From: Rugalucina vietnamica
Taxonomy: Eukaryota > Mollusca > Bivalvia > Lucinida > Lucinidae
Reading direction: 5' to 3'
Assembly (NCBI GenBank): GCA_964017185.1
Contig: OZ024870.1
Coordinates: 24,327,621 to 24,391,620, forward strand
Length of the DNA stretch: 64,000 nt
This document shows, one piece after another, positions 1-64,000 of the stretch. Each line of letters begins with the position of its first letter. Within the stretch, counting starts at the first letter, position 1. The notes beneath the pieces are model-generated. The model was not told the origin of the DNA and did not search any database. It saw nothing but the letters and a program-made list of their open reading frames with translations. The translations under genes and the position numbers were made by a program.

Positions 1-139
1 TCATGATGTCCTGGGCCTATAGTTTCGTATAGCTTATATTAAGTTATTTGTCCTTGGAACTTCTTGAATATGCAAAGCAATGCTAATGCAACACATTTTG
101 ATTAAGGACGAAATGTCGTAATTGCTTGATATCATTAAT

Positions 140-374
140 GAGCCGCATCGTGAGAAAACCGGTCTTCGGGGTTTCCGACCAGGTCCGACATAAACCGGGC
201 TGTACAGTCTCAGAAGCAGGCTAGAAGCTTGACATTTCGGATTTAAGTAGAAGAGGAATTGTACTATCCGAGTAGCGAAAACAAAGGCGCTGATCAGCTT
301 CGCAGTTACTGCGAAGCTAATCTGTGCCTTTGTTTTCGCATAGGCAAAAATCCGGTTTTCTCACGATGCGGCTC
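140..374 (+). mobile_element. Family A foldback MITE, copy 1
   Basis: The outer inverted repeats GAGCCGCATCGTGAGAAAAC match at both ends. The inner palindrome, centred near 311, has arms TGATCAGCTTCGCAG / CTGCGAAGCTAATC. In the orientation I call plus, the palindrome lies close to the right end. It is non-coding. Confidence 0.9.
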
Positions 375-376
375 AT

Positions 377-1175
377 TTATGTACATGGAGTAAAGACACT
401 ATGTAATTGAACGGCCAAAAGTCACCAATACATGCGTCAAAATACTACCAGATTACGTTTTCACACAGTCTAGTACTTATGCATATCAATGCCTTCCGAA
501 TATTGCTGCTAAACGCCATCTTGTGGAACGGCTCTGTACATAGTGTTTCAGCTTTTGACAATACTGTAGAGATCACCCGTTGAACCTTGACTGATCAAAA
601 ACGATGTTTTGAAGATCGTGTGTGTCCACGGTCAACAGACATTTGGTCAACAGACGTGGGAAAAACGATACAAAATCAATTGTAGACATCTTATAGTGAT
701 AATATGTGGCATTTTGACTGGTAATTCAAGGGTGAAAAGGCCACACAAAATGACAAGGCCAATACACAAACTGCCTTTAAACAGACCAGAAAACTGTGAT
801 AAATCGTCTGGAAAAGTTACAAAAGCTTGTTTAATTCGTAGTTTCATTTTACCGTACAACAATATACGTTTCATTATTAATGGGCAGGTAGAATTTAAAG
901 TATGCAAAACGATCCAGAGCTTAATGCTAGTCACCAGCTGATTTTAATTGAAAACCCTGACGTAAAATAACAAACCGTAAAAGGTTGTTTTGGCTCAACA
1001 AAACAGTCTTATAAATGAACCAGATGTATGTTCGGAATTCAATGACACGATTCTATTTTCTTTGCATTTTTTCGTCATCAAGTTAGTGTCCCCAACCCCT
1101 AAGTGTATGGTTCGACTATAAGCCACGAGCTTAAAGAGAGAGAGGTTTCGCCCGTAAACATGGAACCGTGCAATC
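377..1175. other. No gene recognised
   Basis: Only short open stretches on both strands. Nothing conserved is recognised. Confidence 0.5.
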
Positions 1176-1282
1176 ATTTGTTGCTTATTGCACTTACAGC
1201 AGTCAGTGCCATGAGTATCTTCGGATATCTGGTGTTGAGCACTAGAAAGATCCGTTTCAATCAGTAACCCATCATATATATA
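1176..1282 (+). repeat. Left 107-bp direct repeat flanking family A copy 2
   Basis: It matches 1521-1627 at a constant offset of 345 bp with three mismatches and no indels. It begins ATTTGTTGCTTATTGCAC. Confidence 0.93.
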
Positions 1283-1285
1283 ATT

Positions 1286-1519
1286 GATCCGCCACGTGGG
1301 AAAACCAACAATCTGTCTAGGCGAAAACAAAGGCGCAGATCAGCTTCGCAGTAACTGCGAAGCCGATCAGCACCTTTGTTTTCGCTACTCGGATAGTACA
1401 GTTCCTCTTGTACTTAAATCCGAAATTTCGAGATCCTAGCTCTTTTCTGTGACTGTACAGGTCGGTTTATGTCGGACCTGGTCAAAAACCACACTGTTGG
1501 TTTTCCCACGAGGCGGCTC
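1286..1519 (-). mobile_element. Family A foldback MITE, copy 2, between 107-bp direct repeats
   Basis: It has the outer repeats and the inner palindrome (centre near 1352, TTCGCAGTAACTGCGAA). It is flanked by 1176-1282 and 1521-1627, which are direct copies of each other. Confidence 0.9.
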
Positions 1520-1520
1520 A

Positions 1521-1627
1521 ATTTGTTGCTTATTGCACTTACAGCAGTCAGTGTCATGAGTATCTGCGGATATCTGGTGTTGAGCACTAGAAAGATCCGT
1601 TTCAATCAGTAACCCATCGTATATATA
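1521..1627 (+). repeat. Right 107-bp direct repeat flanking family A copy 2
   Basis: It is the partner of 1176-1282. Weaker similarity continues outside (ATAAGCC.CGAGCTT near 1120 and 1650), hinting at an older duplication. Confidence 0.93.
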
Positions 1628-1784
1628 GTCCATGCACGTGTATGAGACGATAAGCCTCGAGCTTTAAGAGCGAGGAATGTGCCATACACGCATTATCCTG
1701 CAATAAGTTGCTTGAACACCTTTTGCAGTTATAAATCTTGACTATATGCATAGACACACACTGTGTACATCTGCATGGACACAC

Positions 1785-4350
1785 AACATGCAACTATTGT
1801 CAGTGCCTATGCATCCACGATGACAAATGCAGATGAGGTTAAGGACAAGTTCTATTATGACTTAGACGACGTTATTTCTGCAACACCCCGTTCAGACAAG
1901 TTATCCAATGCCAGAGTTGGTAAGACCACCAGACCTGGGAAGGAGTTATAGGTCCAGAAGGTGTTGGAAAGTGCAACAGCAATGGTCTCTTGCTTCTAAG
2001 GAAATGTGCTGAACATGGTCTTCTATTAACCAACACAGTCGTTCGTCTACCAAACAGACATAAAACATCCTGGATGCAACCCCATTCCAAACACTGGCAT
2101 CTCATAGACTATGTCATAGTGCGGAGAACAGACAGGCAGGATGTCAGAGTAACAAAGACTATGTGTGGTGCAGACTGCTGGACAGATCATAGACTGGTTG
2201 TCAGCAAACTCAACCTAAGAATCCAGCCTGCGAGGAGACCTCAAGGCAAGAAAGCTCCTAAGCTGGATCAAGACAGCATGAGACAAGCTTTCTTAACGGA
2301 CATATGCAACCAACTGGATGCAGTCAAGCTCCGTTCAGAGAACCCCGAAGAAAACTGGAAAATTTTCCATAAAACAATTCATTTTTCAGCTGCTACTACG
2401 TTAGGACATCCATCTCGCAATCATCAAGACTGGTTTGATGAGAATGATGACGAAATTCAGAGGCTTCTTGAAGAAAAACACCGATTGCACAAGGCATATC
2501 AAGATGATACTAGCTCAGTATCAAAGAAAGCAGCCTACAGTAACATTTGTAAGACTTCCAGACCAAGCTTAGGGACATGCAAGATTCCTGGCTGAGGAAG
2601 AAAATTCAGTCTCTCGCGGACAGAAAGGACATGAAGAAATTTCATGATACACTGAAAACCATTTATGGCCCAACGAGTTCTGGAACCACCACATTGCTCA
2701 GTGCAGATGGAAGCACTCTTCTCACGGGTAAAGAGGCTGTCTTGAAAAGGTGGACAGAACATTTCAATAGTGTGCTGAATCGACCATGATGCAATCGACA
2801 GACTTCCACGGATAGAGTGCAATGTTCTGTTAGATGAATTTCCAACCGTCATAGAAACAAGAAAAGCAGTGCAACAACTGGCATCTGGCAAAGCTCCTAG
2901 TGCAGATGCAAATCCTGCAGAGGTTTATAAGGCCGGGGGCTACCCAAGGCAGAAAAACTGACAGTTGTTTCACTGTATGTGGAGGAAGGAGGCTATCCCA
3001 CAAGAATTTAAGGATGCATCCATAATCCACCTATACAAGCGGAAAGGAAAATCCACAAGTCTGTGACAACCACAGAGGCATCTCCCTCCTATGCATACTA
3101 GCAAAAATTTTGTTGAACCGCCTGGATGTTCATCTGAATCAGAAGGGACTTATCCCAGAAAGTCAATGTGGATTCAGAAAAGACAGAGGGACAGTTGACA
3201 TGACCTTCACAGCAAGACAGCTTCAGGAGAAATGCCAAGAACAGAACGTAGATCTATGCATGATATTTGTCGACCTCCCCAAAGCTTTTGACACAGTTAG
3301 TCGTGATGGACTCTGGAAAATCATGGCCAAGTTTGGCTGTCCACCCAGATTCATAGCAATGGTGCGGCAATTTCATGATGGCATGCAAGCACGTGTGCAA
3401 AATGATGGAGCGTTCTCTGAACCATTTGAGGTAACGAATGGAGTCAAACAGGGCTGTGTTATGGCACCAACACTGTTCATCATGATGTTTTCTGCCATGC
3501 TCATGGATGCATTTCAGGACAGTGACACTGGTTTTCCAATCAGGTACCGTTTTTTATGGTAATATATTCAACCTTAGAAGGTTGCAAGCCAAAACTAAGG
3601 TGCAGACTGATGTGCTAGATGAGCTCCTGTATGCAGATGATATGGATAAGAATGCCAGCTCAGAGGCAAAAATGCAAAGATCCATAGATCAAGTCTCACA
3701 GTCATGTGATAACTATGATCTCACAATCGGCACAAAAGGGCCTGGAAAACCGTACCATGAACCAGCCATCACTGTGAATGGACAAAAACTAAAAGGTGTT
3801 GATAAATTCACCTACCTGGGAAGCACTCTTTCAAGAGCAGTGCACATTGATGATGGGGAGGTCACTACCAGAATTGCAAAAGCCAGTGTGGCATTTGGAA
3901 GACTCCGTGCAAATGTCTGAGAGCGAAATGAAATCAAGCTTGGCACAAAGCTGAAAGTCTACATGGCTGTGGTACTGCCAATCCTCTTGTATGCATGTGA
4001 GACATGGATAGTATTACCAGCGTCATGCAAAGAGACTTAACCATTTCCACTTAAGCTGTTTGAGAAAGCTGTTAAAATCAAGTGGCAAGACAAGATTCCA
4101 GACACGAAAGTCCTGAAGAAAGCAGGGATGGAAAGCATGCATACTGTCTTAAAGCTAGCACAGCTTAGGTGGACTGGCCATGTTATAAGAATGCCTGATG
4201 AGCGACTTCCAAAGAAAGTCTTCTATGGAGAACTACAAGAGGCCAGAAGAAACGCTACAAAGACACCCTCAAAGCCTCTCTGAAGGATTTCGACATACCA
4301 ATTGGGTCTTGGGAACAGACGGCACAGGAGCGACCAAAGTGGCCAAATAA
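1785..4350 (+). mobile_element. Broken LINE (non-LTR retrotransposon), 5'-truncated
   Basis: The endonuclease C-terminal part runs 1785-2270; the GDFN-type catalytic motif is lost by a deletion near 1905-1915. A connector follows, then reverse transcriptase over about 2575-3920 with ESQCGFRKDRGT, DLPKAFDT, NGVKQGCVMAPTLF and LYADDMDKN in several frames. The C-terminal stretch RWTGHVIRMPDERLP lies near 4170. Many frameshifts show it is dead. The clade is uncertain (RTE- or L2-like). Confidence 0.88.
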
Positions 4351-4554
4351 ATCTTTAGACCCGGAACTCTTCCATCATTTAAAATGCAGTCATTTTTTTT
4401 ATCATTAAGATGGGATTTTTCAATTTCAATGACGTGACCTATCAATTTTCGTTCTTTTAAAAGTCTACAATACACATTGTATTGAGTAAAACGCTATTAT
4501 CAAAATGCTGTTCTTTGCAAGTTTTTACACTATAGCGTTATAATTTTTACAAAT

Positions 4555-4784
4555 GAGCCTGTGCGTGAGAAAACCAACAATTTGGGTTCCGACCAGGTCC
4601 GACACAAACCGGTCTGTACAGTCACTGAAGATGATTAGAGGCATGAAATTTTGGATTTAGAAAGTAGAGGGATTGTTCTGTGTAGCGAAAACAAAGGCGC
4701 TGATCAGCTTCGCAGTTACTGCGAAGCTGATCTGCGCCTTTGTTTTCGCCTATGCAGATTGTTGGTTTTCCCATGCAGTGGCTC
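4555..4784 (+). mobile_element. Family A foldback MITE, copy 3
   Basis: It is a full element with the inner palindrome centred near 4717. A 4-bp direct repeat AAAT flanks it (4551-4554 and 4785-4788). Confidence 0.88.
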
Positions 4785-5594
4785 AAATAATACTTAACTT
4801 ATCTGCTGTGTGTTTGTGGTTTTTCTCTTTAATTGCTTTAATAACGGCGAGACAGGAATCATTTTTCAATAGGACCATAACAAAATCTGCCTTATACACA
4901 TTGATAACTCGACAACCACCATGCATAGGCTCTCTACTAAACTTGCATTGTCAAGACAACCGTTACAAGTCATTCAAGAAAATTCAGAAACGTCAACTGA
5001 CGTAAGAAAAGCCCAGAGAGTATGTCTTACTGTGTGTGGTTTACTGGGGCTTCCTATGTATATCAGTGTTGCGTTTGTGTTTGACACAAGTTTGACAGCA
5101 CACATTTAAAATGCTAATTGTGTCATTATACAATTACAAATACATTTAACTCCTTTCTGACAGCTAAGCAAAACATTTCAAATCACAGAAAAAAAAAACT
5201 TCTTCGTGTACATGTAGATACGGGATGTCAACATGACAGTTGGACCAGGAAACGTATGTACCATGCAGCTACCTATGCTGTTGGAGTGGCATTTGGCATT
5301 TCCGAATGTGATCCACATTTTTTTTAGAGAGAATGTAAAAAATAACTATTTTACGCCTACACATTTCACCAGTATTTATTTCCCAAGGGTATTAAAATAT
5401 AAATCTTTTTCACAATTCACTGATCTTGTGAAAATTTATGAGGTATAGGCTATGAATGATAAAATTTCATACATCATAAGAGAAAAAAAAAAGTCATAAA
5501 AACACGTGGCTGCGGTCAATGTGTCTGCGGTCAGTGGTGTGTACTTTAACGGTATTTCAGCTCTCCCATGACTTGACAAAAATGAAATGAAAAA

Positions 5595-5697
5595 ATGGTT
5601 TCCGGGCCCCCGCCCATTGGGTTTCGGGGCCCCCGCCCACTGGGTTTCGGGCCCCCACCCATTGGGTTTCGGGGCCCCCGCCCATTTGGGCCTAAAA
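5595..5697. repeat. GC-rich minisatellite, unit about 26 bp, 4 copies
   Basis: The unit GGGCCCCCGCCCATTGGGTT recurs four times with minor changes. It stands out against the AT-rich surroundings. Confidence 0.9.
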
Positions 5698-6076
5698 ATA
5701 ATTGGTCCCAGGCAAAGCCTCTGACGGTACTGACTAACCATCTGATTACTGGTTAAACGCTCAGGTCTGACTGGCAGTGACTGCCTAGGAAAAGTGGTTC
5801 AAGTCAAACCATCCATACATATAAGCCTTAGTGGCTTGCTTGGGTGGTTATATTTATGAAGCACATTTTGGGTGTCATGACATCCTAATTTTGGGTAAAA
5901 GACCTACAAAATGGCAACGTCCCAACATGACCATAGCTGTTGACTGGTAAGTTATGCCTCATTTCTAACAAATCAACAATGCATTTTTTCTTTCTTTTAA
6001 CTGCATACTTAGTGCAGAATCACACAAAAGTCAAATGTTTGTTCAGTTGGAAGCTACTGTGGGCAAGCAAGCACTT

Positions 6077-6296
6077 CAGGACCCAGTTGTTCAAAGCATC
6101 GTTAGGTTAACGATATCGTTAAGACATAAATTTGTTAAGCTTCCATCAGCTAAAGTAACAAATACACTGTTATTTTTGTTGAAAAAATGTGAGAATCCTT
6201 TGCACTTATTTTTTGGTGTATTTGTAATATTAATGTTTGAAATTTTAACGAAACGTTAACTAACGACGTCGTTAGTTTTGAACAACTGGGCCCTGG
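6077..6296. mobile_element. 220-bp MITE with TIRs CAGGRCCCAGTTGTTCAAA
   Basis: The left end CAGGACCCAGTTGTTCAAAG pairs with the right end GAACAACTGGGCCCTGG. A second stem around CGTTAGGTTAACG / CGTTAACTAACG follows inside. No clear target duplication is seen. Confidence 0.82.
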
Positions 6297-7299
6297 TAAC
6301 ATGCGACCGCTTTAACTTTTCCGACCCAGTGACGCAAAATGTTTTACATAAAGTAGAATAAGCGTAGGGGTTTCAACTTTTATAACGTTCATTTCCCTTA
6401 ACGTGTACACGAAATATGTCGCACACGTTACCTGTCAGAGAAATTGTGTTACTGAGTACAGATGGCTAGAGCGTAGGCACACAAATGTACTAAAATTTCA
6501 ATGAATAAGTTTAAGCGTTTCAAAAATATTAGGTACAATATCTGAATTATTACGCCTACACGCATAACATGCATAAGTGAAAGTACGGACTTCTTTAAAG
6601 ATTACAATCTCAATTTAAAAACTAATCTTTTAGTAGGGATAAGCCAGATTGACAGTCGCCCACTTGGCAAAAGTTGCTTATGATTACGCATGCATATCAT
6701 CTTTTGGCCACGTAAGCATTTGTAAGGAGCCCAGCTTGAAGAAAATTTATGTATGCTCATATACACATTCATTGTGCTTATGTGCGGTATGATCAGCACG
6801 TATGAAGTTTGTCTTTTACGGGATACAAGCTGAATCACGTCTGTTCCTCTTTCTGTCAAATCGAAATCTATTAGCAGTCCTCAATACAAGACTGCAATAG
6901 ATACATGTAACTTCGTCTGCACAGACTCATAAAACGTTATTACCAAATATGGTAAGACTTACAAATATAATCCATTGAAAAGTCCCACAGAGAGATAAAG
7001 ATCTTTACCTTCGCTGCATGACTATTACGCTATATTGCTTTTATAAAAAAATCATGCAGTGCAAAATTTTCGATACTAAAACTGCCGATGTGATATTTTG
7101 AAAGTGTATTTTCAAATGTGCGAAAAGTGCATCCAAATACTCTTCAGTGTAAAAATGCATCATTGATCAACTTAAGAAGGCATTTTGATCAACTTACAGA
7201 AAGCATTCAATTGGGGCCTGACGTCTAATACGAGTATGTTATTTAGGGCATTATGAATTCCCCACCTCCAACTAGTCAAACGCTATATATATATGCGTA

Positions 7300-7637
7300 T
7301 ATATATCGGCGACAATGACTGAAAGTTGCAATTGATGGAGGCACGAGTGTTTCGTTTGAATTTTCCAGATTACATTGGTCAAAAGCAAAAGGTGTGTCAG
7401 TGAAAGAAAGATGCACTTTAAGGACAAGGCCTGGAAGTTACAGGCTGTTGAAGCGTTACATCATTGGTTAGATGCAAGATGGTGTTACATGAACACATGA
7501 CCACCCATTCGTGGGCGACAGAACATGTAAAGAAAATGCCACGTTCCAAATCAATTTCCGCGCTTGATCGTCTATGACGTCAGTCCTCAATTACTTCAAA
7601 CGTTGCAGGCGATAGAAGCAAATGTCACTTCTACATT

Positions 7638-7673
<36 letters not shown>

Positions 7674-7985
7674 TTTCGTTCACGATCAAATGCGATAATT
7701 GCTACCCTTGACGTAATTTTAATTATTCAGGTGAACTTCCCAGATCCTATTGGTCAAACGCATGAGGTATGTCCACCTGTCGGTGGCAAGTTGTATACGA
7801 TGGAATCATTTTTTTTTTTTTTTTTTTTTTCTTCAAGATTTCATTCTTAGTCTGCTCGAGAGCATGGATTTCCTGAATTCCATTGGTTAAGCGAATGTCG
7901 GCAACAATGACTGAGAGTTGCAGACGATGGAAGCAAGAGTATGCCACATGAATTTCCCAGATTCCATTGGTCTAATGCGAGGGGT
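7300..7985. repeat. Diverged tandem repeat with poly-T tracts, unit about 160 bp
   Basis: TTCCAGATTCCATTGGTC-like and ACAATGACTGAGAGTTGCAG-like words recur (about 7310-7380, 7735-7750, 7855-7975). T runs of about 30 and 24 bases sit at 7640 and 7808, each followed by GATTTCRTTC. Confidence 0.75.
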
Positions 7986-9052
7986 CTGTGATTGCATAAT
8001 ATAGTGGCTAAGGTAGAGTCTCTGCAAGTGAAAACACAGTGGCTTTGTAATTGTAGTATTTCCTTCAATTTTAAAAGAATATCAATGTAAAAGTGAAATG
8101 TTTGTAAGTGAAACTTGTTATTTTATTACGGGTTGGTTAGAAAAGTAAACTTGAATGACATGACCCACTGAGACAATATTTATTTAACTGTAAAGAACCA
8201 GACTTCAATTACACTTCAGTATTCTGAAGAGGGCGCTAATGTAACCTTTCCTTTGATGTTTAAGTTCAGTTATGCAGGTTTTAACATGGTCTTGTAAATT
8301 GAGAAGCTGAAAATCACAGGTCTGGAAAAGGCATATCAAGGCCACTACCTGGCATTTGGAAAAAAAAATGAGCTGATTTTCACGAGTACGTTAATTGAAA
8401 ATTGGATCATTTGAAAATGAACTTGCGAAAAAATCTGCAGTTTTATTCTAAATTCTGCAGTTTTATTCTAAATTCAATGTCATTTGTTTTTTGGACTGTC
8501 AACTGACCAGTCTAAATGTCAAATCTCTTCCGTAGAACGTTTACCAATACTTAGTGCATATTTTACAAATAGATAAACGAGAGACTGAGGATTGACCGAA
8601 GACTTGTTTCCATGGCTTAATTTGATATTTGCTATGGATATTGAAAGTCGATCTAGGAGTCAGCGGCTTTGCTAGGCACCCTTACACTAACATACGAGTA
8701 TAACTGTTTAGCCGAGTTTCATACACACCTCAAGGACCCTTGGATTACCATGACCGGTCCCAGTTAATCTAATTGAAGGTCACTGTAATCCAGATTTAGA
8801 CTTACAAAACGACCGTGAACCCTTGTTTCCACGTACCTTCAGTGTCCACGTAACTTCACAATTAGGACCCTGCACCCTATAATAAACAGCCAGGTGTGTC
8901 TTTTGTGTCTGAAGGTCAGTGCGGTAATTGTATTTTTGTTCAAGGTTTACTTTACTATATATGACCTGTGATTTTAATCTATTCTTGAAGTGAAAATAAT
9001 AATTATGTATTTCCAGAATAGGCCTACCAAATTGCAAAGATGGTCATACTTC

Positions 9053-10135
9053 AAAAAATAAATAAATACATACAAGAAGACAAATTGGATAAGCAACAGG
9101 CTGCTGAAATATCTGGTTTGCATGAACATAAATAACAAACAGAATACACAATTGGCAGCTGAAATAACTGGTTTCCACACAACAAATTATATAAGCAACT
9201 ATCTGCTGAAATAACTGGTTTGCAAGAAAATAAATGACAAACTGAATAAGCAACTGGCTTCTGAAATAATTGGTTTGCATGAAAATATATGACAAACCAA
9301 GTAAGCAACTGGTTGCCGCTGACATGGAAATATATAACAAATTGCATGGAAATATATAACAAATTGAATTGAATAAGTAACTGGCTGCTGAAATAACTGG
9401 TTAATGCATGTAAAATACATGTATATGAAAATCCATATAAGCAATTGGCTGCTGAAGTAACTGGAGTAACTGGTTTGCATGGAAATAAACGACAAGTTGA
9501 ATAAGCAACTGGCTTCTGAAATAACAGGTTTGCAAGAGAATATATGACAAACAGAATAAGCAATTGGCTTCTAAAATAACTGGTTTGCATGAAAAAAAAT
9601 GAAAAAATGAATAAGCAAATGGCTGATAAAATAACTGGTTTGCATGAAACTATATGCCATAAAGAATAAGCAAATGGCTGCTGCAATAACTGGTTTGCAT
9701 GAAAATAAATGCAGTATTTCATAATTTTGAAAAAGGCCAAAGGCCGACAAGTCAATAAATAGAGTGACTTTACGGTGCTTGAAAATAAATGACAAAGTGA
9801 ATAAGCAACTGGCTGCTGAAATAACAGGTTTGCATGGAAGTAAATGACAAACTGAATAAGCAACTGGCTTCTGATATAACTGGGTTGCATGAAAATATTT
9901 GATAAACCCAACAAACAACTGGCTTCTGAAATAATAGGTTTGCATGAAAATATATGACAAACTGAATAAGCAATTGGCAGCTTAAATACCTGGTTTGCAT
10001 GAAACTATATGACAAACTGAATAAGCAACTGGCTGCTGGAATAACTGGTTTGCATGAAAATATATACCCAATAAGCAACTTCACTTGCTGCTGAAACAAC
10101 TTGTTTGCATGAAAATATATGACAAATTGAATGAG
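9053..10135. repeat. Minisatellite, 55-bp unit, about 19 copies
   Basis: The unit reads roughly AATAAGCAACTGGCTGCTG, AAATAACTGGTTTGCATG, AAAATATATGACAAACTG. Well-kept units start at 9800, 9855, 9910, 9965 and 10020. Minus-strand ORFs here (up to 287 codons) are by-products of the repeat. Confidence 0.92.
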
Positions 10136-10404
10136 CAGTACTGAAGTATATCAATACAGATGTATCATATGTATACAAACAACTACATGTAGTTGGAAAT
10201 CACCAAAGCGAACATCCTTCTTACAATATGGGTCAGTGGTATCTTGTAACAAAACAGTAGTAGAATTACATTTTGACAAATGTTCTGACCTTGGGAAATG
10301 TTGAATGAGAAGCATATTACAAAAAGAAAATATCATGACATGGGCTGTGGAATGAGAAATCTGTTTGTACAGTTTCAATTGACACAAACCTGTGTCAAAA
10401 GACC

Positions 10405-10625
10405 ATAAAGACTGGTAAAAACCGGATTTTTGCCTAATCAAAAACAAAGGCATAGACCAGCTTCACAGTAACTGCGAAGCTGGTCAGCGCCTTTGTTTTC
10501 GCAACATGGATAGTACAACTCCTATACTTTCTAAATCCATCTAGCCATCTTATGTAGCTGCACAGTTTGGTTTGTATCAGACCTTGTCGGAAACCCCGAA
10601 GACTGGTTTTCTTGCACCACAGCTC
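10405..10625 (-). mobile_element. Family A foldback MITE, copy 4 (diverged)
   Basis: The palindrome GACCAGCTTCACAG / CTGCGAAGCTGGTC is imperfect, and the left outer repeat is degraded. Confidence 0.78.
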
Positions 10626-11397
10626 ATATTTTAGTTGTACAATGAAGAAATGAAATTGAGTCATGAGAAATAAAAACATGTACTATAAAAGAAGTAATTG
10701 AGAATTCAATGTTTCTTTGACATGACCCTTTATAACAATATTTGCTTAACCGGTCATGAAATGTACTTATTCTGTAGGTACTAAAACTGCACCTGGTGTC
10801 AAAAACTGTCTGAAATATTTGGCTTCATATAATTTTATTATAGTAAACTCTAACATTTATTTATAACACAATGATCAAATTGTAATAAGGACCTTGAAAA
10901 AATATTCAATCATGAATTTTGCATAAGTTGCAAAGCTTGTAGATGGGTACAGCATACACATGTACCTTACAAGTGACAACAGACCATTTTATATACAAGA
11001 ATCGTTATTCATTACCAGTCTTATTTACATTGCTAAAAGGATGATCATCCAATGCAAATTAAATCATTGTGTTTTTCATTTCCCTAAAAACATGTTGACA
11101 ATCGAAATCATTGTTTTTGGCAAACATAAACACTTTTTTTCTGATTGTTTGTTCATGATTGTTGAATATCCCTGTGTGTAACTGCTTAACATCTACAAAA
11201 TCTGAATGAACTACATATATCTACTAACAACAAAATTCAAGTGTAGAATATCAAAAAGCAACCACTTTTCTACAAACTCTTGATAACATCAAAATACCAA
11301 ACCTGATAAATAAAGAAACTGTCAACCAGATCTAAATGAGTGTCAAAAAGTACAAAATGTGTGAATTCTTATCTTTATGGCTTTAACTTTAGCAATT

Positions 11398-11631
11398 GAG
11401 CCGCCTCATGGGAAAACCAACAATCTGCATAGGCGAAAACAAAGGTGCAGATCAGCTTCGCGGTAACTGCAAAGCTGATCAGCGCCTTTGCTTTCGCTAC
11501 TCGGATAGTACAATTCCTCTTCTACTTAAATCCGAAATTTCAAGCTTTTAGCTCTTTTCTGTGCTTGTACAGGCCGGTTTGTGTCGGACCTGTTCGGAAA
11601 CCACATTGTTGTTTTTTGCACGAGGTGGCTC
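11398..11631 (-). mobile_element. Family A foldback MITE, copy 5
   Basis: It is a full element with an AATT direct repeat on both sides and the palindrome centred near 11466. Confidence 0.88.
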
Positions 11632-12206
11632 AATTTTGTAGTGTGAACAAGTATAGGGTTGCCATTTATATAATGAAGTTTTGGTAAAAAGGCAACTTGC
11701 TACCTGGTGTGCTAATGGTCACCATGCATTCAACAATAAGTTTGTTGTAACATTAAAAATCAAATGAAAAATTAACATATACAGAGTACATGTGAGTTTG
11801 TTGAAGCATATATATAATCATCAGTAAATTTTGAAATAAATATCTGTTATGCAAAAAAATCTTTCTCAACAATACCCCAAGAGACCCACCGGTACAACAG
11901 CTATGACTTTTGCTAAGTAACATTTATGCTTGGCAACACTCTAGGTAATTTCGAACAAATTGGCTGTTAAGACCAAACCTTTGTGGTAATGACTGTCAAT
12001 TTGTGATCTTAAGGTGTTTTGGTGTCATTTAAAAGCAATTTAACAGTTGAAAAGTGTCTTTCAAGCTACTACAATACATAATGTCTCCTTGTGTATTCTT
12101 CTACAAATTGCACTATTAACAATTGAGCCTGATAACCAATTTGAGGACTTTGGGCCTTAACAAGGCATAACTCATACAAGCCTGGCATCCTTTTTGTGGG
12201 ACATAG

Positions 12207-12275
12207 GCAAACAGTATAGTCCCAGATGTGATGCCGCAGAACGTGGCGTCCCATCTGGGGCTATTCTGTTTGCTT
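12207..12275. repeat. Hairpin-forming inverted repeat
   Basis: AAACAGTATAGTCCCAGATG pairs with CATCTGGGGCTATTCTGTTT, and the pairing continues through GATGCCGC / GTGGCGTC to a 5-base loop. Mostly consistent pairs with a few mismatches. Confidence 0.75.
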
Positions 12276-12561
12276 AGAGAAATTTTATCGAAAAATGAAA
12301 TAAAAATATCAAATCACACCTGATGTCCCCAAAAATGAAAGTGGATTCCTCCAAAAGATAACAGTGATTACATTCATCATAAAAAGGGTTAATAATGAAT
12401 GCAACAAACCTGGTCCTGATGAAGCCCTTGTCAAGGGCTTTACTGCTTGCTAATTTAACAAGTCAAAAGTGCATAACTTGTTTAATAATGACTTCTTAAA
12501 TTGCGCTTCTTGACTAAAACATATAAAAAGGGTTATCATATCAGTCAAAAATGCGACATTT

Positions 12562-12797
12562 AAGCCGCCTCGTGGGAAAACCAACAATGTGGTTTCCGAA
12601 CAGGTCCGACACTTAAACCGGCCTGTACAAGCACAGAAAAGAGCTAGAAGCTTGAAATTTGGGATTTAAAAAGAAGAGGAATTGTAGTATCCGTGTAGCG
12701 AAAACAAAGACGCTGATCAGCTTCGCGGTTACCGCGAAGCTGATCTGCGTCTTTGTTTTCGCCTATGCAGATTGTTGGTTTTCCCACGAGGCGGCTC
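12562..12797 (+). mobile_element. Family A foldback MITE, copy 6
   Basis: It is a full element with an ATTT direct repeat on both sides. The palindrome centre is GCGGTTACCGC, the G/C variant of the stem. Confidence 0.9.
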
Positions 12798-13844
12798 ATT
12801 TCATGATCTGGCTAAAATATTTTCCACTATAAAGGCTGTCTAAAATCAGGTTCAAAAGTTTTTTTTAATACATATTTTTGGTTCATTGAGCTAATGTGAT
12901 GGAATTTACATAAATGTAAATGGAGTAAAATATTTTAAGTCAAGCAAAACTAAACTGAGGGCGAACTTTGAAGATGTAATGATATATACATGGTGTGCTA
13001 AGTGTATACATTTTCTGTTATGGTCATTTTGATTGCTTGCTCTGGTGACTCTTGTGTGACACTTCAAATGGATCGAAGTTCTTACCATTACATATACTTC
13101 ACAGAAGATCTCCAGATGCTCTTAGCAGTTATAATTTGCCATTATGTCAGCAAATCATTCATTAGGTCATTCATAGGAACCATCATCAATGAAAAAGTTG
13201 CAAAACTGACCACACTGACCAAGTATATTGTACCCCTTGATAGTTCACTGACCCCTTGCAATCTGAATTGCATCTTGAGAAAATCTACCTACAGTTTCCA
13301 TTTTGGTTGAAAAACCTGGTTGCGCATTATCAAAAGACGACTCTGAGTCCTAAGTGATAGATTTAAGAAGATGGATTATATCATGGTGTCCACAATGTGT
13401 AACAAATGGAAACAATCAATATTTTTGCATAATCATAATATGCATTTTTCTTGATGTGGCTCATATCAATGACAAAATATTAGATATATTAGGTTTATGA
13501 GAACTTTAAAGATGAGCATATGACTAATTTTTATTTATTTGATGGCAGACCACCCATTCAAAAATATGGTTTATGAATATTGATAAAATTTTCTCATTTT
13601 CATATTCTTGAGAAAGTTTTTATCAGCTTAATGTTTTTGTTGAAAACTCAAAAAAATTTACAAACTCCTCAACACAAATTATGTTGATTTCTAAGACCCT
13701 CATTTCATTTTTTCTCTTTTATCAAGCTCTGGCACATTTACGTTATGACCTAAGCCTTTGATATGATGGGACATAGTGAGTTCAATTTTGGGGAAACTTT
13801 TACTTTCAATGCTGTCAAAGTGATTTTTGCTATGAGGCTCAAAT

Positions 13845-14076
13845 GCGGCAGCATGGGAAAACCAACAATCTGCATAGGCGAAAACAAAGGTGCAGATCAG
13901 CTTCGCAGTTACTGCGAAGCTGATCAGCGCCTTTGTTTTCGCTACACGGATAGTACAATTCCTCTACTTTCTAAATCCAAAATTTCCAGCCTCTAACCAT
14001 CTTCTGTGACTGTACAGCCCGGTTTGTGTCGGACCTGGTCGGAACCCAAATTGTTGGTTTTCTCACGCACAGACCC
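13845..14076 (-). mobile_element. Family A foldback MITE, copy 7
   Basis: It has a perfect palindrome near 13913 (GCTTCGCAG / CTGCGAAGC). The bases just left (GAGGCTCAAAT) look like the end of another copy, so two copies may once have abutted. Confidence 0.82.
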
Positions 14077-14279
14077 ATACGATAGACAACTCATGCATAG
14101 AAAATAAATCACTATCATCCATTTATTAGATTTAGAATACACTAAAAAATGCTGACATAAAATATTCAGAAAGTAAATTTGAGCCCCACCACAAAAATTC
14201 TGATTCCATCCTACTGCTGGTTGATTTTGGTGTTTTAAACCAATTTCAACTGTGAGCTATGTTCATGTTTAGATTAGAC

Positions 14280-14355
14280 CTCAGTTTACAGTCACATTCC
14301 AAAGTCTGGAAAAGAACAGAATCAAACCCTTGACCCCTGATTTACCACTAAGCCA
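14280..14355 (-). mobile_element. tRNA-like SINE head
   Basis: The minus strand reads GTGGCTTAGTGGTAAATC and AAGGGTTTGATTC with tRNA-like spacing. Confidence 0.65.
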
Positions 14356-14651
14356 CAAAGAAGATATGAAATAGTTAAAGAATGTGAACTAAATATTGGT
14401 AATCTGCCATTAGGAAGCTTGTCCAGATACAGGGTAGTACAGGTAACTCAGTGACAGTGCTGCATATGCACTTAAATATGTTGGTTGCTTGATTATTAAA
14501 GTGTTTAATGTTCCACCGAACCTTTTATTACATGTATATGGAGATAGGTCTTTGATTTGAAGTCTCATTCTAATGACTGCTGAAACCCGTTTGTCATTGA
14601 CCTATAAAAATCGATCAATCTATCAATTTTATGATGATGTGGAAACTATAT

Positions 14652-14889
14652 GAGCCACTGCATAAGAAAACCAACAATCTGCATGTGCTAAAACAAAGGC
14701 GCAGATCAGCTGTGCAGTAACTGCACAGCTGATCAGTCTTTATTTTTGCTTCACAGATAGTACAATTCCTCTTCTATTTATATCCAAAAAAATCCTTTCA
14801 AGCTTCTAGCCTGCTTCTATGACTGTACAGATCAGTTTGTGTCAGATCTGGTCTGAAACCTGAAGACCGGTTTTCTCGTGTCACGGCTC
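14652..14889 (-). mobile_element. Family A foldback MITE, copy 8 (TGTGC stem variant)
   Basis: The inner palindrome reads CAGCTGTGCAGTAACTGC / ACAGCTG. Compared with copy 1, both arms changed in a matched way (TTCGC/GCGAA to TGTGC/GCACA). Confidence 0.86.
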
Positions 14890-14989
14890 AGATGTTTTCT
14901 CAACAGAAACTCAGTTTGTAGTCCAGTACTGAATAAGGATGCTCCACTGAGAGAGGCTTTATAGGAAATCAATTCATAGAGCTCTACAT

Positions 14990-17047
14990 CACACCGTACA
15001 TACGGCTCGTCAAATTCCAACTGGTACGTCAAATTCCAGATGTTTATGTCAGCGCGTGCGTTTTGGTTTTATTATACTTTAGCTAATGGTTTCAAAAGAA
15101 AATAATAATCGGCAGTCTTGTGTGGACATCCATGCATCAGTACATACAGGTGTCATGGTCAGCTTATCAGTGGATTGGCGAAAACATTGCACGAAAGTCT
15201 TAAAATTGCACGTTTTCAGAAAACATCCATACTTTTTGCCAAATATTTCCATAACTAGAAATAATTGAAAGTCTCTTGCTCGAATATATATAGCTTAGTA
15301 TCTATTTAAAAGCCTGATTTAAACTTTTATTCAAATTAATCACTACTATTGATAGCGCAGCTCATTCTTTTGCACCATGTGTGATTTTATATGGTACGAA
15401 CCACGACAGTCGTTTTATACTTGAAAGACCAGACGGAAAATAGCTTTTGATACGTCAAATAACAGACGTAAACACGACTTTGGATATGTGTCGCATCAGA
15501 CGTGTTGAGTGCGATTATTTCAAATACCCATGGCACCCTGGCATGTTTGGCCTTCTTAAGCGGTCAACATGGAAGTATACGTTCAAAAATGGCCACCTTT
15601 AAGACACACGACGTTGATTCACTATATCAACATTTGCACAAAATGTTGAAACCGTAGAATCAACATTAAGACACACATTGTTAAAATAATATTAAAATAA
15701 TGTTGTTTCGGTCAACCTTTAAACATTGTTGAATCAATTCGATTCACTGAATCAACATTGATTCTACAACATTGTTTCAAAGTTGATTGAATCAACATTG
15801 GTTCGAAATTGTTTCAACTTTGTGTGTCTGCTGTTTTGTTTCCACTCAAACACAGTATCACTTTATGAGAGTGATATAGTGGTTGGGGTTTGAAACCTGA
15901 TTGTCTCAGTTCTTGATCCTTGGTTAATCTTATATTAAAGGCGCTGATAGTCAACAACCTTAACCACGGCCTGTTGTGCGGTCGTTTGATCTAGTGGGTA
16001 GTTAGTGCCCGTCATCCTCCAGAGGTTGTAAAGCATCAATTCAAACAATCAAAAACACATGTATTTGTTCCGTTGGTATAAAAATTAAATTCCATCAAAG
16101 AAGCACATTGGCAAACAAATAAAGCACAGGTTATGCCATGGTGTTTCTAGGGCGAAGACTCAACCGAGCGAATGCGTGAAGACACCTGATGCCTAACAAC
16201 GCCCCTGGACATCAGTTTGAACCCTGGTATGTCCAGGCACAGACCGCAAAGTTCAGTTCCGGCCCATGTCATACTGAATTTATAATCAAAATTAGGGGTA
16301 TTCATATAAGTAAAGCTATAAGCAATGCGCTATTCGTAAATAATTTCCCGTCTCATGGCGCTTATACATGTACGTGTAATGAGTCGCGTAGTGTTCTATT
16401 TGAATATTTAAAATTGATTTGCAGTAGCCATGTATCAGTTAAGTTATGTGGAATATTATCAAATGTTCACACTATCTGCTTTCATTTTTTTCCAAACGTC
16501 TATATAGTCAAAAGTACAATCAGCTTTTTGTTCATCGACTGGCCATCTTGAGTAAAAAAAAACGGCATATAAAATCATTTAAAGACAGTCGTTTCACTTT
16601 ATTTCCTTTCCAAGTAATGTTTTCTTTATGCAATTTATGGTTAGTAGCGCTGCAAATTAAACCATATACTGACTATTGCATAACAAAGAAGTGTTTTAGT
16701 AGACCCGTATCATAAAATGTTGATCTACCGTCTGGGTCATTCCGTATCGGCCATCTGTTATTTCACTTATCATAATATTATGACATTCGCCCGTCTGTAC
16801 TTTGGCGTATTGTTTTTGTCGCCAAGCGACAGAATAAAAGGATAAATACACTGTAAAAGTTGATTATCAATGATCCTTCCAATGGAGATTGAAAAAATAT
16901 ATGCCTCAATAAGATTATACTATGAAACGTTTAGGTATTCTGTGTAAAATACAGCAAAATAACTTACCCGCCAAAACGCACGCGCTGACATAAACATCTG
17001 GAATTTGACGTACCAGTTGGAATTTGACGAGCCGTATGTACGGTGTG
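14990..17047. mobile_element. 2.06-kb DNA transposon-like element, 77-bp perfect TIRs, 5-bp target duplication
   Basis: 14990-15066 and 16971-17047 are exact reverse complements (77 bp), beginning CACACCGTACATACGGCTCG. TACAT flanks both ends (14985-14989 and 17048-17052). No transposase ORF is seen inside, so this copy is probably non-autonomous. A family C repeat lies within it at 15601-15833. Confidence 0.9.
15601..15833. mobile_element. Family C repeat (AATCAACATTG-rich), copy 1
   Basis: It starts AAGACACACGACGTTGATTC and ends CAACTTTGTGTGTCTGCTG. The interior is built from TTGATTCAACATTG-like words in both orientations. It is nested in the 2.06-kb TIR element. Confidence 0.78.
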
Positions 17048-17232
17048 TACATGTGCTTACTATATTTGCTGTATGAACTAGTACATGCGTACTAGAATTT
17101 TGTCATAAAATTCATATTAATATTATAGCATGTTTTTAATAAGACACAAAACAGAAGGGAGGTGTGTGGGGGGGGCCTTTTTTGCAGATCGCAAGAGACC
17201 CTGAGAACAAAATATTATCATTACTTATAAAT

Positions 17233-17450
17233 GAGCCAGCTCGTGAGAAAACCAGCAATGTGGTTTCTGAACAGGTCTGACACAAATCAAGCTGTACAGT
17301 CACAGAAGCAGGTTAGAAGCTTTAAGAAGAGGAAGTGTACTATCTGTGTAGCGAAAACAAAGGCGCTGATCAGCTTCGCAGTTACCGTGAAGCTGATCTG
17401 CGTCTTTGTTTTCACATATGCAGATTGTTGGGTTTCTCATGAGGCAGCTC
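17233..17450 (+). mobile_element. Family A foldback MITE, copy 9
   Basis: It has outer repeats and the palindrome near 17380; one arm has CGTGAAGC against CTTCGCAG, so the pairing is slightly broken. Confidence 0.82.
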
Positions 17451-18100
17451 AAGTACTACTAAAGTATATGATCAAAAACATGTGCATCCACTTTTACAGT
17501 TTTCTATCCTATAGGCCTTATACATATTTTAAAGGTTCCCCTTGGGCTATTATCCATTTAACAACCATTGAAGTTGAACTAAATTGTTTAAAAATGCCCT
17601 GCCTATGTACTTTACTGAATTAAAATCACTATAGAGAAAGATACATCAAGCAGAATAGTAAATCTTCTTTTAAAAGCCAGCTCATATATAACATTCTCTG
17701 AGGTACATATTTTCAAATATGCATATGCAAAAACATCCACTGTTGTGTTAATACATGTAACATTCTGTATGCAAAAAATATTTGAACAATATGGTGACAG
17801 TGCTGCTGGGCTGATCACAGTAATCTAAATGTTTTTGGCTCAATTTTCAAGTCACTGTTTTGTCAGACTCTTTGCTAATATCATACTATTTCAACTGTGA
17901 ACATCAATTTAGTTCTGAAGAGGAGTAGTCAAAGGATCCAGTCAGTGGGTTGCTTTAGTACAAATAAACATAAAGGCAAATGACCATCATGGATATTTGG
18001 TTACAAACTCTCAAAGTCATTATGCTTTTGAGGACACCAAATTGTATAGGGGTTGTGGAACCAACCAACCCACAAAATTGTTTCACAAGCACAAACTTTA

Positions 18101-18626
18101 CAGCCCCTTTCACTCGAGTTTGCCATTTCAGCATTTAGGTCAATCAAGTTTGTGTGTAAATCAGGCAACTTTTTATTCTGTATTAGAACTGAAATAATGT
18201 CCCAGGTGCCACGTGTTCTTAAAATCTATTCAGCATTTATCTTTAGGTATTAATGATGTCACCTATTCTGGTAAAACATTGTAATTGTTTGGTTAAAGCA
18301 CATTTTTATTTCAAAATTCTTTTGCAAAACATATACAATGCATATTAAGAACACACATTTGAAATAGGATAGGGACAAAAGCAGAATTTTTTCAATATTA
18401 GCAGTTACCTATCGGTGTCTTCATGGACAAAAGTCCACATAATAAGATAAAAATTTCATTTGAGTTTGCCATTTTAAATATCATTTAGTTTGTAACTGTC
18501 TCTCAAATCAGCAGATCAATAAATTCAGATGTCTTTGTGGACAACATGAAAAGAAACTCAGATCTTCAGAACATGTCTTCTTGTGTAATGCAAATGCTCA
18601 AATGGCAAACTCGAGTGAAAGGGGCT
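18101..18626. mobile_element. 526-bp MITE with 35-bp TIRs
   Basis: 18101-18135 (AGCCCCTTTCACTCGAGTTT) and 18592-18626 are inverse copies with two or so mismatches. The interior has no ORF of note. Confidence 0.82.
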
Positions 18627-19340
18627 ATAGGTTCTTTTTCCATCCATAAAGTGCACAGAACTACTGTGGAGTGACCACTCAGACAAATGTCAAGGTCTTA
18701 CTGGGTTTTCACATTCTGAATTGCTTGTTTTTGTCATAGTGCTACTAAATGATAGTCTGAACTGTAACAGATACAGTTGTGAACATCAACTCTTTCCAAA
18801 TGTATCTTAATTGCCTATCGGACCAGAAAAAGCTGAGTAAGCATACTCTCTAAGGGCTTCTACTGTTACAACTATAGGGTAAAAGGTGATTGGGACTAAA
18901 GTGATCAAGCACCATTAATGTCACTTGTAAAATCTCACTCTACAATACATTTTGGGCAAAGTCTGGGCTAAATAACCTATGATTCACCCTGAAAACACAA
19001 ATCAAAATCAAGAGTGACAAACATACATTTTGGAAACCTTTTGGGTCCAAAAATGAGATTTTTTTCTCTAAAATTAAAATGAAAATTCTCTGCATTGTTC
19101 ACTACTAAGACATTATTATGTTTGACCGGGATCAAAATAATATTTTCTCTGATCAGAATGAAGGATTTAAAGTATCTATGAAATCATGTCTCCATTTTGT
19201 TATTGCTAATAACTCATATATTCAATGTAAAGAAAATTTAAAGATGCATTAAATCATTTTCTTTGAAAAAATATTTTCTTCTTTGTGCTGAAGACAAATT
19301 ACTGGTGCAAAATATTGGATCAATGTTAGAACTGCCTACA

Positions 19341-19612
19341 ATACTAAAACTTGCCCATGCAATATGTAGATAATTTTTACAAAAGCAAAAATTGAAAATT
19401 TCATTGGAATAAATTTGATATTTTTAATAATTTTGTTAAAAACATGGTACATTTTAAAACCGCCTCGTTCCGCCTCAACAAGGCGGGTATAACGAGTACC
19501 CACAATCTATGTTTTGTATCAAAAATAAGAAAAATTGAAATACCCCTGCAACCTCAGTTTTTTCTATATAAAAGTGGAGTTTAAGGGGGTATACATTTCA
19601 AGGCCATATTTT
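19341..19612 (+). mobile_element. Family B palindromic repeat, copy 1
   Basis: It starts near AAAACTTGCCCATGCAATAT. It has a central inverted repeat around 19460-19510 (AACCGCCTCG then AACGAGTACCCACAATC) and a right part with TATATAAAAGTGGAG and GGGGGTATACATT. Confidence 0.8.
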
Positions 19613-19741
19613 CCTGATGTAGATGAGGTGTTTTAGAGCAAACACAATGAAAAATAAAGTTTTACTTCTCAAAACTGCATTTCTTAAGTTTGAGAGAGAG
19701 AGAGAGAGCCAACACCACCAAGGTAGCATGATGAAATTCAC

Positions 19742-20013
19742 ATTACGAAAACTTGCCCATGCAGTATACATGTACAGAGAATTTTTTCAGAAGCAAAAAT
19801 TGACAATTCCATTGGAAAAATGTTGTTATTTTACTTATTTTTGCTCAAAACATATATTGTGGGTACACGTTAGAACCGCCTCGCCGAGGCGATTCTAACG
19901 AGTACCCACAATCTATGTTTTGGAGCAAAAATAAGAAAAATTGGATTACCCCTGCAAACCCCAGTTTTGCTATATAAAAGTGGGGTTTAAGGGGGTATAC
20001 ATTCCAGGGACAT
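19742..20013 (+). mobile_element. Family B palindromic repeat, copy 2
   Basis: It has the family start and a well-kept core: ATTGTGGGTACACGTTAGAA and its inverted partner meet at CCTCGCCGAGG near 19883. The right part has TATATAAAAGTGGGG. Confidence 0.86.
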
Positions 20014-20377
20014 GTGAAGCATCTATAGGAAGGGGGAACCAATGTGTAATAAGAAATCCAGGTCACATGACCAAGATGGCCGCCATGTCCATATATGGTA
20101 AAAACTCTTCAAAAAATCTTCTTCTCCCGAACCGGTGGATCGATTTCAACGAAACTTAGCATGAAGCATTGATGGCTCAAGCACTACAATGTATATATAA
20201 ATCATGACCCTGTGATGACCTTGGCCTATTTTACGGCAAGGTCAACATAGGTCGCCAATGCATTTGAATGGGGAAAACTTTTAAAATGTCATTTAAAGTA
20301 AAAGTCTTGCAGGAAATGGGCAGTTAATGGGCAATCAATACGAATTCGCTTACATGTAGGTGTCTTTGAACACATCT

Positions 20378-20623
20378 GAGCCTTCGCATGAGAAAACCAA
20401 CAATTTGGGTTTCCAGCCAGGTCCAACACAGACCGGCCTGTACTGTCACATAAAAACGCTAGAAGCTTGAAACTTTGGATATAAGTAGCAGAGGAATGGT
20501 ACTATCCGTGTAGCAAAAATAAAGGCGCTGAACAGCTGTGCAGTAACATCAGCTGTGCAGTAACTGCACAGCTGATCTGCGCCTTTGTTTTCGCATATGC
20601 AAATTGTTGGTTCTGGTGTGGCC
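20378..20623 (+). mobile_element. Family A foldback MITE, copy 10 (duplicated stem, right end lost)
   Basis: It is the TGTGC stem variant. One arm carries a direct duplication (CAGCTGTGCAGTAACAT then CAGCTGTGCAGTAACTG). The right outer repeat is degraded. Confidence 0.8.
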
Positions 20624-22245
20624 TAAACAGGTCTTGTCAAACGAAAATTTGTTTCAGTTCACCCACATGTTAACTAAAATGATGCAGTTCATCTAAGCAT
20701 CTGCAGTCTAGTAGCCAATGCTATGGTTAAAATATGTGCCATACTTGAGTTTCTATCATCAAAATCTTAAGGCACTCACTGTATACAGACACCATAAAAT
20801 GTATGTAGTTCTAAAAGTAGTAAGTCTGAATACATCAGCTTTAATCGCACCTTGTCAGAAACCCTGGAGTCATTAAAGTGCTGTTTTAGGACTACAATAA
20901 TTGTCACCTTCAAGTGACAAAATATGCCCAGGTTGACCCTGACCACATACAAATAATAGAAATAAAAGTGCATTGAAGGGCCATAAAACCTGACATGGTA
21001 AAACCCCTCCAAACCCACTTATGTGTACAACTGATGCAAAAAAGTAAATATCAGTAACGCTCATAAAATTATGAATCTTGCCCAAAAACAGTCTGACATC
21101 AAAAACATGGAAATCAACATGAAAATTAGTAAGTCTCAAAGAGAACTTGCAGTGAACAAAAATGTGATATAGTACATAAATCTGATAAAGTACATGCTTT
21201 AATGTCGATTTCCCTGTCAATCAGTTCAAACATTTGAGCTTGATAATGAGAAAACCTACTTTTGTTGGGGTTTCTATTAGTATGAAGAATGCATGTTGGA
21301 GGCCTTTTCCAGCTTCATCGACTGCGGGCAATCTTGTCTGGCAGATACACTCTGTTTAAAAATCAAGAGGTATTATGGTGTATAGCCACTGAAGACCTGT
21401 CCATTTCCATGCATACAAACATGGGCCTTCGATGTTTGCAGGTTTTCCTGTGAGCAGAAACAAAATGTCACAAGAAGCATTTGTAGGCCCATAAAAGGTG
21501 TCACTATACACCTATGTTGCTGCTGTTTTATTGTTACTATCCAATTACAGGGGCAATCTTATTCAGATCACAGTATGGTAGCTTAGAAATGGGACATTAG
21601 TGGCAATACAGTGCAAATTAACCCTGCCAAAAAGTTGAAAAACAGGTTCAAAACAGCAGCATGACTGGTTCAAAAAGCCCTTGAACTGTTTTATTTGGAT
21701 GGACCTGAGAACTTAACTGTCAACTCATTTAATATTTATTGTAACAAAATTGCCACTTTCTTTTTTATCAACATTTGGGTAAAAATCTAAATTATCAAGC
21801 CTAGTTATTTTTAAAAATAAGCAAGTGCATCTTTTTTTCCTTTGTACTCAGTCCAGATGTGACAAAATTTGCCACAAAAATACACAAAATGACTATTAGA
21901 TACTGGCACCCATGGAAGCACAAATTTTGTTGTTTCAAATTTGATAAGGCATGATATTTTAAGAGAGGATTCACTTGAGGACTAGAAAGATCAAACCAGC
22001 AATTTTACTGTTTTTAATTTACCGCTTGCAATTCCCCAGCTCCTCACTTTCTCTTTCTCCTTCTACATTCCATTAACCCCAAGCCTTGAAAATGTTGAAG
22101 ACAACAGCACCAACTCAAAAACATCTACTTTTTCAGGTCCCAGTCTTAGGATCATTAGCAACAACAACACGTTCTTTCTCCTTAGCTATAAAGAATTATG
22201 CAATTTTCACACCTTTAATTCACAACTTCACTCCTCATCTACATA

Positions 22246-22251
22246 TTTATT
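22246..22251 (-). terminator. Candidate poly(A) signal AATAAA for GTF3C5
   Basis: AATAAA on the minus strand lies about 500 bp after the GTF3C5 stop codon. A hexamer this common in AT-rich DNA is weak evidence on its own. Confidence 0.3.
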
Positions 22252-22261
22252 TCAATTACTG

Positions 22262-22338
22262 TTAAATCATCAAAATTTGTTACCACTTGCCCCAGCAGCA
22301 GTTGTAACATTACCACTCTGTTCTTCATCAAGAACATT
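22262..22338 (-). pseudogene. Third, more decayed copy of the GTF3C5 acidic terminal exon
   Basis: The minus strand reads LDEEQSGNVTTAAGASGN before the frame is lost. A SINE lies between this copy and the second one. Confidence 0.75.
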
Positions 22339-22359
22339 TTGGTTATGGCTTAATGTCAT

Positions 22360-22525
22360 AGACAATATTTTTTCAGTTATGTCAGGAAGGAGCTACCCCT
22401 TCCTGAGTGTTAACCAGTAATCAGTACTCTGGGTAGCTTAAAGTGTCTTGCTCAAGGACACTTTACAGCAAGAGTAAACATCCAATCCACCATCTCTCGC
22501 TACAGTGTCCAATGCTCATCCACTC
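22360..22525 (-). mobile_element. tRNA-derived SINE
   Basis: The minus strand reads GTGGCCGAGTGGATGAGC, a leucine-tRNA-like A box, then a decayed B box and the tail GTGTCCTTGAGCAAGACAC, shared with the SINE at 43027. It lies between two pseudo-copies of exon 9. Confidence 0.8.
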
Positions 22526-22574
22526 GGCCACCACCCTCCTTATAATTTTTCCTCATTTCACATCTTTTAAACCT

Positions 22575-22695
22575 TCAACCCTCATCCATATCCATTTCTG
22601 TTCCTACCGACTCATCAAAATCATCTACATCATCATTGTTACCAATAGCACTAGCAGCAGTTGTAATATCACCACTTTTCTCTTCATCAAGATTT
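22575..22695 (-). pseudogene. Second tandem copy of the GTF3C5 acidic terminal exon
   Basis: The minus strand reads LDEEKSGDITTAASAIGN and then an acidic run ending EMDMDEG and a stop, closely parallel to exon 9. The lysine-rich start and a clear acceptor are missing; a T/A run replaces them. It probably lies in the 3' UTR or beyond. Confidence 0.85.
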
Positions 22696-22748
22696 TTTTT
22701 TCTGATGTCACACCTTCAACTCACACCACAATGGACACCTTCAAGGCT

Positions 22749-22903
22749 TCAACCCTCATCTATATCCATTTCGTTTATTCCTGTTTCGTCAAAATCTTCA
22801 GTATCCTCATTGTTACCACTGGCACCAGCTGCAGTTGTAATGTCACCACCTTCCTCCTCTGACTCATCAAGATACTTTCTTTTCCTTTTCTTCTTTTTCA
22901 ATC
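22749..22903 (-). CDS. GTF3C5: GTF3C5 terminal exon 9, residues 448-498 and stop
   Basis: The acceptor is TTTTTCACCAG. It encodes a basic run (LKKKKRKRKYLDE) and then an acidic tail ending GINEMDIDEG and TGA. A basic-acidic C-terminus is usual for this subunit. Confidence 0.92.
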
Positions 22904-25900
22904 CTGGTGAAAAAATAAGCTTCTGCTATGCATCAGTCAGATATTTTACCCGGAAAAGAAGTCAATGAGATACTGAGGAAATAAGACAAATCCCCATTCT
23001 CAGGAATTACAAAGCATTTCAAGTGTTGAGTAAATTAGATAATCTAATTAAATTGTGCAATAAAATTGATGGTCTGACCAGGGTTTTTTACCCATGGCTG
23101 GGTAATTAGGCCCTTGATTTTAAAAATTGTCTAATTCCTCAAAGGTATCCCAGTGCTCCACTTCTGTGGCAAAACATAGACAGGTGCATAATTTAGAACC
23201 AAACTGATGATAATGGTGATGATGATGATAATGATGTTTCTGTGAATGTGGCTGAAAATTCAGATTTGCAGGATCATGTCTACATCAGGAAAACATGTCT
23301 GTGCAATGAATACCCCCTTAAGCCCCACTTTTATATACTAAAACTGGGGTATGCAGGGGTATACCTATTTTTCTTATTTTTGCTCCAAAACATAGATTGT
23401 GGTTCTAACGTGTACCCACAATCTACGTTTTGAGCAAAAGTAAGAAAAATATAAAAAAAATTTCAACTGAAAATTTTCATTTTTACAATAAAAAAAAATC
23501 TGTATATTGGATGGGCGCGTTTTCGTAATGAGATGACATAAGTGATGATAATGACAAGGCTGATGATAATAATGCTATATTCTGGGTCTGTGCCATCGCT
23601 ACAGGTAAACTGATTTACAAACTCTCGTTCACTGCAACATTGTTGAAACTTTGTAAAATGGGAGGGGGGTGGGAGGGGGCCAGGGTGCATTTGCATGGTT
23701 ACAAATGACAGTTGCATTTCTTATCCTTTTTAAATGTATTAATTTCTGAACATTTTTTCTTGTTTTAGTTAGTTAACTTACTCTTCTTGAAGCTCTGCTG
23801 TACTGACTCATCTTTAGTAAGTAGCCTCTCTGTGACATTGTACATTAATTCTCGACACTTGTCAATCACCTCTCTGCCACACCAACCATCACGCTCTGTA
23901 CATCTCGTCTCCTGAAAAATATTACCCTTCTCTCAGATCTTCATGTAGAGCAATGGTTTACATGTAAATTACATGTAGAAGCAGCAAATTTACATGTATA
24001 CCACATACATGACACTGAACATTAATTCCCGAAATTTGTCAATCACCTCTCTCCCACACCAACCAGCGCACACTCCGTATGCCCAGTTTCCTGAAACAAA
24101 TCAATTAATGTTTCATTATGCCTAGAAGATAATGTACCTTTTTATATCAGAGTTCTTGTGGTTGTGCCGTGTGGCGGCCCTAAAAAGTCTCCCAAATAAG
24201 ATTGCTCTTATTTTTCCAATCCTCAGGGATTGCTTGCAATCAGTTTGTTTGATTTCCAAATATAATGTTGGGTTAAAGACGCTTTTAAGTGAGGGCCTTT
24301 CGGAACCTGAATTTTATGGTGACTTAGTTTACAAATTTAAGAAACTTATAGGAATTAATGATTTTTCTTTTCAGTTCAGAAAAATCATAACACGTTACAG
24401 ACGTATAGGTTATAACTTGAATGTTATGCGACAGTCTGCATGCTTAGTTTTTAACCCAATCATGGTTGATAACTATGCTGCCTTCTTTAATTGCAAGCCG
24501 GTGGGTCGGGCGTCTGACTCTATGATGGCCCCGACTTAAAGCTATTCATTTTAGTTGGTTGGGGTCGGAGCTTCTTGTCTGTTTCTTGGCCCACCGGGGT
24601 CCAAGTGGTGTTTTTCTTTTGCTCCGGAGTTAGTAGGTTATTCGGGGCCCAGGGATCTCCATCGTCGGGTAGCTTACTCAATCTGTGAGTCCTTGTTTTT
24701 GATTCATCAGGATGTTTATCATGATTTATTTGTTTGTTCTTGATGATTCATTGACTAGTTAGAGATTCACCACGAGGACCGAAGAACTTACTAAATATTA
24801 TGAACCACTGCAGAAGCTGAGGGTGAGGTTAGGATCCTGTAAAACCGGTTTAAGCCCGCCAGTAACTTTGTGTTACTGATCGTTCCAAGGCGATACTTCT
24901 GTGGTGGTTCTTTTTGTTTTATGTCTTGGTGTTTAAAATTTTTTTGTGCTGTTGGCGCCTTATTATGTTTTCATATTTTGTATTAAGTTAAGCTAACTGA
25001 GTGGCCACCTATTGGGAAAATAGCTGCTCATTCGGCTTACGATATGTTTCATGGTATAAGTACCTGATTGTTAGTTTGGTTTTTTCCCACCTCGGTTTTT
25101 GGAGTGGGAATCTCTTTCTGATTGCGCCTTTACCTGATCTTTGCCTACTTGTACCTTTTTACTCTCAATTTTCAGCAAAGACTGTGATGGTCAAAAGTTC
25201 TGCATCAAAAAGCTGGAAACATGTTTAGGACTTGCACTGAATTTAGAACCGCAACATTTACTTGTAGGTTGGGGAATAGCCAGGATTTTCACTGTACCAG
25301 TTACAATACCAGGGTGTAAGCGCACCACAGTGCCAGGACCTTTTTATGATCTCTGCCAAATGTATACACTGCAAACACCAGACTTACTTGATTATAAAAT
25401 TGAGATTCAGTGGGGTCTATATTATACAAGCAATTCAAAAATTGTCAGCTTGATGCAATTTGAGCCGCCTCGTGGGAAAACCAACAATCTGCATAGGTGA
25501 AAACAAAGACGCAGATCAGCTTCGCGGTAGCCGCGAAGCTGATCAGCACCTTTGTTTTCGCAACTCGGATAGTACAATTCCTCTTCTACTTAAATCCGAA
25601 ATTTCAAGCTTCTAGCTCTTTTCTGTGCTTGTACAGGTCGGTTTGTATCAGACCTGTTCGGAAACCACATTGTTGGTTTTCCCACGAAGCAGCTCAATTC
25701 AAAAATTGTCAGCTTGATGCAATTTCATTATTCTAAGTGCTGTCTGTATCATATTCAAATTAGCTCATAAAAGACACAGCAAACAAAATGGCCTGTTGAC
25801 CTGTGGCAACTCAAACCAGCCTGCAAATAAGTCAAGCTAGCATATGCAAGTGATTGAATTAAAAGTTCAATGTAATCAAAATGAAAGTCTATAGATAGTG

Positions 25901-28900
25901 AGCAGTCCAGGAGGAAAATCATCACAAGATCCATCAGGAACAATGAGATTGCTGGTTTTAGTCTTTCATGGGCATATGCATCATAATCATTTTGAGCCAC
26001 TACATGAGAAAACCGGTCTTTGGAATTTCTGACCAGGTCCGACACAAATCGGCCTATACACCCACAGAAGAAAGCTAGAATCTTGAAATTTTGGGCATAA
26101 GTAGAGGTGGAATGGTGCTATCCATGTAGCGAAAACAAAGGCGCTGATCAGCTACTGCACAGCTGATCTGTGCCTTTGTTTTGGCATAAGCAAAAATCTA
26201 GTTTTTCATGAAGCCGCTCAATTTATAAAATTTGTCATTCTATTCACTGTCTGTATCATATTCAAATTTTAATGTTTCACTCTGCTGAATAACCTTGCTG
26301 TCATTCATTGCAAACTTAACATTCAAAGCTACGTTAATGGCTGCAATCTACTTTCAAAATGCATGTCACATGATGTGTAACCACTAAACTACAGGCTGCA
26401 TCAGATGAAACAGAAATATAAGGTTAATCTTGAAGAATTTTTCATATTGTTGAGAGGTAAAGCATCGAATTCTTGAATCTCCCTTTGTTAAATTTGTTCC
26501 CTAATACTATGATTATGTTCGATACAATGTTCAAATTTGCCAGTTACTTTTCTTGAATGTGAAACAAAAAGGTTACTTTTGTAAATTATGGTGTTGGACA
26601 TAGATATAGAGGACTTTTTTCCACTGGATAACCCCTTACCCCCTCTGTTATGTATTCCTTGTACACTACATTGCAAAGACTTGCATAAGCCAACAGGATG
26701 CTGTGTTTCTAAGCCCTCCCCTGAATGTCACTATGACATCAGGAAAACAAGTCCGTGCAATGAATACACCCTTTATACCCAACTTTTATATGGCCCAGCA
26801 AGGGCATACAAAGATGTTGTACAGAGAATAAGAGAGGAAATCCAAATCAGAGATAATACAAACTAAAAACAATCTAATATAAAACAATGTATTAATCCAA
26901 GTGTTCATGCAGATACTGACCAAGTTTGTGAAGTATATCAGAGTTTTCATTAGTCAGAATCCAGAAAAACTTCTGGAAACTATCCAGCTCCATAAAATTT
27001 CTGTTGGAGTCATTAATGATTTGAAAAAAGCTGTTTCTGAACGCATTAAACTTTGAGCATTCCATCAAAAAGTGCTGCTCATCTTCAATTGCACCTGTAG
27101 AACATTTGGTACACAGCCTTTCTGACCTATCCAGCTTGATATTGGTCAAATAAAGTCTTGTATCTTGTATCTTGTATCTTATAGTAAAACTGGGGTATGC
27201 AGGGGTATACCTATTTTTCTTATTTTTGATCCAAAACATAGATTGTGGGTACTCGGTGAGACGGTTCTAACGTGTACCCACAATTAATGTTTTGAACAAT
27301 CATATGAAAAATATCAACTTTTTCTGGTGAAATTTTCAATTCTTTTTCAGTTTATAAAAATCTCTGTATATTGCATGGGCAAGTTTTCGTAATGGCCAGG
27401 GGTTTGGGCTCCTGGTTACAACATAATAAAAAGAATGATCCTGTTGAGAAATGGCTTGGAAAGTTGAGTCAGAAGCATAATGTCAGACTCTAATAATACC
27501 AATTTACAAATAAGCCGTGACACAAGAAAACCCGTCTTCTGGATTTCCAAACAGGTCTGACACAAATGGGCCTGAACAGTCTGAGATGAAAGTTAGAATC
27601 TTGAAATTTTGGGTAGAGGTAAAGGAGGAATTGTACTATCTAAGCAGTGAAAACAAAGGCGCTGATCAGCTGTGCAGTTACTGCACAGCTGATCTGCGCC
27701 TTTGTTTTTGCATAGGCAAAAAGTTTTCTCATGACGACAGTGAAATATACATGCATCATCATTCTTCCATATATGGCTATGTTGGAGGGACTGGCAATAC
27801 ATTAAATGCATTACATTCCTAGAAAAGCCAACAATTTATTAATGACTAATGATGGTATTTGGACAAGCATAATATGCAGTCATACTTTGCTATTTATTCA
27901 TTTTAACCACAGGATTTAGATAGACAACATAATCTGCATTAATAAAATGTGGTACTCATCAAATTTCCCTAACAGCATGTTTTGCTTACTTATAAACCAC
28001 AGATTATACATTTTGCAAGGCAGACCTCTCATTTAGCATGCCGAACAGCCCACATCTCACCAGGATTGCTTTAGGTTGTTATTTACCAATCTTGTGAACC
28101 ACAATCCATTATGTTTGGAGAGTAATCTGATCGTGAAACTTTTACCCTGTCACAAGAAGTTTGATATGCATAAAAATCAGATCGTTTCATAAAATCAGAT
28201 TGAGCTTAAGGCATTTTTGTTTATACAGGCTTGACTTAAACTGTGAAATGTATCTTTATAAGATATATGTTGTCAGCAAATTTGACATTCTGATGTACCA
28301 CCCAGGGATACAGACTGTCATTGGGTTGTCTCCCTTACAACTATTCTTGGGACAAAGGGATGCAATAACTCTGATTTCCATGATAGTAAATATTGCTTAT
28401 TGTCAAGCATTTTTCTTTGATTCTTCTTAGGGGTTTTTAGATAGTTTTAAAAACTCTATAATAATTGAGCCGCCGCATGGAAAAACAAACAATCTGCGTA
28501 GGCGAAAACAAAGGCGCAGATCAGCTTCCCACTAACTGCGAAGCTGATCACGCCTTTGTTTTCACTACACTAATAGTACAATTCCTCTACTTTCTAAATC
28601 CAAAATTTCCAGCCTCTAACCATCTTCAGTGACTGTACAGACCCCGGTTTGTGTCGGACCTGGTCAGAACCCAAATTGTTGGTTTTCTCATGCACAGGCT
28701 CAATTATATTCAATCTCTGTTTGTCAAATGCTCAGGGAAGAAAACAGAAAATGCTTCATCCTACACATACAGTGGTTTTGTGTTTTTCGGCAACATGGTG
28801 GCTGACAGACTGGAGCCAGAGGTCAGGGGACTAAGGTTTGAAACCTACCCTGTCTCCTATGTGTCCTTGAACAACACATTTTCTGTCAAATACATACTAC

Positions 28901-31900
28901 AGGCTAGCACATGAATGAAGTATCATGCATAATGAAAGAAGTATCTGTTTTGTCCAAACAAGTCTCAAAATAATTGAGCTGCCTCATGAGAAAACCAACA
29001 ATCTGCATGTGCGAAAACAAAGCCGCAGTTCAGATGTGCAGTAACTGCACAGCCGATCATCGCCTTTGTTTTCCCTGCACAGTTAGTACAATCCTTTTTC
29101 TTCTTAAATCCGAAAGTTCAAGCTGCTAGCCTGCTTCTGTAAATGTACAGCCTGATTTGTGTCAGACCTGTTTGTAAACCACATTGTTGGTTTTCTCACG
29201 AGACGGTTCGCTTCTGATGACTAGGAAGGCTGTTTAGCCCTAAAAAAAATTTGTGTTGTTTGTCCTAGCTAGAAACTCTTCCCACAGCTAATCAAAGGCA
29301 TACAAGTGCTCCTTGAGCTTTTGCCTCCCATAACCTACAGGTAAACCCCAGGGATCGGGTTTGAGCTGACTCGGTATTAGATCATATATCATTTTTATTA
29401 GCTGAGACACCTACTTTTAAAATTATTTCTTGCACACCAGACAGAAATCGCCACACTTTTTGCCTGGGTGATAAAATTGCATCTCACCCAGGTGTTCTCA
29501 CCCAGGCTAAAAAAATACGCAAAACCTTGAAATAAACCAGATTTTGGGGGTTGTTGTGCAAGAAAAAGAATCTAATATGGTGTTCTGTTCTAGATGGAAG
29601 TTTCCAACCCTCGGGATGACCGTGCTGAGCGGAACCTCGGCGGAGCCTCGGTTCCGCTCAGCAAGGTCATCCCTTGGGTTGGAAACTTCCATCTAGAACA
29701 GAACCCCATATAAGATTCTTATATTATTACCTTATTAAATCAAGACTGTTTTAGTAGTAACCTTGATATTTACTTACTAGGGCATTTTTAAAAGATCATC
29801 AAAAATTGTCTTAAATGCTTCATTACGAAAACATGCCCATGTACATGTAATATACAGATTTTTCTTGAAAATTTTCAGTAGAATTTGTTCGATATTTTTC
29901 TTATTTTTGCTCAAAACATAGATTGTGGGTATACGTAAGAACCGCCTTGCCAAGGCGGTTCTAACGAGTACCCACAATCTATGTTTTGGAGCAAAAATAA
30001 GAAAAATTGGTATACCCCTGTATATTCCAGTTTTGCTATATAGAAGTGGGGTTGAGGGGGGTATACATTACACGGACACGTTTTTCGTGATGTTAAGATC
30101 ATAGCCTACAATGTGATGTTCATCATGTGCCAAAGAAATTTGGTTTGAAGAGTCATGCCAAACCAATCAAGCATTATGAAAACTTGCCCATGCAATATAT
30201 ACTTAAGGAATTAAAATACGCAACACACTAAATTTCAACTTTTACGTATGTATTTGGCATTTTGATAAAATCCTTTTATGGAATGACCTACTAACTGCTT
30301 TTTGCACGTGATGAAATGAGAAAACATCATTTTATTGACAAAATTAACGACGAAACGTCGAAAACTATGAAAAACGCAAATTGTGACGTAAACGTCGGGG
30401 CGAAGGGGAAGATGACAAATTCTTTGCATGTGGGTTACGTGACGTCGACTTGATGATAAGCAATAAAGACTAGGATCATTGTATACTTAGGTGCCGTTCT
30501 ATGTTGCGTTAAATGTTGTTAACGGAATGCTGAGGTTTACAATAACGAAAAATGAGTAATAAACGTCATTTAAATTATTCGATTTGGGCTATTTGTACCT
30601 AAACCGTATATATCGAACCAACATACGACACGACATGCTTTTTAATCAATAGTAACGTCACAGGTACCGTAGAAATGGATCATCGGAGCGTTTGTTTTGG
30701 CGTTCGTTAAACAGAATCTCACGTTATGTAAAGGAGCGAAACGGATTATATGCTTCGAGTAACATTCGATTTACCCACTGTAATCAAACGTTTGGCAATT
30801 TATTATTTTTTAAATCAGAAAATTGGAAAAACATAATGAGAGTCTTTAAAATGCAGGATGTTGGTTTTTGACGTTATAATGGACGTTTTATGGACGTCTG
30901 AAGTACAAAGGTCATACTGTTTACTTAAATAATCATTTTATTGAATATAACGCATGCCGAAGGAAATTTTACTGGCTTTTGACTCATTTTTTCGATTGAC
31001 GTTGGTGACGTTAAACGTCCCATAATATACACAAATGTTATCAACTAATCAATGATTACATCTGCAATCATTTTTAGGGGTTTTGGAAACAAAATATTGG
31101 TATTAATTTCAAATTTGACACTACTGATCATGGTTACAGGGTGTGCTACTGTCGGTCAGTGAGGTTATGCGTACGCCATTAAGCATACGTAACCGACATT
31201 GTGACTCAACCTGTTGCAATTTGACGTTTAGATATTGTTTTCATATAAGAAGCTCATTTATACCACAGACTTGCATTACAAAGCATGTTTTTAGTAGCCC
31301 AAAGTATTTGTTGCGTTTCTTTATTCCTTAAGTATACATATGCTTACTTAAAAAATTGAAAAAATTAGATAGGTTTAATATTTTTGATCAAAAAATCGAT
31401 TGTGTGTACACGTTAGAACCGCCTCGCCCGAATGTATACACCTGCAAACCCTAGTTGTCCTATATAAAAGTGGGGATCAAAGGGGTTACAATACTTTTCA
31501 TGGACATGTCTTCCTTGTGTGAAAAGGGTAAATAAAAGATGTACAGTACATCATGACCTTACAAGGATTAAAGATTCTTAATTTCTACATTTTAAGTACC
31601 ACTGAGTTTCACATCAGAAAACCTAAGACAGCCTTACACAAGCCAGGATGTAATCTTGATTTATAGTGAAACTTTGCATCCCTGTTGTGAATTTATGATG
31701 TGTCTGACTGAAATTTTAATTTTAAATTTTATGATGTTTAAAAATGACTTTCATATCAGCAAGTCTCTTTTGAGAAAAATTATGAGACTTTAAGATGAAT
31801 GCGTCTTTTGACATACTTACGCAGTCATAAAATTCAATACACAGATTTTTATATTATTCATAAAAGTACCCTCCACTTTATTTATTGCCCCACCCACTTT

Positions 31901-34900
31901 TAAGCGATTAATTTCCGGTACCCAGCCCATTAAGTTGGTAGCTTTAACTTCAGTACCTTGAATAGGATGTGCTTTTTTGGTTTGATAAATGAACAGAATT
32001 CAGCTCTTCCTACATGAATGGTGAATCATGCAATACAGCACTGTCACGTATTTCAGACTCATGTACACAGTTTGAACAAAATAAAAACAAGGAATCATGT
32101 TCTTCTATAGGAGCAATCAGATAAGCACCTTCACTATTTTAACTATTAGGAGGTAACATGACAGGATCTACCTTATTCGAACTCAAAGCAAAATCAATGC
32201 CCCAAAACAGAAATTTCAGGATACAGACAAACTGATATTGCAAACTCAATAATGGAGCCTTATTTTATATGCACTATCATCACTAAAGTGCATCCATCTC
32301 AATCAATATAATTGAGTTGCTGCAATACAAAACAAAGTCACCTGTATCGCTGACAAGATTATGATCAGACTGTACACCCGCTCTCTCTATTCTGGGTCTG
32401 GCAGCATACTTAATATTTTCTAATGACAGTGACCAACAAGAACTGCTATGACTCTGAATGCTAGCCCGGTAGCCACTCTGACTTTTCAACTAGTTAGTAT
32501 TTTTATGGCTTTCTTAGTGTATCTCACTGCTGTAGCTCTAATGACAATAAAATAACCTTCGAACATTAGAAAGCTGGTCTTCGGGGTTCCAACCAGGTCA
32601 AACACACATTGTCCTGTACACTCACAGAAGAAGACTCTCACTCACAGAAGAAGACTCTGACTAGAATCTTGAAATTTCATATTTTAGGGAGAAGAGGGAT
32701 TGTGCTATCCGTGAAGCAAAAACAAAGTTGCAGATCAGCTGTGCAGTAACTGCACAGCTGATCTGCGGCTTTGTTTTCGCACATGCAAAAAGCCAGTTTT
32801 CTCGCATGACAACAAAATAACCTTGAAACTTGTTGAAAACTGCAACATGTCATGTTTGTGCACAACTGAAACATGCAGCAAATTACAGTATGTGCATATT
32901 TTTTTCCATTCCATTACTAAGGGCTGACAATATGACAAATTTCTGACATTTTCGTGTTGTTAGAGAAATGTTTTATTAAAACAAGAACTAATTTAAACAT
33001 TCATCAACCTGATAAGCAAAAAACACACTCGGATTAGGTAGGCTCTGTTATGGTATAAATACCTGTTTGCAAATAAATGGCATGGTAGCTTGATCGGTAA
33101 TGTGTCCCATTACTAATACAGCGAACACCAAATCAAACATGATGCCTGACACATTAATTTTCTTAAGTATTTCTCGAAGATTTGGTCATGAAAATATTTC
33201 TACGGCCATTCTACCCCTTCTGTTGAAACAAGAAGAGCATTTGTCAGTTAGTGGTGGTGAAAAACATGCACTTAATACACTAGCTGGCAGACACCTTCTT
33301 GAATGAGCCTTCCAAGAGGCAGGTGAAAATACCACCGGCAGGCTCATTCAAGAAGAGTTTGGCAAGGATAACTAACTGTCCCAACATGACCATAGTTGTT
33401 GATTGTGGATTAAAGCATAAATACAAACAAATAAAAATGGTACTCTGGGTTTCTAATTCACTTGAATGACACAATTTGACAATGTTGTGTCTTGTTCCAT
33501 CAGTTTATTGCAAAATAAGCAACTATGCCTTGACCAGACAGCTTAACTATTAATTATTAAGTGTTCTACAGAAATGAAGATAAATCGATGAATTGTTACT
33601 TATAGCTGAGCCGCCTCATGAGAAATCCAACAATCTGCATATGCGAAAACAAAGACGCAGATGAGCTTCGCAGTAACCACAAAGCTGATCAGCGCCTTTG
33701 TTTTCTCTATACAGATAGTACACTTCCTCTTCTTCCTAAATCTTCTAGCCTGCTTCTGTGATTGTAAAGCATGGTTTGTTTCGGACCTAGTCAGAACTCA
33801 AATTGTTGGTTTTCTCATGCACAGGCTCATTTTCTGAGATGAATCAAGTCTCAGGAAACGTTCTTTATAGATTCCCCAACTTTACCAACAGATTACTGCA
33901 CCGAATTTATCCAATTTCTTCTTTACATCAATTTTGAAATCATATTTGCAGTATTGAGGTTTATTTCCAGTATGTACTTGACTTTGACAAACAGTTCATT
34001 TGAGCAGCACCATGAGAGAACCAAATTTTGCCTATGCAAAAACAAAGGCGCAGATCAGCTGTGCAGTAACTGCACAGCTGATCAGCCCCTTTGTTTTCGC
34101 TACATGACTAGTACAATACCTCTTCTACCTAAATCCGAAATTCCAAGCTTTTAGTCTTTTTCAAAGACTGTACAGACCGGTTTGTGTCGGACCTGGTCGG
34201 AAACCAGAAGACCAGTTCTTTTCATGAAGTGGCTCATTTCATTGCTGACATATAGGGCCTAGGCATCTGTGACCCTATATTCATCTCAGTGATTGTGTTT
34301 AACTTACCGAGACCAGACCTGCATTAGACTGTGCTGTAGCAGTGTAAATGCTTAATTCAAACTACAGACTGCATAGTTACAGCCAGAGGTTGCAGCAAAA
34401 ATTTAAATTTTTCAGCAGGATACTTGGCTAAACCAAACTCTGTTTCTGCTTGTATGTCATTGAGCATCGAGCATGAAGGTCTTTAGTTACTCAGAATAAC
34501 AAGTCCGTACCATGAATATCCCCTTAAACCCCATGTTGATATAGAGAAACTGGAGTTTGCAGGGGTATAACTAATTTTCTTATTTTTAGTCTGAGACACA
34601 CATTGTGGGTACTCATTAGAACCGCCTCGGCCAGGCTGTTCTAACATGTTTACCTCTATGTATTTTCGAGTAAACATATAAAAAATATCAAAGTTTTTCC
34701 AATGAAATTTTCAAATTTTGCTTCTTGAAAACATCTCTTTATACTGCATGGGCAAGTTGTCGTAATTATATAACCTTGTTGTTTTTGACCTGTGACATAA
34801 ATGTTTCGAAATTGTCTGACATGAATTTTCTTTCTACTTTCTTGTAAACTGTTTTAATTTTAACAGCTACATAAACTTAGCTGTTAAAATCCTTCAAGTG

Positions 34901-37900
34901 TAGTCTAGTGGTTTTAGTTATAAGATGTAAACTTCACTCCTTGACAAATGACAATCTGAATGTAATGGATGAGTTCACAAACTAATTTGCAATTTATATC
35001 ATTGAAGGTTTTAGTGTACTTTTTCCTTATAACTAACTAACTTTTGCTCTACTTGTACCTATACATGCAATAAAATGTAGCATGTAAAATCACTGACATT
35101 AAAAATGTTTGATTATAATGGTACATGTACTTCTTTTCACTGAGTCTAAACTATCCAAATTGGTTTTAATTTGGGCTTCCTTCAGTTCAATATAGACAAT
35201 AAGCAGCCCTATAGGATTTTTTTTTCATTTGTTGCTATACATCCATGCCAACAGCTATGGTCATGTCCAGACGTTTCCTCCATTTTATGGAACTGTCAAG
35301 GCATGCCAAAATGAGCCGCCCCATGGGAAAACCAACAATCTGCATAGGCGAAAACAAAGACGCAGATCAGCTTCGCGGTAACCGCGAAGCTGATCAGCGC
35401 CTTTGTTTTCGCTACTCGGATAGTACAATTCCTCTTCTACTTAAATCCGAAATTTCAAGCTTTTAGCTCTTTTCTGTGCTTGTACAGGTCGGTTTGTGTC
35501 GGACCTGTTCGGAAACCACATTGATGGTTTTCCCACGAGGCGGCTCAAATAATGGCTACAGTGTTTGCAAAATGAACTTCCTGTCAGCAGAAAGCATTAC
35601 AAAATTATGATTAAAATACACTGCAAATGTTTTAATTTGTTGATCCTGATTCTTTTCATTGAGTTTTGATAACTGGAAATCCCTAAAATATATACTTTCC
35701 CCTACTACTTCTATAATTATCAACAGCACAAATGCTAGCTGAAAGTTCAAGGATATTTTGCTTTCCCAAGCTTTATGCACCAGTCATTTGTAACATGACT
35801 TTTCAGCTTTCAGTGCCCCGCTATAAGCCCCACCCCCAGGGAACAATCTGGAGGACAAAACTTTGCTCTTTGCCCTGCCCTTTGCAATAGAATATCTCCC
35901 TTCAATGGGTAAAAAACCTAATGTCAAATTCCCGTCATTTCCTCAGCACTGGCGGGACAATCAAAAAGTAATTGCCCCACACTTTAGCCCAGTTATACCC
36001 CACCCTTCCACATAGGTGCCAGGGAGGGGGTATAGCTGGGGGGGGGGGGGCAAAGGTTACGACTGGTGCATTAACTGCTTAAGGGGTCCTGAGAGAAAAC
36101 ATCCATTGTAAGATATTTTGAACATTCTTAAAATGATTTGAGGCCATAAAAATTTAATGCAATTTTCAGCCTTGTAGTGAAATATGTTCAACAGTATATT
36201 ACATGTGTACCATGAAGATCCTAAATTTTGCACACTCCACCTTTGGTCAACAGTAAAGGATCCGATGAAGCCGCTGTTTGATCTTGTTCATCACTAGTTA
36301 CCATTTTATAGAAACCACTCAGAATAATTTCTACTTAGAAAGGAGCTGGTCATGTTGAGAAAGCCGGATTTTTGCCAAAGTATGCGAAAACAAAGGCACA
36401 GATCAGCTGTGCAGTACCTGCAAAGCTGATCAGTGCCTTTGTTTTAGCTACTAAGATAGTACCATTTCCCTTCTTCATAAATCTGAATTTTCAAGTTTCT
36501 AGCCATTTTCTGTGACTGTACAGGTCAGTTTGAGTCGGACTTGGTCAGAAACTCTGAATACCGGTTTTCTCACTTCATGGCTCAAATATGTTAGTGTTTG
36601 TCAAAAAATTTAGGATTATATGGTAAGCAAAACATTTGAGCCGCCTCATGGGAAAACCAACAATTTGCATATGCGAAAACAAAGGCGCAGATCAGCTTCG
36701 CGGTAACCGCGAAGCTGATCAGCGCCTTTGTTTTCGCTACACGGATAGTACAATCCCTCTACTTCCTAAATATGAAATTTCATGCTTCTAGCTGTTTTCT
36801 GTTACTGCACAGCCCGGTTTGTGTCGGACCTGTTCGGAAACCACATTGTTGGTTTTCTCCTGAGGCGGCTCATTTTATACTATTAGATTCTAAGATTGTA
36901 AAGCTTGCAATTTTGTCAAGCATTTTATTGGTAAAGCATGTGCTATAAAAGGATAGTAAAATGCTTTTGAACAAGTATTTTCATTCATCTTACATTACTA
37001 CATCAGGAGAAAACCAACCCTCTTCTTGAAAACAAATACAGAAATACTAAGATGCAGGTATATGCAGCTTTTTTTTTTCTTGTGGGGGGGGGGGGGGGGG
37101 GGCTATAAAAATAATACAATCTCCACCCTGATTTCTTAATTCTAAATTCCTTTATTCAATCCTTTAGCTATTTACTGTGGTTGTACACCCATATTAATAA
37201 CTTTTATCTTTATTACCTTTACTTTTTTATTTATTTTATTTCATTTATGCATTTACAAAAAATGTTGTTGTTTTTTTCTTTACTAAACAACCATGCTGAT
37301 GAGTTGACATTGTGTGGAACCAGTCAGCAATCCTGTATGCCTAACTACATTTTTCTTGGACAGGCTTAAACCTCAGCAGATAACCAGTAGTCAGTGCTCA
37401 TCCATTCACCAGTGACAGACTGCTATCAAAATTATGACCTCACAATAATGAAAATGTGACATGCTAAATGAAACAATCCAGGCAAGAAATTTTGTCATAT
37501 GTAATCCATTGTTGCCCATCTAAGCAGATCTTAAAAAGGCTTCTTTTTCAATCAAGTCCAACACAAACAAGACTGCAACCCAGAGACTAAATGTTTTGCC
37601 AAAATACAGCTTATCTACGTATAACAATCCCAATAATACATGTAGCTTTATGTGTGCTATGGATATGGTAAGGGGGAAAACTACAAGAATTTTCTTTATG
37701 TCTTAGCTCATCAGTTATCTACATTGAATTTCTGTAAAGCATTACAACTACGGAATTTATTTTTCTCATGAAAATTATTTCGTTTATAGCATGACAGCGA
37801 ATGAACAGGAACTTTGTCAGAGAAACACTCAAAAAGAATTTGAGCCACCTCGTGGAAAAACCAACAATGTGGTTTCCGAACAGGTCCGACACAAACCGGT

Positions 37901-40900
37901 CTGTGCAATAACAGAAGCAGGCTAGAAGCTTGAAATTTTGGAGTTAAGTAGAGGAGGAATTGTACTATCCAAGTAGCGAAAACAAAGGCGCTGATCAGCT
38001 TCGCGGTTACTGCGAAGCTGATCTGCTCCTTTGTTTTCGCCTATGCAGATTGTTGGTTTTCCCATGGGGCGGCTAATTTAATACTAATTGCAAGTGAAAG
38101 ACATCATTATTGACAGGACGATTTCTACACCTACCTTGCCATCGTTAGCATGAATCAGTTCCTGTACTTCCTCCAGGTGTATGTAGTGTAGTTGATAGTA
38201 GGTCAGTCGCTGTACGGGAACTTTGTCAGGGAAATACTGGTACAGGATTACCTGGTAATGTTAAGTTCATATTTGAGCCTATGCATGAGAAAACCAATAA
38301 TTTGGGTTTCCGACCAGGTTTGACACAACCCGGCCTATACAATCACAGAAGGAGGCAAAAAGCTTGAAATTTTGGATACAAGTAGAAGAGGAATTGTTCT
38401 ATCTACATAGCAAAAACAAAGGCACTGATCAGCTGTGCAGTTCATGTAACTTGGATCTTTAATACACAAAACTTTTCATCCCCCATCAAAAGGAAACCCC
38501 ACGAAAAAAATGGCTTCCGTTGGCCAAGGGTTTTAGAGAAGAGCTTTGAAAATGTGAATTACAGAAGGACACCAATCATGCATAAACTATAAGCTGACTA
38601 AGCTCATTTGTGAGCCTAACTACTCAAGTGAGCTAATAACTAGAAAATGTGTTTATGAAACACTATGCCCCCAACTGGTAAGTCACTTTCAAGATGTAAA
38701 AATGTCCAAAAAATGACTAAGTTCAAATTGTAAAAAAAAGTGACAAAAATTAATCTGAGTATATTCCGACCACATACATATCTTCAAAGCATGGTCACAA
38801 TGTCTGCAAAGTTTCAAAAGTATTGGTATTAAATTGTAGGAGGAGTTGCGCACACAAGGTACCCTCTATCCATTCACTAAAATGCCCGAAAAAATGACTA
38901 AGTTCAAATTGTGAAAAAAATGACAAAAAAAATCCAAGGATTATATCCAAACCATATGCATATCTTCAGACCATGCCCATAACACATGTAAAGTTTTAAT
39001 TGAATTGGCATGAAACTGTAGGAGGAGTTGCACACACAAGGTACCCACTGCCCATTCACTTTCATTGTCAAAATGCCCGAAAAATGGCTAAGTTCAAATT
39101 GCGAAAAAAGTGACAAAAAATAATCTGAGGATTATATCCAAACCACATGCATATCTTCAAAGCATGGTCACAACATCTGTAAAGTTTCAAGTGAATCGGA
39201 ATAAAACAGTAGGAGGAGTTGCGCACACAAGGTACCTACTATCTATTCACTTTATCAAGAATTAAAAAGGGAAATAACTCTCACAGAATGGGCCCTTAGC
39301 CCCTTGAATTTACCTGAAAGAAAAAATACGGGTCCTCTTAATTTTCATATACAAACTACATACCAAATTTCAAGATCCTAGCTCTAACGGTTCCTGATAG
39401 AGTGCTAAGTGTTCCTCAAGCATCACAGACTCACTGCACACCACTGGACAGACAGACCCAAACCAATATGCCCCCTCAACTTCTTCGAAGTTGGGGGCAT
39501 AAAAATTCTGTTCCTTGTGATCACAATCACCTATAAAGGGCTTGTATCTACCTTATTCTGAGCATTTTTTCCTGCAAAGTCATCCTTTGTATCACCCAGA
39601 GTATCAATACTGATCTTTGCAGCTGAAGGCTTACACCTACCTTATTCTGAGCATTATTTCCTGCATTGTCATCCTTTGTATCACCCAGAGTATCAATACT
39701 GATCTTTGCAGCTGGAGGCCTGGCCTTTAACTGCTGGGTATATCTATACTGCTGAAACGAGGTCCTTTTTGCCTGGATAACTTGTTGCCCTGGCTTGGCT
39801 AAAACAGAAAACATAAATAATTAATCCAATTGAACATGGATATGCTTGCTATTTCAATAAAAACGAGAAATTCAAATGTATATGCTCACAAAAGAACAAA
39901 TAAAATGAGTTCTCCATTTAACAATCATGAAATCTTATAATTGGAGCCAGAGATTCTCATAACTGAAACATTTTTAACTTGCACTTTCAACCTGTTTTTC
40001 TATAAAGAATATCACACACTCTTTGTCTAAAGATGCCAAAATTAAGCACAAAAACATGCAGCAAACGTGTGTTACTGCAATTGAGGACTTACATGTTCGT
40101 ACTCTGAAATCCAGAGTCTGATAAATTTTGGCACTAGCATTTTTTGTGGGATCAAATCCAAATTTATTCCATTGAGCCCGCCATGGTCCATCTAGCCAAT
40201 AGAAACACAGGGCAGGTAGTATCATCTTCATTTTGTCCTTGGAGTAGCCAAGCCGCTGCTCTATCTCCACTTTCAAATACAGAGGCTTCTCATCAAAAAG
40301 CTGCAAAATGTGAACATTGTGTATACTTCATCATGCTTCATTTTCTATGTCACTACAGTAAAAGTAACTAAAAAGTGCATATTGTTCACTTTCAAGATTC
40401 CATCTGTTGTAATACTTTGTGACCACAAAAGACTTGCTATAGAAAGGGTCAATGAGACGAGTCTCAAATAATGATTAATTGATCAAACTTGTGTGAAAAT
40501 CCTAAAGTACAATTTAATTCGGGTCATGAGAAATAAATGGAGTTTGTGCTATCAGTCTCATGCTTCTCTATTCCTTTGGATGAAACTAAATTGAGGCCCC
40601 GTCTCGTTATGACCATTGCTGGTGTGTGGGCTGCAAAACATGAAACTGTTAAAAGATTACCTTCTTTATTTGAACTTCCCAATCAGGATTGACATATCTT
40701 GACTTTGATCTCCGAACCGCTGCCTCAATTGGGACCTCTGGTACAGGCTCACCGTAGTTCACAAAAATTGTGTAGATAGTCCGCTTCTCTCGAACTGCAG
40801 TAACAAAAACTATTTTCAGACTCAACTGTGCCAAAATTATGAAGTCTTCTTCAAAATATGTTACTTTTACCTTAAAATGGATTTCGCACAGATAATTGCT

Positions 40901-43900
40901 TGCTAGATAGATGGTGTATCTTATTTTTCATTTTCTTGAAATGTTTGACTGTCTTTCAATGTGCCAAATGTAAAATGTGGGAACACAAAGATGATTACCA
41001 AACTAAAATCTCAAAACTGTATTTACAAGGTATGTTTGGCCAGACAGAAGGCATATTTTATCTCCAGTTACTTTTGCCAATGTCTTTTTTTAGCGCCAAA
41101 AATATTCTTCGCATTTGGTGATATTGGCGACTTCTAGCGTGAACCCTGCATTGCATTTTATAACAGCTGCATTTGTGGCCTGGCTTCTTGGCACCTACAC
41201 AAAACTGTAGATTATACCTCATTAATATTCATTGGCTGAGTAAGGATTTTGAATGGTCCAGAGCAGGTCACGCAGAGGGTGCTATTCTGTCATGTCACAC
41301 GATCATATTACCCTCTGACATCATGTCTGCCTAAAACGTGCAGCTGCACTTGTAGTCAAATGCGTTTGTTTACAGTGCACATGGAGGGTGCTATTCTATC
41401 ATGTCGCATGATCATATTACCCTCTGACGTCATATTCGCCTAGATGTGCAGCTGCAGCCACATGTGTTTGTCCTGTGGTATGTCGCTAATTTGTTTCAAA
41501 AAGGATTCGGTATAACCCTCGGGCAATATCACCTGCCTCTGGTGAACAAATCGTCATGTCACCCTCACTCAAGGGCAACAATTGTATAATGTCACATACC
41601 AAGCTAAAGTGTAAGTAAAAACAATACCTGTCCCAATCAGATGTGGCGCTCTTTTCATGTCAGGATTTTTGTATCCTTCCTTATGGGCGATATCTGGGCG
41701 AATCAGAAAGTCACAAGGTGTATCAACACGTGAGAACACTAGCGGGGGCATGAATAGTGGTGCATCTCGGTTAAAATACTCCTTGTGGCTGATGAGCTTG
41801 TCCAGGACTATTTGATCATAAATACTCTTGTATGAGCCATCCTCCTGCTTTTGTACTGGGAGATACTGAAAATCTGACATTGCTGAAAGAGAAACAATGA
41901 GGCTGACTTTGAAAATGGAATTGCATTAAGAAAACTTGCCCATGCAATATACAGAGATTTTTAAAGTTGTAAAAAATGAAAATTTTCAGTAGAATTTTTT
42001 TTTATATTTTTCTTATTTCTGCTAAAAACACGTTCCCACAATCTAAGTCTAACGAGTACACACAATCTAAGTTTTGGAGCAAAAATAAGGAAAACAGGTA
42101 TACCCCTGCAAACCCCAGTTTTTCTTTATAAAAGCGGGGTTCAAGATAGATATGTTTTCCAGATGAAGATTCTCTGTGATTTTTGAAAGCTACCAGCATT
42201 GCAATAAATGAGAGAATGTTTATCAATGCATTTGCAGCCTAAAGCAAATGATTAAAAGTATTTGCAAAGTTTACTTCAGCATTCAGGAATCTATTACATG
42301 TTATTTATTAAAACAAAAAGTATGAAAAGCTAGGACTTTTTCATAATTTAATTCTTGATAAACTGGAAGTGCTAACAGATCACTCGTAAATATCACATGA
42401 GCAGATCAAAGCATTGAGAATTGTACCTTGAAATTTATATAATGCTTTATTTATTTACCGAGGATTCAATCTTTACAACCCGAAGACCACTAATAGGTAC
42501 CTTGAAACTTATATACAACTTGAATGGTCCCCATGATTTCAACGTTGTACTCATACTTGGCACCTTCTGTTTTCTTCCTTCTTCGTCTGACCTTCATCAA
42601 TAGACTGGTAGCTTTGTGTCTATCACCGTATACTGGTCGACAATAGACATCATCAGGTCTCCAGAAGAGGGGGATCCTTTTATTACATTCTGCATGGACC
42701 TGGAACAATTAGACAAAAATATTTTAGATGTGGGATTCATACCCATATGGATGCAGCCATCACTTAACATTCAAACGTATGTAAAGTCTACCAAAACTTC
42801 CCCACCAAAGGAAGCCCCAGTATAGACTTGGGCCATCACAGTACCCTCCATATAGGGGCTCAAACATATTTTTATTCAAGATTTAAATGAATTCAACTAG
42901 AGGAATCCCCGACCATGTCTTACTTATTATTTCTTCTTTTACTTATTCTGCAAGAGGCACTGGCTGAACCCTCAAACCGTTAATCATCCCTGTTGCTCTA
43001 CCATTTTCTCAATTTTATTTGCTGGATGCATGGTGGCCTAATGGTAGAGCATCAGACTCCAAACAGAGAGGTCCTGGGTTCGATTTCCATTGGTGCCGTT
43101 TAGCGGCACCTTGTTATGTCCTTGAGCAAGGCACATTAACTCCCTTATTGTTGACTGGGATGTTAAACCCCAAAACAAACAAAAAACAATTCTATTTGCT
43201 GACTTCCAGTTTTGTACTCCACAATAATAAGCCCTTGGAATAAATGTATAACTACTGTAGCTATGTATTTTTCAAATCATACATAAAGGTAAATAAATCC
43301 TTTGTGCTTGTGACCAGGCTAGATTTTGGTTAGACATCTGGGAACAACAACATCATTTTAGCAATTATCTCTGGTGAAGGCCGACAATTATGGCTTCAAA
43401 TAAATTATTTATCATGTTTATAGAAAATAGTTGACACTCAATTATAGTTTCACTTGTAAATTTTCAGGGTTCGACAGTATCATTCAAGTGTCTGTCAGAT
43501 CTCAGCTGTTAACAAGTGTCAACCCTACTTTCAATTTCACTAAAAATCGCCATCATAACCAGAGCACATAACTTCCTCCTCTTGTTTTGTACTGCTATAG
43601 TATTAGAAAGTGTCACAATAATCAATGTTAACAGTTGAACTTTTAACAGAAACAACTAACTTCAATGCACTATATGTGCAACATACTTTACATAATTAGT
43701 TAATTACATGTATGTAATTGTTCAAATGGAGAATTTTATTTAGACTGATCCATGCTTCTGGTTTCAGATTCCATTCTGTTTTCCATTCCAAACATGATGA
43801 AATGCAGGAATAGTATTTGTAGTGTAATAACAATTGTTAAAGATCTTGTACAGAAAACAATTAGATAGCAATCAATATTTCTCAAATAAAAAAAAAAAAA

Positions 43901-44569
43901 AAAGTGGGATATTGCCATTGTATGTATGTATGTCAGTAGTGTTCCGCCATTGACTTATTCGCGCACCTCGTTTTAACCCTGAGTGAGTGTATTACCATAC
44001 CATCACCAGACTCCAATAATAGATCTACACTGTCCGCAACCTACCAACACCTTAACATATTTACTGTATTCTCCCATCAGTGAAGTTATCTTCTTTTTTT
44101 TAAATCTTTTTGTGAGAAGAGATGCCAGTGTTTGCCTTATGAATGCTGAGTGCCAAGCAAGGTAGCCACTGTTACCAATTTAACGTCTTTGGTATGACGC
44201 CACCCCCAAAGATCGAACCCACAACCTCCCGCTCCCAAAGCGTACATTCTAAGCATTACGCTATCGGGACCGGTATGTGTAAGCTGGGAGCCAGCAGATA
44301 ATGCAAAAATGGTGAATAGATAGCTCATTAGCTTCAAACAGGTGTGGTATTGTCAGTTTGACGTTTCACTAGTAAACTATTCTGATTCAGGAAAAAAAAG
44401 GTGTCGCGAAAACTAATGACTTTCTTGCCTTGCTTATGTTCTCAGCACCGCCTAGAGTTTGAATGGCAATATTTTTATTTTTCACGACTGCCGGATAGTC
44501 TATGCTGATAAAAGATGTATCTCTACAGTATGGTACATTCAATCTTTGGTTTGCTTCTTTCCAATCCAT
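22749..44569 (-). CDS. GTF3C5: General transcription factor IIIC subunit 5 (spliced gene, 9 coding exons)
   Basis: This gene encodes the TFIIIC63 / yeast tau-95 type subunit of TFIIIC, the nuclear factor that binds the A and B boxes of tRNA genes and recruits TFIIIB for RNA polymerase III. In other animals it sits in the A-box-binding half and pairs with GTF3C6; that is family knowledge. Seen here: nine minus-strand exons with consensus splice sites and matching phases (0,1,1,0,1,0,0,1) join to 498 codons. Family blocks appear in order: DYPAVV (residues 24-29), RPDDVYCRPV (about 61-70), MSDFQYLPV (115-123), FVNYGEP (about 208-214), GPWRAQWNKFGFDP (about 275-288), YYQL (about 382-385), CTERDGWC (408-415), then a basic run and an acidic tail ending MDIDEG. 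The start ATG has G at -3 and +4 and an in-frame TAG 36 bases upstream. The identification rests on remembered family blocks, not on a search. Confidence 0.95.
23281..23532 (-). mobile_element. Family B palindromic repeat, copy 3
   Basis: It is a reverse-orientation copy in intron 8, with the core partly deleted (one GTGGTTCTAACG joint). Confidence 0.8.
23782..23911 (-). CDS. GTF3C5: GTF3C5 exon 8, residues 405-447 plus 1 nt
   Basis: The acceptor is TATTTTTCAG and the donor A|GTAAGT, entering in phase 0 and leaving in phase 1. It encodes ETRCTERDGWCGREVIDK and a helical stretch ending VQQSFKK. The CTERDGWC block is shared with vertebrate GTF3C5. Confidence 0.94.
24018..24096 (-). pseudogene. 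Decayed tandem copy of GTF3C5 exon 8
   Basis: It matches exon 8 over the stretch AGAGAGGTGATTGACAA and keeps a TTTCAG acceptor. The reading frame is broken and the CTERDGWC block is lost, and no matching donor is visible. It lies about 170 bp on the 5' side of the true exon. Confidence 0.8.
24125..25150 (+). mobile_element. Retroelement-like repeat, unclassified
   Basis: A 135-codon open stretch (24132-24536) reads LSEPEFYGDLVYKFKK and NPIMVDNYAAFFNCKPVG; it looks like an interspersed-repeat reading frame, not a host exon. The stretch from 25090 (GGAGTGGGAATCTCTTTCTG) recurs at about 57745-57810, so at least that part is repetitive. I cannot assign a superfamily. Confidence 0.5.
25462..25695 (-). 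mobile_element. Family A foldback MITE, copy 11, between 30-bp perfect direct repeats
   Basis: It is a full element with a TTCGCGGTAGCCGCGAA centre. The 30 bases at 25432-25461 recur identically at 25696-25725. Confidence 0.92.
25994..26219 (+). mobile_element. Family A foldback MITE, copy 12 (shortened stem)
   Basis: The palindrome is cut to GATCAGCTACTGCACAGCTG with part of one arm missing. About 230 bp to its left and 17 bp to its right lie two copies of a 37-bp repeat (25726-25762 and 26236-26271, sharing CTGTCTGTATCATATTC). Confidence 0.78.
26741..27400 (-). mobile_element. Family B palindromic repeat, copy 4, split by a LINE fragment
   Basis: The family right end is at 26741-26795 and the rest at 27180-27400. 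The LINE fragment at 26796-27179 lies between the TATAT and ATAGTAAAAC joints. Confidence 0.78.
26796..27179 (-). mobile_element. LINE 3'-end fragment inserted into a family B element
   Basis: The minus strand encodes a reverse-transcriptase C-terminus with the zinc-knuckle pattern CTKCSTGAIEDEQHFLMEC. The 5' junction carries repeats of CTTGTAT (27152-27179). Family B sequence resumes on both sides (26741-26795 and 27180-27400). Confidence 0.8.
27512..27740 (+). mobile_element. Family A foldback MITE, copy 13 (TGTGC stem)
   Basis: It has a perfect palindrome CAGCTGTGCAG / CTGCACAGCTG near 27678. The outer ends are diverged. Confidence 0.82.
28467..28701 (-). mobile_element. Family A foldback MITE, copy 14
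   Basis: It is a full element with an AATT direct repeat on both sides. The palindrome has small mismatches (CTTCCCACTAACTGCGAAG). Confidence 0.85.
28790..28890 (+). mobile_element. Probable SINE fragment
   Basis: GGTGGCTGACAGACTGGAGC, AAGGTTTGAAACC and TGTGTCCTTGAACAACAC match the order of A box, B box and tail seen in the other SINEs. Confidence 0.6.
28976..29209 (-). mobile_element. Family A foldback MITE, copy 15 (TGTGC stem)
   Basis: It has outer repeats and the palindrome GATGTGCAGTAACTGCACAGC. It lies 274 bp from copy 14, with a SINE between them. Confidence 0.82.
29577..29705. repeat. Long near-perfect palindrome
   Basis: Arms of about 57 bp (TTCTAGATGGAAGTTTCC inward to GCTGAGCGGAACC) fold back around a loop of about 13 bases near 29640. 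It is probably the core of a foldback repeat. Confidence 0.88.
29820..30085 (+). mobile_element. Family B palindromic repeat, copy 5
   Basis: It is a well-kept copy; the core palindrome AGAACCGCCTTGCCAAGGCG is centred near 29947. Confidence 0.86.
30173..31515 (+). mobile_element. Family B repeat, copy 6, split by a 1.13-kb TIR element
   Basis: The family start is at 30173-30201 (CTTGCCCATGCAATATA) and the rest at 31333-31515 (CGTTAGAACCGCCTCG, TATATAAAAGTGGGG). The core has lost its second arm. Confidence 0.78.
30202..31332. mobile_element. 1.13-kb non-coding TIR element with TA-type target duplication
   Basis: The ends are CTTAAGGAATTAAAATACGC and its near inverse (GCGTTTCTTTATTCCTTAAG). 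TATA lies on both sides, as expected for a TA-inserting Tc1/mariner-like element. The interior has more ACG and CGT words than its surroundings and no long ORF. It sits inside a family B copy. Confidence 0.82.
32572..32815 (+). mobile_element. Family A foldback MITE, copy 16 (TGTGC stem)
   Basis: It has a perfect palindrome near 32745. A short direct duplication (ACTCACAGAAGAAGACTCT) sits in the long arm at 32622-32657. The left outer repeat is mostly lost. Confidence 0.8.
33293..33352. repeat. Short inverted repeat
   Basis: CTTCTTGAATGAGCCT and AGGCTCATTCAAGAAG pair across about 28 bases. Confidence 0.7.
33608..33828 (-). mobile_element. Family A foldback MITE, copy 17
   Basis: It has outer repeats and a palindrome with mismatches (CTTCGCAGTAACCACAAAG). 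Confidence 0.8.
34002..34235 (-). mobile_element. Family A foldback MITE, copy 18 (TGTGC stem)
   Basis: It has a perfect palindrome near 34068 and an ATTT direct repeat on both sides. Confidence 0.85.
34495..34766 (-). mobile_element. Family B palindromic repeat, copy 7
   Basis: It is a reverse copy with a diverged core (GAACCGCCTCGGCCAGGCTG near 34625) and the end TGCATGGGCAAGT near 34750. Confidence 0.8.
35313..35546 (-). mobile_element. Family A foldback MITE, copy 19
   Basis: It is a full, well-kept element with a TTCGCGGTAACCGCGAA centre and an AAAT direct repeat on both sides. Confidence 0.9.
36343..36583 (-). mobile_element. Family A foldback MITE, copy 20 (diverged TGTGC stem)
   Basis: The palindrome CAGCTGTGCAGTACCTGCAAAGCTG is imperfect and the left end is diverged. 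It lies 54 bp from copy 21. Confidence 0.76.
36638..36871 (-). mobile_element. Family A foldback MITE, copy 21
   Basis: It is a full, well-kept element with a TTCGCGGTAACCGCGAA centre and an ATTT direct repeat on both sides. Confidence 0.9.
37775..37835 (-). pseudogene. Decayed partial copy of GTF3C5 exon 7
   Basis: The minus-strand reading ECFSDKVPVHSLSCYK resembles exon 7 (QYFPDKVPVQRLTYYQ). No acceptor or donor is kept. It directly abuts a family A MITE at 37842, so the copy was probably broken around that insertion. Confidence 0.7.
37842..38074 (+). mobile_element. Family A foldback MITE, copy 22, beside a decayed exon 7 copy
   Basis: It is a full element in intron 7. Its left neighbour is the broken copy of GTF3C5 exon 7; the true exon 7 begins 61 bp to its right. 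Confidence 0.86.
38135..38251 (-). CDS. GTF3C5: GTF3C5 exon 7, residues 366-404
   Basis: The acceptor is CATTACCAG and the donor AAG|GTAGGT, phase 0 on both sides, 39 codons. It encodes YFPDKVPVQRLTYYQL and a helix ending ELIHANDGK, matching the family segment just before the CTERDGWC block. Confidence 0.93.
38274..38438 (+). mobile_element. Family A foldback MITE, copy 23, cut at the palindrome centre
   Basis: The left half is intact as far as GATCAGCTGTGCAGT. The sequence then switches to unrelated DNA exactly at the hairpin loop. Confidence 0.82.
38661..39500. mobile_element. Foldback element ending ATGCCCCCAACT, with three internal tandem repeats
   Basis: The left end is ATGCCCCCAACT; the right end is AACTTCTTCGAAGTTGGGGG, which is itself a hairpin. 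Inside, three units of about 180-190 bp recur, marked by AGGAGGAGTTGCGCACACA at about 38838, 39020 and 39211. It lies in intron 6 of GTF3C5. Confidence 0.8.
39548..39634 (-). pseudogene. Tandem duplicate of the exon 6 end, including its splice donor
   Basis: It repeats the bases from 39637 upward at an 89-bp offset, with few mismatches, including AATGCTCAGAATAAG and a GTAGAT donor. Used as exon read-through it would be out of frame, so it looks like a dead copy or an alternative donor. Confidence 0.85.
39641..39798 (-). CDS. GTF3C5: GTF3C5 exon 6, residues 313-365
   Basis: The acceptor is TTCTGTTTTAG and the donor AAG|GTAGGT. It encodes a Gln- and Lys-rich linker ending AGNNAQNK. The last 70 or so bases and the donor are duplicated immediately downstream. 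Reading through the donor shifts into a frame that soon stops, so the first donor must be the functional one. Confidence 0.9.
40093..40300 (-). CDS. GTF3C5: GTF3C5 exon 5, residues 244-312 plus 1 nt (core family block)
   Basis: The acceptor is CATTTTGCAG and the donor GTAAGT. It encodes LFDEKPLYLK and the most diagnostic family stretch, GPWRAQWNKFGFDPTKN, then AKIYQTLDFRVRT. This region corresponds to the C-terminal DNA-binding half in relatives. Confidence 0.96.
40661..40794 (-). CDS. GTF3C5: GTF3C5 exon 4, residues 199-243
   Basis: The acceptor is GTTACTGCAG and the donor AAG|GTAATC, entering in phase 1 and leaving in phase 0. It encodes RTIYTIFVNYGEPVPEVP followed by a basic linker ending VQIKK. 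Confidence 0.92.
41275..41495. repeat. Two 109-bp direct repeats in GTF3C5 intron 3
   Basis: GAGGGTGCTATTCT and CGATCATATTACCCTCTGA recur at a 109-bp offset. The second copy carries TGACGTCA; the first has TGACATCA. Confidence 0.82.
41628..41882 (-). CDS. GTF3C5: GTF3C5 exon 3, residues 114-198 plus 1 nt
   Basis: The acceptor is TTCTCTTTCAG and the donor ACAG|GTATTG, phase 1 on both sides. It encodes MSDFQYLPV, then MPPLVFSRVDTPCDFLIRP and the HKEGYKNP block that is conserved in the family. Confidence 0.94.
41924..42160 (+). mobile_element. Family B palindromic repeat, copy 8
   Basis: It lies in GTF3C5 intron 2. The core is shortened: ACGTTCCCACAATCTAAG then AACGAGTACACACAATC. Confidence 0.8.
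42501..42699 (-). CDS. GTF3C5: GTF3C5 exon 2, residues 48-113 plus 1 nt
   Basis: The acceptor is TTGTTCCAG and the donor CAAG|GTACCT, phase 1. It encodes WRPDDVYCRPVYGDRHKA, a basic RRRRKK stretch, and VEIMGTIQVVYKFQ, all typical of the N-terminal dimerisation region of this family. Confidence 0.93.
43027..43180 (+). mobile_element. tRNA-derived SINE
   Basis: The A box TGGCCTAATGGTAGAGC and B box GGGTTCGATTTCC are spaced as in tRNA genes. A tail contains CCTTGAGCAAGGCACATT. It lies in GTF3C5 intron 1. Confidence 0.85.
44190..44280 (-). mobile_element. tRNA-derived SINE (head region)
   Basis: The minus strand reads GATAGCGTAATGCTTAGA (A box region) and GTGGGTTCGATC (B box). It lies in GTF3C5 intron 1. 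Confidence 0.78.
44285..44395 (+). mobile_element. Very short LINE 3' UTR remnant
   Basis: GTCAGTTTGACGTTTCACTA followed by GTAAACTATTCTGATTCAG matches the reverse complement of the LINE 3' end at 49741-49800. It lies just inside intron 1 of GTF3C5. Confidence 0.7.
44429..44569 (-). CDS. GTF3C5: GTF3C5 exon 1 (coding part), residues 1-47
   Basis: It starts at the ATG at 44569-44567 in a good Kozak context and carries the N-terminal block ISIDYPAVVKNKN. The exon ends AAG with the intron starting GCAAGA, so intron 1 looks like a GC-AG intron. Joining here to exon 2 gives the family block with no gap (GGAENISK then VHAECNKR). No GT donor nearby both keeps frame and fits a consensus. Confidence 0.88.
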
Positions 44570-45055
44570 CACTAATGCGGGGTTGGTTAGCGCACTATAT
44601 TGCTATTGACATAGACACCGTTCACTGGCAGATTCAGATTCTTTTCGGGGACATCGTTGCAAATCGAGACAGTTTGCCAATTTGGACAGAAAATGCCAAC
44701 GCCGATCTCATACATATTTTCTTATTATCTTTTTTCATCATGGCAAAATTTACATTTTTCAACTGATGCATCAGTATTCATTTGAATATGCATATGCCCA
44801 ATGTTAATGGTTTAGTTTTTTTTTCATCCTATATTCAGATATTATGCGTACATGTAGGTTTTAAGGCATAACAACCTATGCTGGCAAAGTGGGTTATTTT
44901 ACCATTCAATACTTTATTTAGTCCAGCAAAGGTATAGCACAACATAAGCTTCTTCTTGTATGCGTATTAACTTCCAATAAGGAATACCAGACTTTTGTCT
45001 GTAATCTTCTTAGGACAGTTCTTATAACTTTTATTATTTACACTAAACATATATC
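44570..45055 (-). promoter_or_regulatory. Upstream flank / presumed promoter region of GTF3C5
   Basis: No gene is seen between the GTF3C5 start codon and the LINE fragment beginning near 45060. The promoter and 5' UTR should lie here, but I see no clear TATA box or other diagnostic element. Confidence 0.35.
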
Positions 45056-45059
45056 CATG

Positions 45060-46145
45060 AGGGCGTGTGCTGAATGGTATTTACACTAAGTCTTGTTGTG
45101 GTGAGTGGTGACTACTTACACCTCGTGGAAAACAGTTGGGATCACTGTTGTACTTCCTGCGGGCCTATCTCTGTTTCAACTTGTGCAGTCGCGCTAGATG
45201 GAGTCTTTGACACAATTCAGTTGAAGCTTTTTCTATTGTTGTTGTCAGCTCCCTTTTTCCAGTAAGACACGCAAAACTCGAACAGTCTAGGATCAGACTC
45301 ACTAATTTATCCTTTGTATTGAAGTTTGACTGCCACACTTTAGCCCCAATTTATTTCACGATTAAAGCTCTGATTTCTTCAAGATACATTTTCCTTTCAT
45401 AAAACAAAGCTGGGCATTCAAGTAACATATGTATTATATCCTCAATTTCAATTCTACAGCATTGCACTTTCAAAGTTATTGAATTTATTTCTGTTTGACT
45501 GTAGCAGATACGTACCCGTGAGCCTTCTAGACTTTGTAATACCCTTTCTCACATCTGTTACACTTTAGCCCCAATTTATTTCACGATTAAAGCTCTGATT
45601 TCTTCAAGATACGTTTTCCTTTTATAAAACAAAGCTGGGCATTCAAGTAACATATGCATTATATCCTCAATTTCAATTCTACAGCATTTACAGGTTGCAC
45701 TTTCAGAGTTATTGAATTTATTTCTGTTTGACTGTAGCAGATACGTACCCGTGAGCCTTCTAGACTCACATCTGTTACAGTAGATTCAAGTGCAGACCAC
45801 ATGGAGTGAGTTTGACTTATTTTCATTGAACAAATTTTCATGTATTTCAGGGTGGATTTTCTTGAGCTTCTTTTTGTAGTGTTTCAGTCCAATATTTATT
45901 TACAGCGGTTTTGACTTGAAGTTTCCATTGCTTTTTTCACTAAGATACTGTAAGTTTGGTAGGTACGTTTAATATACTGGTTTAAAATGCCTTGTACTCT
46001 GCTATAGTAACTTTGGTTATTGTCCAGATTACAGCAATTTCTCTGACTGTCAATTCACTTATAGTTTTGTTGTCTGGGGTTAAAACATCATATAGCAGGA
46101 TTAGATGACGTTTATGCAGTTCTGCCTCAGCTAGAAACTAAAGAG
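45060..46145 (-). mobile_element. LINE C-terminal fragment with internal tandem duplication
   Basis: Minus-strand frames give ELHKRHLILLYDVL, LTGTYLLQSNRNKFN and CKCCRIEIEDI..LLEC, the region after reverse transcriptase in many non-LTR elements. About 228 bp (45340-45567) is repeated in tandem at 45568-45800. The first copy has lost 8 bases around the CxC motif. Confidence 0.78.
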
Positions 46146-46699
46146 TTCTTTATAAGGTGATTCATCTGAGAAAGAAATCAACACCGGGCTCAGTCATTGA
46201 AGTTAAACGCTATATAGGTTTTCGTAATATACTTAGCGATGTGTAAATCTTATCAAACTATCCAATTGTTTGAAACATAATTGTTGATAAGAGAACATAC
46301 ATGTATCTATATGCCTGTAGTATTAAGTCCGCCACATTAAAGGTGATGTTCTCTTTCGAATTCACATTCACAAGATTCACTCTGATTCGGTGTCACTTGA
46401 GAAAGACATTTGACCCCAACACCTAACTTAAGAAGTATTCTTCTGGAGCACAATTTTCTCTACCAAAGTCAGTATAGTTTAACTTATAATTGACTGTGGG
46501 CAAGAAGTAGAATTCCATTCTGTGCAGAAAAGTGATCTTACTCATATTGAGAGGCTATCAAGAAATCTGTGCTTTGCAATTCATAGAGAGAGGCTTAAGA
46601 AATTGAACGAGGTGTGAAGATTTTCCAGTTTCTATCCATTTGAAGCATGGAAAAGTTAAATGTGTAGATGCAATAAATCCTAATGCTGCATTAGTGTAT

Positions 46700-47285
46700 A
46701 TATAGACATATCCCATCAAAGACTAGTCGTTCAGTTTCCTCAGTCCCATGGTTACCGCTTGAAATAAGAAAAAAGATTCGCAGAAAAAATGCAACTCACG
46801 CTAAAGCAAAGAAAACTGGGAGTGCACAATTTAGAACAAAATTTGAAACTTTGAGAAGTTGTATGTAAATAACTTGGTTGGAGATGTTAAGGCTAATCCA
46901 AGGGATTTTTATCGATACATAAATAGTCAGAAAAAAGATGCTCAAGGTATCCCCCCTTTGAAAAAGAGAAATGGAGGTGGTCTTGCTGAATCAGATTTTG
47001 AAAAGGCTGGTGAATTCAATGGTCAGTTAACGGAAGTGTTCACCAAAACTGAACATAGCCAGTCCCTCTTTTGAATAGAAAAGCCCCGTTCATGGAAGAA
47101 ATAGTGGTATCCAAAGAAGGTTCTCAAAGGTTTGAACCCGTCGAAAGCTTTAGGCTCCGACGAGCTTCATCCCAGAGTCCTTAAGGAATTAGCATCTGAG
47201 CTAGGTCCAGTATTTGCACATCTTTTTCAACAGTCAATAGACTCGGGTGAATGAATGTAAAGAATGGTCTTCAGCAAATTGCCTA
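46700..47285 (+). mobile_element. Partial LINE copy, plus strand, same family as 49741-52585
   Basis: It contains PRDFYRYINSQKKDAQG, NGGGLAESDFEKAGEF and KALGSDELHPRVLKEL with frameshifts and stops. It breaks off where the minus-strand relative reads KEWSLAN. It covers only the linker between endonuclease and reverse transcriptase. Confidence 0.88.
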
Positions 47286-47399
47286 TAAGTTTCTAATTTT
47301 TCATCCGATTTCGTTACTACTGTAAGTATGTGCTCCCAGTGTTTGGAGGTTAATATATACAAAAGAAAGAAAGCAAGTACCTATCTATCTCTAACTATC

Positions 47400-49740
47400 T
47401 CTATATACTGTCATACGTCCTCGCGGACATTCTAGGCAGGGTTGCGCATGGTCCGCCACCACCAGACAGCCCAAAAGGACGAAAACCTAGACAAGAACCA
47501 AGTGTGACAGCGAAGGACGAAAACAGACGACAGGCCAAAACAGACGAGAGCAGCCAAAATCAGGCCAAAAACAAGCCCCTCGGGGATCAAGGCCGAGAGC
47601 GCTGCAGCTTACAGACAGCAGCCTTAAAGGTATCCAAGCTCTGTAAGCAAACAATAGACCCGGGGAGGGCACTCCACCGAACAACGGCAAAGGGGAAAAA
47701 TGAATACTTGTAAACATCTGTCGATGTGGACACCTGCCTGAAGGCCACAGAATGGCAGCATCTAGAGATCCCGCCGTCACACTGCACAGAATCCGGGAGA
47801 GGGACCGCAACCAACCCACACACAATCTTATAAAAGAGGCAAAGGCGGGCATCTGCCCGTCTTTGTTCCAATGTTCTCCATCCGAGCTTGTCCAACACCC
47901 CAGTCACAGATGCCCTGCGATCAAAGTTGCTAATGGTCCAGCGTGCAGCCCTTCGCTGGACCATTTCAACCTTGGAAACGCGGTCCCCGGCATGCGGGCC
48001 CAACACCGCAGATGCATACTCCAACTGGGGTCTGACTAGGGTGTTATAGGCTGACTCCCCGACTTCCTGTCCCCCACCCCCAACGCCACGTCGGATGCAG
48101 CCAAGAGACCGGCCTGCACCACCACAACTCGATCAATGTGGGAGGTCCATGAGATATTGCTTCTAATGTCAACGCCAAGGTGTCTAGCACAGGTGACAGT
48201 CTCCAACACCCGGCCATGGAGAATGTATTCTGATTTAATGGGGCTTTTGGAACCTGTCACCTGTACCACTTGGCATTTTGAGGTATTGAACTGCATATCC
48301 CACTTCTTCTCCCACACTGATAGCGAGCCGAGATCCCTCCGAAGTGCCGAGCCGTACCCCCCCTGTGAGACACAGAGCAGCGCCATCTGCAAAAAGGCGT
48401 ACTTGGGAAGAGTTTCCATCGGGCAAGTCATTTATATATGCGAGGAAAAGAATCGGACCCAACACAGACCCCTGGGGGACACCTGAACCTACTGGTATAG
48501 AGTCCGACTCCTCCCCATCAATGACCACCCGCTGGGATCCACTCCCAAGGAAAGCTTGAATCCAGCTCAGCACTTAACCTCTTATTCCATATTTGTGCAG
48601 CCTCCAGAGGAGTATGCTGTAGTTGACTTTGTCGAAAGCCTTAGAGAAATCTAGAAGCATCACATCAGTCTGTTTCCTCGCATTTGCATTCCTTGCAATG
48701 TCCTCAATCATCATGACCAGCTGTGCTTCACAGGATCTTTTCTCCCTGAAACCATGTTGAGGTCATACATGATTCCCCGTGCATCTACATGTTTAACAAT
48801 GTTTGATGCCAGGATGTGCTCTAGAACCCTGCAGAGAATGCAAGTGAGAGAAATGGGTCTATAATCAGCCGCAGAGGACCTGTCCCTCCTCCTGAAGACC
48901 CGCACCACGCCAGCCGCAACCCAGCCAAAAGGCAGCTTTCCTGACCGGAGAGACCTTTCAAAAATAAATTTTATGACTGGTGTCATCCCACCCCGAGCTC
49001 CTTCAGTAACAGAGGCCTGAGCTGATCTTGTCCAGCGCCCACCCACCCCCGGGCTTGAGGCCCCCCAAAAGCCTGAGGATGCCATTTAGAGAGATTTCTA
49101 AGTCCGGCACGACTGGTACAGAGCTAAGGTTAGTGTCTGAAACTGATCCGAGGGGTAAACTGCCTTCATCAACCAAGTCCTGAACTTTCATTTGGGCCAA
49201 ACGGGACAGGGACAGTGGTGATTTACATTTTAAGACCGACTGGAACCGTCGGCTGCAGAGGTTGGCTTTTGCATGGGTCTCTGTGAAAAGGGTGTCATTT
49301 TCTTTTAGGGGAGGTATGCCTTCCCGGTCTCGCCTGGAGCTTTTCAAAAAGGAAAAGAGCCCTTTTCCACCACAGGCTCCGCCGCTCCCAGAAAGCGCCA
49401 AGAGACCATCCAGATAGCCATTGTATGTCGTTCCGATTTTCTTTTTGTTTTTTGGCGTAAGGCCAGAAACTGATCACGTACTTTTCGATCACCTTTCTTC
49501 CTGTACCGGGTATACAGGCCATCTCTTTTCCCAACCAAGCGCCTGATCCCTTGGGTTATCCAAGGAAGAGACGATTCACCCCGGACAAGCTCAGATGGGA
49601 CGCAATCTCAACACAACTTATTCAGAGCACTGGTGAAGTGCCGCCACAACACTTCCACTGATCCTCCAGAGCTAGATTTGATAAAGGACTTGAAATTGTT
49701 TTAAGTTTGAGTTCCAGGGCTGGCCAGTCTGCTTTTCCGA
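47400..49740 (-). mobile_element. GC-rich CR1/Jockey-like LINE, broken
   Basis: On the minus strand it runs from LYTRYRKKGDRKVRDQF (about 49510) through [41 protein letters not shown] and a C-terminus ending near 47587. The reverse-transcriptase FADD box is FADG, so a catalytic aspartate is lost, and frameshifts are present. Its GC content is clearly higher than its surroundings. The 3' tail is a run of TATCTC-like repeats near 47378-47405. Confidence 0.85.
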
Positions 49741-52585
49741 AGATCAGAATCAGAATCAGAATATAGTTTACTGGTGAAACGTCAAACTGACAATACCACA
49801 CCAGGGGGATGGGGCTTGACCGGAGGGGATTAGTCCCGAGCTCTCACAAGAGAAGTAAATTCAGCAGAGGAGATCAGAGAATCAGGGAGTTCATTCCAAT
49901 CTCTAATGGTCTGGGGGAAGAAACTGTGTAAATAGGCATTTGTACTTGCTGAAGGTATTTGAAGTGCCAAGGAGTGTTGATTCCTACAACGCCTATTTTT
50001 GGCGATAAGGTCATCCGTGGGTATTTTTGCTCTCCCTTTTAGACCTTTGTAAAGTATTATAATTTTATTATCCTTCCTTCTTTTCTGCAGGGATTCCAAT
50101 TTTAGTTTTTTAAGGATGCCAGTCATACTACCTTTTTCATATGTATAGTTCCTAGTTACAAACCTAGCCGCACGCTAGTCCCAAACTGAGCTACCATATT
50201 CAAGAATAGGTCTCACCAGACCTTTATAGGCAGCTTCTCTCACATCTTGGGAGCAAAAAAAAAAAACAAGGGTCCTATTGGCTGTGGTACACACATTGCT
50301 GATGTGAGTATTCCATTTTAAATCCTTAGTTATTGTTACACCAAGATATTTGATACTCTCAACATTTTCCAACACAGTACCCCCAAGCTTGTAAGAAGCC
50401 TGAATTTTACTAGTACGTTTATTTGTCAGCTGCATCATGTTGCACTTGACAGGTTGAAATCTCATACCCCATTTCCTGGTCCAACTACCTAATCGATCAA
50501 TATCCTTCTGAAGTTTCACTGTATTCTCCACATTCTTAATTTCACGATAACAAACACAATCATCAGCAAAGAGTCTGATTTCCGATTCAATATCTGAGGT
50601 GATATCATTTATATGCAACGAAAATAACAAGGGGCCAAGAACGGTGCCCTGTGGGACACCAGATACAACAGGAGCCTAGTCTGATTTAACGCCATTAACC
50701 ATAACTCTTTGTTGTCTATAGCAAAGGAAGGCATCAATCCATTTAATTGTCTTCCCACCAATTCCATAACTGAACAATTGACTTTTAAGGAGTTCATGCG
50801 GAGGAGTGTCAAAAGCTTTTTCAAAATCCAAGATAAATGTATCAACCTGACCTTGATTGTCTAAGATTTTTGCCCAGTCATCAGTCACTGTAGCTAACTG
50901 GGTTTCACAACTATGGGATTTCCTGAATGCATGTTGCCTGTCTGACAAAAGTTTATGATGATCCAAATGGGACATGATATTAGAACACACTATATGTTCC
51001 AGAAGTTTGCAGGGTACGCAGGTCAAGGAAACTGGACGATATATAGTTGCAAGCAAGAGACCTGTCAGCCTTTTTGAACAGGGGACAAATGTTTGCTAAA
51101 GACCATTCTTTGGGGATTTCACCCGAGTCTATTGACTGTTGAAAAAGATGTGCAAATACTGGACCTAGCTCAGATGTCAATTCCTTAAGGACTCTAGGAT
51201 GAAGCTCATCAGGACCTAAAGCTTTAGACGGGTTCAAAGCTTTCAGAAGTTTTGTGACACCTTCTTTGGATACCACTATGTCTTCCATAAACGGGGCTTT
51301 TCTATTCAAAAGAGGGACCTGGCTATGTTCAGTTTTGGTGAACACATCCGTTAATTGACCATTGAATTCACCAGCCTTTTCAAAATCTGATTCAGCAAGA
51401 CCACCTCCATTTCGCTTTTTCAAAGGGGGGACCTTGAACATCTTTTTTCTGACTATTTATGTACCGATAAAAATCTCTTGGATTAGCCTTAACATCACCA
51501 ACCAACTTATTTACATACAACTCATGCTGTTTTCTGATATCTGCTTTGATTTCTCTTCTCAAAGTTTCAAATTTTGTTCTAAATTTTGCACTCCCAGTTT
51601 TCTTCGCTTTAGCGTGAGTTGCATTTTTTCTACGAATCTTTCTTCTTATTTCAGGAGTTAACCATGGGACTGAGGAAACTGAGCGACTAGTCTTTGATGG
51701 GATATGTTTATCCACTGATTCCTGGATAAAAGATGTGATCAAATTAAAGTTTTCTTGAACTGACCGTGTGCCAGAGTAACCGTTGAAATATTTCTCCTTT
51801 GCAAATTTAAGGGCATCACCTTTCATAGATTCATAATCACCTTTCTGATATTTATACACCTTTCTCTTAGGTTTCTTGATGGGGGGAATAACTATTTTCA
51901 AAGTTCCAGAGACAATGTCATGATCACTAAGCCTGTCCGGGGAATGAATATCAACAAATTGTCCTGGAAGTGAAGTGAAATGGGAATCTCTTAAGAAAAG
52001 GAGGAAGGATAGTAGACTTATATTGCTATACAAAGGTCTAAAGGGTAAAGCCAGAATACCCACAGATGACCTTATCTCAAAGAATAGGCGTTGTAGAAAT
52101 CAACACTCTTTGGCTTTTCAGATACCTTCAGCTAGCAAAGAAGCGTACAAAAGTAGTTTCTTTCCACAGACTATCAGGGACTGGAATGACCTCCCTGATT
52201 CACTTATCTCCTCTGCTGAAATGTCTGATGACTGTGTGTCCAAGTTCGCTTCACTCGTGCGTTCAAGGGACTAATTTCTCCCCCATCCGAACCCCCTGGT
52301 GAAATAATGTTATTTGGCGTGTCACCAGTAAACTATTCAGATTCAGATTGATAATCAAATCCAATGTGTTTTGTCCTATTGTGGGGAAGTGCACTACCTG
52401 TTCCAATTCATGGCCACTTATAAGTTCTACGCTCAATGAAAAACCTTGTTTGTTGAGTCTATCTGGCCAAACAATATCTCTGAAGTTGAAATCACCCAAG
52501 ACATGGACCGAGGGGGGGGGGTTGTTTCCTTTATGTAAAGTTTTCACCTTTTCAAGTTGAAAAGATGAATGTCATGACTCTTAGA
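49741..52585 (-). mobile_element. CR1/Jockey-like LINE, nearly intact layout but frameshifted
   Basis: The minus strand carries an endonuclease piece (VHVLGDFNF, near 52500), SPDRLSDHD, the linker YRYINSQKKD, and reverse transcriptase with DTFILDFEKAFD, SGVPQGTVLGPLLF and LFADDCVCY. There are frameshifts near 51430 and 51060 and a TAG near 50679. Its 3' end is the repeat TCAGAATCAGAATCAGAA at 49743-49760, abutting the other LINE. An antisense copy of its own 3' end interrupts it at about 51985-52350. Confidence 0.88.
51985..52350 (+). mobile_element. Short 3'-end LINE copy nested in antisense inside its relative
   Basis: It encodes LKKRRKDSRLILLYKGLKG through FFPQTIRDWNDLPDSL and SLVRSRD, then a 3' UTR ending TCAGATTCAGATT. 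The same region occurs on the minus strand at 50110-49830. It splits the endonuclease reading of the host LINE. Confidence 0.87.
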
Positions 52586-52832
52586 TATATATTGCCCTGA
52601 TGTCTATTCAGTCGTAGAATAGCCGTCTTTACATTGATCTAACCCCCACCCCATCCCCACCCATGACAGTCGAAAAAAATTTGGAGGGAAGAAAAATAAA
52701 ATAAATCCTCAATATTCCAGCCCATATTTATTCATCAGTGCTTCATATATGTGCAGATACAGACCTGAAACCTTAATTCTGCTTCTTGCAATATTATTTT
52801 GCTTGCTATCTCTGTCGTTCGAGCAGTTTGAA

Positions 52833-53981
52833 ATGTCATACACACGCTCCAACTCAAAGCTCCCTAGGGCCACAAAAACACAGAAAATGCCTGACAGAAA
52901 CTCCACTGAACACAATTATGTCAAACAAGGAGGTTCTAAAAATGGAGTGAAACCTAAGACAAATACCCAAACATTGAATCAAGATGAAAGTTACACGGAT
53001 GACAATTCTGAAAATAGCTTCAGCTTGTTGAGTGAATCTGAAACTGCTCCATGCCACAATTGTGAAAAACTTTTGCCTAAATCTAGTGAAGGTGTTTGCT
53101 GCAATTTCTGCGAGCACTGGTACTGCCTAAAATGTTCTCACCTAAAAAAGATGATATATCAAGCCCTTAAGGGCTCTCCTGACAGTTTAATGTGGTTTTG
53201 TGAACATTGTCTCACTGCCTTTCCTGGAGTGAAGAAAGTTATGATCCAGATAGGTTCCCTGGAAGACAAATATGAGAAACTTGATGAAAGAGTGACTAGT
53301 TTAGAGACACAACCTAAAGAAATTGAAAATATCTCTGAAATTGTTAGAGAGGAGGTTAAAGAATTACAAGATATTGAAAGTAGAAAGCTCCACATGGTAT
53401 GCTTTAATTTGCCAGAGAGCGAAAGCTCAGATCCTGATGAAAGAAAGTCTGACGACACAAATAGTTTGAAGTCATTGATACATGAAGACATGAAATTGTA
53501 TGATAAGAACATTGAAATTGAAAATCCTGTCCGACTAGGAAAGAAAATTGAAAAAACCCAGTCAGTAGCCGGTTCTAATACAAACAAGACAGGTGACCGG
53601 CCGTTGCGATTCAAGGTATGGAAGTTCGAAGACAAGCGCGTAATCCTACAAGCTAACTCAGAACTTAAAAACTCTTCAGATGAAAATGTGAAGAAAATCT
53701 TCATTACACCAGATCAAACACGTAGGCAACGGGAAGAGTCTTTTAAACTTAGAGAAGAACTACGGTATCGTAAACGAGTGAAAAATGAGAAAAACTTGAA
53801 AATTAGTCGAGGCCGAATAGTATCAGTAGAACAGAGTAATGACACAGATACTGAAACGTCAAATAATGGCCGTGGGTACACTGGAACAAGAGTGTTCAAC
53901 TCGAGAACATTCACAGGTGGATCAGGGGCAGCTGTGAATACAGGCCCCTCTGGGTTTCGACCCTCTCAAGGAGAAAAATAA
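52833..53981 (+). CDS. LINE ORF1: PHD-like finger, coiled coil, RNA-binding-like domain
   Basis: This is the likely chaperone protein of the retrotransposon. From the upstream-most in-frame ATG (52749) there are 410 codons. I prefer the ATG at 52833, which gives 382 residues beginning MSYTRSN, because the preceding 28 residues are hydrophobic and unlike the rest. Counting from 52749, a Cys/His cluster at residues 102-154 (CHNC, CCNFC, HWYCLKC, CEHC) resembles a PHD finger. Residues 165-210 are heptad-like and Glu/Lys-rich. From about 213, RKLHMVCFNLPES resembles the L1 ORF1 RNA-binding fold. The end is Gly/Ser-rich. The ORF is uninterrupted, so the copy is young or was recently active. Confidence 0.83.
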   Translation: MSYTRSNSKLPRATKTQKMPDRNSTEHNYVKQGGSKNGVKPKTNTQTLNQDESYTDDNSENSFSLLSESETAPCHNCEKLLPKSSEGVCCNFCEHWYCLKCSHLKKMIYQALKGSPDSLMWFCEHCLTAFPGVKKVMIQIGSLEDKYEKLDERVTSLETQPKEIENISEIVREEVKELQDIESRKLHMVCFNLPESESSDPDERKSDDTNSLKSLIHEDMKLYDKNIEIENPVRLGKKIEKTQSVAGSNTNKTGDRPLRFKVWKFEDKRVILQANSELKNSSDENVKKIFITPDQTRRQREESFKLREELRYRKRVKNEKNLKISRGRIVSVEQSNDTDTETSNNGRGYTGTRVFNSRTFTGGSGAAVNTGPSGFRPSQGEK

Positions 53982-54418
53982 GATAAATCACAGTGACTAT
54001 GTAAATACGTTAAAAGTTAATTCTTGTTCGAGTTCTTTATCAAGTGTTCAAGTTGATAGTTTACATTTTAACAGTTCAAAATTTGAAAGTGTTGATAAAC
54101 ATAATACATATTCATATGAAACTTTTGAAACAGAATGCACAGTGGGAAGAAACTCCCTAGAGTCGAATAGTTCTGACTCTTTTGATTCCTCAGAAATGGA
54201 CAGTTCTACAAATAATGAACATAATAATACCCATAGTGGAAATGACAATTCAAATATTACCCATAGTGAAAATGACAATAGTGACCATTTATGTATAGAA
54301 ATAGAACTTATTTTTCCAGTATTGACAGAAAATATATCAACAAAAAGGCGAAACTTCTATAGGGGAGATTATAAATCTGCGAACTCTAAACTTACTGATA
54401 TATATAAACTGGGAGGTT

Positions 54419-56461
54419 ATGGAGGAAATGAATGTTGAGCAATGTTGGACATTTTTCTCAGAAAATGTGAAGGCAGTTATAAATGACACCATTCCAATAC
54501 ATAAAGACCCCAAGAAAAAACCCAAACCACCATGGATGGACCATTTTTGTCTTAAGCTTGTTGAGCAGAAATACAGAGCTTGGAAACGTTATACTTTCTC
54601 GAGAAATCGCATTGATTACTTAGATTATTGTAAAATTAGAAACAAAGTATCTAGGAGTGTTCGGTATGCTAAAAGAAAATATGAAAGAGGTATATCGTTA
54701 GAAGCCAAGGAGAATCCAAAATCTTTCTGGAAATTTGTGAAGAGTAAAACTAAAACAAGGTCAGGTATTGGAGATTTAAAAAATGACAGTGGTGAATGGA
54801 TTAGCGACGATCATGAAAAAGCAAACGAACTAAATTCATTCTTCAGCTCAGTCTTTACCAAGCATGAAAATGACAATATGCCAGAATTTGAACCTATTAT
54901 TACAAGTACAGTTTGTGACATTACAATTACTAAACAAAAGGTTGAATCAATGCTCAAAGTGTTAAATGTATCAAAATCTACAGGACCAGATGAGTTTCAC
55001 CCTCGCTTCTTAAAAGAGACGGCCGAATCTATTGCCTTACCAGTGACTATACTGTTTAATAAGTCATTAAATGAAGGATCAATACCACAAGAATGGAAAC
55101 TTGCAAACGTAACATGTATACACAAAAGTGGAGATAAAACTTCAGCATCTAATTATAGACCCATCAGTATTACTAGCATTCTATGTAGGATGTTGGAACG
55201 GATCATTAAGACAGTATTAATGGATCATTGTAATGACAATCATATCTTCTCGGACTCTCAGTATGGTTTTCGACAAAGAAGAGGTTGCATACTACAGTTA
55301 CTCAAAGTATTTGATGACTGGTCGAAGTTCATTGACTCTGACACACCCGTGGATGCGGTTTTCCTTGATTTTAGGAAAGCGTTCGATTGTGTGCCGCACA
55401 AGCGGCTTTTAATGAAAATTGAAAAGCTTGGAATAACGGGAAACCTTCTGAAATGGATCACAGACTTTCTTACTAATCGTCAACAACGTGTACTCATCAA
55501 CGGTATTTCATCGGAATGGACCGAAGTCTCTAGCGGGGTACCCCAAGGCTCGGTCCTTGGACCAATATTATTCATACTATTTGTGAATGACTTACCATCT
55601 GAAGTTAACTCCTACTGCAAACTTTTCGCCGATGATGCAAAATTGTATAAAGACTTGGAGAATCTACAAGACTTTGAAATGATCCAAAACGATATCGATA
55701 GACTATGTCAGTGGACAAGCAAATGGTTAATGTTCTTCAATGTGAACAAGTGTAAAATTTTACACATTGGTAAAGAAAATCCTAATTTTGACTATCAAAT
55801 GAAAGATAAAGATGGTACCATTAAAAATCTAACGGTTGTAAATTGTGAAAAAGACCTTGGAATTTATGTTCAAGACAATCTCAAGTTTGACCAACATATC
55901 AGCATAACTGTTAATAGAGCAAATAGACTTGTCGGTTTGATAAAGCGTGCTTTCTCTTACTTGGATGAAGAGACCTTACTAGTGCTACATAAAACGTTGA
56001 TTCGACCGATCCTGGATTATGGGAACCTAATATGGTTTCCAACACTAAAAAAGGACATCAGAGCCATTGAAAATGTACAAAGGAGAATTACTAAAATACT
56101 TCCAGAGTTGTCCAACCTTAGTTATGAAGAAAGATTACAAAGACTTTCATTGTCAACCTTAATGTATAGACGTAATCGAATGGACATGATTCAAGTCTTC
56201 AAAATTGTGCAGAACATAGACGACATTTCAATGAATGGCTTATTTGAATTTTCTGATACTCAAACACGTGGCAACTCAATGAAACTGAAAAAGCCAAGAG
56301 CCTTGAAAACATTTAGGATGAATTCATTCTGTGTGAGAACCATCAACAAATGGAATGCTTTACCAAATGATATTGTAAACTCTAAAACGGTTTTGTGCTT
56401 TAAAACCGCTTATGACAGACTTATGGGAAACAACAAATACACAACCCAGGAAATCTACTAA
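54419..56461 (+). CDS. LINE ORF2 fragment: intact reverse transcriptase, endonuclease missing
   Basis: The 680-codon open frame copies element RNA into DNA in relatives. Visible blocks: NYRPIS near residue 245, FLDFRKAFD at 315-323, [11 protein letters not shown] at 372-382, FADDAKLY at 403-410 (both catalytic aspartates kept), and a C-terminal region with RPILDYGNLIW. The true ORF2 would start upstream. A frameshift near 54400 separates this frame from the residual endonuclease end (about 54280-54400). The element therefore has a plausible active polymerase and no endonuclease of its own. Confidence 0.9.
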   Translation: MEEMNVEQCWTFFSENVKAVINDTIPIHKDPKKKPKPPWMDHFCLKLVEQKYRAWKRYTFSRNRIDYLDYCKIRNKVSRSVRYAKRKYERGISLEAKENPKSFWKFVKSKTKTRSGIGDLKNDSGEWISDDHEKANELNSFFSSVFTKHENDNMPEFEPIITSTVCDITITKQKVESMLKVLNVSKSTGPDEFHPRFLKETAESIALPVTILFNKSLNEGSIPQEWKLANVTCIHKSGDKTSASNYRPISITSILCRMLERIIKTVLMDHCNDNHIFSDSQYGFRQRRGCILQLLKVFDDWSKFIDSDTPVDAVFLDFRKAFDCVPHKRLLMKIEKLGITGNLLKWITDFLTNRQQRVLINGISSEWTEVSSGVPQGSVLGPILFILFVNDLPSEVNSYCKLFADDAKLYKDLENLQDFEMIQNDIDRLCQWTSKWLMFFNVNKCKILHIGKENPNFDYQMKDKDGTIKNLTVVNCEKDLGIYVQDNLKFDQHISITVNRANRLVGLIKRAFSYLDEETLLVLHKTLIRPILDYGNLIWFPTLKKDIRAIENVQRRITKILPELSNLSYEERLQRLSLSTLMYRRNRMDMIQVFKIVQNIDDISMNGLFEFSDTQTRGNSMKLKKPRALKTFRMNSFCVRTINKWNALPNDIVNSKTVLCFKTAYDRLMGNNKYTTQEIY

Positions 56462-57355
56462 CCGATATACGACTGTCACATACTATACCTAAATATTGAC
56501 ATTTTAAACCCGGAAGTCGGAAATTCCTAAATGTTATGATAAGAAGAGACGTAGAAGACGAGTTTTGGGAACTCAACAACTCTACAAGAACCAGTACCAG
56601 TACCAGTACCAGTTTCAGTTTCGTTTCCTATACATGAATGTCGTTTCTTGTTATGAACGCTTGACCAGTGAGTGTATCTGTCACTCAATGCATTGACCAA
56701 AATTTCTGATGTTATGGAATCAAAGCCAATACTAAAGAGAACACGATTACAATCAATATGTCGATGTGTAGAAAACCATTTTGCAGTGCAGTCAATTTGT
56801 GACAGAGTTCTGAATTTTGACCTGCAGCCACACTACCAGAAACAGACCCATGGGACCGATGTGATGGACTAAAAGTCAGCCATATAGAGTTCCTATAGTT
56901 TTGTAACCCTCGTCAGGGTATCTACGATCTAAACCTAGATGCGCTATGATAAGCAGTCACCACGATCGAGACTGCTTGCTAGATTTTACCGCTATTTGAC
57001 GGGGAGTGTCGAAAATGGATAAATTTAATTGATTGTGGTTAACTGTCTAGTCAGTATAGATGGGTTCACTAGTTTTTTTATTAAGCGCATTATGTGACAA
57101 AACGCGTAATTGAGAGAGAGCAGTCGATCATGGGTAGAATTTTCTTCATATTCAAAGTAAACACTGTGGAAAAGGTCCTGAGGGACCTTTTCCAATAAAA
57201 ATAAAAATAGATTGTCATTGTCAATTTAATAGCTACCATACTTCTGTTCACAAAACGTAAACGGTAGTAAAGAAGTATCTTTTCGTAGAAAAATGAAATT
57301 CCTTCTGTAGGACACTGCTAGACCCATTTTTTTTTTTTTTTAGTTCAGTTTTACC

Positions 57356-57560
57356 CCAGCAGGCACACAACGTTGATTCAACATTGACATCCGGTTAATA
57401 AACAGATAAATGGTTGATATGTTGATCAACCTTGCTCAACCGAATGTCAACCTTTACTCAGCATTAGAATTGACAACGGTGAAACAACATTAACTTGATA
57501 ATATTTAATCAAGGTTGATAAATATATCACATATATCTGACGGTTGAAGATACGTTCTAG
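57356..57560. mobile_element. Family C repeat, copy 2
   Basis: It starts CAGCAGGCACACAACGTTGA and continues with GATTCAACATTG, GTTGATC and CAAGGTTGAT words. The right edge is not clear. Confidence 0.65.
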
Positions 57561-58904
57561 ATAGCATTCTAAGAGATGTTGGGTAAACAATGAAACATCT
57601 ACATTTTATCATCACTTTACAAAATTACCAAATTGGACGAGCTCGAGGGAAAGTCATTAAATTATAATTTGTCGGAGAATACAAGTATAACACGCAGCGA
57701 AGACTAAGTAAGTCCGTGAAGACTAATCTCAGATCCATCCGGGTTTTTTGGAGTGGGAGTCTTTTTCTGATTGCGCCTTTTCCTGATCTTTGCCTACTTG
57801 TACTTCTTTACTGGTTACACAGGTGACATTTCGAAAATGTCGTTAACTAAAAAAAAGCGAAAGTTTATATCTTCTTTTCTATAGTTTATTGCATTCAATT
57901 GACGCAAACACCATGCTTGTAACTAATTTTCAGGCTGGCAGTGGAATGAACCAATCGATAAGGTCAACGCACGAAATAATGTTTCTCGGACTTTTTTCTG
58001 ACTCTATAGCGTACATATAAATGATATGCTAGCGTAGACTGTCGATCAAGAAAAGGACTATGCTAAAGTTTATGTACCGTTCGCCGAGCATTTCTCTTGA
58101 ATAAACACGATAAAAGTTTATTGTGCAGGCTTTCTTCGCTGTTTGCAACAAAGTGTTTTACCGTGGCATGATTACTCATTAATTTCTAAAGAGTTCTGTT
58201 TTTTCTCTGAAACATGATATCTTTGATACACATCAGAATAACACATATATATTACCGTACTTTATGTTTTGCAAAAGTTGATATATTCATTATTTTCTGT
58301 ATTTCTGATTGAAAACATACATGGTGGGTATTCGTTAGAGCCACCTGAACCAGACAGTCCTTGTGAGTACCTTCTATGTATATTTTGTACTGAAACAAAA
58401 AACGAAGAAGGTTAATGTCGTCTGACCATCCTCAAAAATTCAAGTGCGTTTATTTGAGGACTATACGGCATTGTTTTCATAATTGAAACGCATGCGTATT
58501 CTGCTCAGAAAATATTCGCGGTCTTTTGACAACCACACAGTGCTAAGACAACATCAGATTCTGGAAAGATCTGTTTAAATTCGAATTTCAAGGTAAGACG
58601 TTTATCTTTTATAAATAATCAGAATGTACAATAATATATGATACCGCAAAATGCATGTCTATTAAACGGTCAAGCTATTTGACCTATAGCTATCGCAAAA
58701 TGCGCCAACATCCATAGAATGATAAAATCTACTGATCTACATATTATGTAATTCAAAAATATGCCCTACAAGATAAGCATACGTTTATTTAAGGCATGTG
58801 ATGTGAGATAAATATTGTATTTCTAAAATGTGACTGTAACGTAGCCTATACGTAATAAAATTGGCGTTTCTTCTACGTGTGTAGCAAAAACGACGAGCAA
58901 ACAA

Positions 58905-59012
58905 AATAGCGTTGAATCAACATTGAGTTTTCAACACTGAATCAAAATTGACAGCCCAAAGTTGAATCAACATTCATTTCAAAGTTGAATCAACATTGAT
59001 GTCTCAATATTC
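58905..59012. mobile_element. Family C repeat fragment, copy 3
   Basis: It has repeats of GTTGAATCAACATT (58912, 58971, 58986 regions) without the CAGCAGGC end. Confidence 0.6.
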
Positions 59013-59316
59013 CCTCAGGTCTGAGTACGGTATTTTCAAATATCACGTAATACGCGTTAACACAAAATTGCCTGTTTTGTTGTTGCAACACGCTTGGCTA
59101 TTAAGGAGCAGTTAAACAGCAATAAATGTGGATTATTCATAAATTTTATCCAGTGGTGTTTTCATATATTGCTGGTTTTTAAAATTCTTACTACTGAGAC
59201 GGGCTAAACTGAACAACCCTGCATCTAGCAAGCTCGGACCCCTAACCAGCTAACCACGATTCAATCTTAAGAAATTACTCCTGTAACAGAGCTCAACGTT
59301 TCATTCAAAATTACAC

Positions 59317-59598
59317 TTGCCGAATGTTGCAACATAACACTATTTTTGTTAATCCTCATACCTGTTTATTGAGGGGAGGTGAGTTGGCAAACAATCCTCA
59401 TACCCATAAACATGGGGAGGTGAGACATTTTTTTTTCTTTTAATGAGAATAATGATGTCATTAAATTTTAACTAACATGTACCATCATTGCAACATAAAC
59501 ACACATTTCTTGTCAATCCTCATACCTGTTTATTGTGGGGAGGTGAGTTGACAAACAATCCTCATACCCATAAACATGGGGAGGTGAGACAAATATTC
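59317..59598. repeat. Two direct repeats with internal inverted repeats
   Basis: CAATCCTCATACCTGTTTATTG.GGGGAGGTGAG and CATAAACATGGGGAGGTGAG occur twice (about 59350-59427 and 59515-59589). Confidence 0.82.
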
Positions 59599-59637
59599 TA
59601 AATCACCAACCATTCAATAAATTAAGTCAACATCATT

Positions 59638-60959
59638 CACGGCTAACAAACCTTTAAATGCGTAACCGCGGTTAAGAAAAGAAATCCGATTCATGTCCTT
59701 CCGGTTTCGCATCAGATGACCAACAAAAGGTAAACAAACTTTTGCAGCTCGTGTTTCCGAGTAAAATATTTCGATTCGAAGACAAATATTATAATTCTCT
59801 CAATGCTATTTTATTAGTTAGACATTGCTATATTTGGACCCCAAAGGATTTCCAGAAATTTTTCTTTAAAATCATGATTTTTATTCCCTACCCCAAAACA
59901 CATGTTGGGATTGCATTGTACACGACGAAAATGTGGGTCAGTCGCGGGGATATTTTTAGATTTCCGCTCATTACGTCCATATTAACGGAAAGCAATACAG
60001 TGCGATGGTGATTTTAACATTGTTTGAAGTCTGGTGACAGTTTCGTTGCCTCTGGCCAATGCATTCTATGCATATGTGGTTAAAAGCTGTGTCAACATTT
60101 CGGTTACGAATTTAATCATTAGAATGATAGCAATATAGTCATTATAGAACACATGTATTAAAGTTTTTGTTTTTGTTAATTGTTTTACGCTGAAGATTAT
60201 TGTCACATTCTCTCGTCCTTTCTTAACAGTTGCTTACTCAAATTTGGTGTGTTTGTGATATTTGCAGTGAAAATGTTTGATATAAAATAATACAAACTAC
60301 ATGTAATACAATAGTTCACATGCATGATATTCCTGTTCATGAAGACGATTTTACAGCATTCTGTATACTTAAATTTGTTTTTTCTTGGTTTTATGTCTTT
60401 CAAAACGCTTTACAGGGAAATAAATACCATAACATGAACAGGTTGAGGTTTTCAAACGTATCTTGAAATATATCCTTCATATTTTAATGATTAAATGCGT
60501 ACCCATCTTTTCCTTCCCTTCAAATCGATAATGACGGGCATTAACACAACAAAATACTGGCACAGACATCAGATGCAATTTAGTTAATACATATCTGTAA
60601 ATTTGTCGTGGAACAATCACTAAAATTTGATATTTACCAGCAAATTGTCCAATTTTTAGTTGTATTTCGCCGACTTTGGCCTTGTTTAGACACCAGGTTC
60701 GAGGAAGGGAATAAATAACTCAAAGACCATCAAATTATTTTGCGAGCTACTTTGGTGCTGAGTTACAATAGTAAATAAGTGACAAAATAGCATTAATAGA
60801 TAATCGATATATTTCTGTAGTAAAATATAATCATCAATCGATCCTAGTAGTGTATGTTTTGTTTACATTTTCTTGGTCTTCATATGCGGAACCGGAAGGG
60901 CGTGAATCGGATTTTCTTTCTTAACCGGCGGTTACGCATTTAAAGGTTTGTTAGCCGTG
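59638..60959. mobile_element. 1.32-kb DNA transposon-like element, about 100-bp TIRs, 6-bp target duplication
   Basis: The left end CACGGCTAACAAACC and the right end GGTTTGTTAGCCGTG continue as imperfect inverted repeats for about 100 bp (to the GTAAACAAAC region). ATCATT lies at 59632-59637 and 60960-60965. The longest internal ORF is 89 codons and unrecognised. Confidence 0.88.
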
Positions 60960-60965
60960 ATCATT

Positions 60966-61825
60966 ATCACCAGGGAAAATGGTATATATCACCAAAAGAC
61001 CAACAAACAAAATTGACACGTCAAACTGAGTGAGAAGCTCTTTCCCAGTCTCGACTTATTAAAGCTTTAAATAAACCAAAATGACAAATTTGACAAACAT
61101 GTAATTCGGACTAATTCATTTCATAAATGTTAGCTGCATGTTACCATGTGATAAAATTTACCAAGTAACATGTTCAAGTTATGTTAAGATAAAGGTTGAA
61201 GAAAATATTTTGCAGATAACAAAGTTGCCTTGAGTATTCTTAAAACATTGCCTAATTCTTCTTGTGGCTTTCAGATGAGCGATCATTGCACAGTGCTACT
61301 TGTTTACAATCTAAGAGCAACTTTTTTCATATTTTGTACAATACATGTAATGCATGTACCTTCCTATGTAATATGTGGTGTTTAATAGTTATTTTCACTG
61401 TCTTTCAAAGACTGATGACCAATGCTCTGATGTCGCATTTTAACATGGAGGGGAGATCAAATAATGAGGACAAGATTGGATTCAAGAAAACTATCTTGTA
61501 TACAGTCATTACAGGTATTAAATACTAATAAAAGTACTCATCTAACATGTCTAAAAATAAGACAGGCTACGTAAAGAAATATTATATTCACTACCTGAAG
61601 AAGTTGGGACAAGTATAACCTCTCTTTAAAAGTAATCACTGCAGTTCAAAATGAGGTATTCGTAAAGCTGTAATATTGTGGTCAATCATCAATATTGCTC
61701 CATTTTGACACCAGACACTGTCAAAATATGACTCAAAAATTTGTTGCAAGGAACTTAAAACGACCAAAACATATGCATTTATGTAATATAAAAGTGTAAA
61801 TGTTTTAACATTTATTCACTTTCAG
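60966..61825. other. No gene recognised
   Basis: AT-rich, with one 88-codon open stretch (61262-61528) that I do not recognise. Confidence 0.45.
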
Positions 61826-61962
61826 ACAGTGTCCTCAATTCTTTTGAGAAGGGAACGGTAAAACTGTGACATTAACAAAGAAATATCCAGCAAACTACGA
61901 TGGTTAGCCTACAGAAAAGGTGGAGATAAATGCCGTACAAAGGAGAAAAATAAGCAACATAT

Positions 61963-62199
61963 GAGCCTTCTCGTGTCAAAACCAACAACCTTGGATCCCG
62001 ACCAGGTCCGACACAAACTGGACTCGCGCAGCCACAGAAAACACTAAGAAGTATGACGTTTTTTAAGTTAATAAGTAGGGGAATTTTACTGTCCCTGTAG
62101 TGAATACCAAGGGACTGATCTGCTTTGCGGTTACCACAAAATGATCTGCGCCGTAGTTTCTTAATATGCAAAATTGTTGGTTTTCTCATGAGGCAGCTC
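61963..62199 (+). mobile_element. Family A foldback MITE, copy 24 (array unit 1)
   Basis: It is a diverged element with outer repeats GAGCCTTCTCGTGTCAAAAC and CTCATGAGGCAGCTC. The palindrome is decayed. Confidence 0.78.
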
Positions 62200-62341
62200 A
62201 TCTTGCGTTGTTAAGAACCTTCTTTTCATCATCTTTTTTTGAAAAGTGTCCTCAACTACTGTAAAACTCTGACATTAACCAGCAAACTACGATGGTCAGC
62301 CTACAGAGTGCCGCACTAAGGAGAAAAATTAAGCAACCTCT

Positions 62342-62462
62342 GAACCTTCTCGTGTCATAACCAACAACCTTGGATTCCGACCAGGTCCGACACAAACAGG
62401 ACTGTGCAGCCACAGAAAGTATTAGAATTATGAAATTTCGTAGTTAGTAAGTAGGGGAAATG

Positions 62463-62493
<31 letters not shown>

Positions 62494-62531
62494 ATAATAT
62501 GCAAATTGTTGGTTTTCTCATGAGACAGCTC
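62342..62531 (+). mobile_element. Family A foldback MITE, copy 25 (array unit 2, palindrome replaced by poly-T)
   Basis: Both ends match copy 24, but the inner palindrome is absent and a T run of about 30 bases (62463-62491) stands in its place. Confidence 0.76.
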
Positions 62532-62687
62532 ATCTGTTTTAAGAACCTTCTTGTCATCATCTTTTTTGAAAAGGGAACCGTAAAACTCTCTGACATAAAC
62601 AAAAAGATATCCAGCAAATTGCGGTGTTCAGGCCATTGATAAAGGTGCTAATAAATGCTGCATCAAAGTGAAAAATTAAGCAACATC

Positions 62688-62927
62688 TGAGCCTTCTCGT
62701 GTCAAAACCAACAACCTTGGATTCCGACCAGGTCCGACACAAATTGGACTGCGCAGTTACAGAAGGTGCTTAGTGGTATGAAGTTTTGTGGTTAGTAAGT
62801 AGGGGAATTGTAGTCTATCTGTTTTGCGAAAACAAAGGCAAGATCATCAACTTTGCAGTTAACCTGAAGCTGATATGCGCCTTTGGTTTTGCATATGCAA
62901 ATTGTTGGTTTTCTAATGGGGTGACTC
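62688..62927 (+). mobile_element. Family A foldback MITE, copy 26 (array unit 3)
   Basis: The palindrome remnant AAAACAAAGGCAAGATC / GATATGCGCCTTTGGTTTT is present. The right end is interrupted by a separate foldback element at 62929. Confidence 0.76.
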
Positions 62928-62928
62928 A

Positions 62929-63304
62929 GGCCGTCCTTAAAAAATTGTTGGTTTGCTGTGCTCCTACCTACCCACAAAAATTGGCCCTACCCAAAAAATT
63001 TTATGGTCATGCTGGGGATTTTTTTTTTTTTTTTTTTTTTTTTTATATATATAAAAAAATCTAAAGTTTCTGGTAAAATTTAAATCAAAACTTCTAAATT
63101 TAGTTTAAACAATGTTTCAATAGTGACTTCTCTTTAAATTTATAGGTTTTCAACCATATTCAAGCACTATACTGATAAAGCAAATGAATTTTTTTTTAGG
63201 TTCACCAAAAAAAAAAAAAAAAAAAAAAAAATGCCCTACCTACCTACCCATTCTGAAATTGATGGGTAGGAGCACAGCAAACCAACAATTTATTAAGGAT
63301 GGCC
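62929..63304. mobile_element. Foldback element with poly-T/poly-A arms, 3-bp target duplication
   Basis: The ends GGCCGTCCTTAAAAAATTG and CAATTTATTAAGGATGGCC pair, and the similarity continues through TGCTGTGCTCCTACC. TCA flanks both sides (62926-62928 and 63305-63307). A T run (about 63021-63044) faces an A run (about 63207-63230). Confidence 0.85.
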
Positions 63305-63654
63305 TCATCTTGCGTTTATAAAACTTTTGTGTCCTCAACTTTTTTTGAAAAGGTAACTCTTAAACTCTTTGACATAAACAAGGACATACTTTAATGTCCT
63401 TTGGCCAAGGTCGAGAGATGACCTTGACCTTAATTAATCACATACTTCACATATGTCTCTGGATGCAATAGTTTTCAGAAACCATTATGTTTCCACTTTT
63501 AGCCATGTTAACTAGTGAAAGCCTAAGTTTCCCTAATTGACTGGTTTCCATTCAATAGCTGAAATGCATGCAAAGTTCTTAACACTTAGTTGTGAAGTAA
63601 AATGCCTATAGTAACTTATTGTATGTTCATTTCTTTAATCGTTTTACAGGAGTC

Positions 63655-64000
63655 ACATTCCGGCATGGTTTTTAAATACAGCTGAATCAACAGTGATGAA
63701 AGCACACTGTCTTTGATTCAGCTTTGTTTCAATGTCATGTGCCTGCTGTATATAGCTTCCTTCAGGCACACAACATTGAAACTATGTTAAATCAATGTTG
63801 ATTCATTGTTGAAACTATGTTGAATCAATGATGATTTAAGGGTTGAAACTATGTTGAATCTTTGTTGATTTGTCACATCAACATTGATTAAATACAGTTT
63901 CAATGTTTTGCCTGCTGGCATGGGAATCTCCTTCAGACACACAGCATTGAGAAAATGTAGAAACAACATTGAATCAATGTTGATACTACATTGAGTACCT
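63655..64000. mobile_element. Family C repeats, clustered, running off the window
   Basis: Words such as TTGAATCAATGTTGAT alternate with CAGGCACACAACATTGA and TGTGCCTGCTG ends at about 63740, 63763, 63910 and 63935. At least two copies sit next to each other. Confidence 0.68.

Follow-up and report, generated by a model that had tools for sequence, protein, structure and literature searches.

The matched arms of the family A hairpin are probably the product of a few inherited paired states, which arose rarely and were moved between mosaic elements in short segments that include both arms. Such a reading was absent from the options of the initial annotation, which had proposed selection on a hairpin, gene conversion within the element or arm copying during fold-back synthesis, and it explains most of the pattern.

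Architecture and Copy Number of Family A

Family A is a MITE of ∼236 bp (195-247 bp among 47 copies) with inverted ends of ∼31 bp, an unpaired middle of 105 bp and a hairpin of 31 pairs that lies off-centre within the element. The terminal inverted repeats of three copies tested had arms of 30-34 nt that were 84-97% complementary. Target duplications are 4 bp long and of the form A..T. With the element ends set at GAGC/GCTC (or AAGC), 39 of 70 copies could be scored. The flanks agreed over exactly 4 bp in 23 of these, over 2 bp in 10, over 1 bp in 1, and over any other length from 3 to 8 bp in none of the 39. The first base of the left flank was A in 34/39 copies and the last base was T in 37/39. 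A Pfam search with three open reading frames of the element gave no match, and an Rfam search of the window gave no match to the element and one SECIS match elsewhere. We class family A as a MITE, a cut-and-paste transposon that is non-autonomous and, so far as the tests go, non-coding. The 4-bp duplication hints at the Sola superfamily, duplication length not being decisive by itself. In Foldback elements long terminal inverted repeats make up most of the element; this identity was rejected for family A because its terminal repeats occupy only 30-34 nt of ∼236 bp.

There are 24 near-full copies in the window (the whole 64-kb stretch that was analysed) and 23 in 200 kb of randomly placed stretches. 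Genome-wide pattern counts gave 55,430 family A cores with the flanking stem intact. A genome search with the 236-base consensus, by a method that passes over very common words, gave no hits. For the comparisons below, 70 of 102 non-overlapping hits were kept, each with a hairpin and some or all of the middle; the table of terminal arms covers 56 of the 70. The initial annotation had placed the family at 140..36871, but further copies or fragments lie beyond that limit, at 37841, 38274, 61962, 62341, and 62688. The copies in the window are as follows.

e01, 139..375, plus strand: hairpin 275-339; stem TTC/TTC; inner end type F
e02, 1285..1520, minus strand: hairpin 1321-1385; TTC/TTC; end type N
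e03, 4554..4785, plus strand: hairpin 4685-4749; TTC/TTC; end type N; 32-nt arms 97% complementary
e04, 10416..10626, minus strand: hairpin 10438-10502; TTC/TTC; paired change at pair 18 unique to this copy; right end decayed
e05, 11397..11632, minus strand: hairpin 11433-11497; arms TTT/TTC; centre unmatched (CAG/CCG)
e06, 12562..12798, plus strand: hairpin 12698-12762; TTC/TTC; centre CGG/CCG
e07, 13846..14076, minus strand: hairpin 13878-13942; TTC/TTC; spacer TAA
e08, 14651..14890, minus strand: hairpin 14687-14749; TGT/TGT; hybrid ends, left F and right N
e09, 17232..17451, plus strand: hairpin 17351-17415; TTC/TTC; centre unmatched (CAG/CCG)
e10, 20377..20614, plus strand: TGT/TGT; N-type ends; hairpin core partly duplicated (17 nt)
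e11, 25461..25696, minus strand: hairpin 25497-25561; TTC/TTC; centre CGG/CCG
e12, 25993..26220, plus strand: left inner arm partly deleted; right arm TGT type
e13, 27513..27735, plus strand: hairpin 27647-27711; TGT/TGT; left end F, right end unclear
e14, 28466..28702, minus strand: hairpin 28502-28565; TTC/TTC with one-sided changes
e15, 28975..29209, minus strand: hairpin 29011-29075; TGT/TGT; N-type ends
e16, 32567..32804, plus strand: hairpin 32716-32780; TGT/TGT; spacer TAA
e17, 33607..33829, minus strand: hairpin 33643-33707; TTT/TTC; centre pair G.T
e18, 34001..34236, minus strand: hairpin 34036-34100; TGT/TGT
e19, 35312..35547, minus strand: hairpin 35348-35412; TTC/TTC; centre CGG/CCG
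e20, 36356..36584, minus strand: hairpin 36384-36448; mixed arms TTT/TGT
e21, 36637..36872, minus strand: hairpin 36673-36737; TTC/TTC; centre CGG/CCG
e22, 37841..38075, plus strand: hairpin 37976-38040; TTC/TTC; centre pair G.T
e23, 38274..38446, plus strand: partial copy; left TGT arm only
e24, 61962..62200, plus strand: divergent; hairpin 62100-62163; TTT-like arms; centre CGG/CCG
e25, 62341..62463, plus strand: partial, divergent copy
e26, 62688..62928, plus strand: divergent copy

Stem Types and Matching of the Arms

Two stem types coexist, as the initial annotation had reported. Counting both strands, the window contains 13 occurrences of GCTTCGCAG and 16 of GCTGTGCAG, far above the 0.18 and 0.40 expected by chance. 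The copies named in the annotation carry the types it gave them, and a TGT/TGT core is also present in e10 (20377) and e15 (28975). A paired difference at the centre, CAG/CTG against CGG/CCG, was likewise borne out (e06, e11, e19, and e21), but not in every copy, e05 and e09 being CAG/CCG and e17 and e22 having a G.T pair. The claim that the arms always match does not hold. Besides these four copies, e20 has arms TTT and TGT, and changes at the other stem pairs are mostly one-sided.

Leaving aside the three type-defining pairs and the position of a T.T mismatch inside the stem, 189 cells in the 70 copies were changed on one side only. Two-sided Watson-Crick changes at the same pairs numbered 18, compared with 8.8 in shuffles (3/2000 shuffles as high). 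Four paired replacements were unique to one copy (pairs 13, 18, 27, and 29), with neither base occurring alone in its column. Genome-wide there are 245 TTC/TGT hybrids against 9,727 TGT/TGT stems. Covariation in the stem, for which the initial annotation had proposed a check, was confirmed in 49 hairpins (46 distinct), where the score was 0.158 as against 0.104 in shuffles (0/500 as high) and 0.025-0.095 when the partner was slid. These 49 came from 56 low-gap hairpins, seven being left out for a mismatch with the raw sequence after column trimming.

Conservation of the Hairpin

The hairpin arms are conserved among lineages and not among dead copies. Specifically, the pairwise distance between copies is 0.123 for the outer hairpin arms, compared with 0.241 for the middle, and singleton rates are alike across all zones (0.009-0.0125). 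Given this conservation in lineages that propagate, the hairpin, or some site inside it, probably has a role in spreading.

Selection in those lineages for a base-paired hairpin, either a DNA cruciform needed for transposition or an RNA, would make the paired changes compensatory. We consider this a possible but rather unlikely source of the matching. The halved distance of the outer arms at equal frequencies of private states is consistent with it, as are covariation above shuffled and slid controls and the strong RNA folding predicted for four window hairpins (z −4.6 to −14.0). However, the outer arms have 132 one-sided cells and 15 two-sided cells, and a one-sided G.T at pair 11 is common to 12 copies. 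The T.T position changes like other A/T arm columns (0.06 versus 0.065), and selection on that mismatch was rejected. Strand-specific RNA selection was also rejected, G.T exceeding A.C without clear strand bias (80 to 54, p 0.10 against the middle). Moreover, the sequence conservation is equally compatible with a protein-binding site. Derivation of the hairpin arm as a copy of the terminal repeat, with which it shares GNGAAAAC, was rejected because 149/2000 shuffles were equally good.

Pairing Is Probably Only Rarely Restored in Place

In fold-back template switching one arm is copied from its partner within the same copy during replication or repair; a mutation is thereby either passed to the partner arm or removed, as happens in quasipalindrome correction. 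As the main source of matching this is less likely still. None of 50 private stem states was complementary, all 50 being unpaired, and the T.T mismatch stands uncorrected in 59/65 copies. Arms match their partner in the same copy little better (0.883) than they match arms taken from different copies that share the stem type (0.871). Paired CpG double hits numbered 515 against 374 expected from an unpaired control (1.38-fold, z 5.4), and a second count gave 287 against 219 (1.31-fold, z 3.8), a small excess to which shared ancestry may contribute. With the excess only 1.3-1.4-fold over the control, arm copying in place is weak; the excess does point to some contribution from arm copying, selection on pairing, or shared ancestry. 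It amounts to ∼209 double hits, near 3% of the 7,493 single hits recorded at the two pairs concerned. The view that the palindrome is actively kept in each copy is not supported, given the private states, the arm comparison, the retained mismatch, and the small CpG excess.

Nevertheless, some observations favour occasional template switching. Paired replacements confined to a single copy (e.g. pair 29 in L025 995-1228 and pair 18 in e04) fit it, as do hairpin duplications, with arms head-to-head at 70 places in the genome, of which the four inspected are direct duplications, and in e10 of the window. The spacer is TTA in 53,237 cores and the inverted TAA in 2,193 (4.0%), the latter on all three stem backgrounds among 100 matches listed. 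However, C or G at the variable base of the spacer has about the same frequency as TAA (27 of 650 listed copies, counted by eye), so inversion is unneeded for most TAA spacers.

Stem Types Relative to the Rest of the Element

The stem types are not clades outside the hairpin. On a tree of non-hairpin sequence from 66 of the 70 copies stem type changed 15 times, compared with a least possible 2 and a shuffle mean of 22, and the well-supported branches alone forced at least five changes for each type. The condition under which the initial annotation had said that its reading would fall, stem types tracking whole-element subfamilies, was therefore not observed. Counted as left end, stem (C, TTC-like; G, TGT-like), and right end, the 70 copies comprise 28 N-C-N, 7 N-G-N, 8 F-C-F, 9 F-G-F, 3 N/F hybrids, and 15 unplaced, each stem type occurring with both end types in at least 7 copies each. 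That the stem types are plain subfamily markers of single origin, tracking the whole element, is very improbable in view of these combinations and forced changes, despite partial clustering on the tree and despite 28 of the 37 copies whose left end is N-type being N-C-N.

Linkage decays over tens of bases, the main exceptions lying inside the stem core and between the two ends. Mean r2 is 0.30 for sites 1-2 bp apart and 0.04-0.07 for those 21-180 bp apart, values that recurrent mutation at 25% divergence also depresses, and in the latter range 77-81% of site pairs have all four allele combinations at three or more copies. The tree and linkage sample was 66-70 copies, at least 20 of the 70 coming from regions picked as dense. 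Linkage with stem type is 0.70-1.0 at the stem-type sites, at most 0.24 at other sites within 40 bp, and 0.37 and 0.39 at right-end sites 221 and 227. High linkage is also found between unpaired sites (211 versus 227, r2 0.89). The two end types stay associated although ∼186 bp of shuffled sequence lies between them, which suggests that selection favoured compatible ends as the MITE spread. We tentatively extend this to the arm pair as the unit of inheritance, although we think it unlikely to hold in full: terminal arms (∼186 bp apart) and hairpin arms would each travel together through an otherwise freely shuffled element, propagation being limited to elements whose arms are compatible, and a few percent of mutations would reflect in-place rewriting of arms by fold-back copying.

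The inherited paired states of the preferred reading would be TTC/GAA and TGT/ACA and, within TTC, a centre of CAG/CTG or CGG/CCG. The origin of each was probably rare, plausibly one fold-back template switch, or mutation followed by compensation in a source element, after which transposition would have spread the state. The elements have mosaic sequences, with short blocks seemingly exchanged between copies or source lineages, perhaps by ectopic gene conversion or by template switching in gap repair. Because the type-defining sites are ∼13 bp apart, a block bringing one arm nearly always brings the other, which would place matched arms on many backgrounds with no active repair in each copy. 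After insertion the arms appear to decay almost independently, with a slight extra tendency to paired double hits. Five comparisons of similar copies differing in stem type gave no donor block with clear borders, only differences at the core and scattered sites, which leaves room for recurrent paired switching.

Comparison with Known Systems

Family A was not recognisable in literature, mostly at the level of abstracts, on MITE ends, hairpins, homogenisation, superfamilies, and template switching (including PMC10045372, PMC8794818, PMC10294476, PMC8604942, and PMC7776569), and we do not claim its absence from print. It resembles MITEs with internal or subterminal inverted repeats in being short, with inverted ends and a target duplication of fixed length, and in its very high copy number and strong predicted folding. 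It differs from those in that its internal hairpin lies off-centre, comprises 31 pairs and occurs in a few matched alternatives, which reassort with the ends. The P element and the zebrafish THAP9 transposon, as summarised in PMC7776569, also have inverted repeats inside the terminal ones. However, these are 11-12 bp, short and widely spaced, and the target duplications are 8 bp, whereas family A has adjacent hairpin arms and 4-bp A..T duplications. P element identity was rejected, an 8-bp flank match being found in 0/39 scorable copies.

With >55,000 near-identical hairpins, a single genome offers a natural experiment on inverted-repeat matching. The counts separate descent and block exchange from in-place arm copying, which is limited to a few percent of mutations at most, and this limit bears on the extent to which template switching maintains hairpins. 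Template switching is described as creating and maintaining hairpins in PMC8794818 and PMC8604942. The hairpins described there and those of family A are alike in matched multi-base arm changes and possible spacer inversion; in family A, however, copying of arms in place is at most minor, and matching comes mostly by descent and block exchange.

Structure and Abundance of Family A

Family A is a MITE and shows every structural feature of a MITE that was tested. Inverted ends of ~31 bp (TGAGCCGCC..GAAAACC..) enclose a middle of ~105 bp without a pairing partner, followed by an off-centre hairpin and the second end. The hairpin comprises 31 pairs, including one T.T mismatch, and is centred on the middle base of GTTAC. 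Target duplications are 4 bp (A..T); of the 39 copies that could be scored, 23 have an exact one. Their length rules out a P element, and the ends are too short for a Foldback element. An open frame recurs within the copies, encoding AKTKAQISFAVTAKLISAFVFA-like peptides, similar ones to which presumably occur among predicted proteins of marine invertebrates.

Features of the window:
3026-3559, forward strand: RVT_1 reverse transcriptase domain (E 3.5e-21) in an apparent decayed LINE
9080-10137: tandem repeats (periods 55, 102 and 110 bp, plus shorter ones)
20377-20614: Family A copy e10
24514-24581, forward strand: Rfam SECIS_1 match barely over the gathering score (35.9 versus 35), hinting at a possible selenoprotein gene nearby
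36640-36945, forward strand: example of the recurrent Family A open frame
near 48-56 kb: longer ORFs resembling, by eye, the RVT_1 ORF of 3026-3559

The 64-kb window holds 24 near-full copies plus further fragments. The genome spans 1.09 Gb in 47 contigs, and a random sample of twenty 10-kb stretches from nine contigs, placed inside the minimum known contig extents, contained 23 near-full copies, all within 7 of the 20 stretches. To an order of magnitude this suggests a genome total of 100,000; the clustering of the copies makes the error wide. A 35-place pattern with the core positions left free matched 53,237 hairpin cores with spacer TTA and 2,193 with TAA; these counts are given as whole, yet repeat counts may be lower bounds.

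Stem Types and Covariation

The coexistence of matched stem types proposed in the initial annotation is real. Across 70 copies the three core bases were TTC/TTC in 30, TGT/TGT in 16 and TTT paired with TGT in 2; the other 22 had one-base-different or deleted arms, and no straight TTC/TGT hybrid was found among the 70. The covariation score of the 46 distinct hairpins was higher than in any of 500 shuffles or any slid control. That the arms always match did not hold, as most other stem pairs vary one-sidedly (189 one-sided cells versus 18 two-sided Watson-Crick cells, of which shuffles give 8.8).

Stem types do not track the rest of the element and form no clades outside the palindrome. On a tree of 66 copies built without the hairpin, stem type requires 15 changes (shuffled labels average 22); even when only well-supported branches are considered, each type needs no fewer than 5. 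The terminal arms (consensus 0-31 and 204-235) have two inner types, N (CCAACAAT) and F (CCGGTC), mutually associated across ~186 bp of shuffled sequence. With stems classed as C (TTC-like) or G (TGT-like), the 70 copies included N-C-N (28), N-G-N (7), F-C-F (8) and F-G-F (9); the remaining 18 were N/F hybrids (3), F-G with an unclear right end (3), F with a mixed stem (2), an unclear left end (1) or a left end too gappy for scoring (9). Genome-wide, 245 TTC/TGT, 358 TTT/TGT and 9,727 TGT/TGT cores were counted. Both spacer readings were common by eye among the 100 TTC/TGT hybrids listed, the pattern predicted for exchanges that break between the two arms, whichever the sense.

Linkage within the Element

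Linkage among 58 common sites decayed with distance: mean r2 was 0.30 for sites 1-2 bp apart, 0.07 for those 21-35 bp apart and 0.04-0.06 over 36-180 bp. It climbed again to 0.19 for sites 181-235 bp apart, which is how far the ends lie from each other. In the stem, r2 was 0.85 for core couple 160/174, 0.61 for 161/173 and 0.47 for 164/170, and 0.12 and 0.04 for outer pairs 147/187 and 148/186. Unpaired sites 11-20 bp apart had a mean of 0.09 and a 90th percentile of 0.21; one unpaired couple at the right end reached 0.89. Linkage with left end type was 0.65-0.73 at right-end sites 209-212, 0.77 at site 227, 0.02-0.45 at other right-end sites, 0.09-0.33 in the hairpin core and at most 0.14 at sites 32 to 148. 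Family A therefore resembles a mosaic, one where the stem core stays linked as a unit and so does the pair of ends. In the core, the short distance between the arms (~13 bp) suffices to explain this. Proximity cannot explain it for the ends, where selection for compatible ends would be the simplest account.

We regard it as probable that a few inherited paired stem states are exchanged between elements as short blocks carrying both arms. A broader reading, that compatible arms travel together in an otherwise shuffled element with a few percent of fold-back copying, appears rather unlikely. Both are weakened by strong linkage among unpaired sites and by the incomplete complementarity of the associated end types: F ends are unpaired at positions 24 (TT in 15 of 56 copies) and 25 (CA in 13 of 55).

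Pairing after Insertion

The palindrome is hardly "actively kept" within each copy, as had been proposed. The hairpin carried 52 private states, 2 of them central and 50 at stem positions. None of these 50 was complementary; nor was any of the 33 scorable private states in the terminal arms, where 5 more lay opposite a gap. A hairpin arm matched the partner in its own copy (0.883) about as well as the partner arm in other copies sharing its stem type (0.871). The T.T mismatch was retained in 59 of 65 copies, changing as often as other A/T columns.

Selection for a base-paired hairpin in propagating lineages, with compensatory paired changes, is a doubtful alternative. It is favored by four paired replacements (pairs 13, 18, 27 and 29), each in one copy only, which weigh against an absence of upkeep; their bases recur elsewhere in their columns. 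The outer hairpin arms showed a mean pairwise distance of 0.123, against 0.241 for the middle, and private states per base were similar in every zone (0.009-0.0125), so the arms are conserved in spreading lineages and not in dead copies. Given the many one-sided changes, we lean towards constraint on sequence over pairing.

The CpGs of the TTC stem, present in both arms and each hittable on either strand, served as a genome-wide control. Single hits numbered 4,246 at pair 25 and 3,247 at pair 26, and unpaired double hits 572, in two classes of 286 each. Paired doubles exceeded the expectation under independence at pair 25 (515 versus 374, z 5.4) and pair 26 (287 versus 219, z 3.8). The excess of ~209, near 3% of the 7,493 single hits, may come from arm copying, from weak selection or from the amplification of double mutants; TTT/TTT could also be a transitional lineage. 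At that size it cannot be what chiefly explains the matched types.

Head-to-head TTC arms at most 30 bp apart occurred at 70 places genome-wide. The four examined (stretches L001-L004, around 1501) were direct duplications of the hairpin core, as also found in copy e10, which marks the hairpin as liable to slip, if only rarely.

Comparison with Known Systems

The inherited stem states of Family A may themselves have been first made by template switching, a process reported to create and mend hairpins (PMC8794818, PMC8604942). After insertion, the part of template switching in Family A is minor at most.
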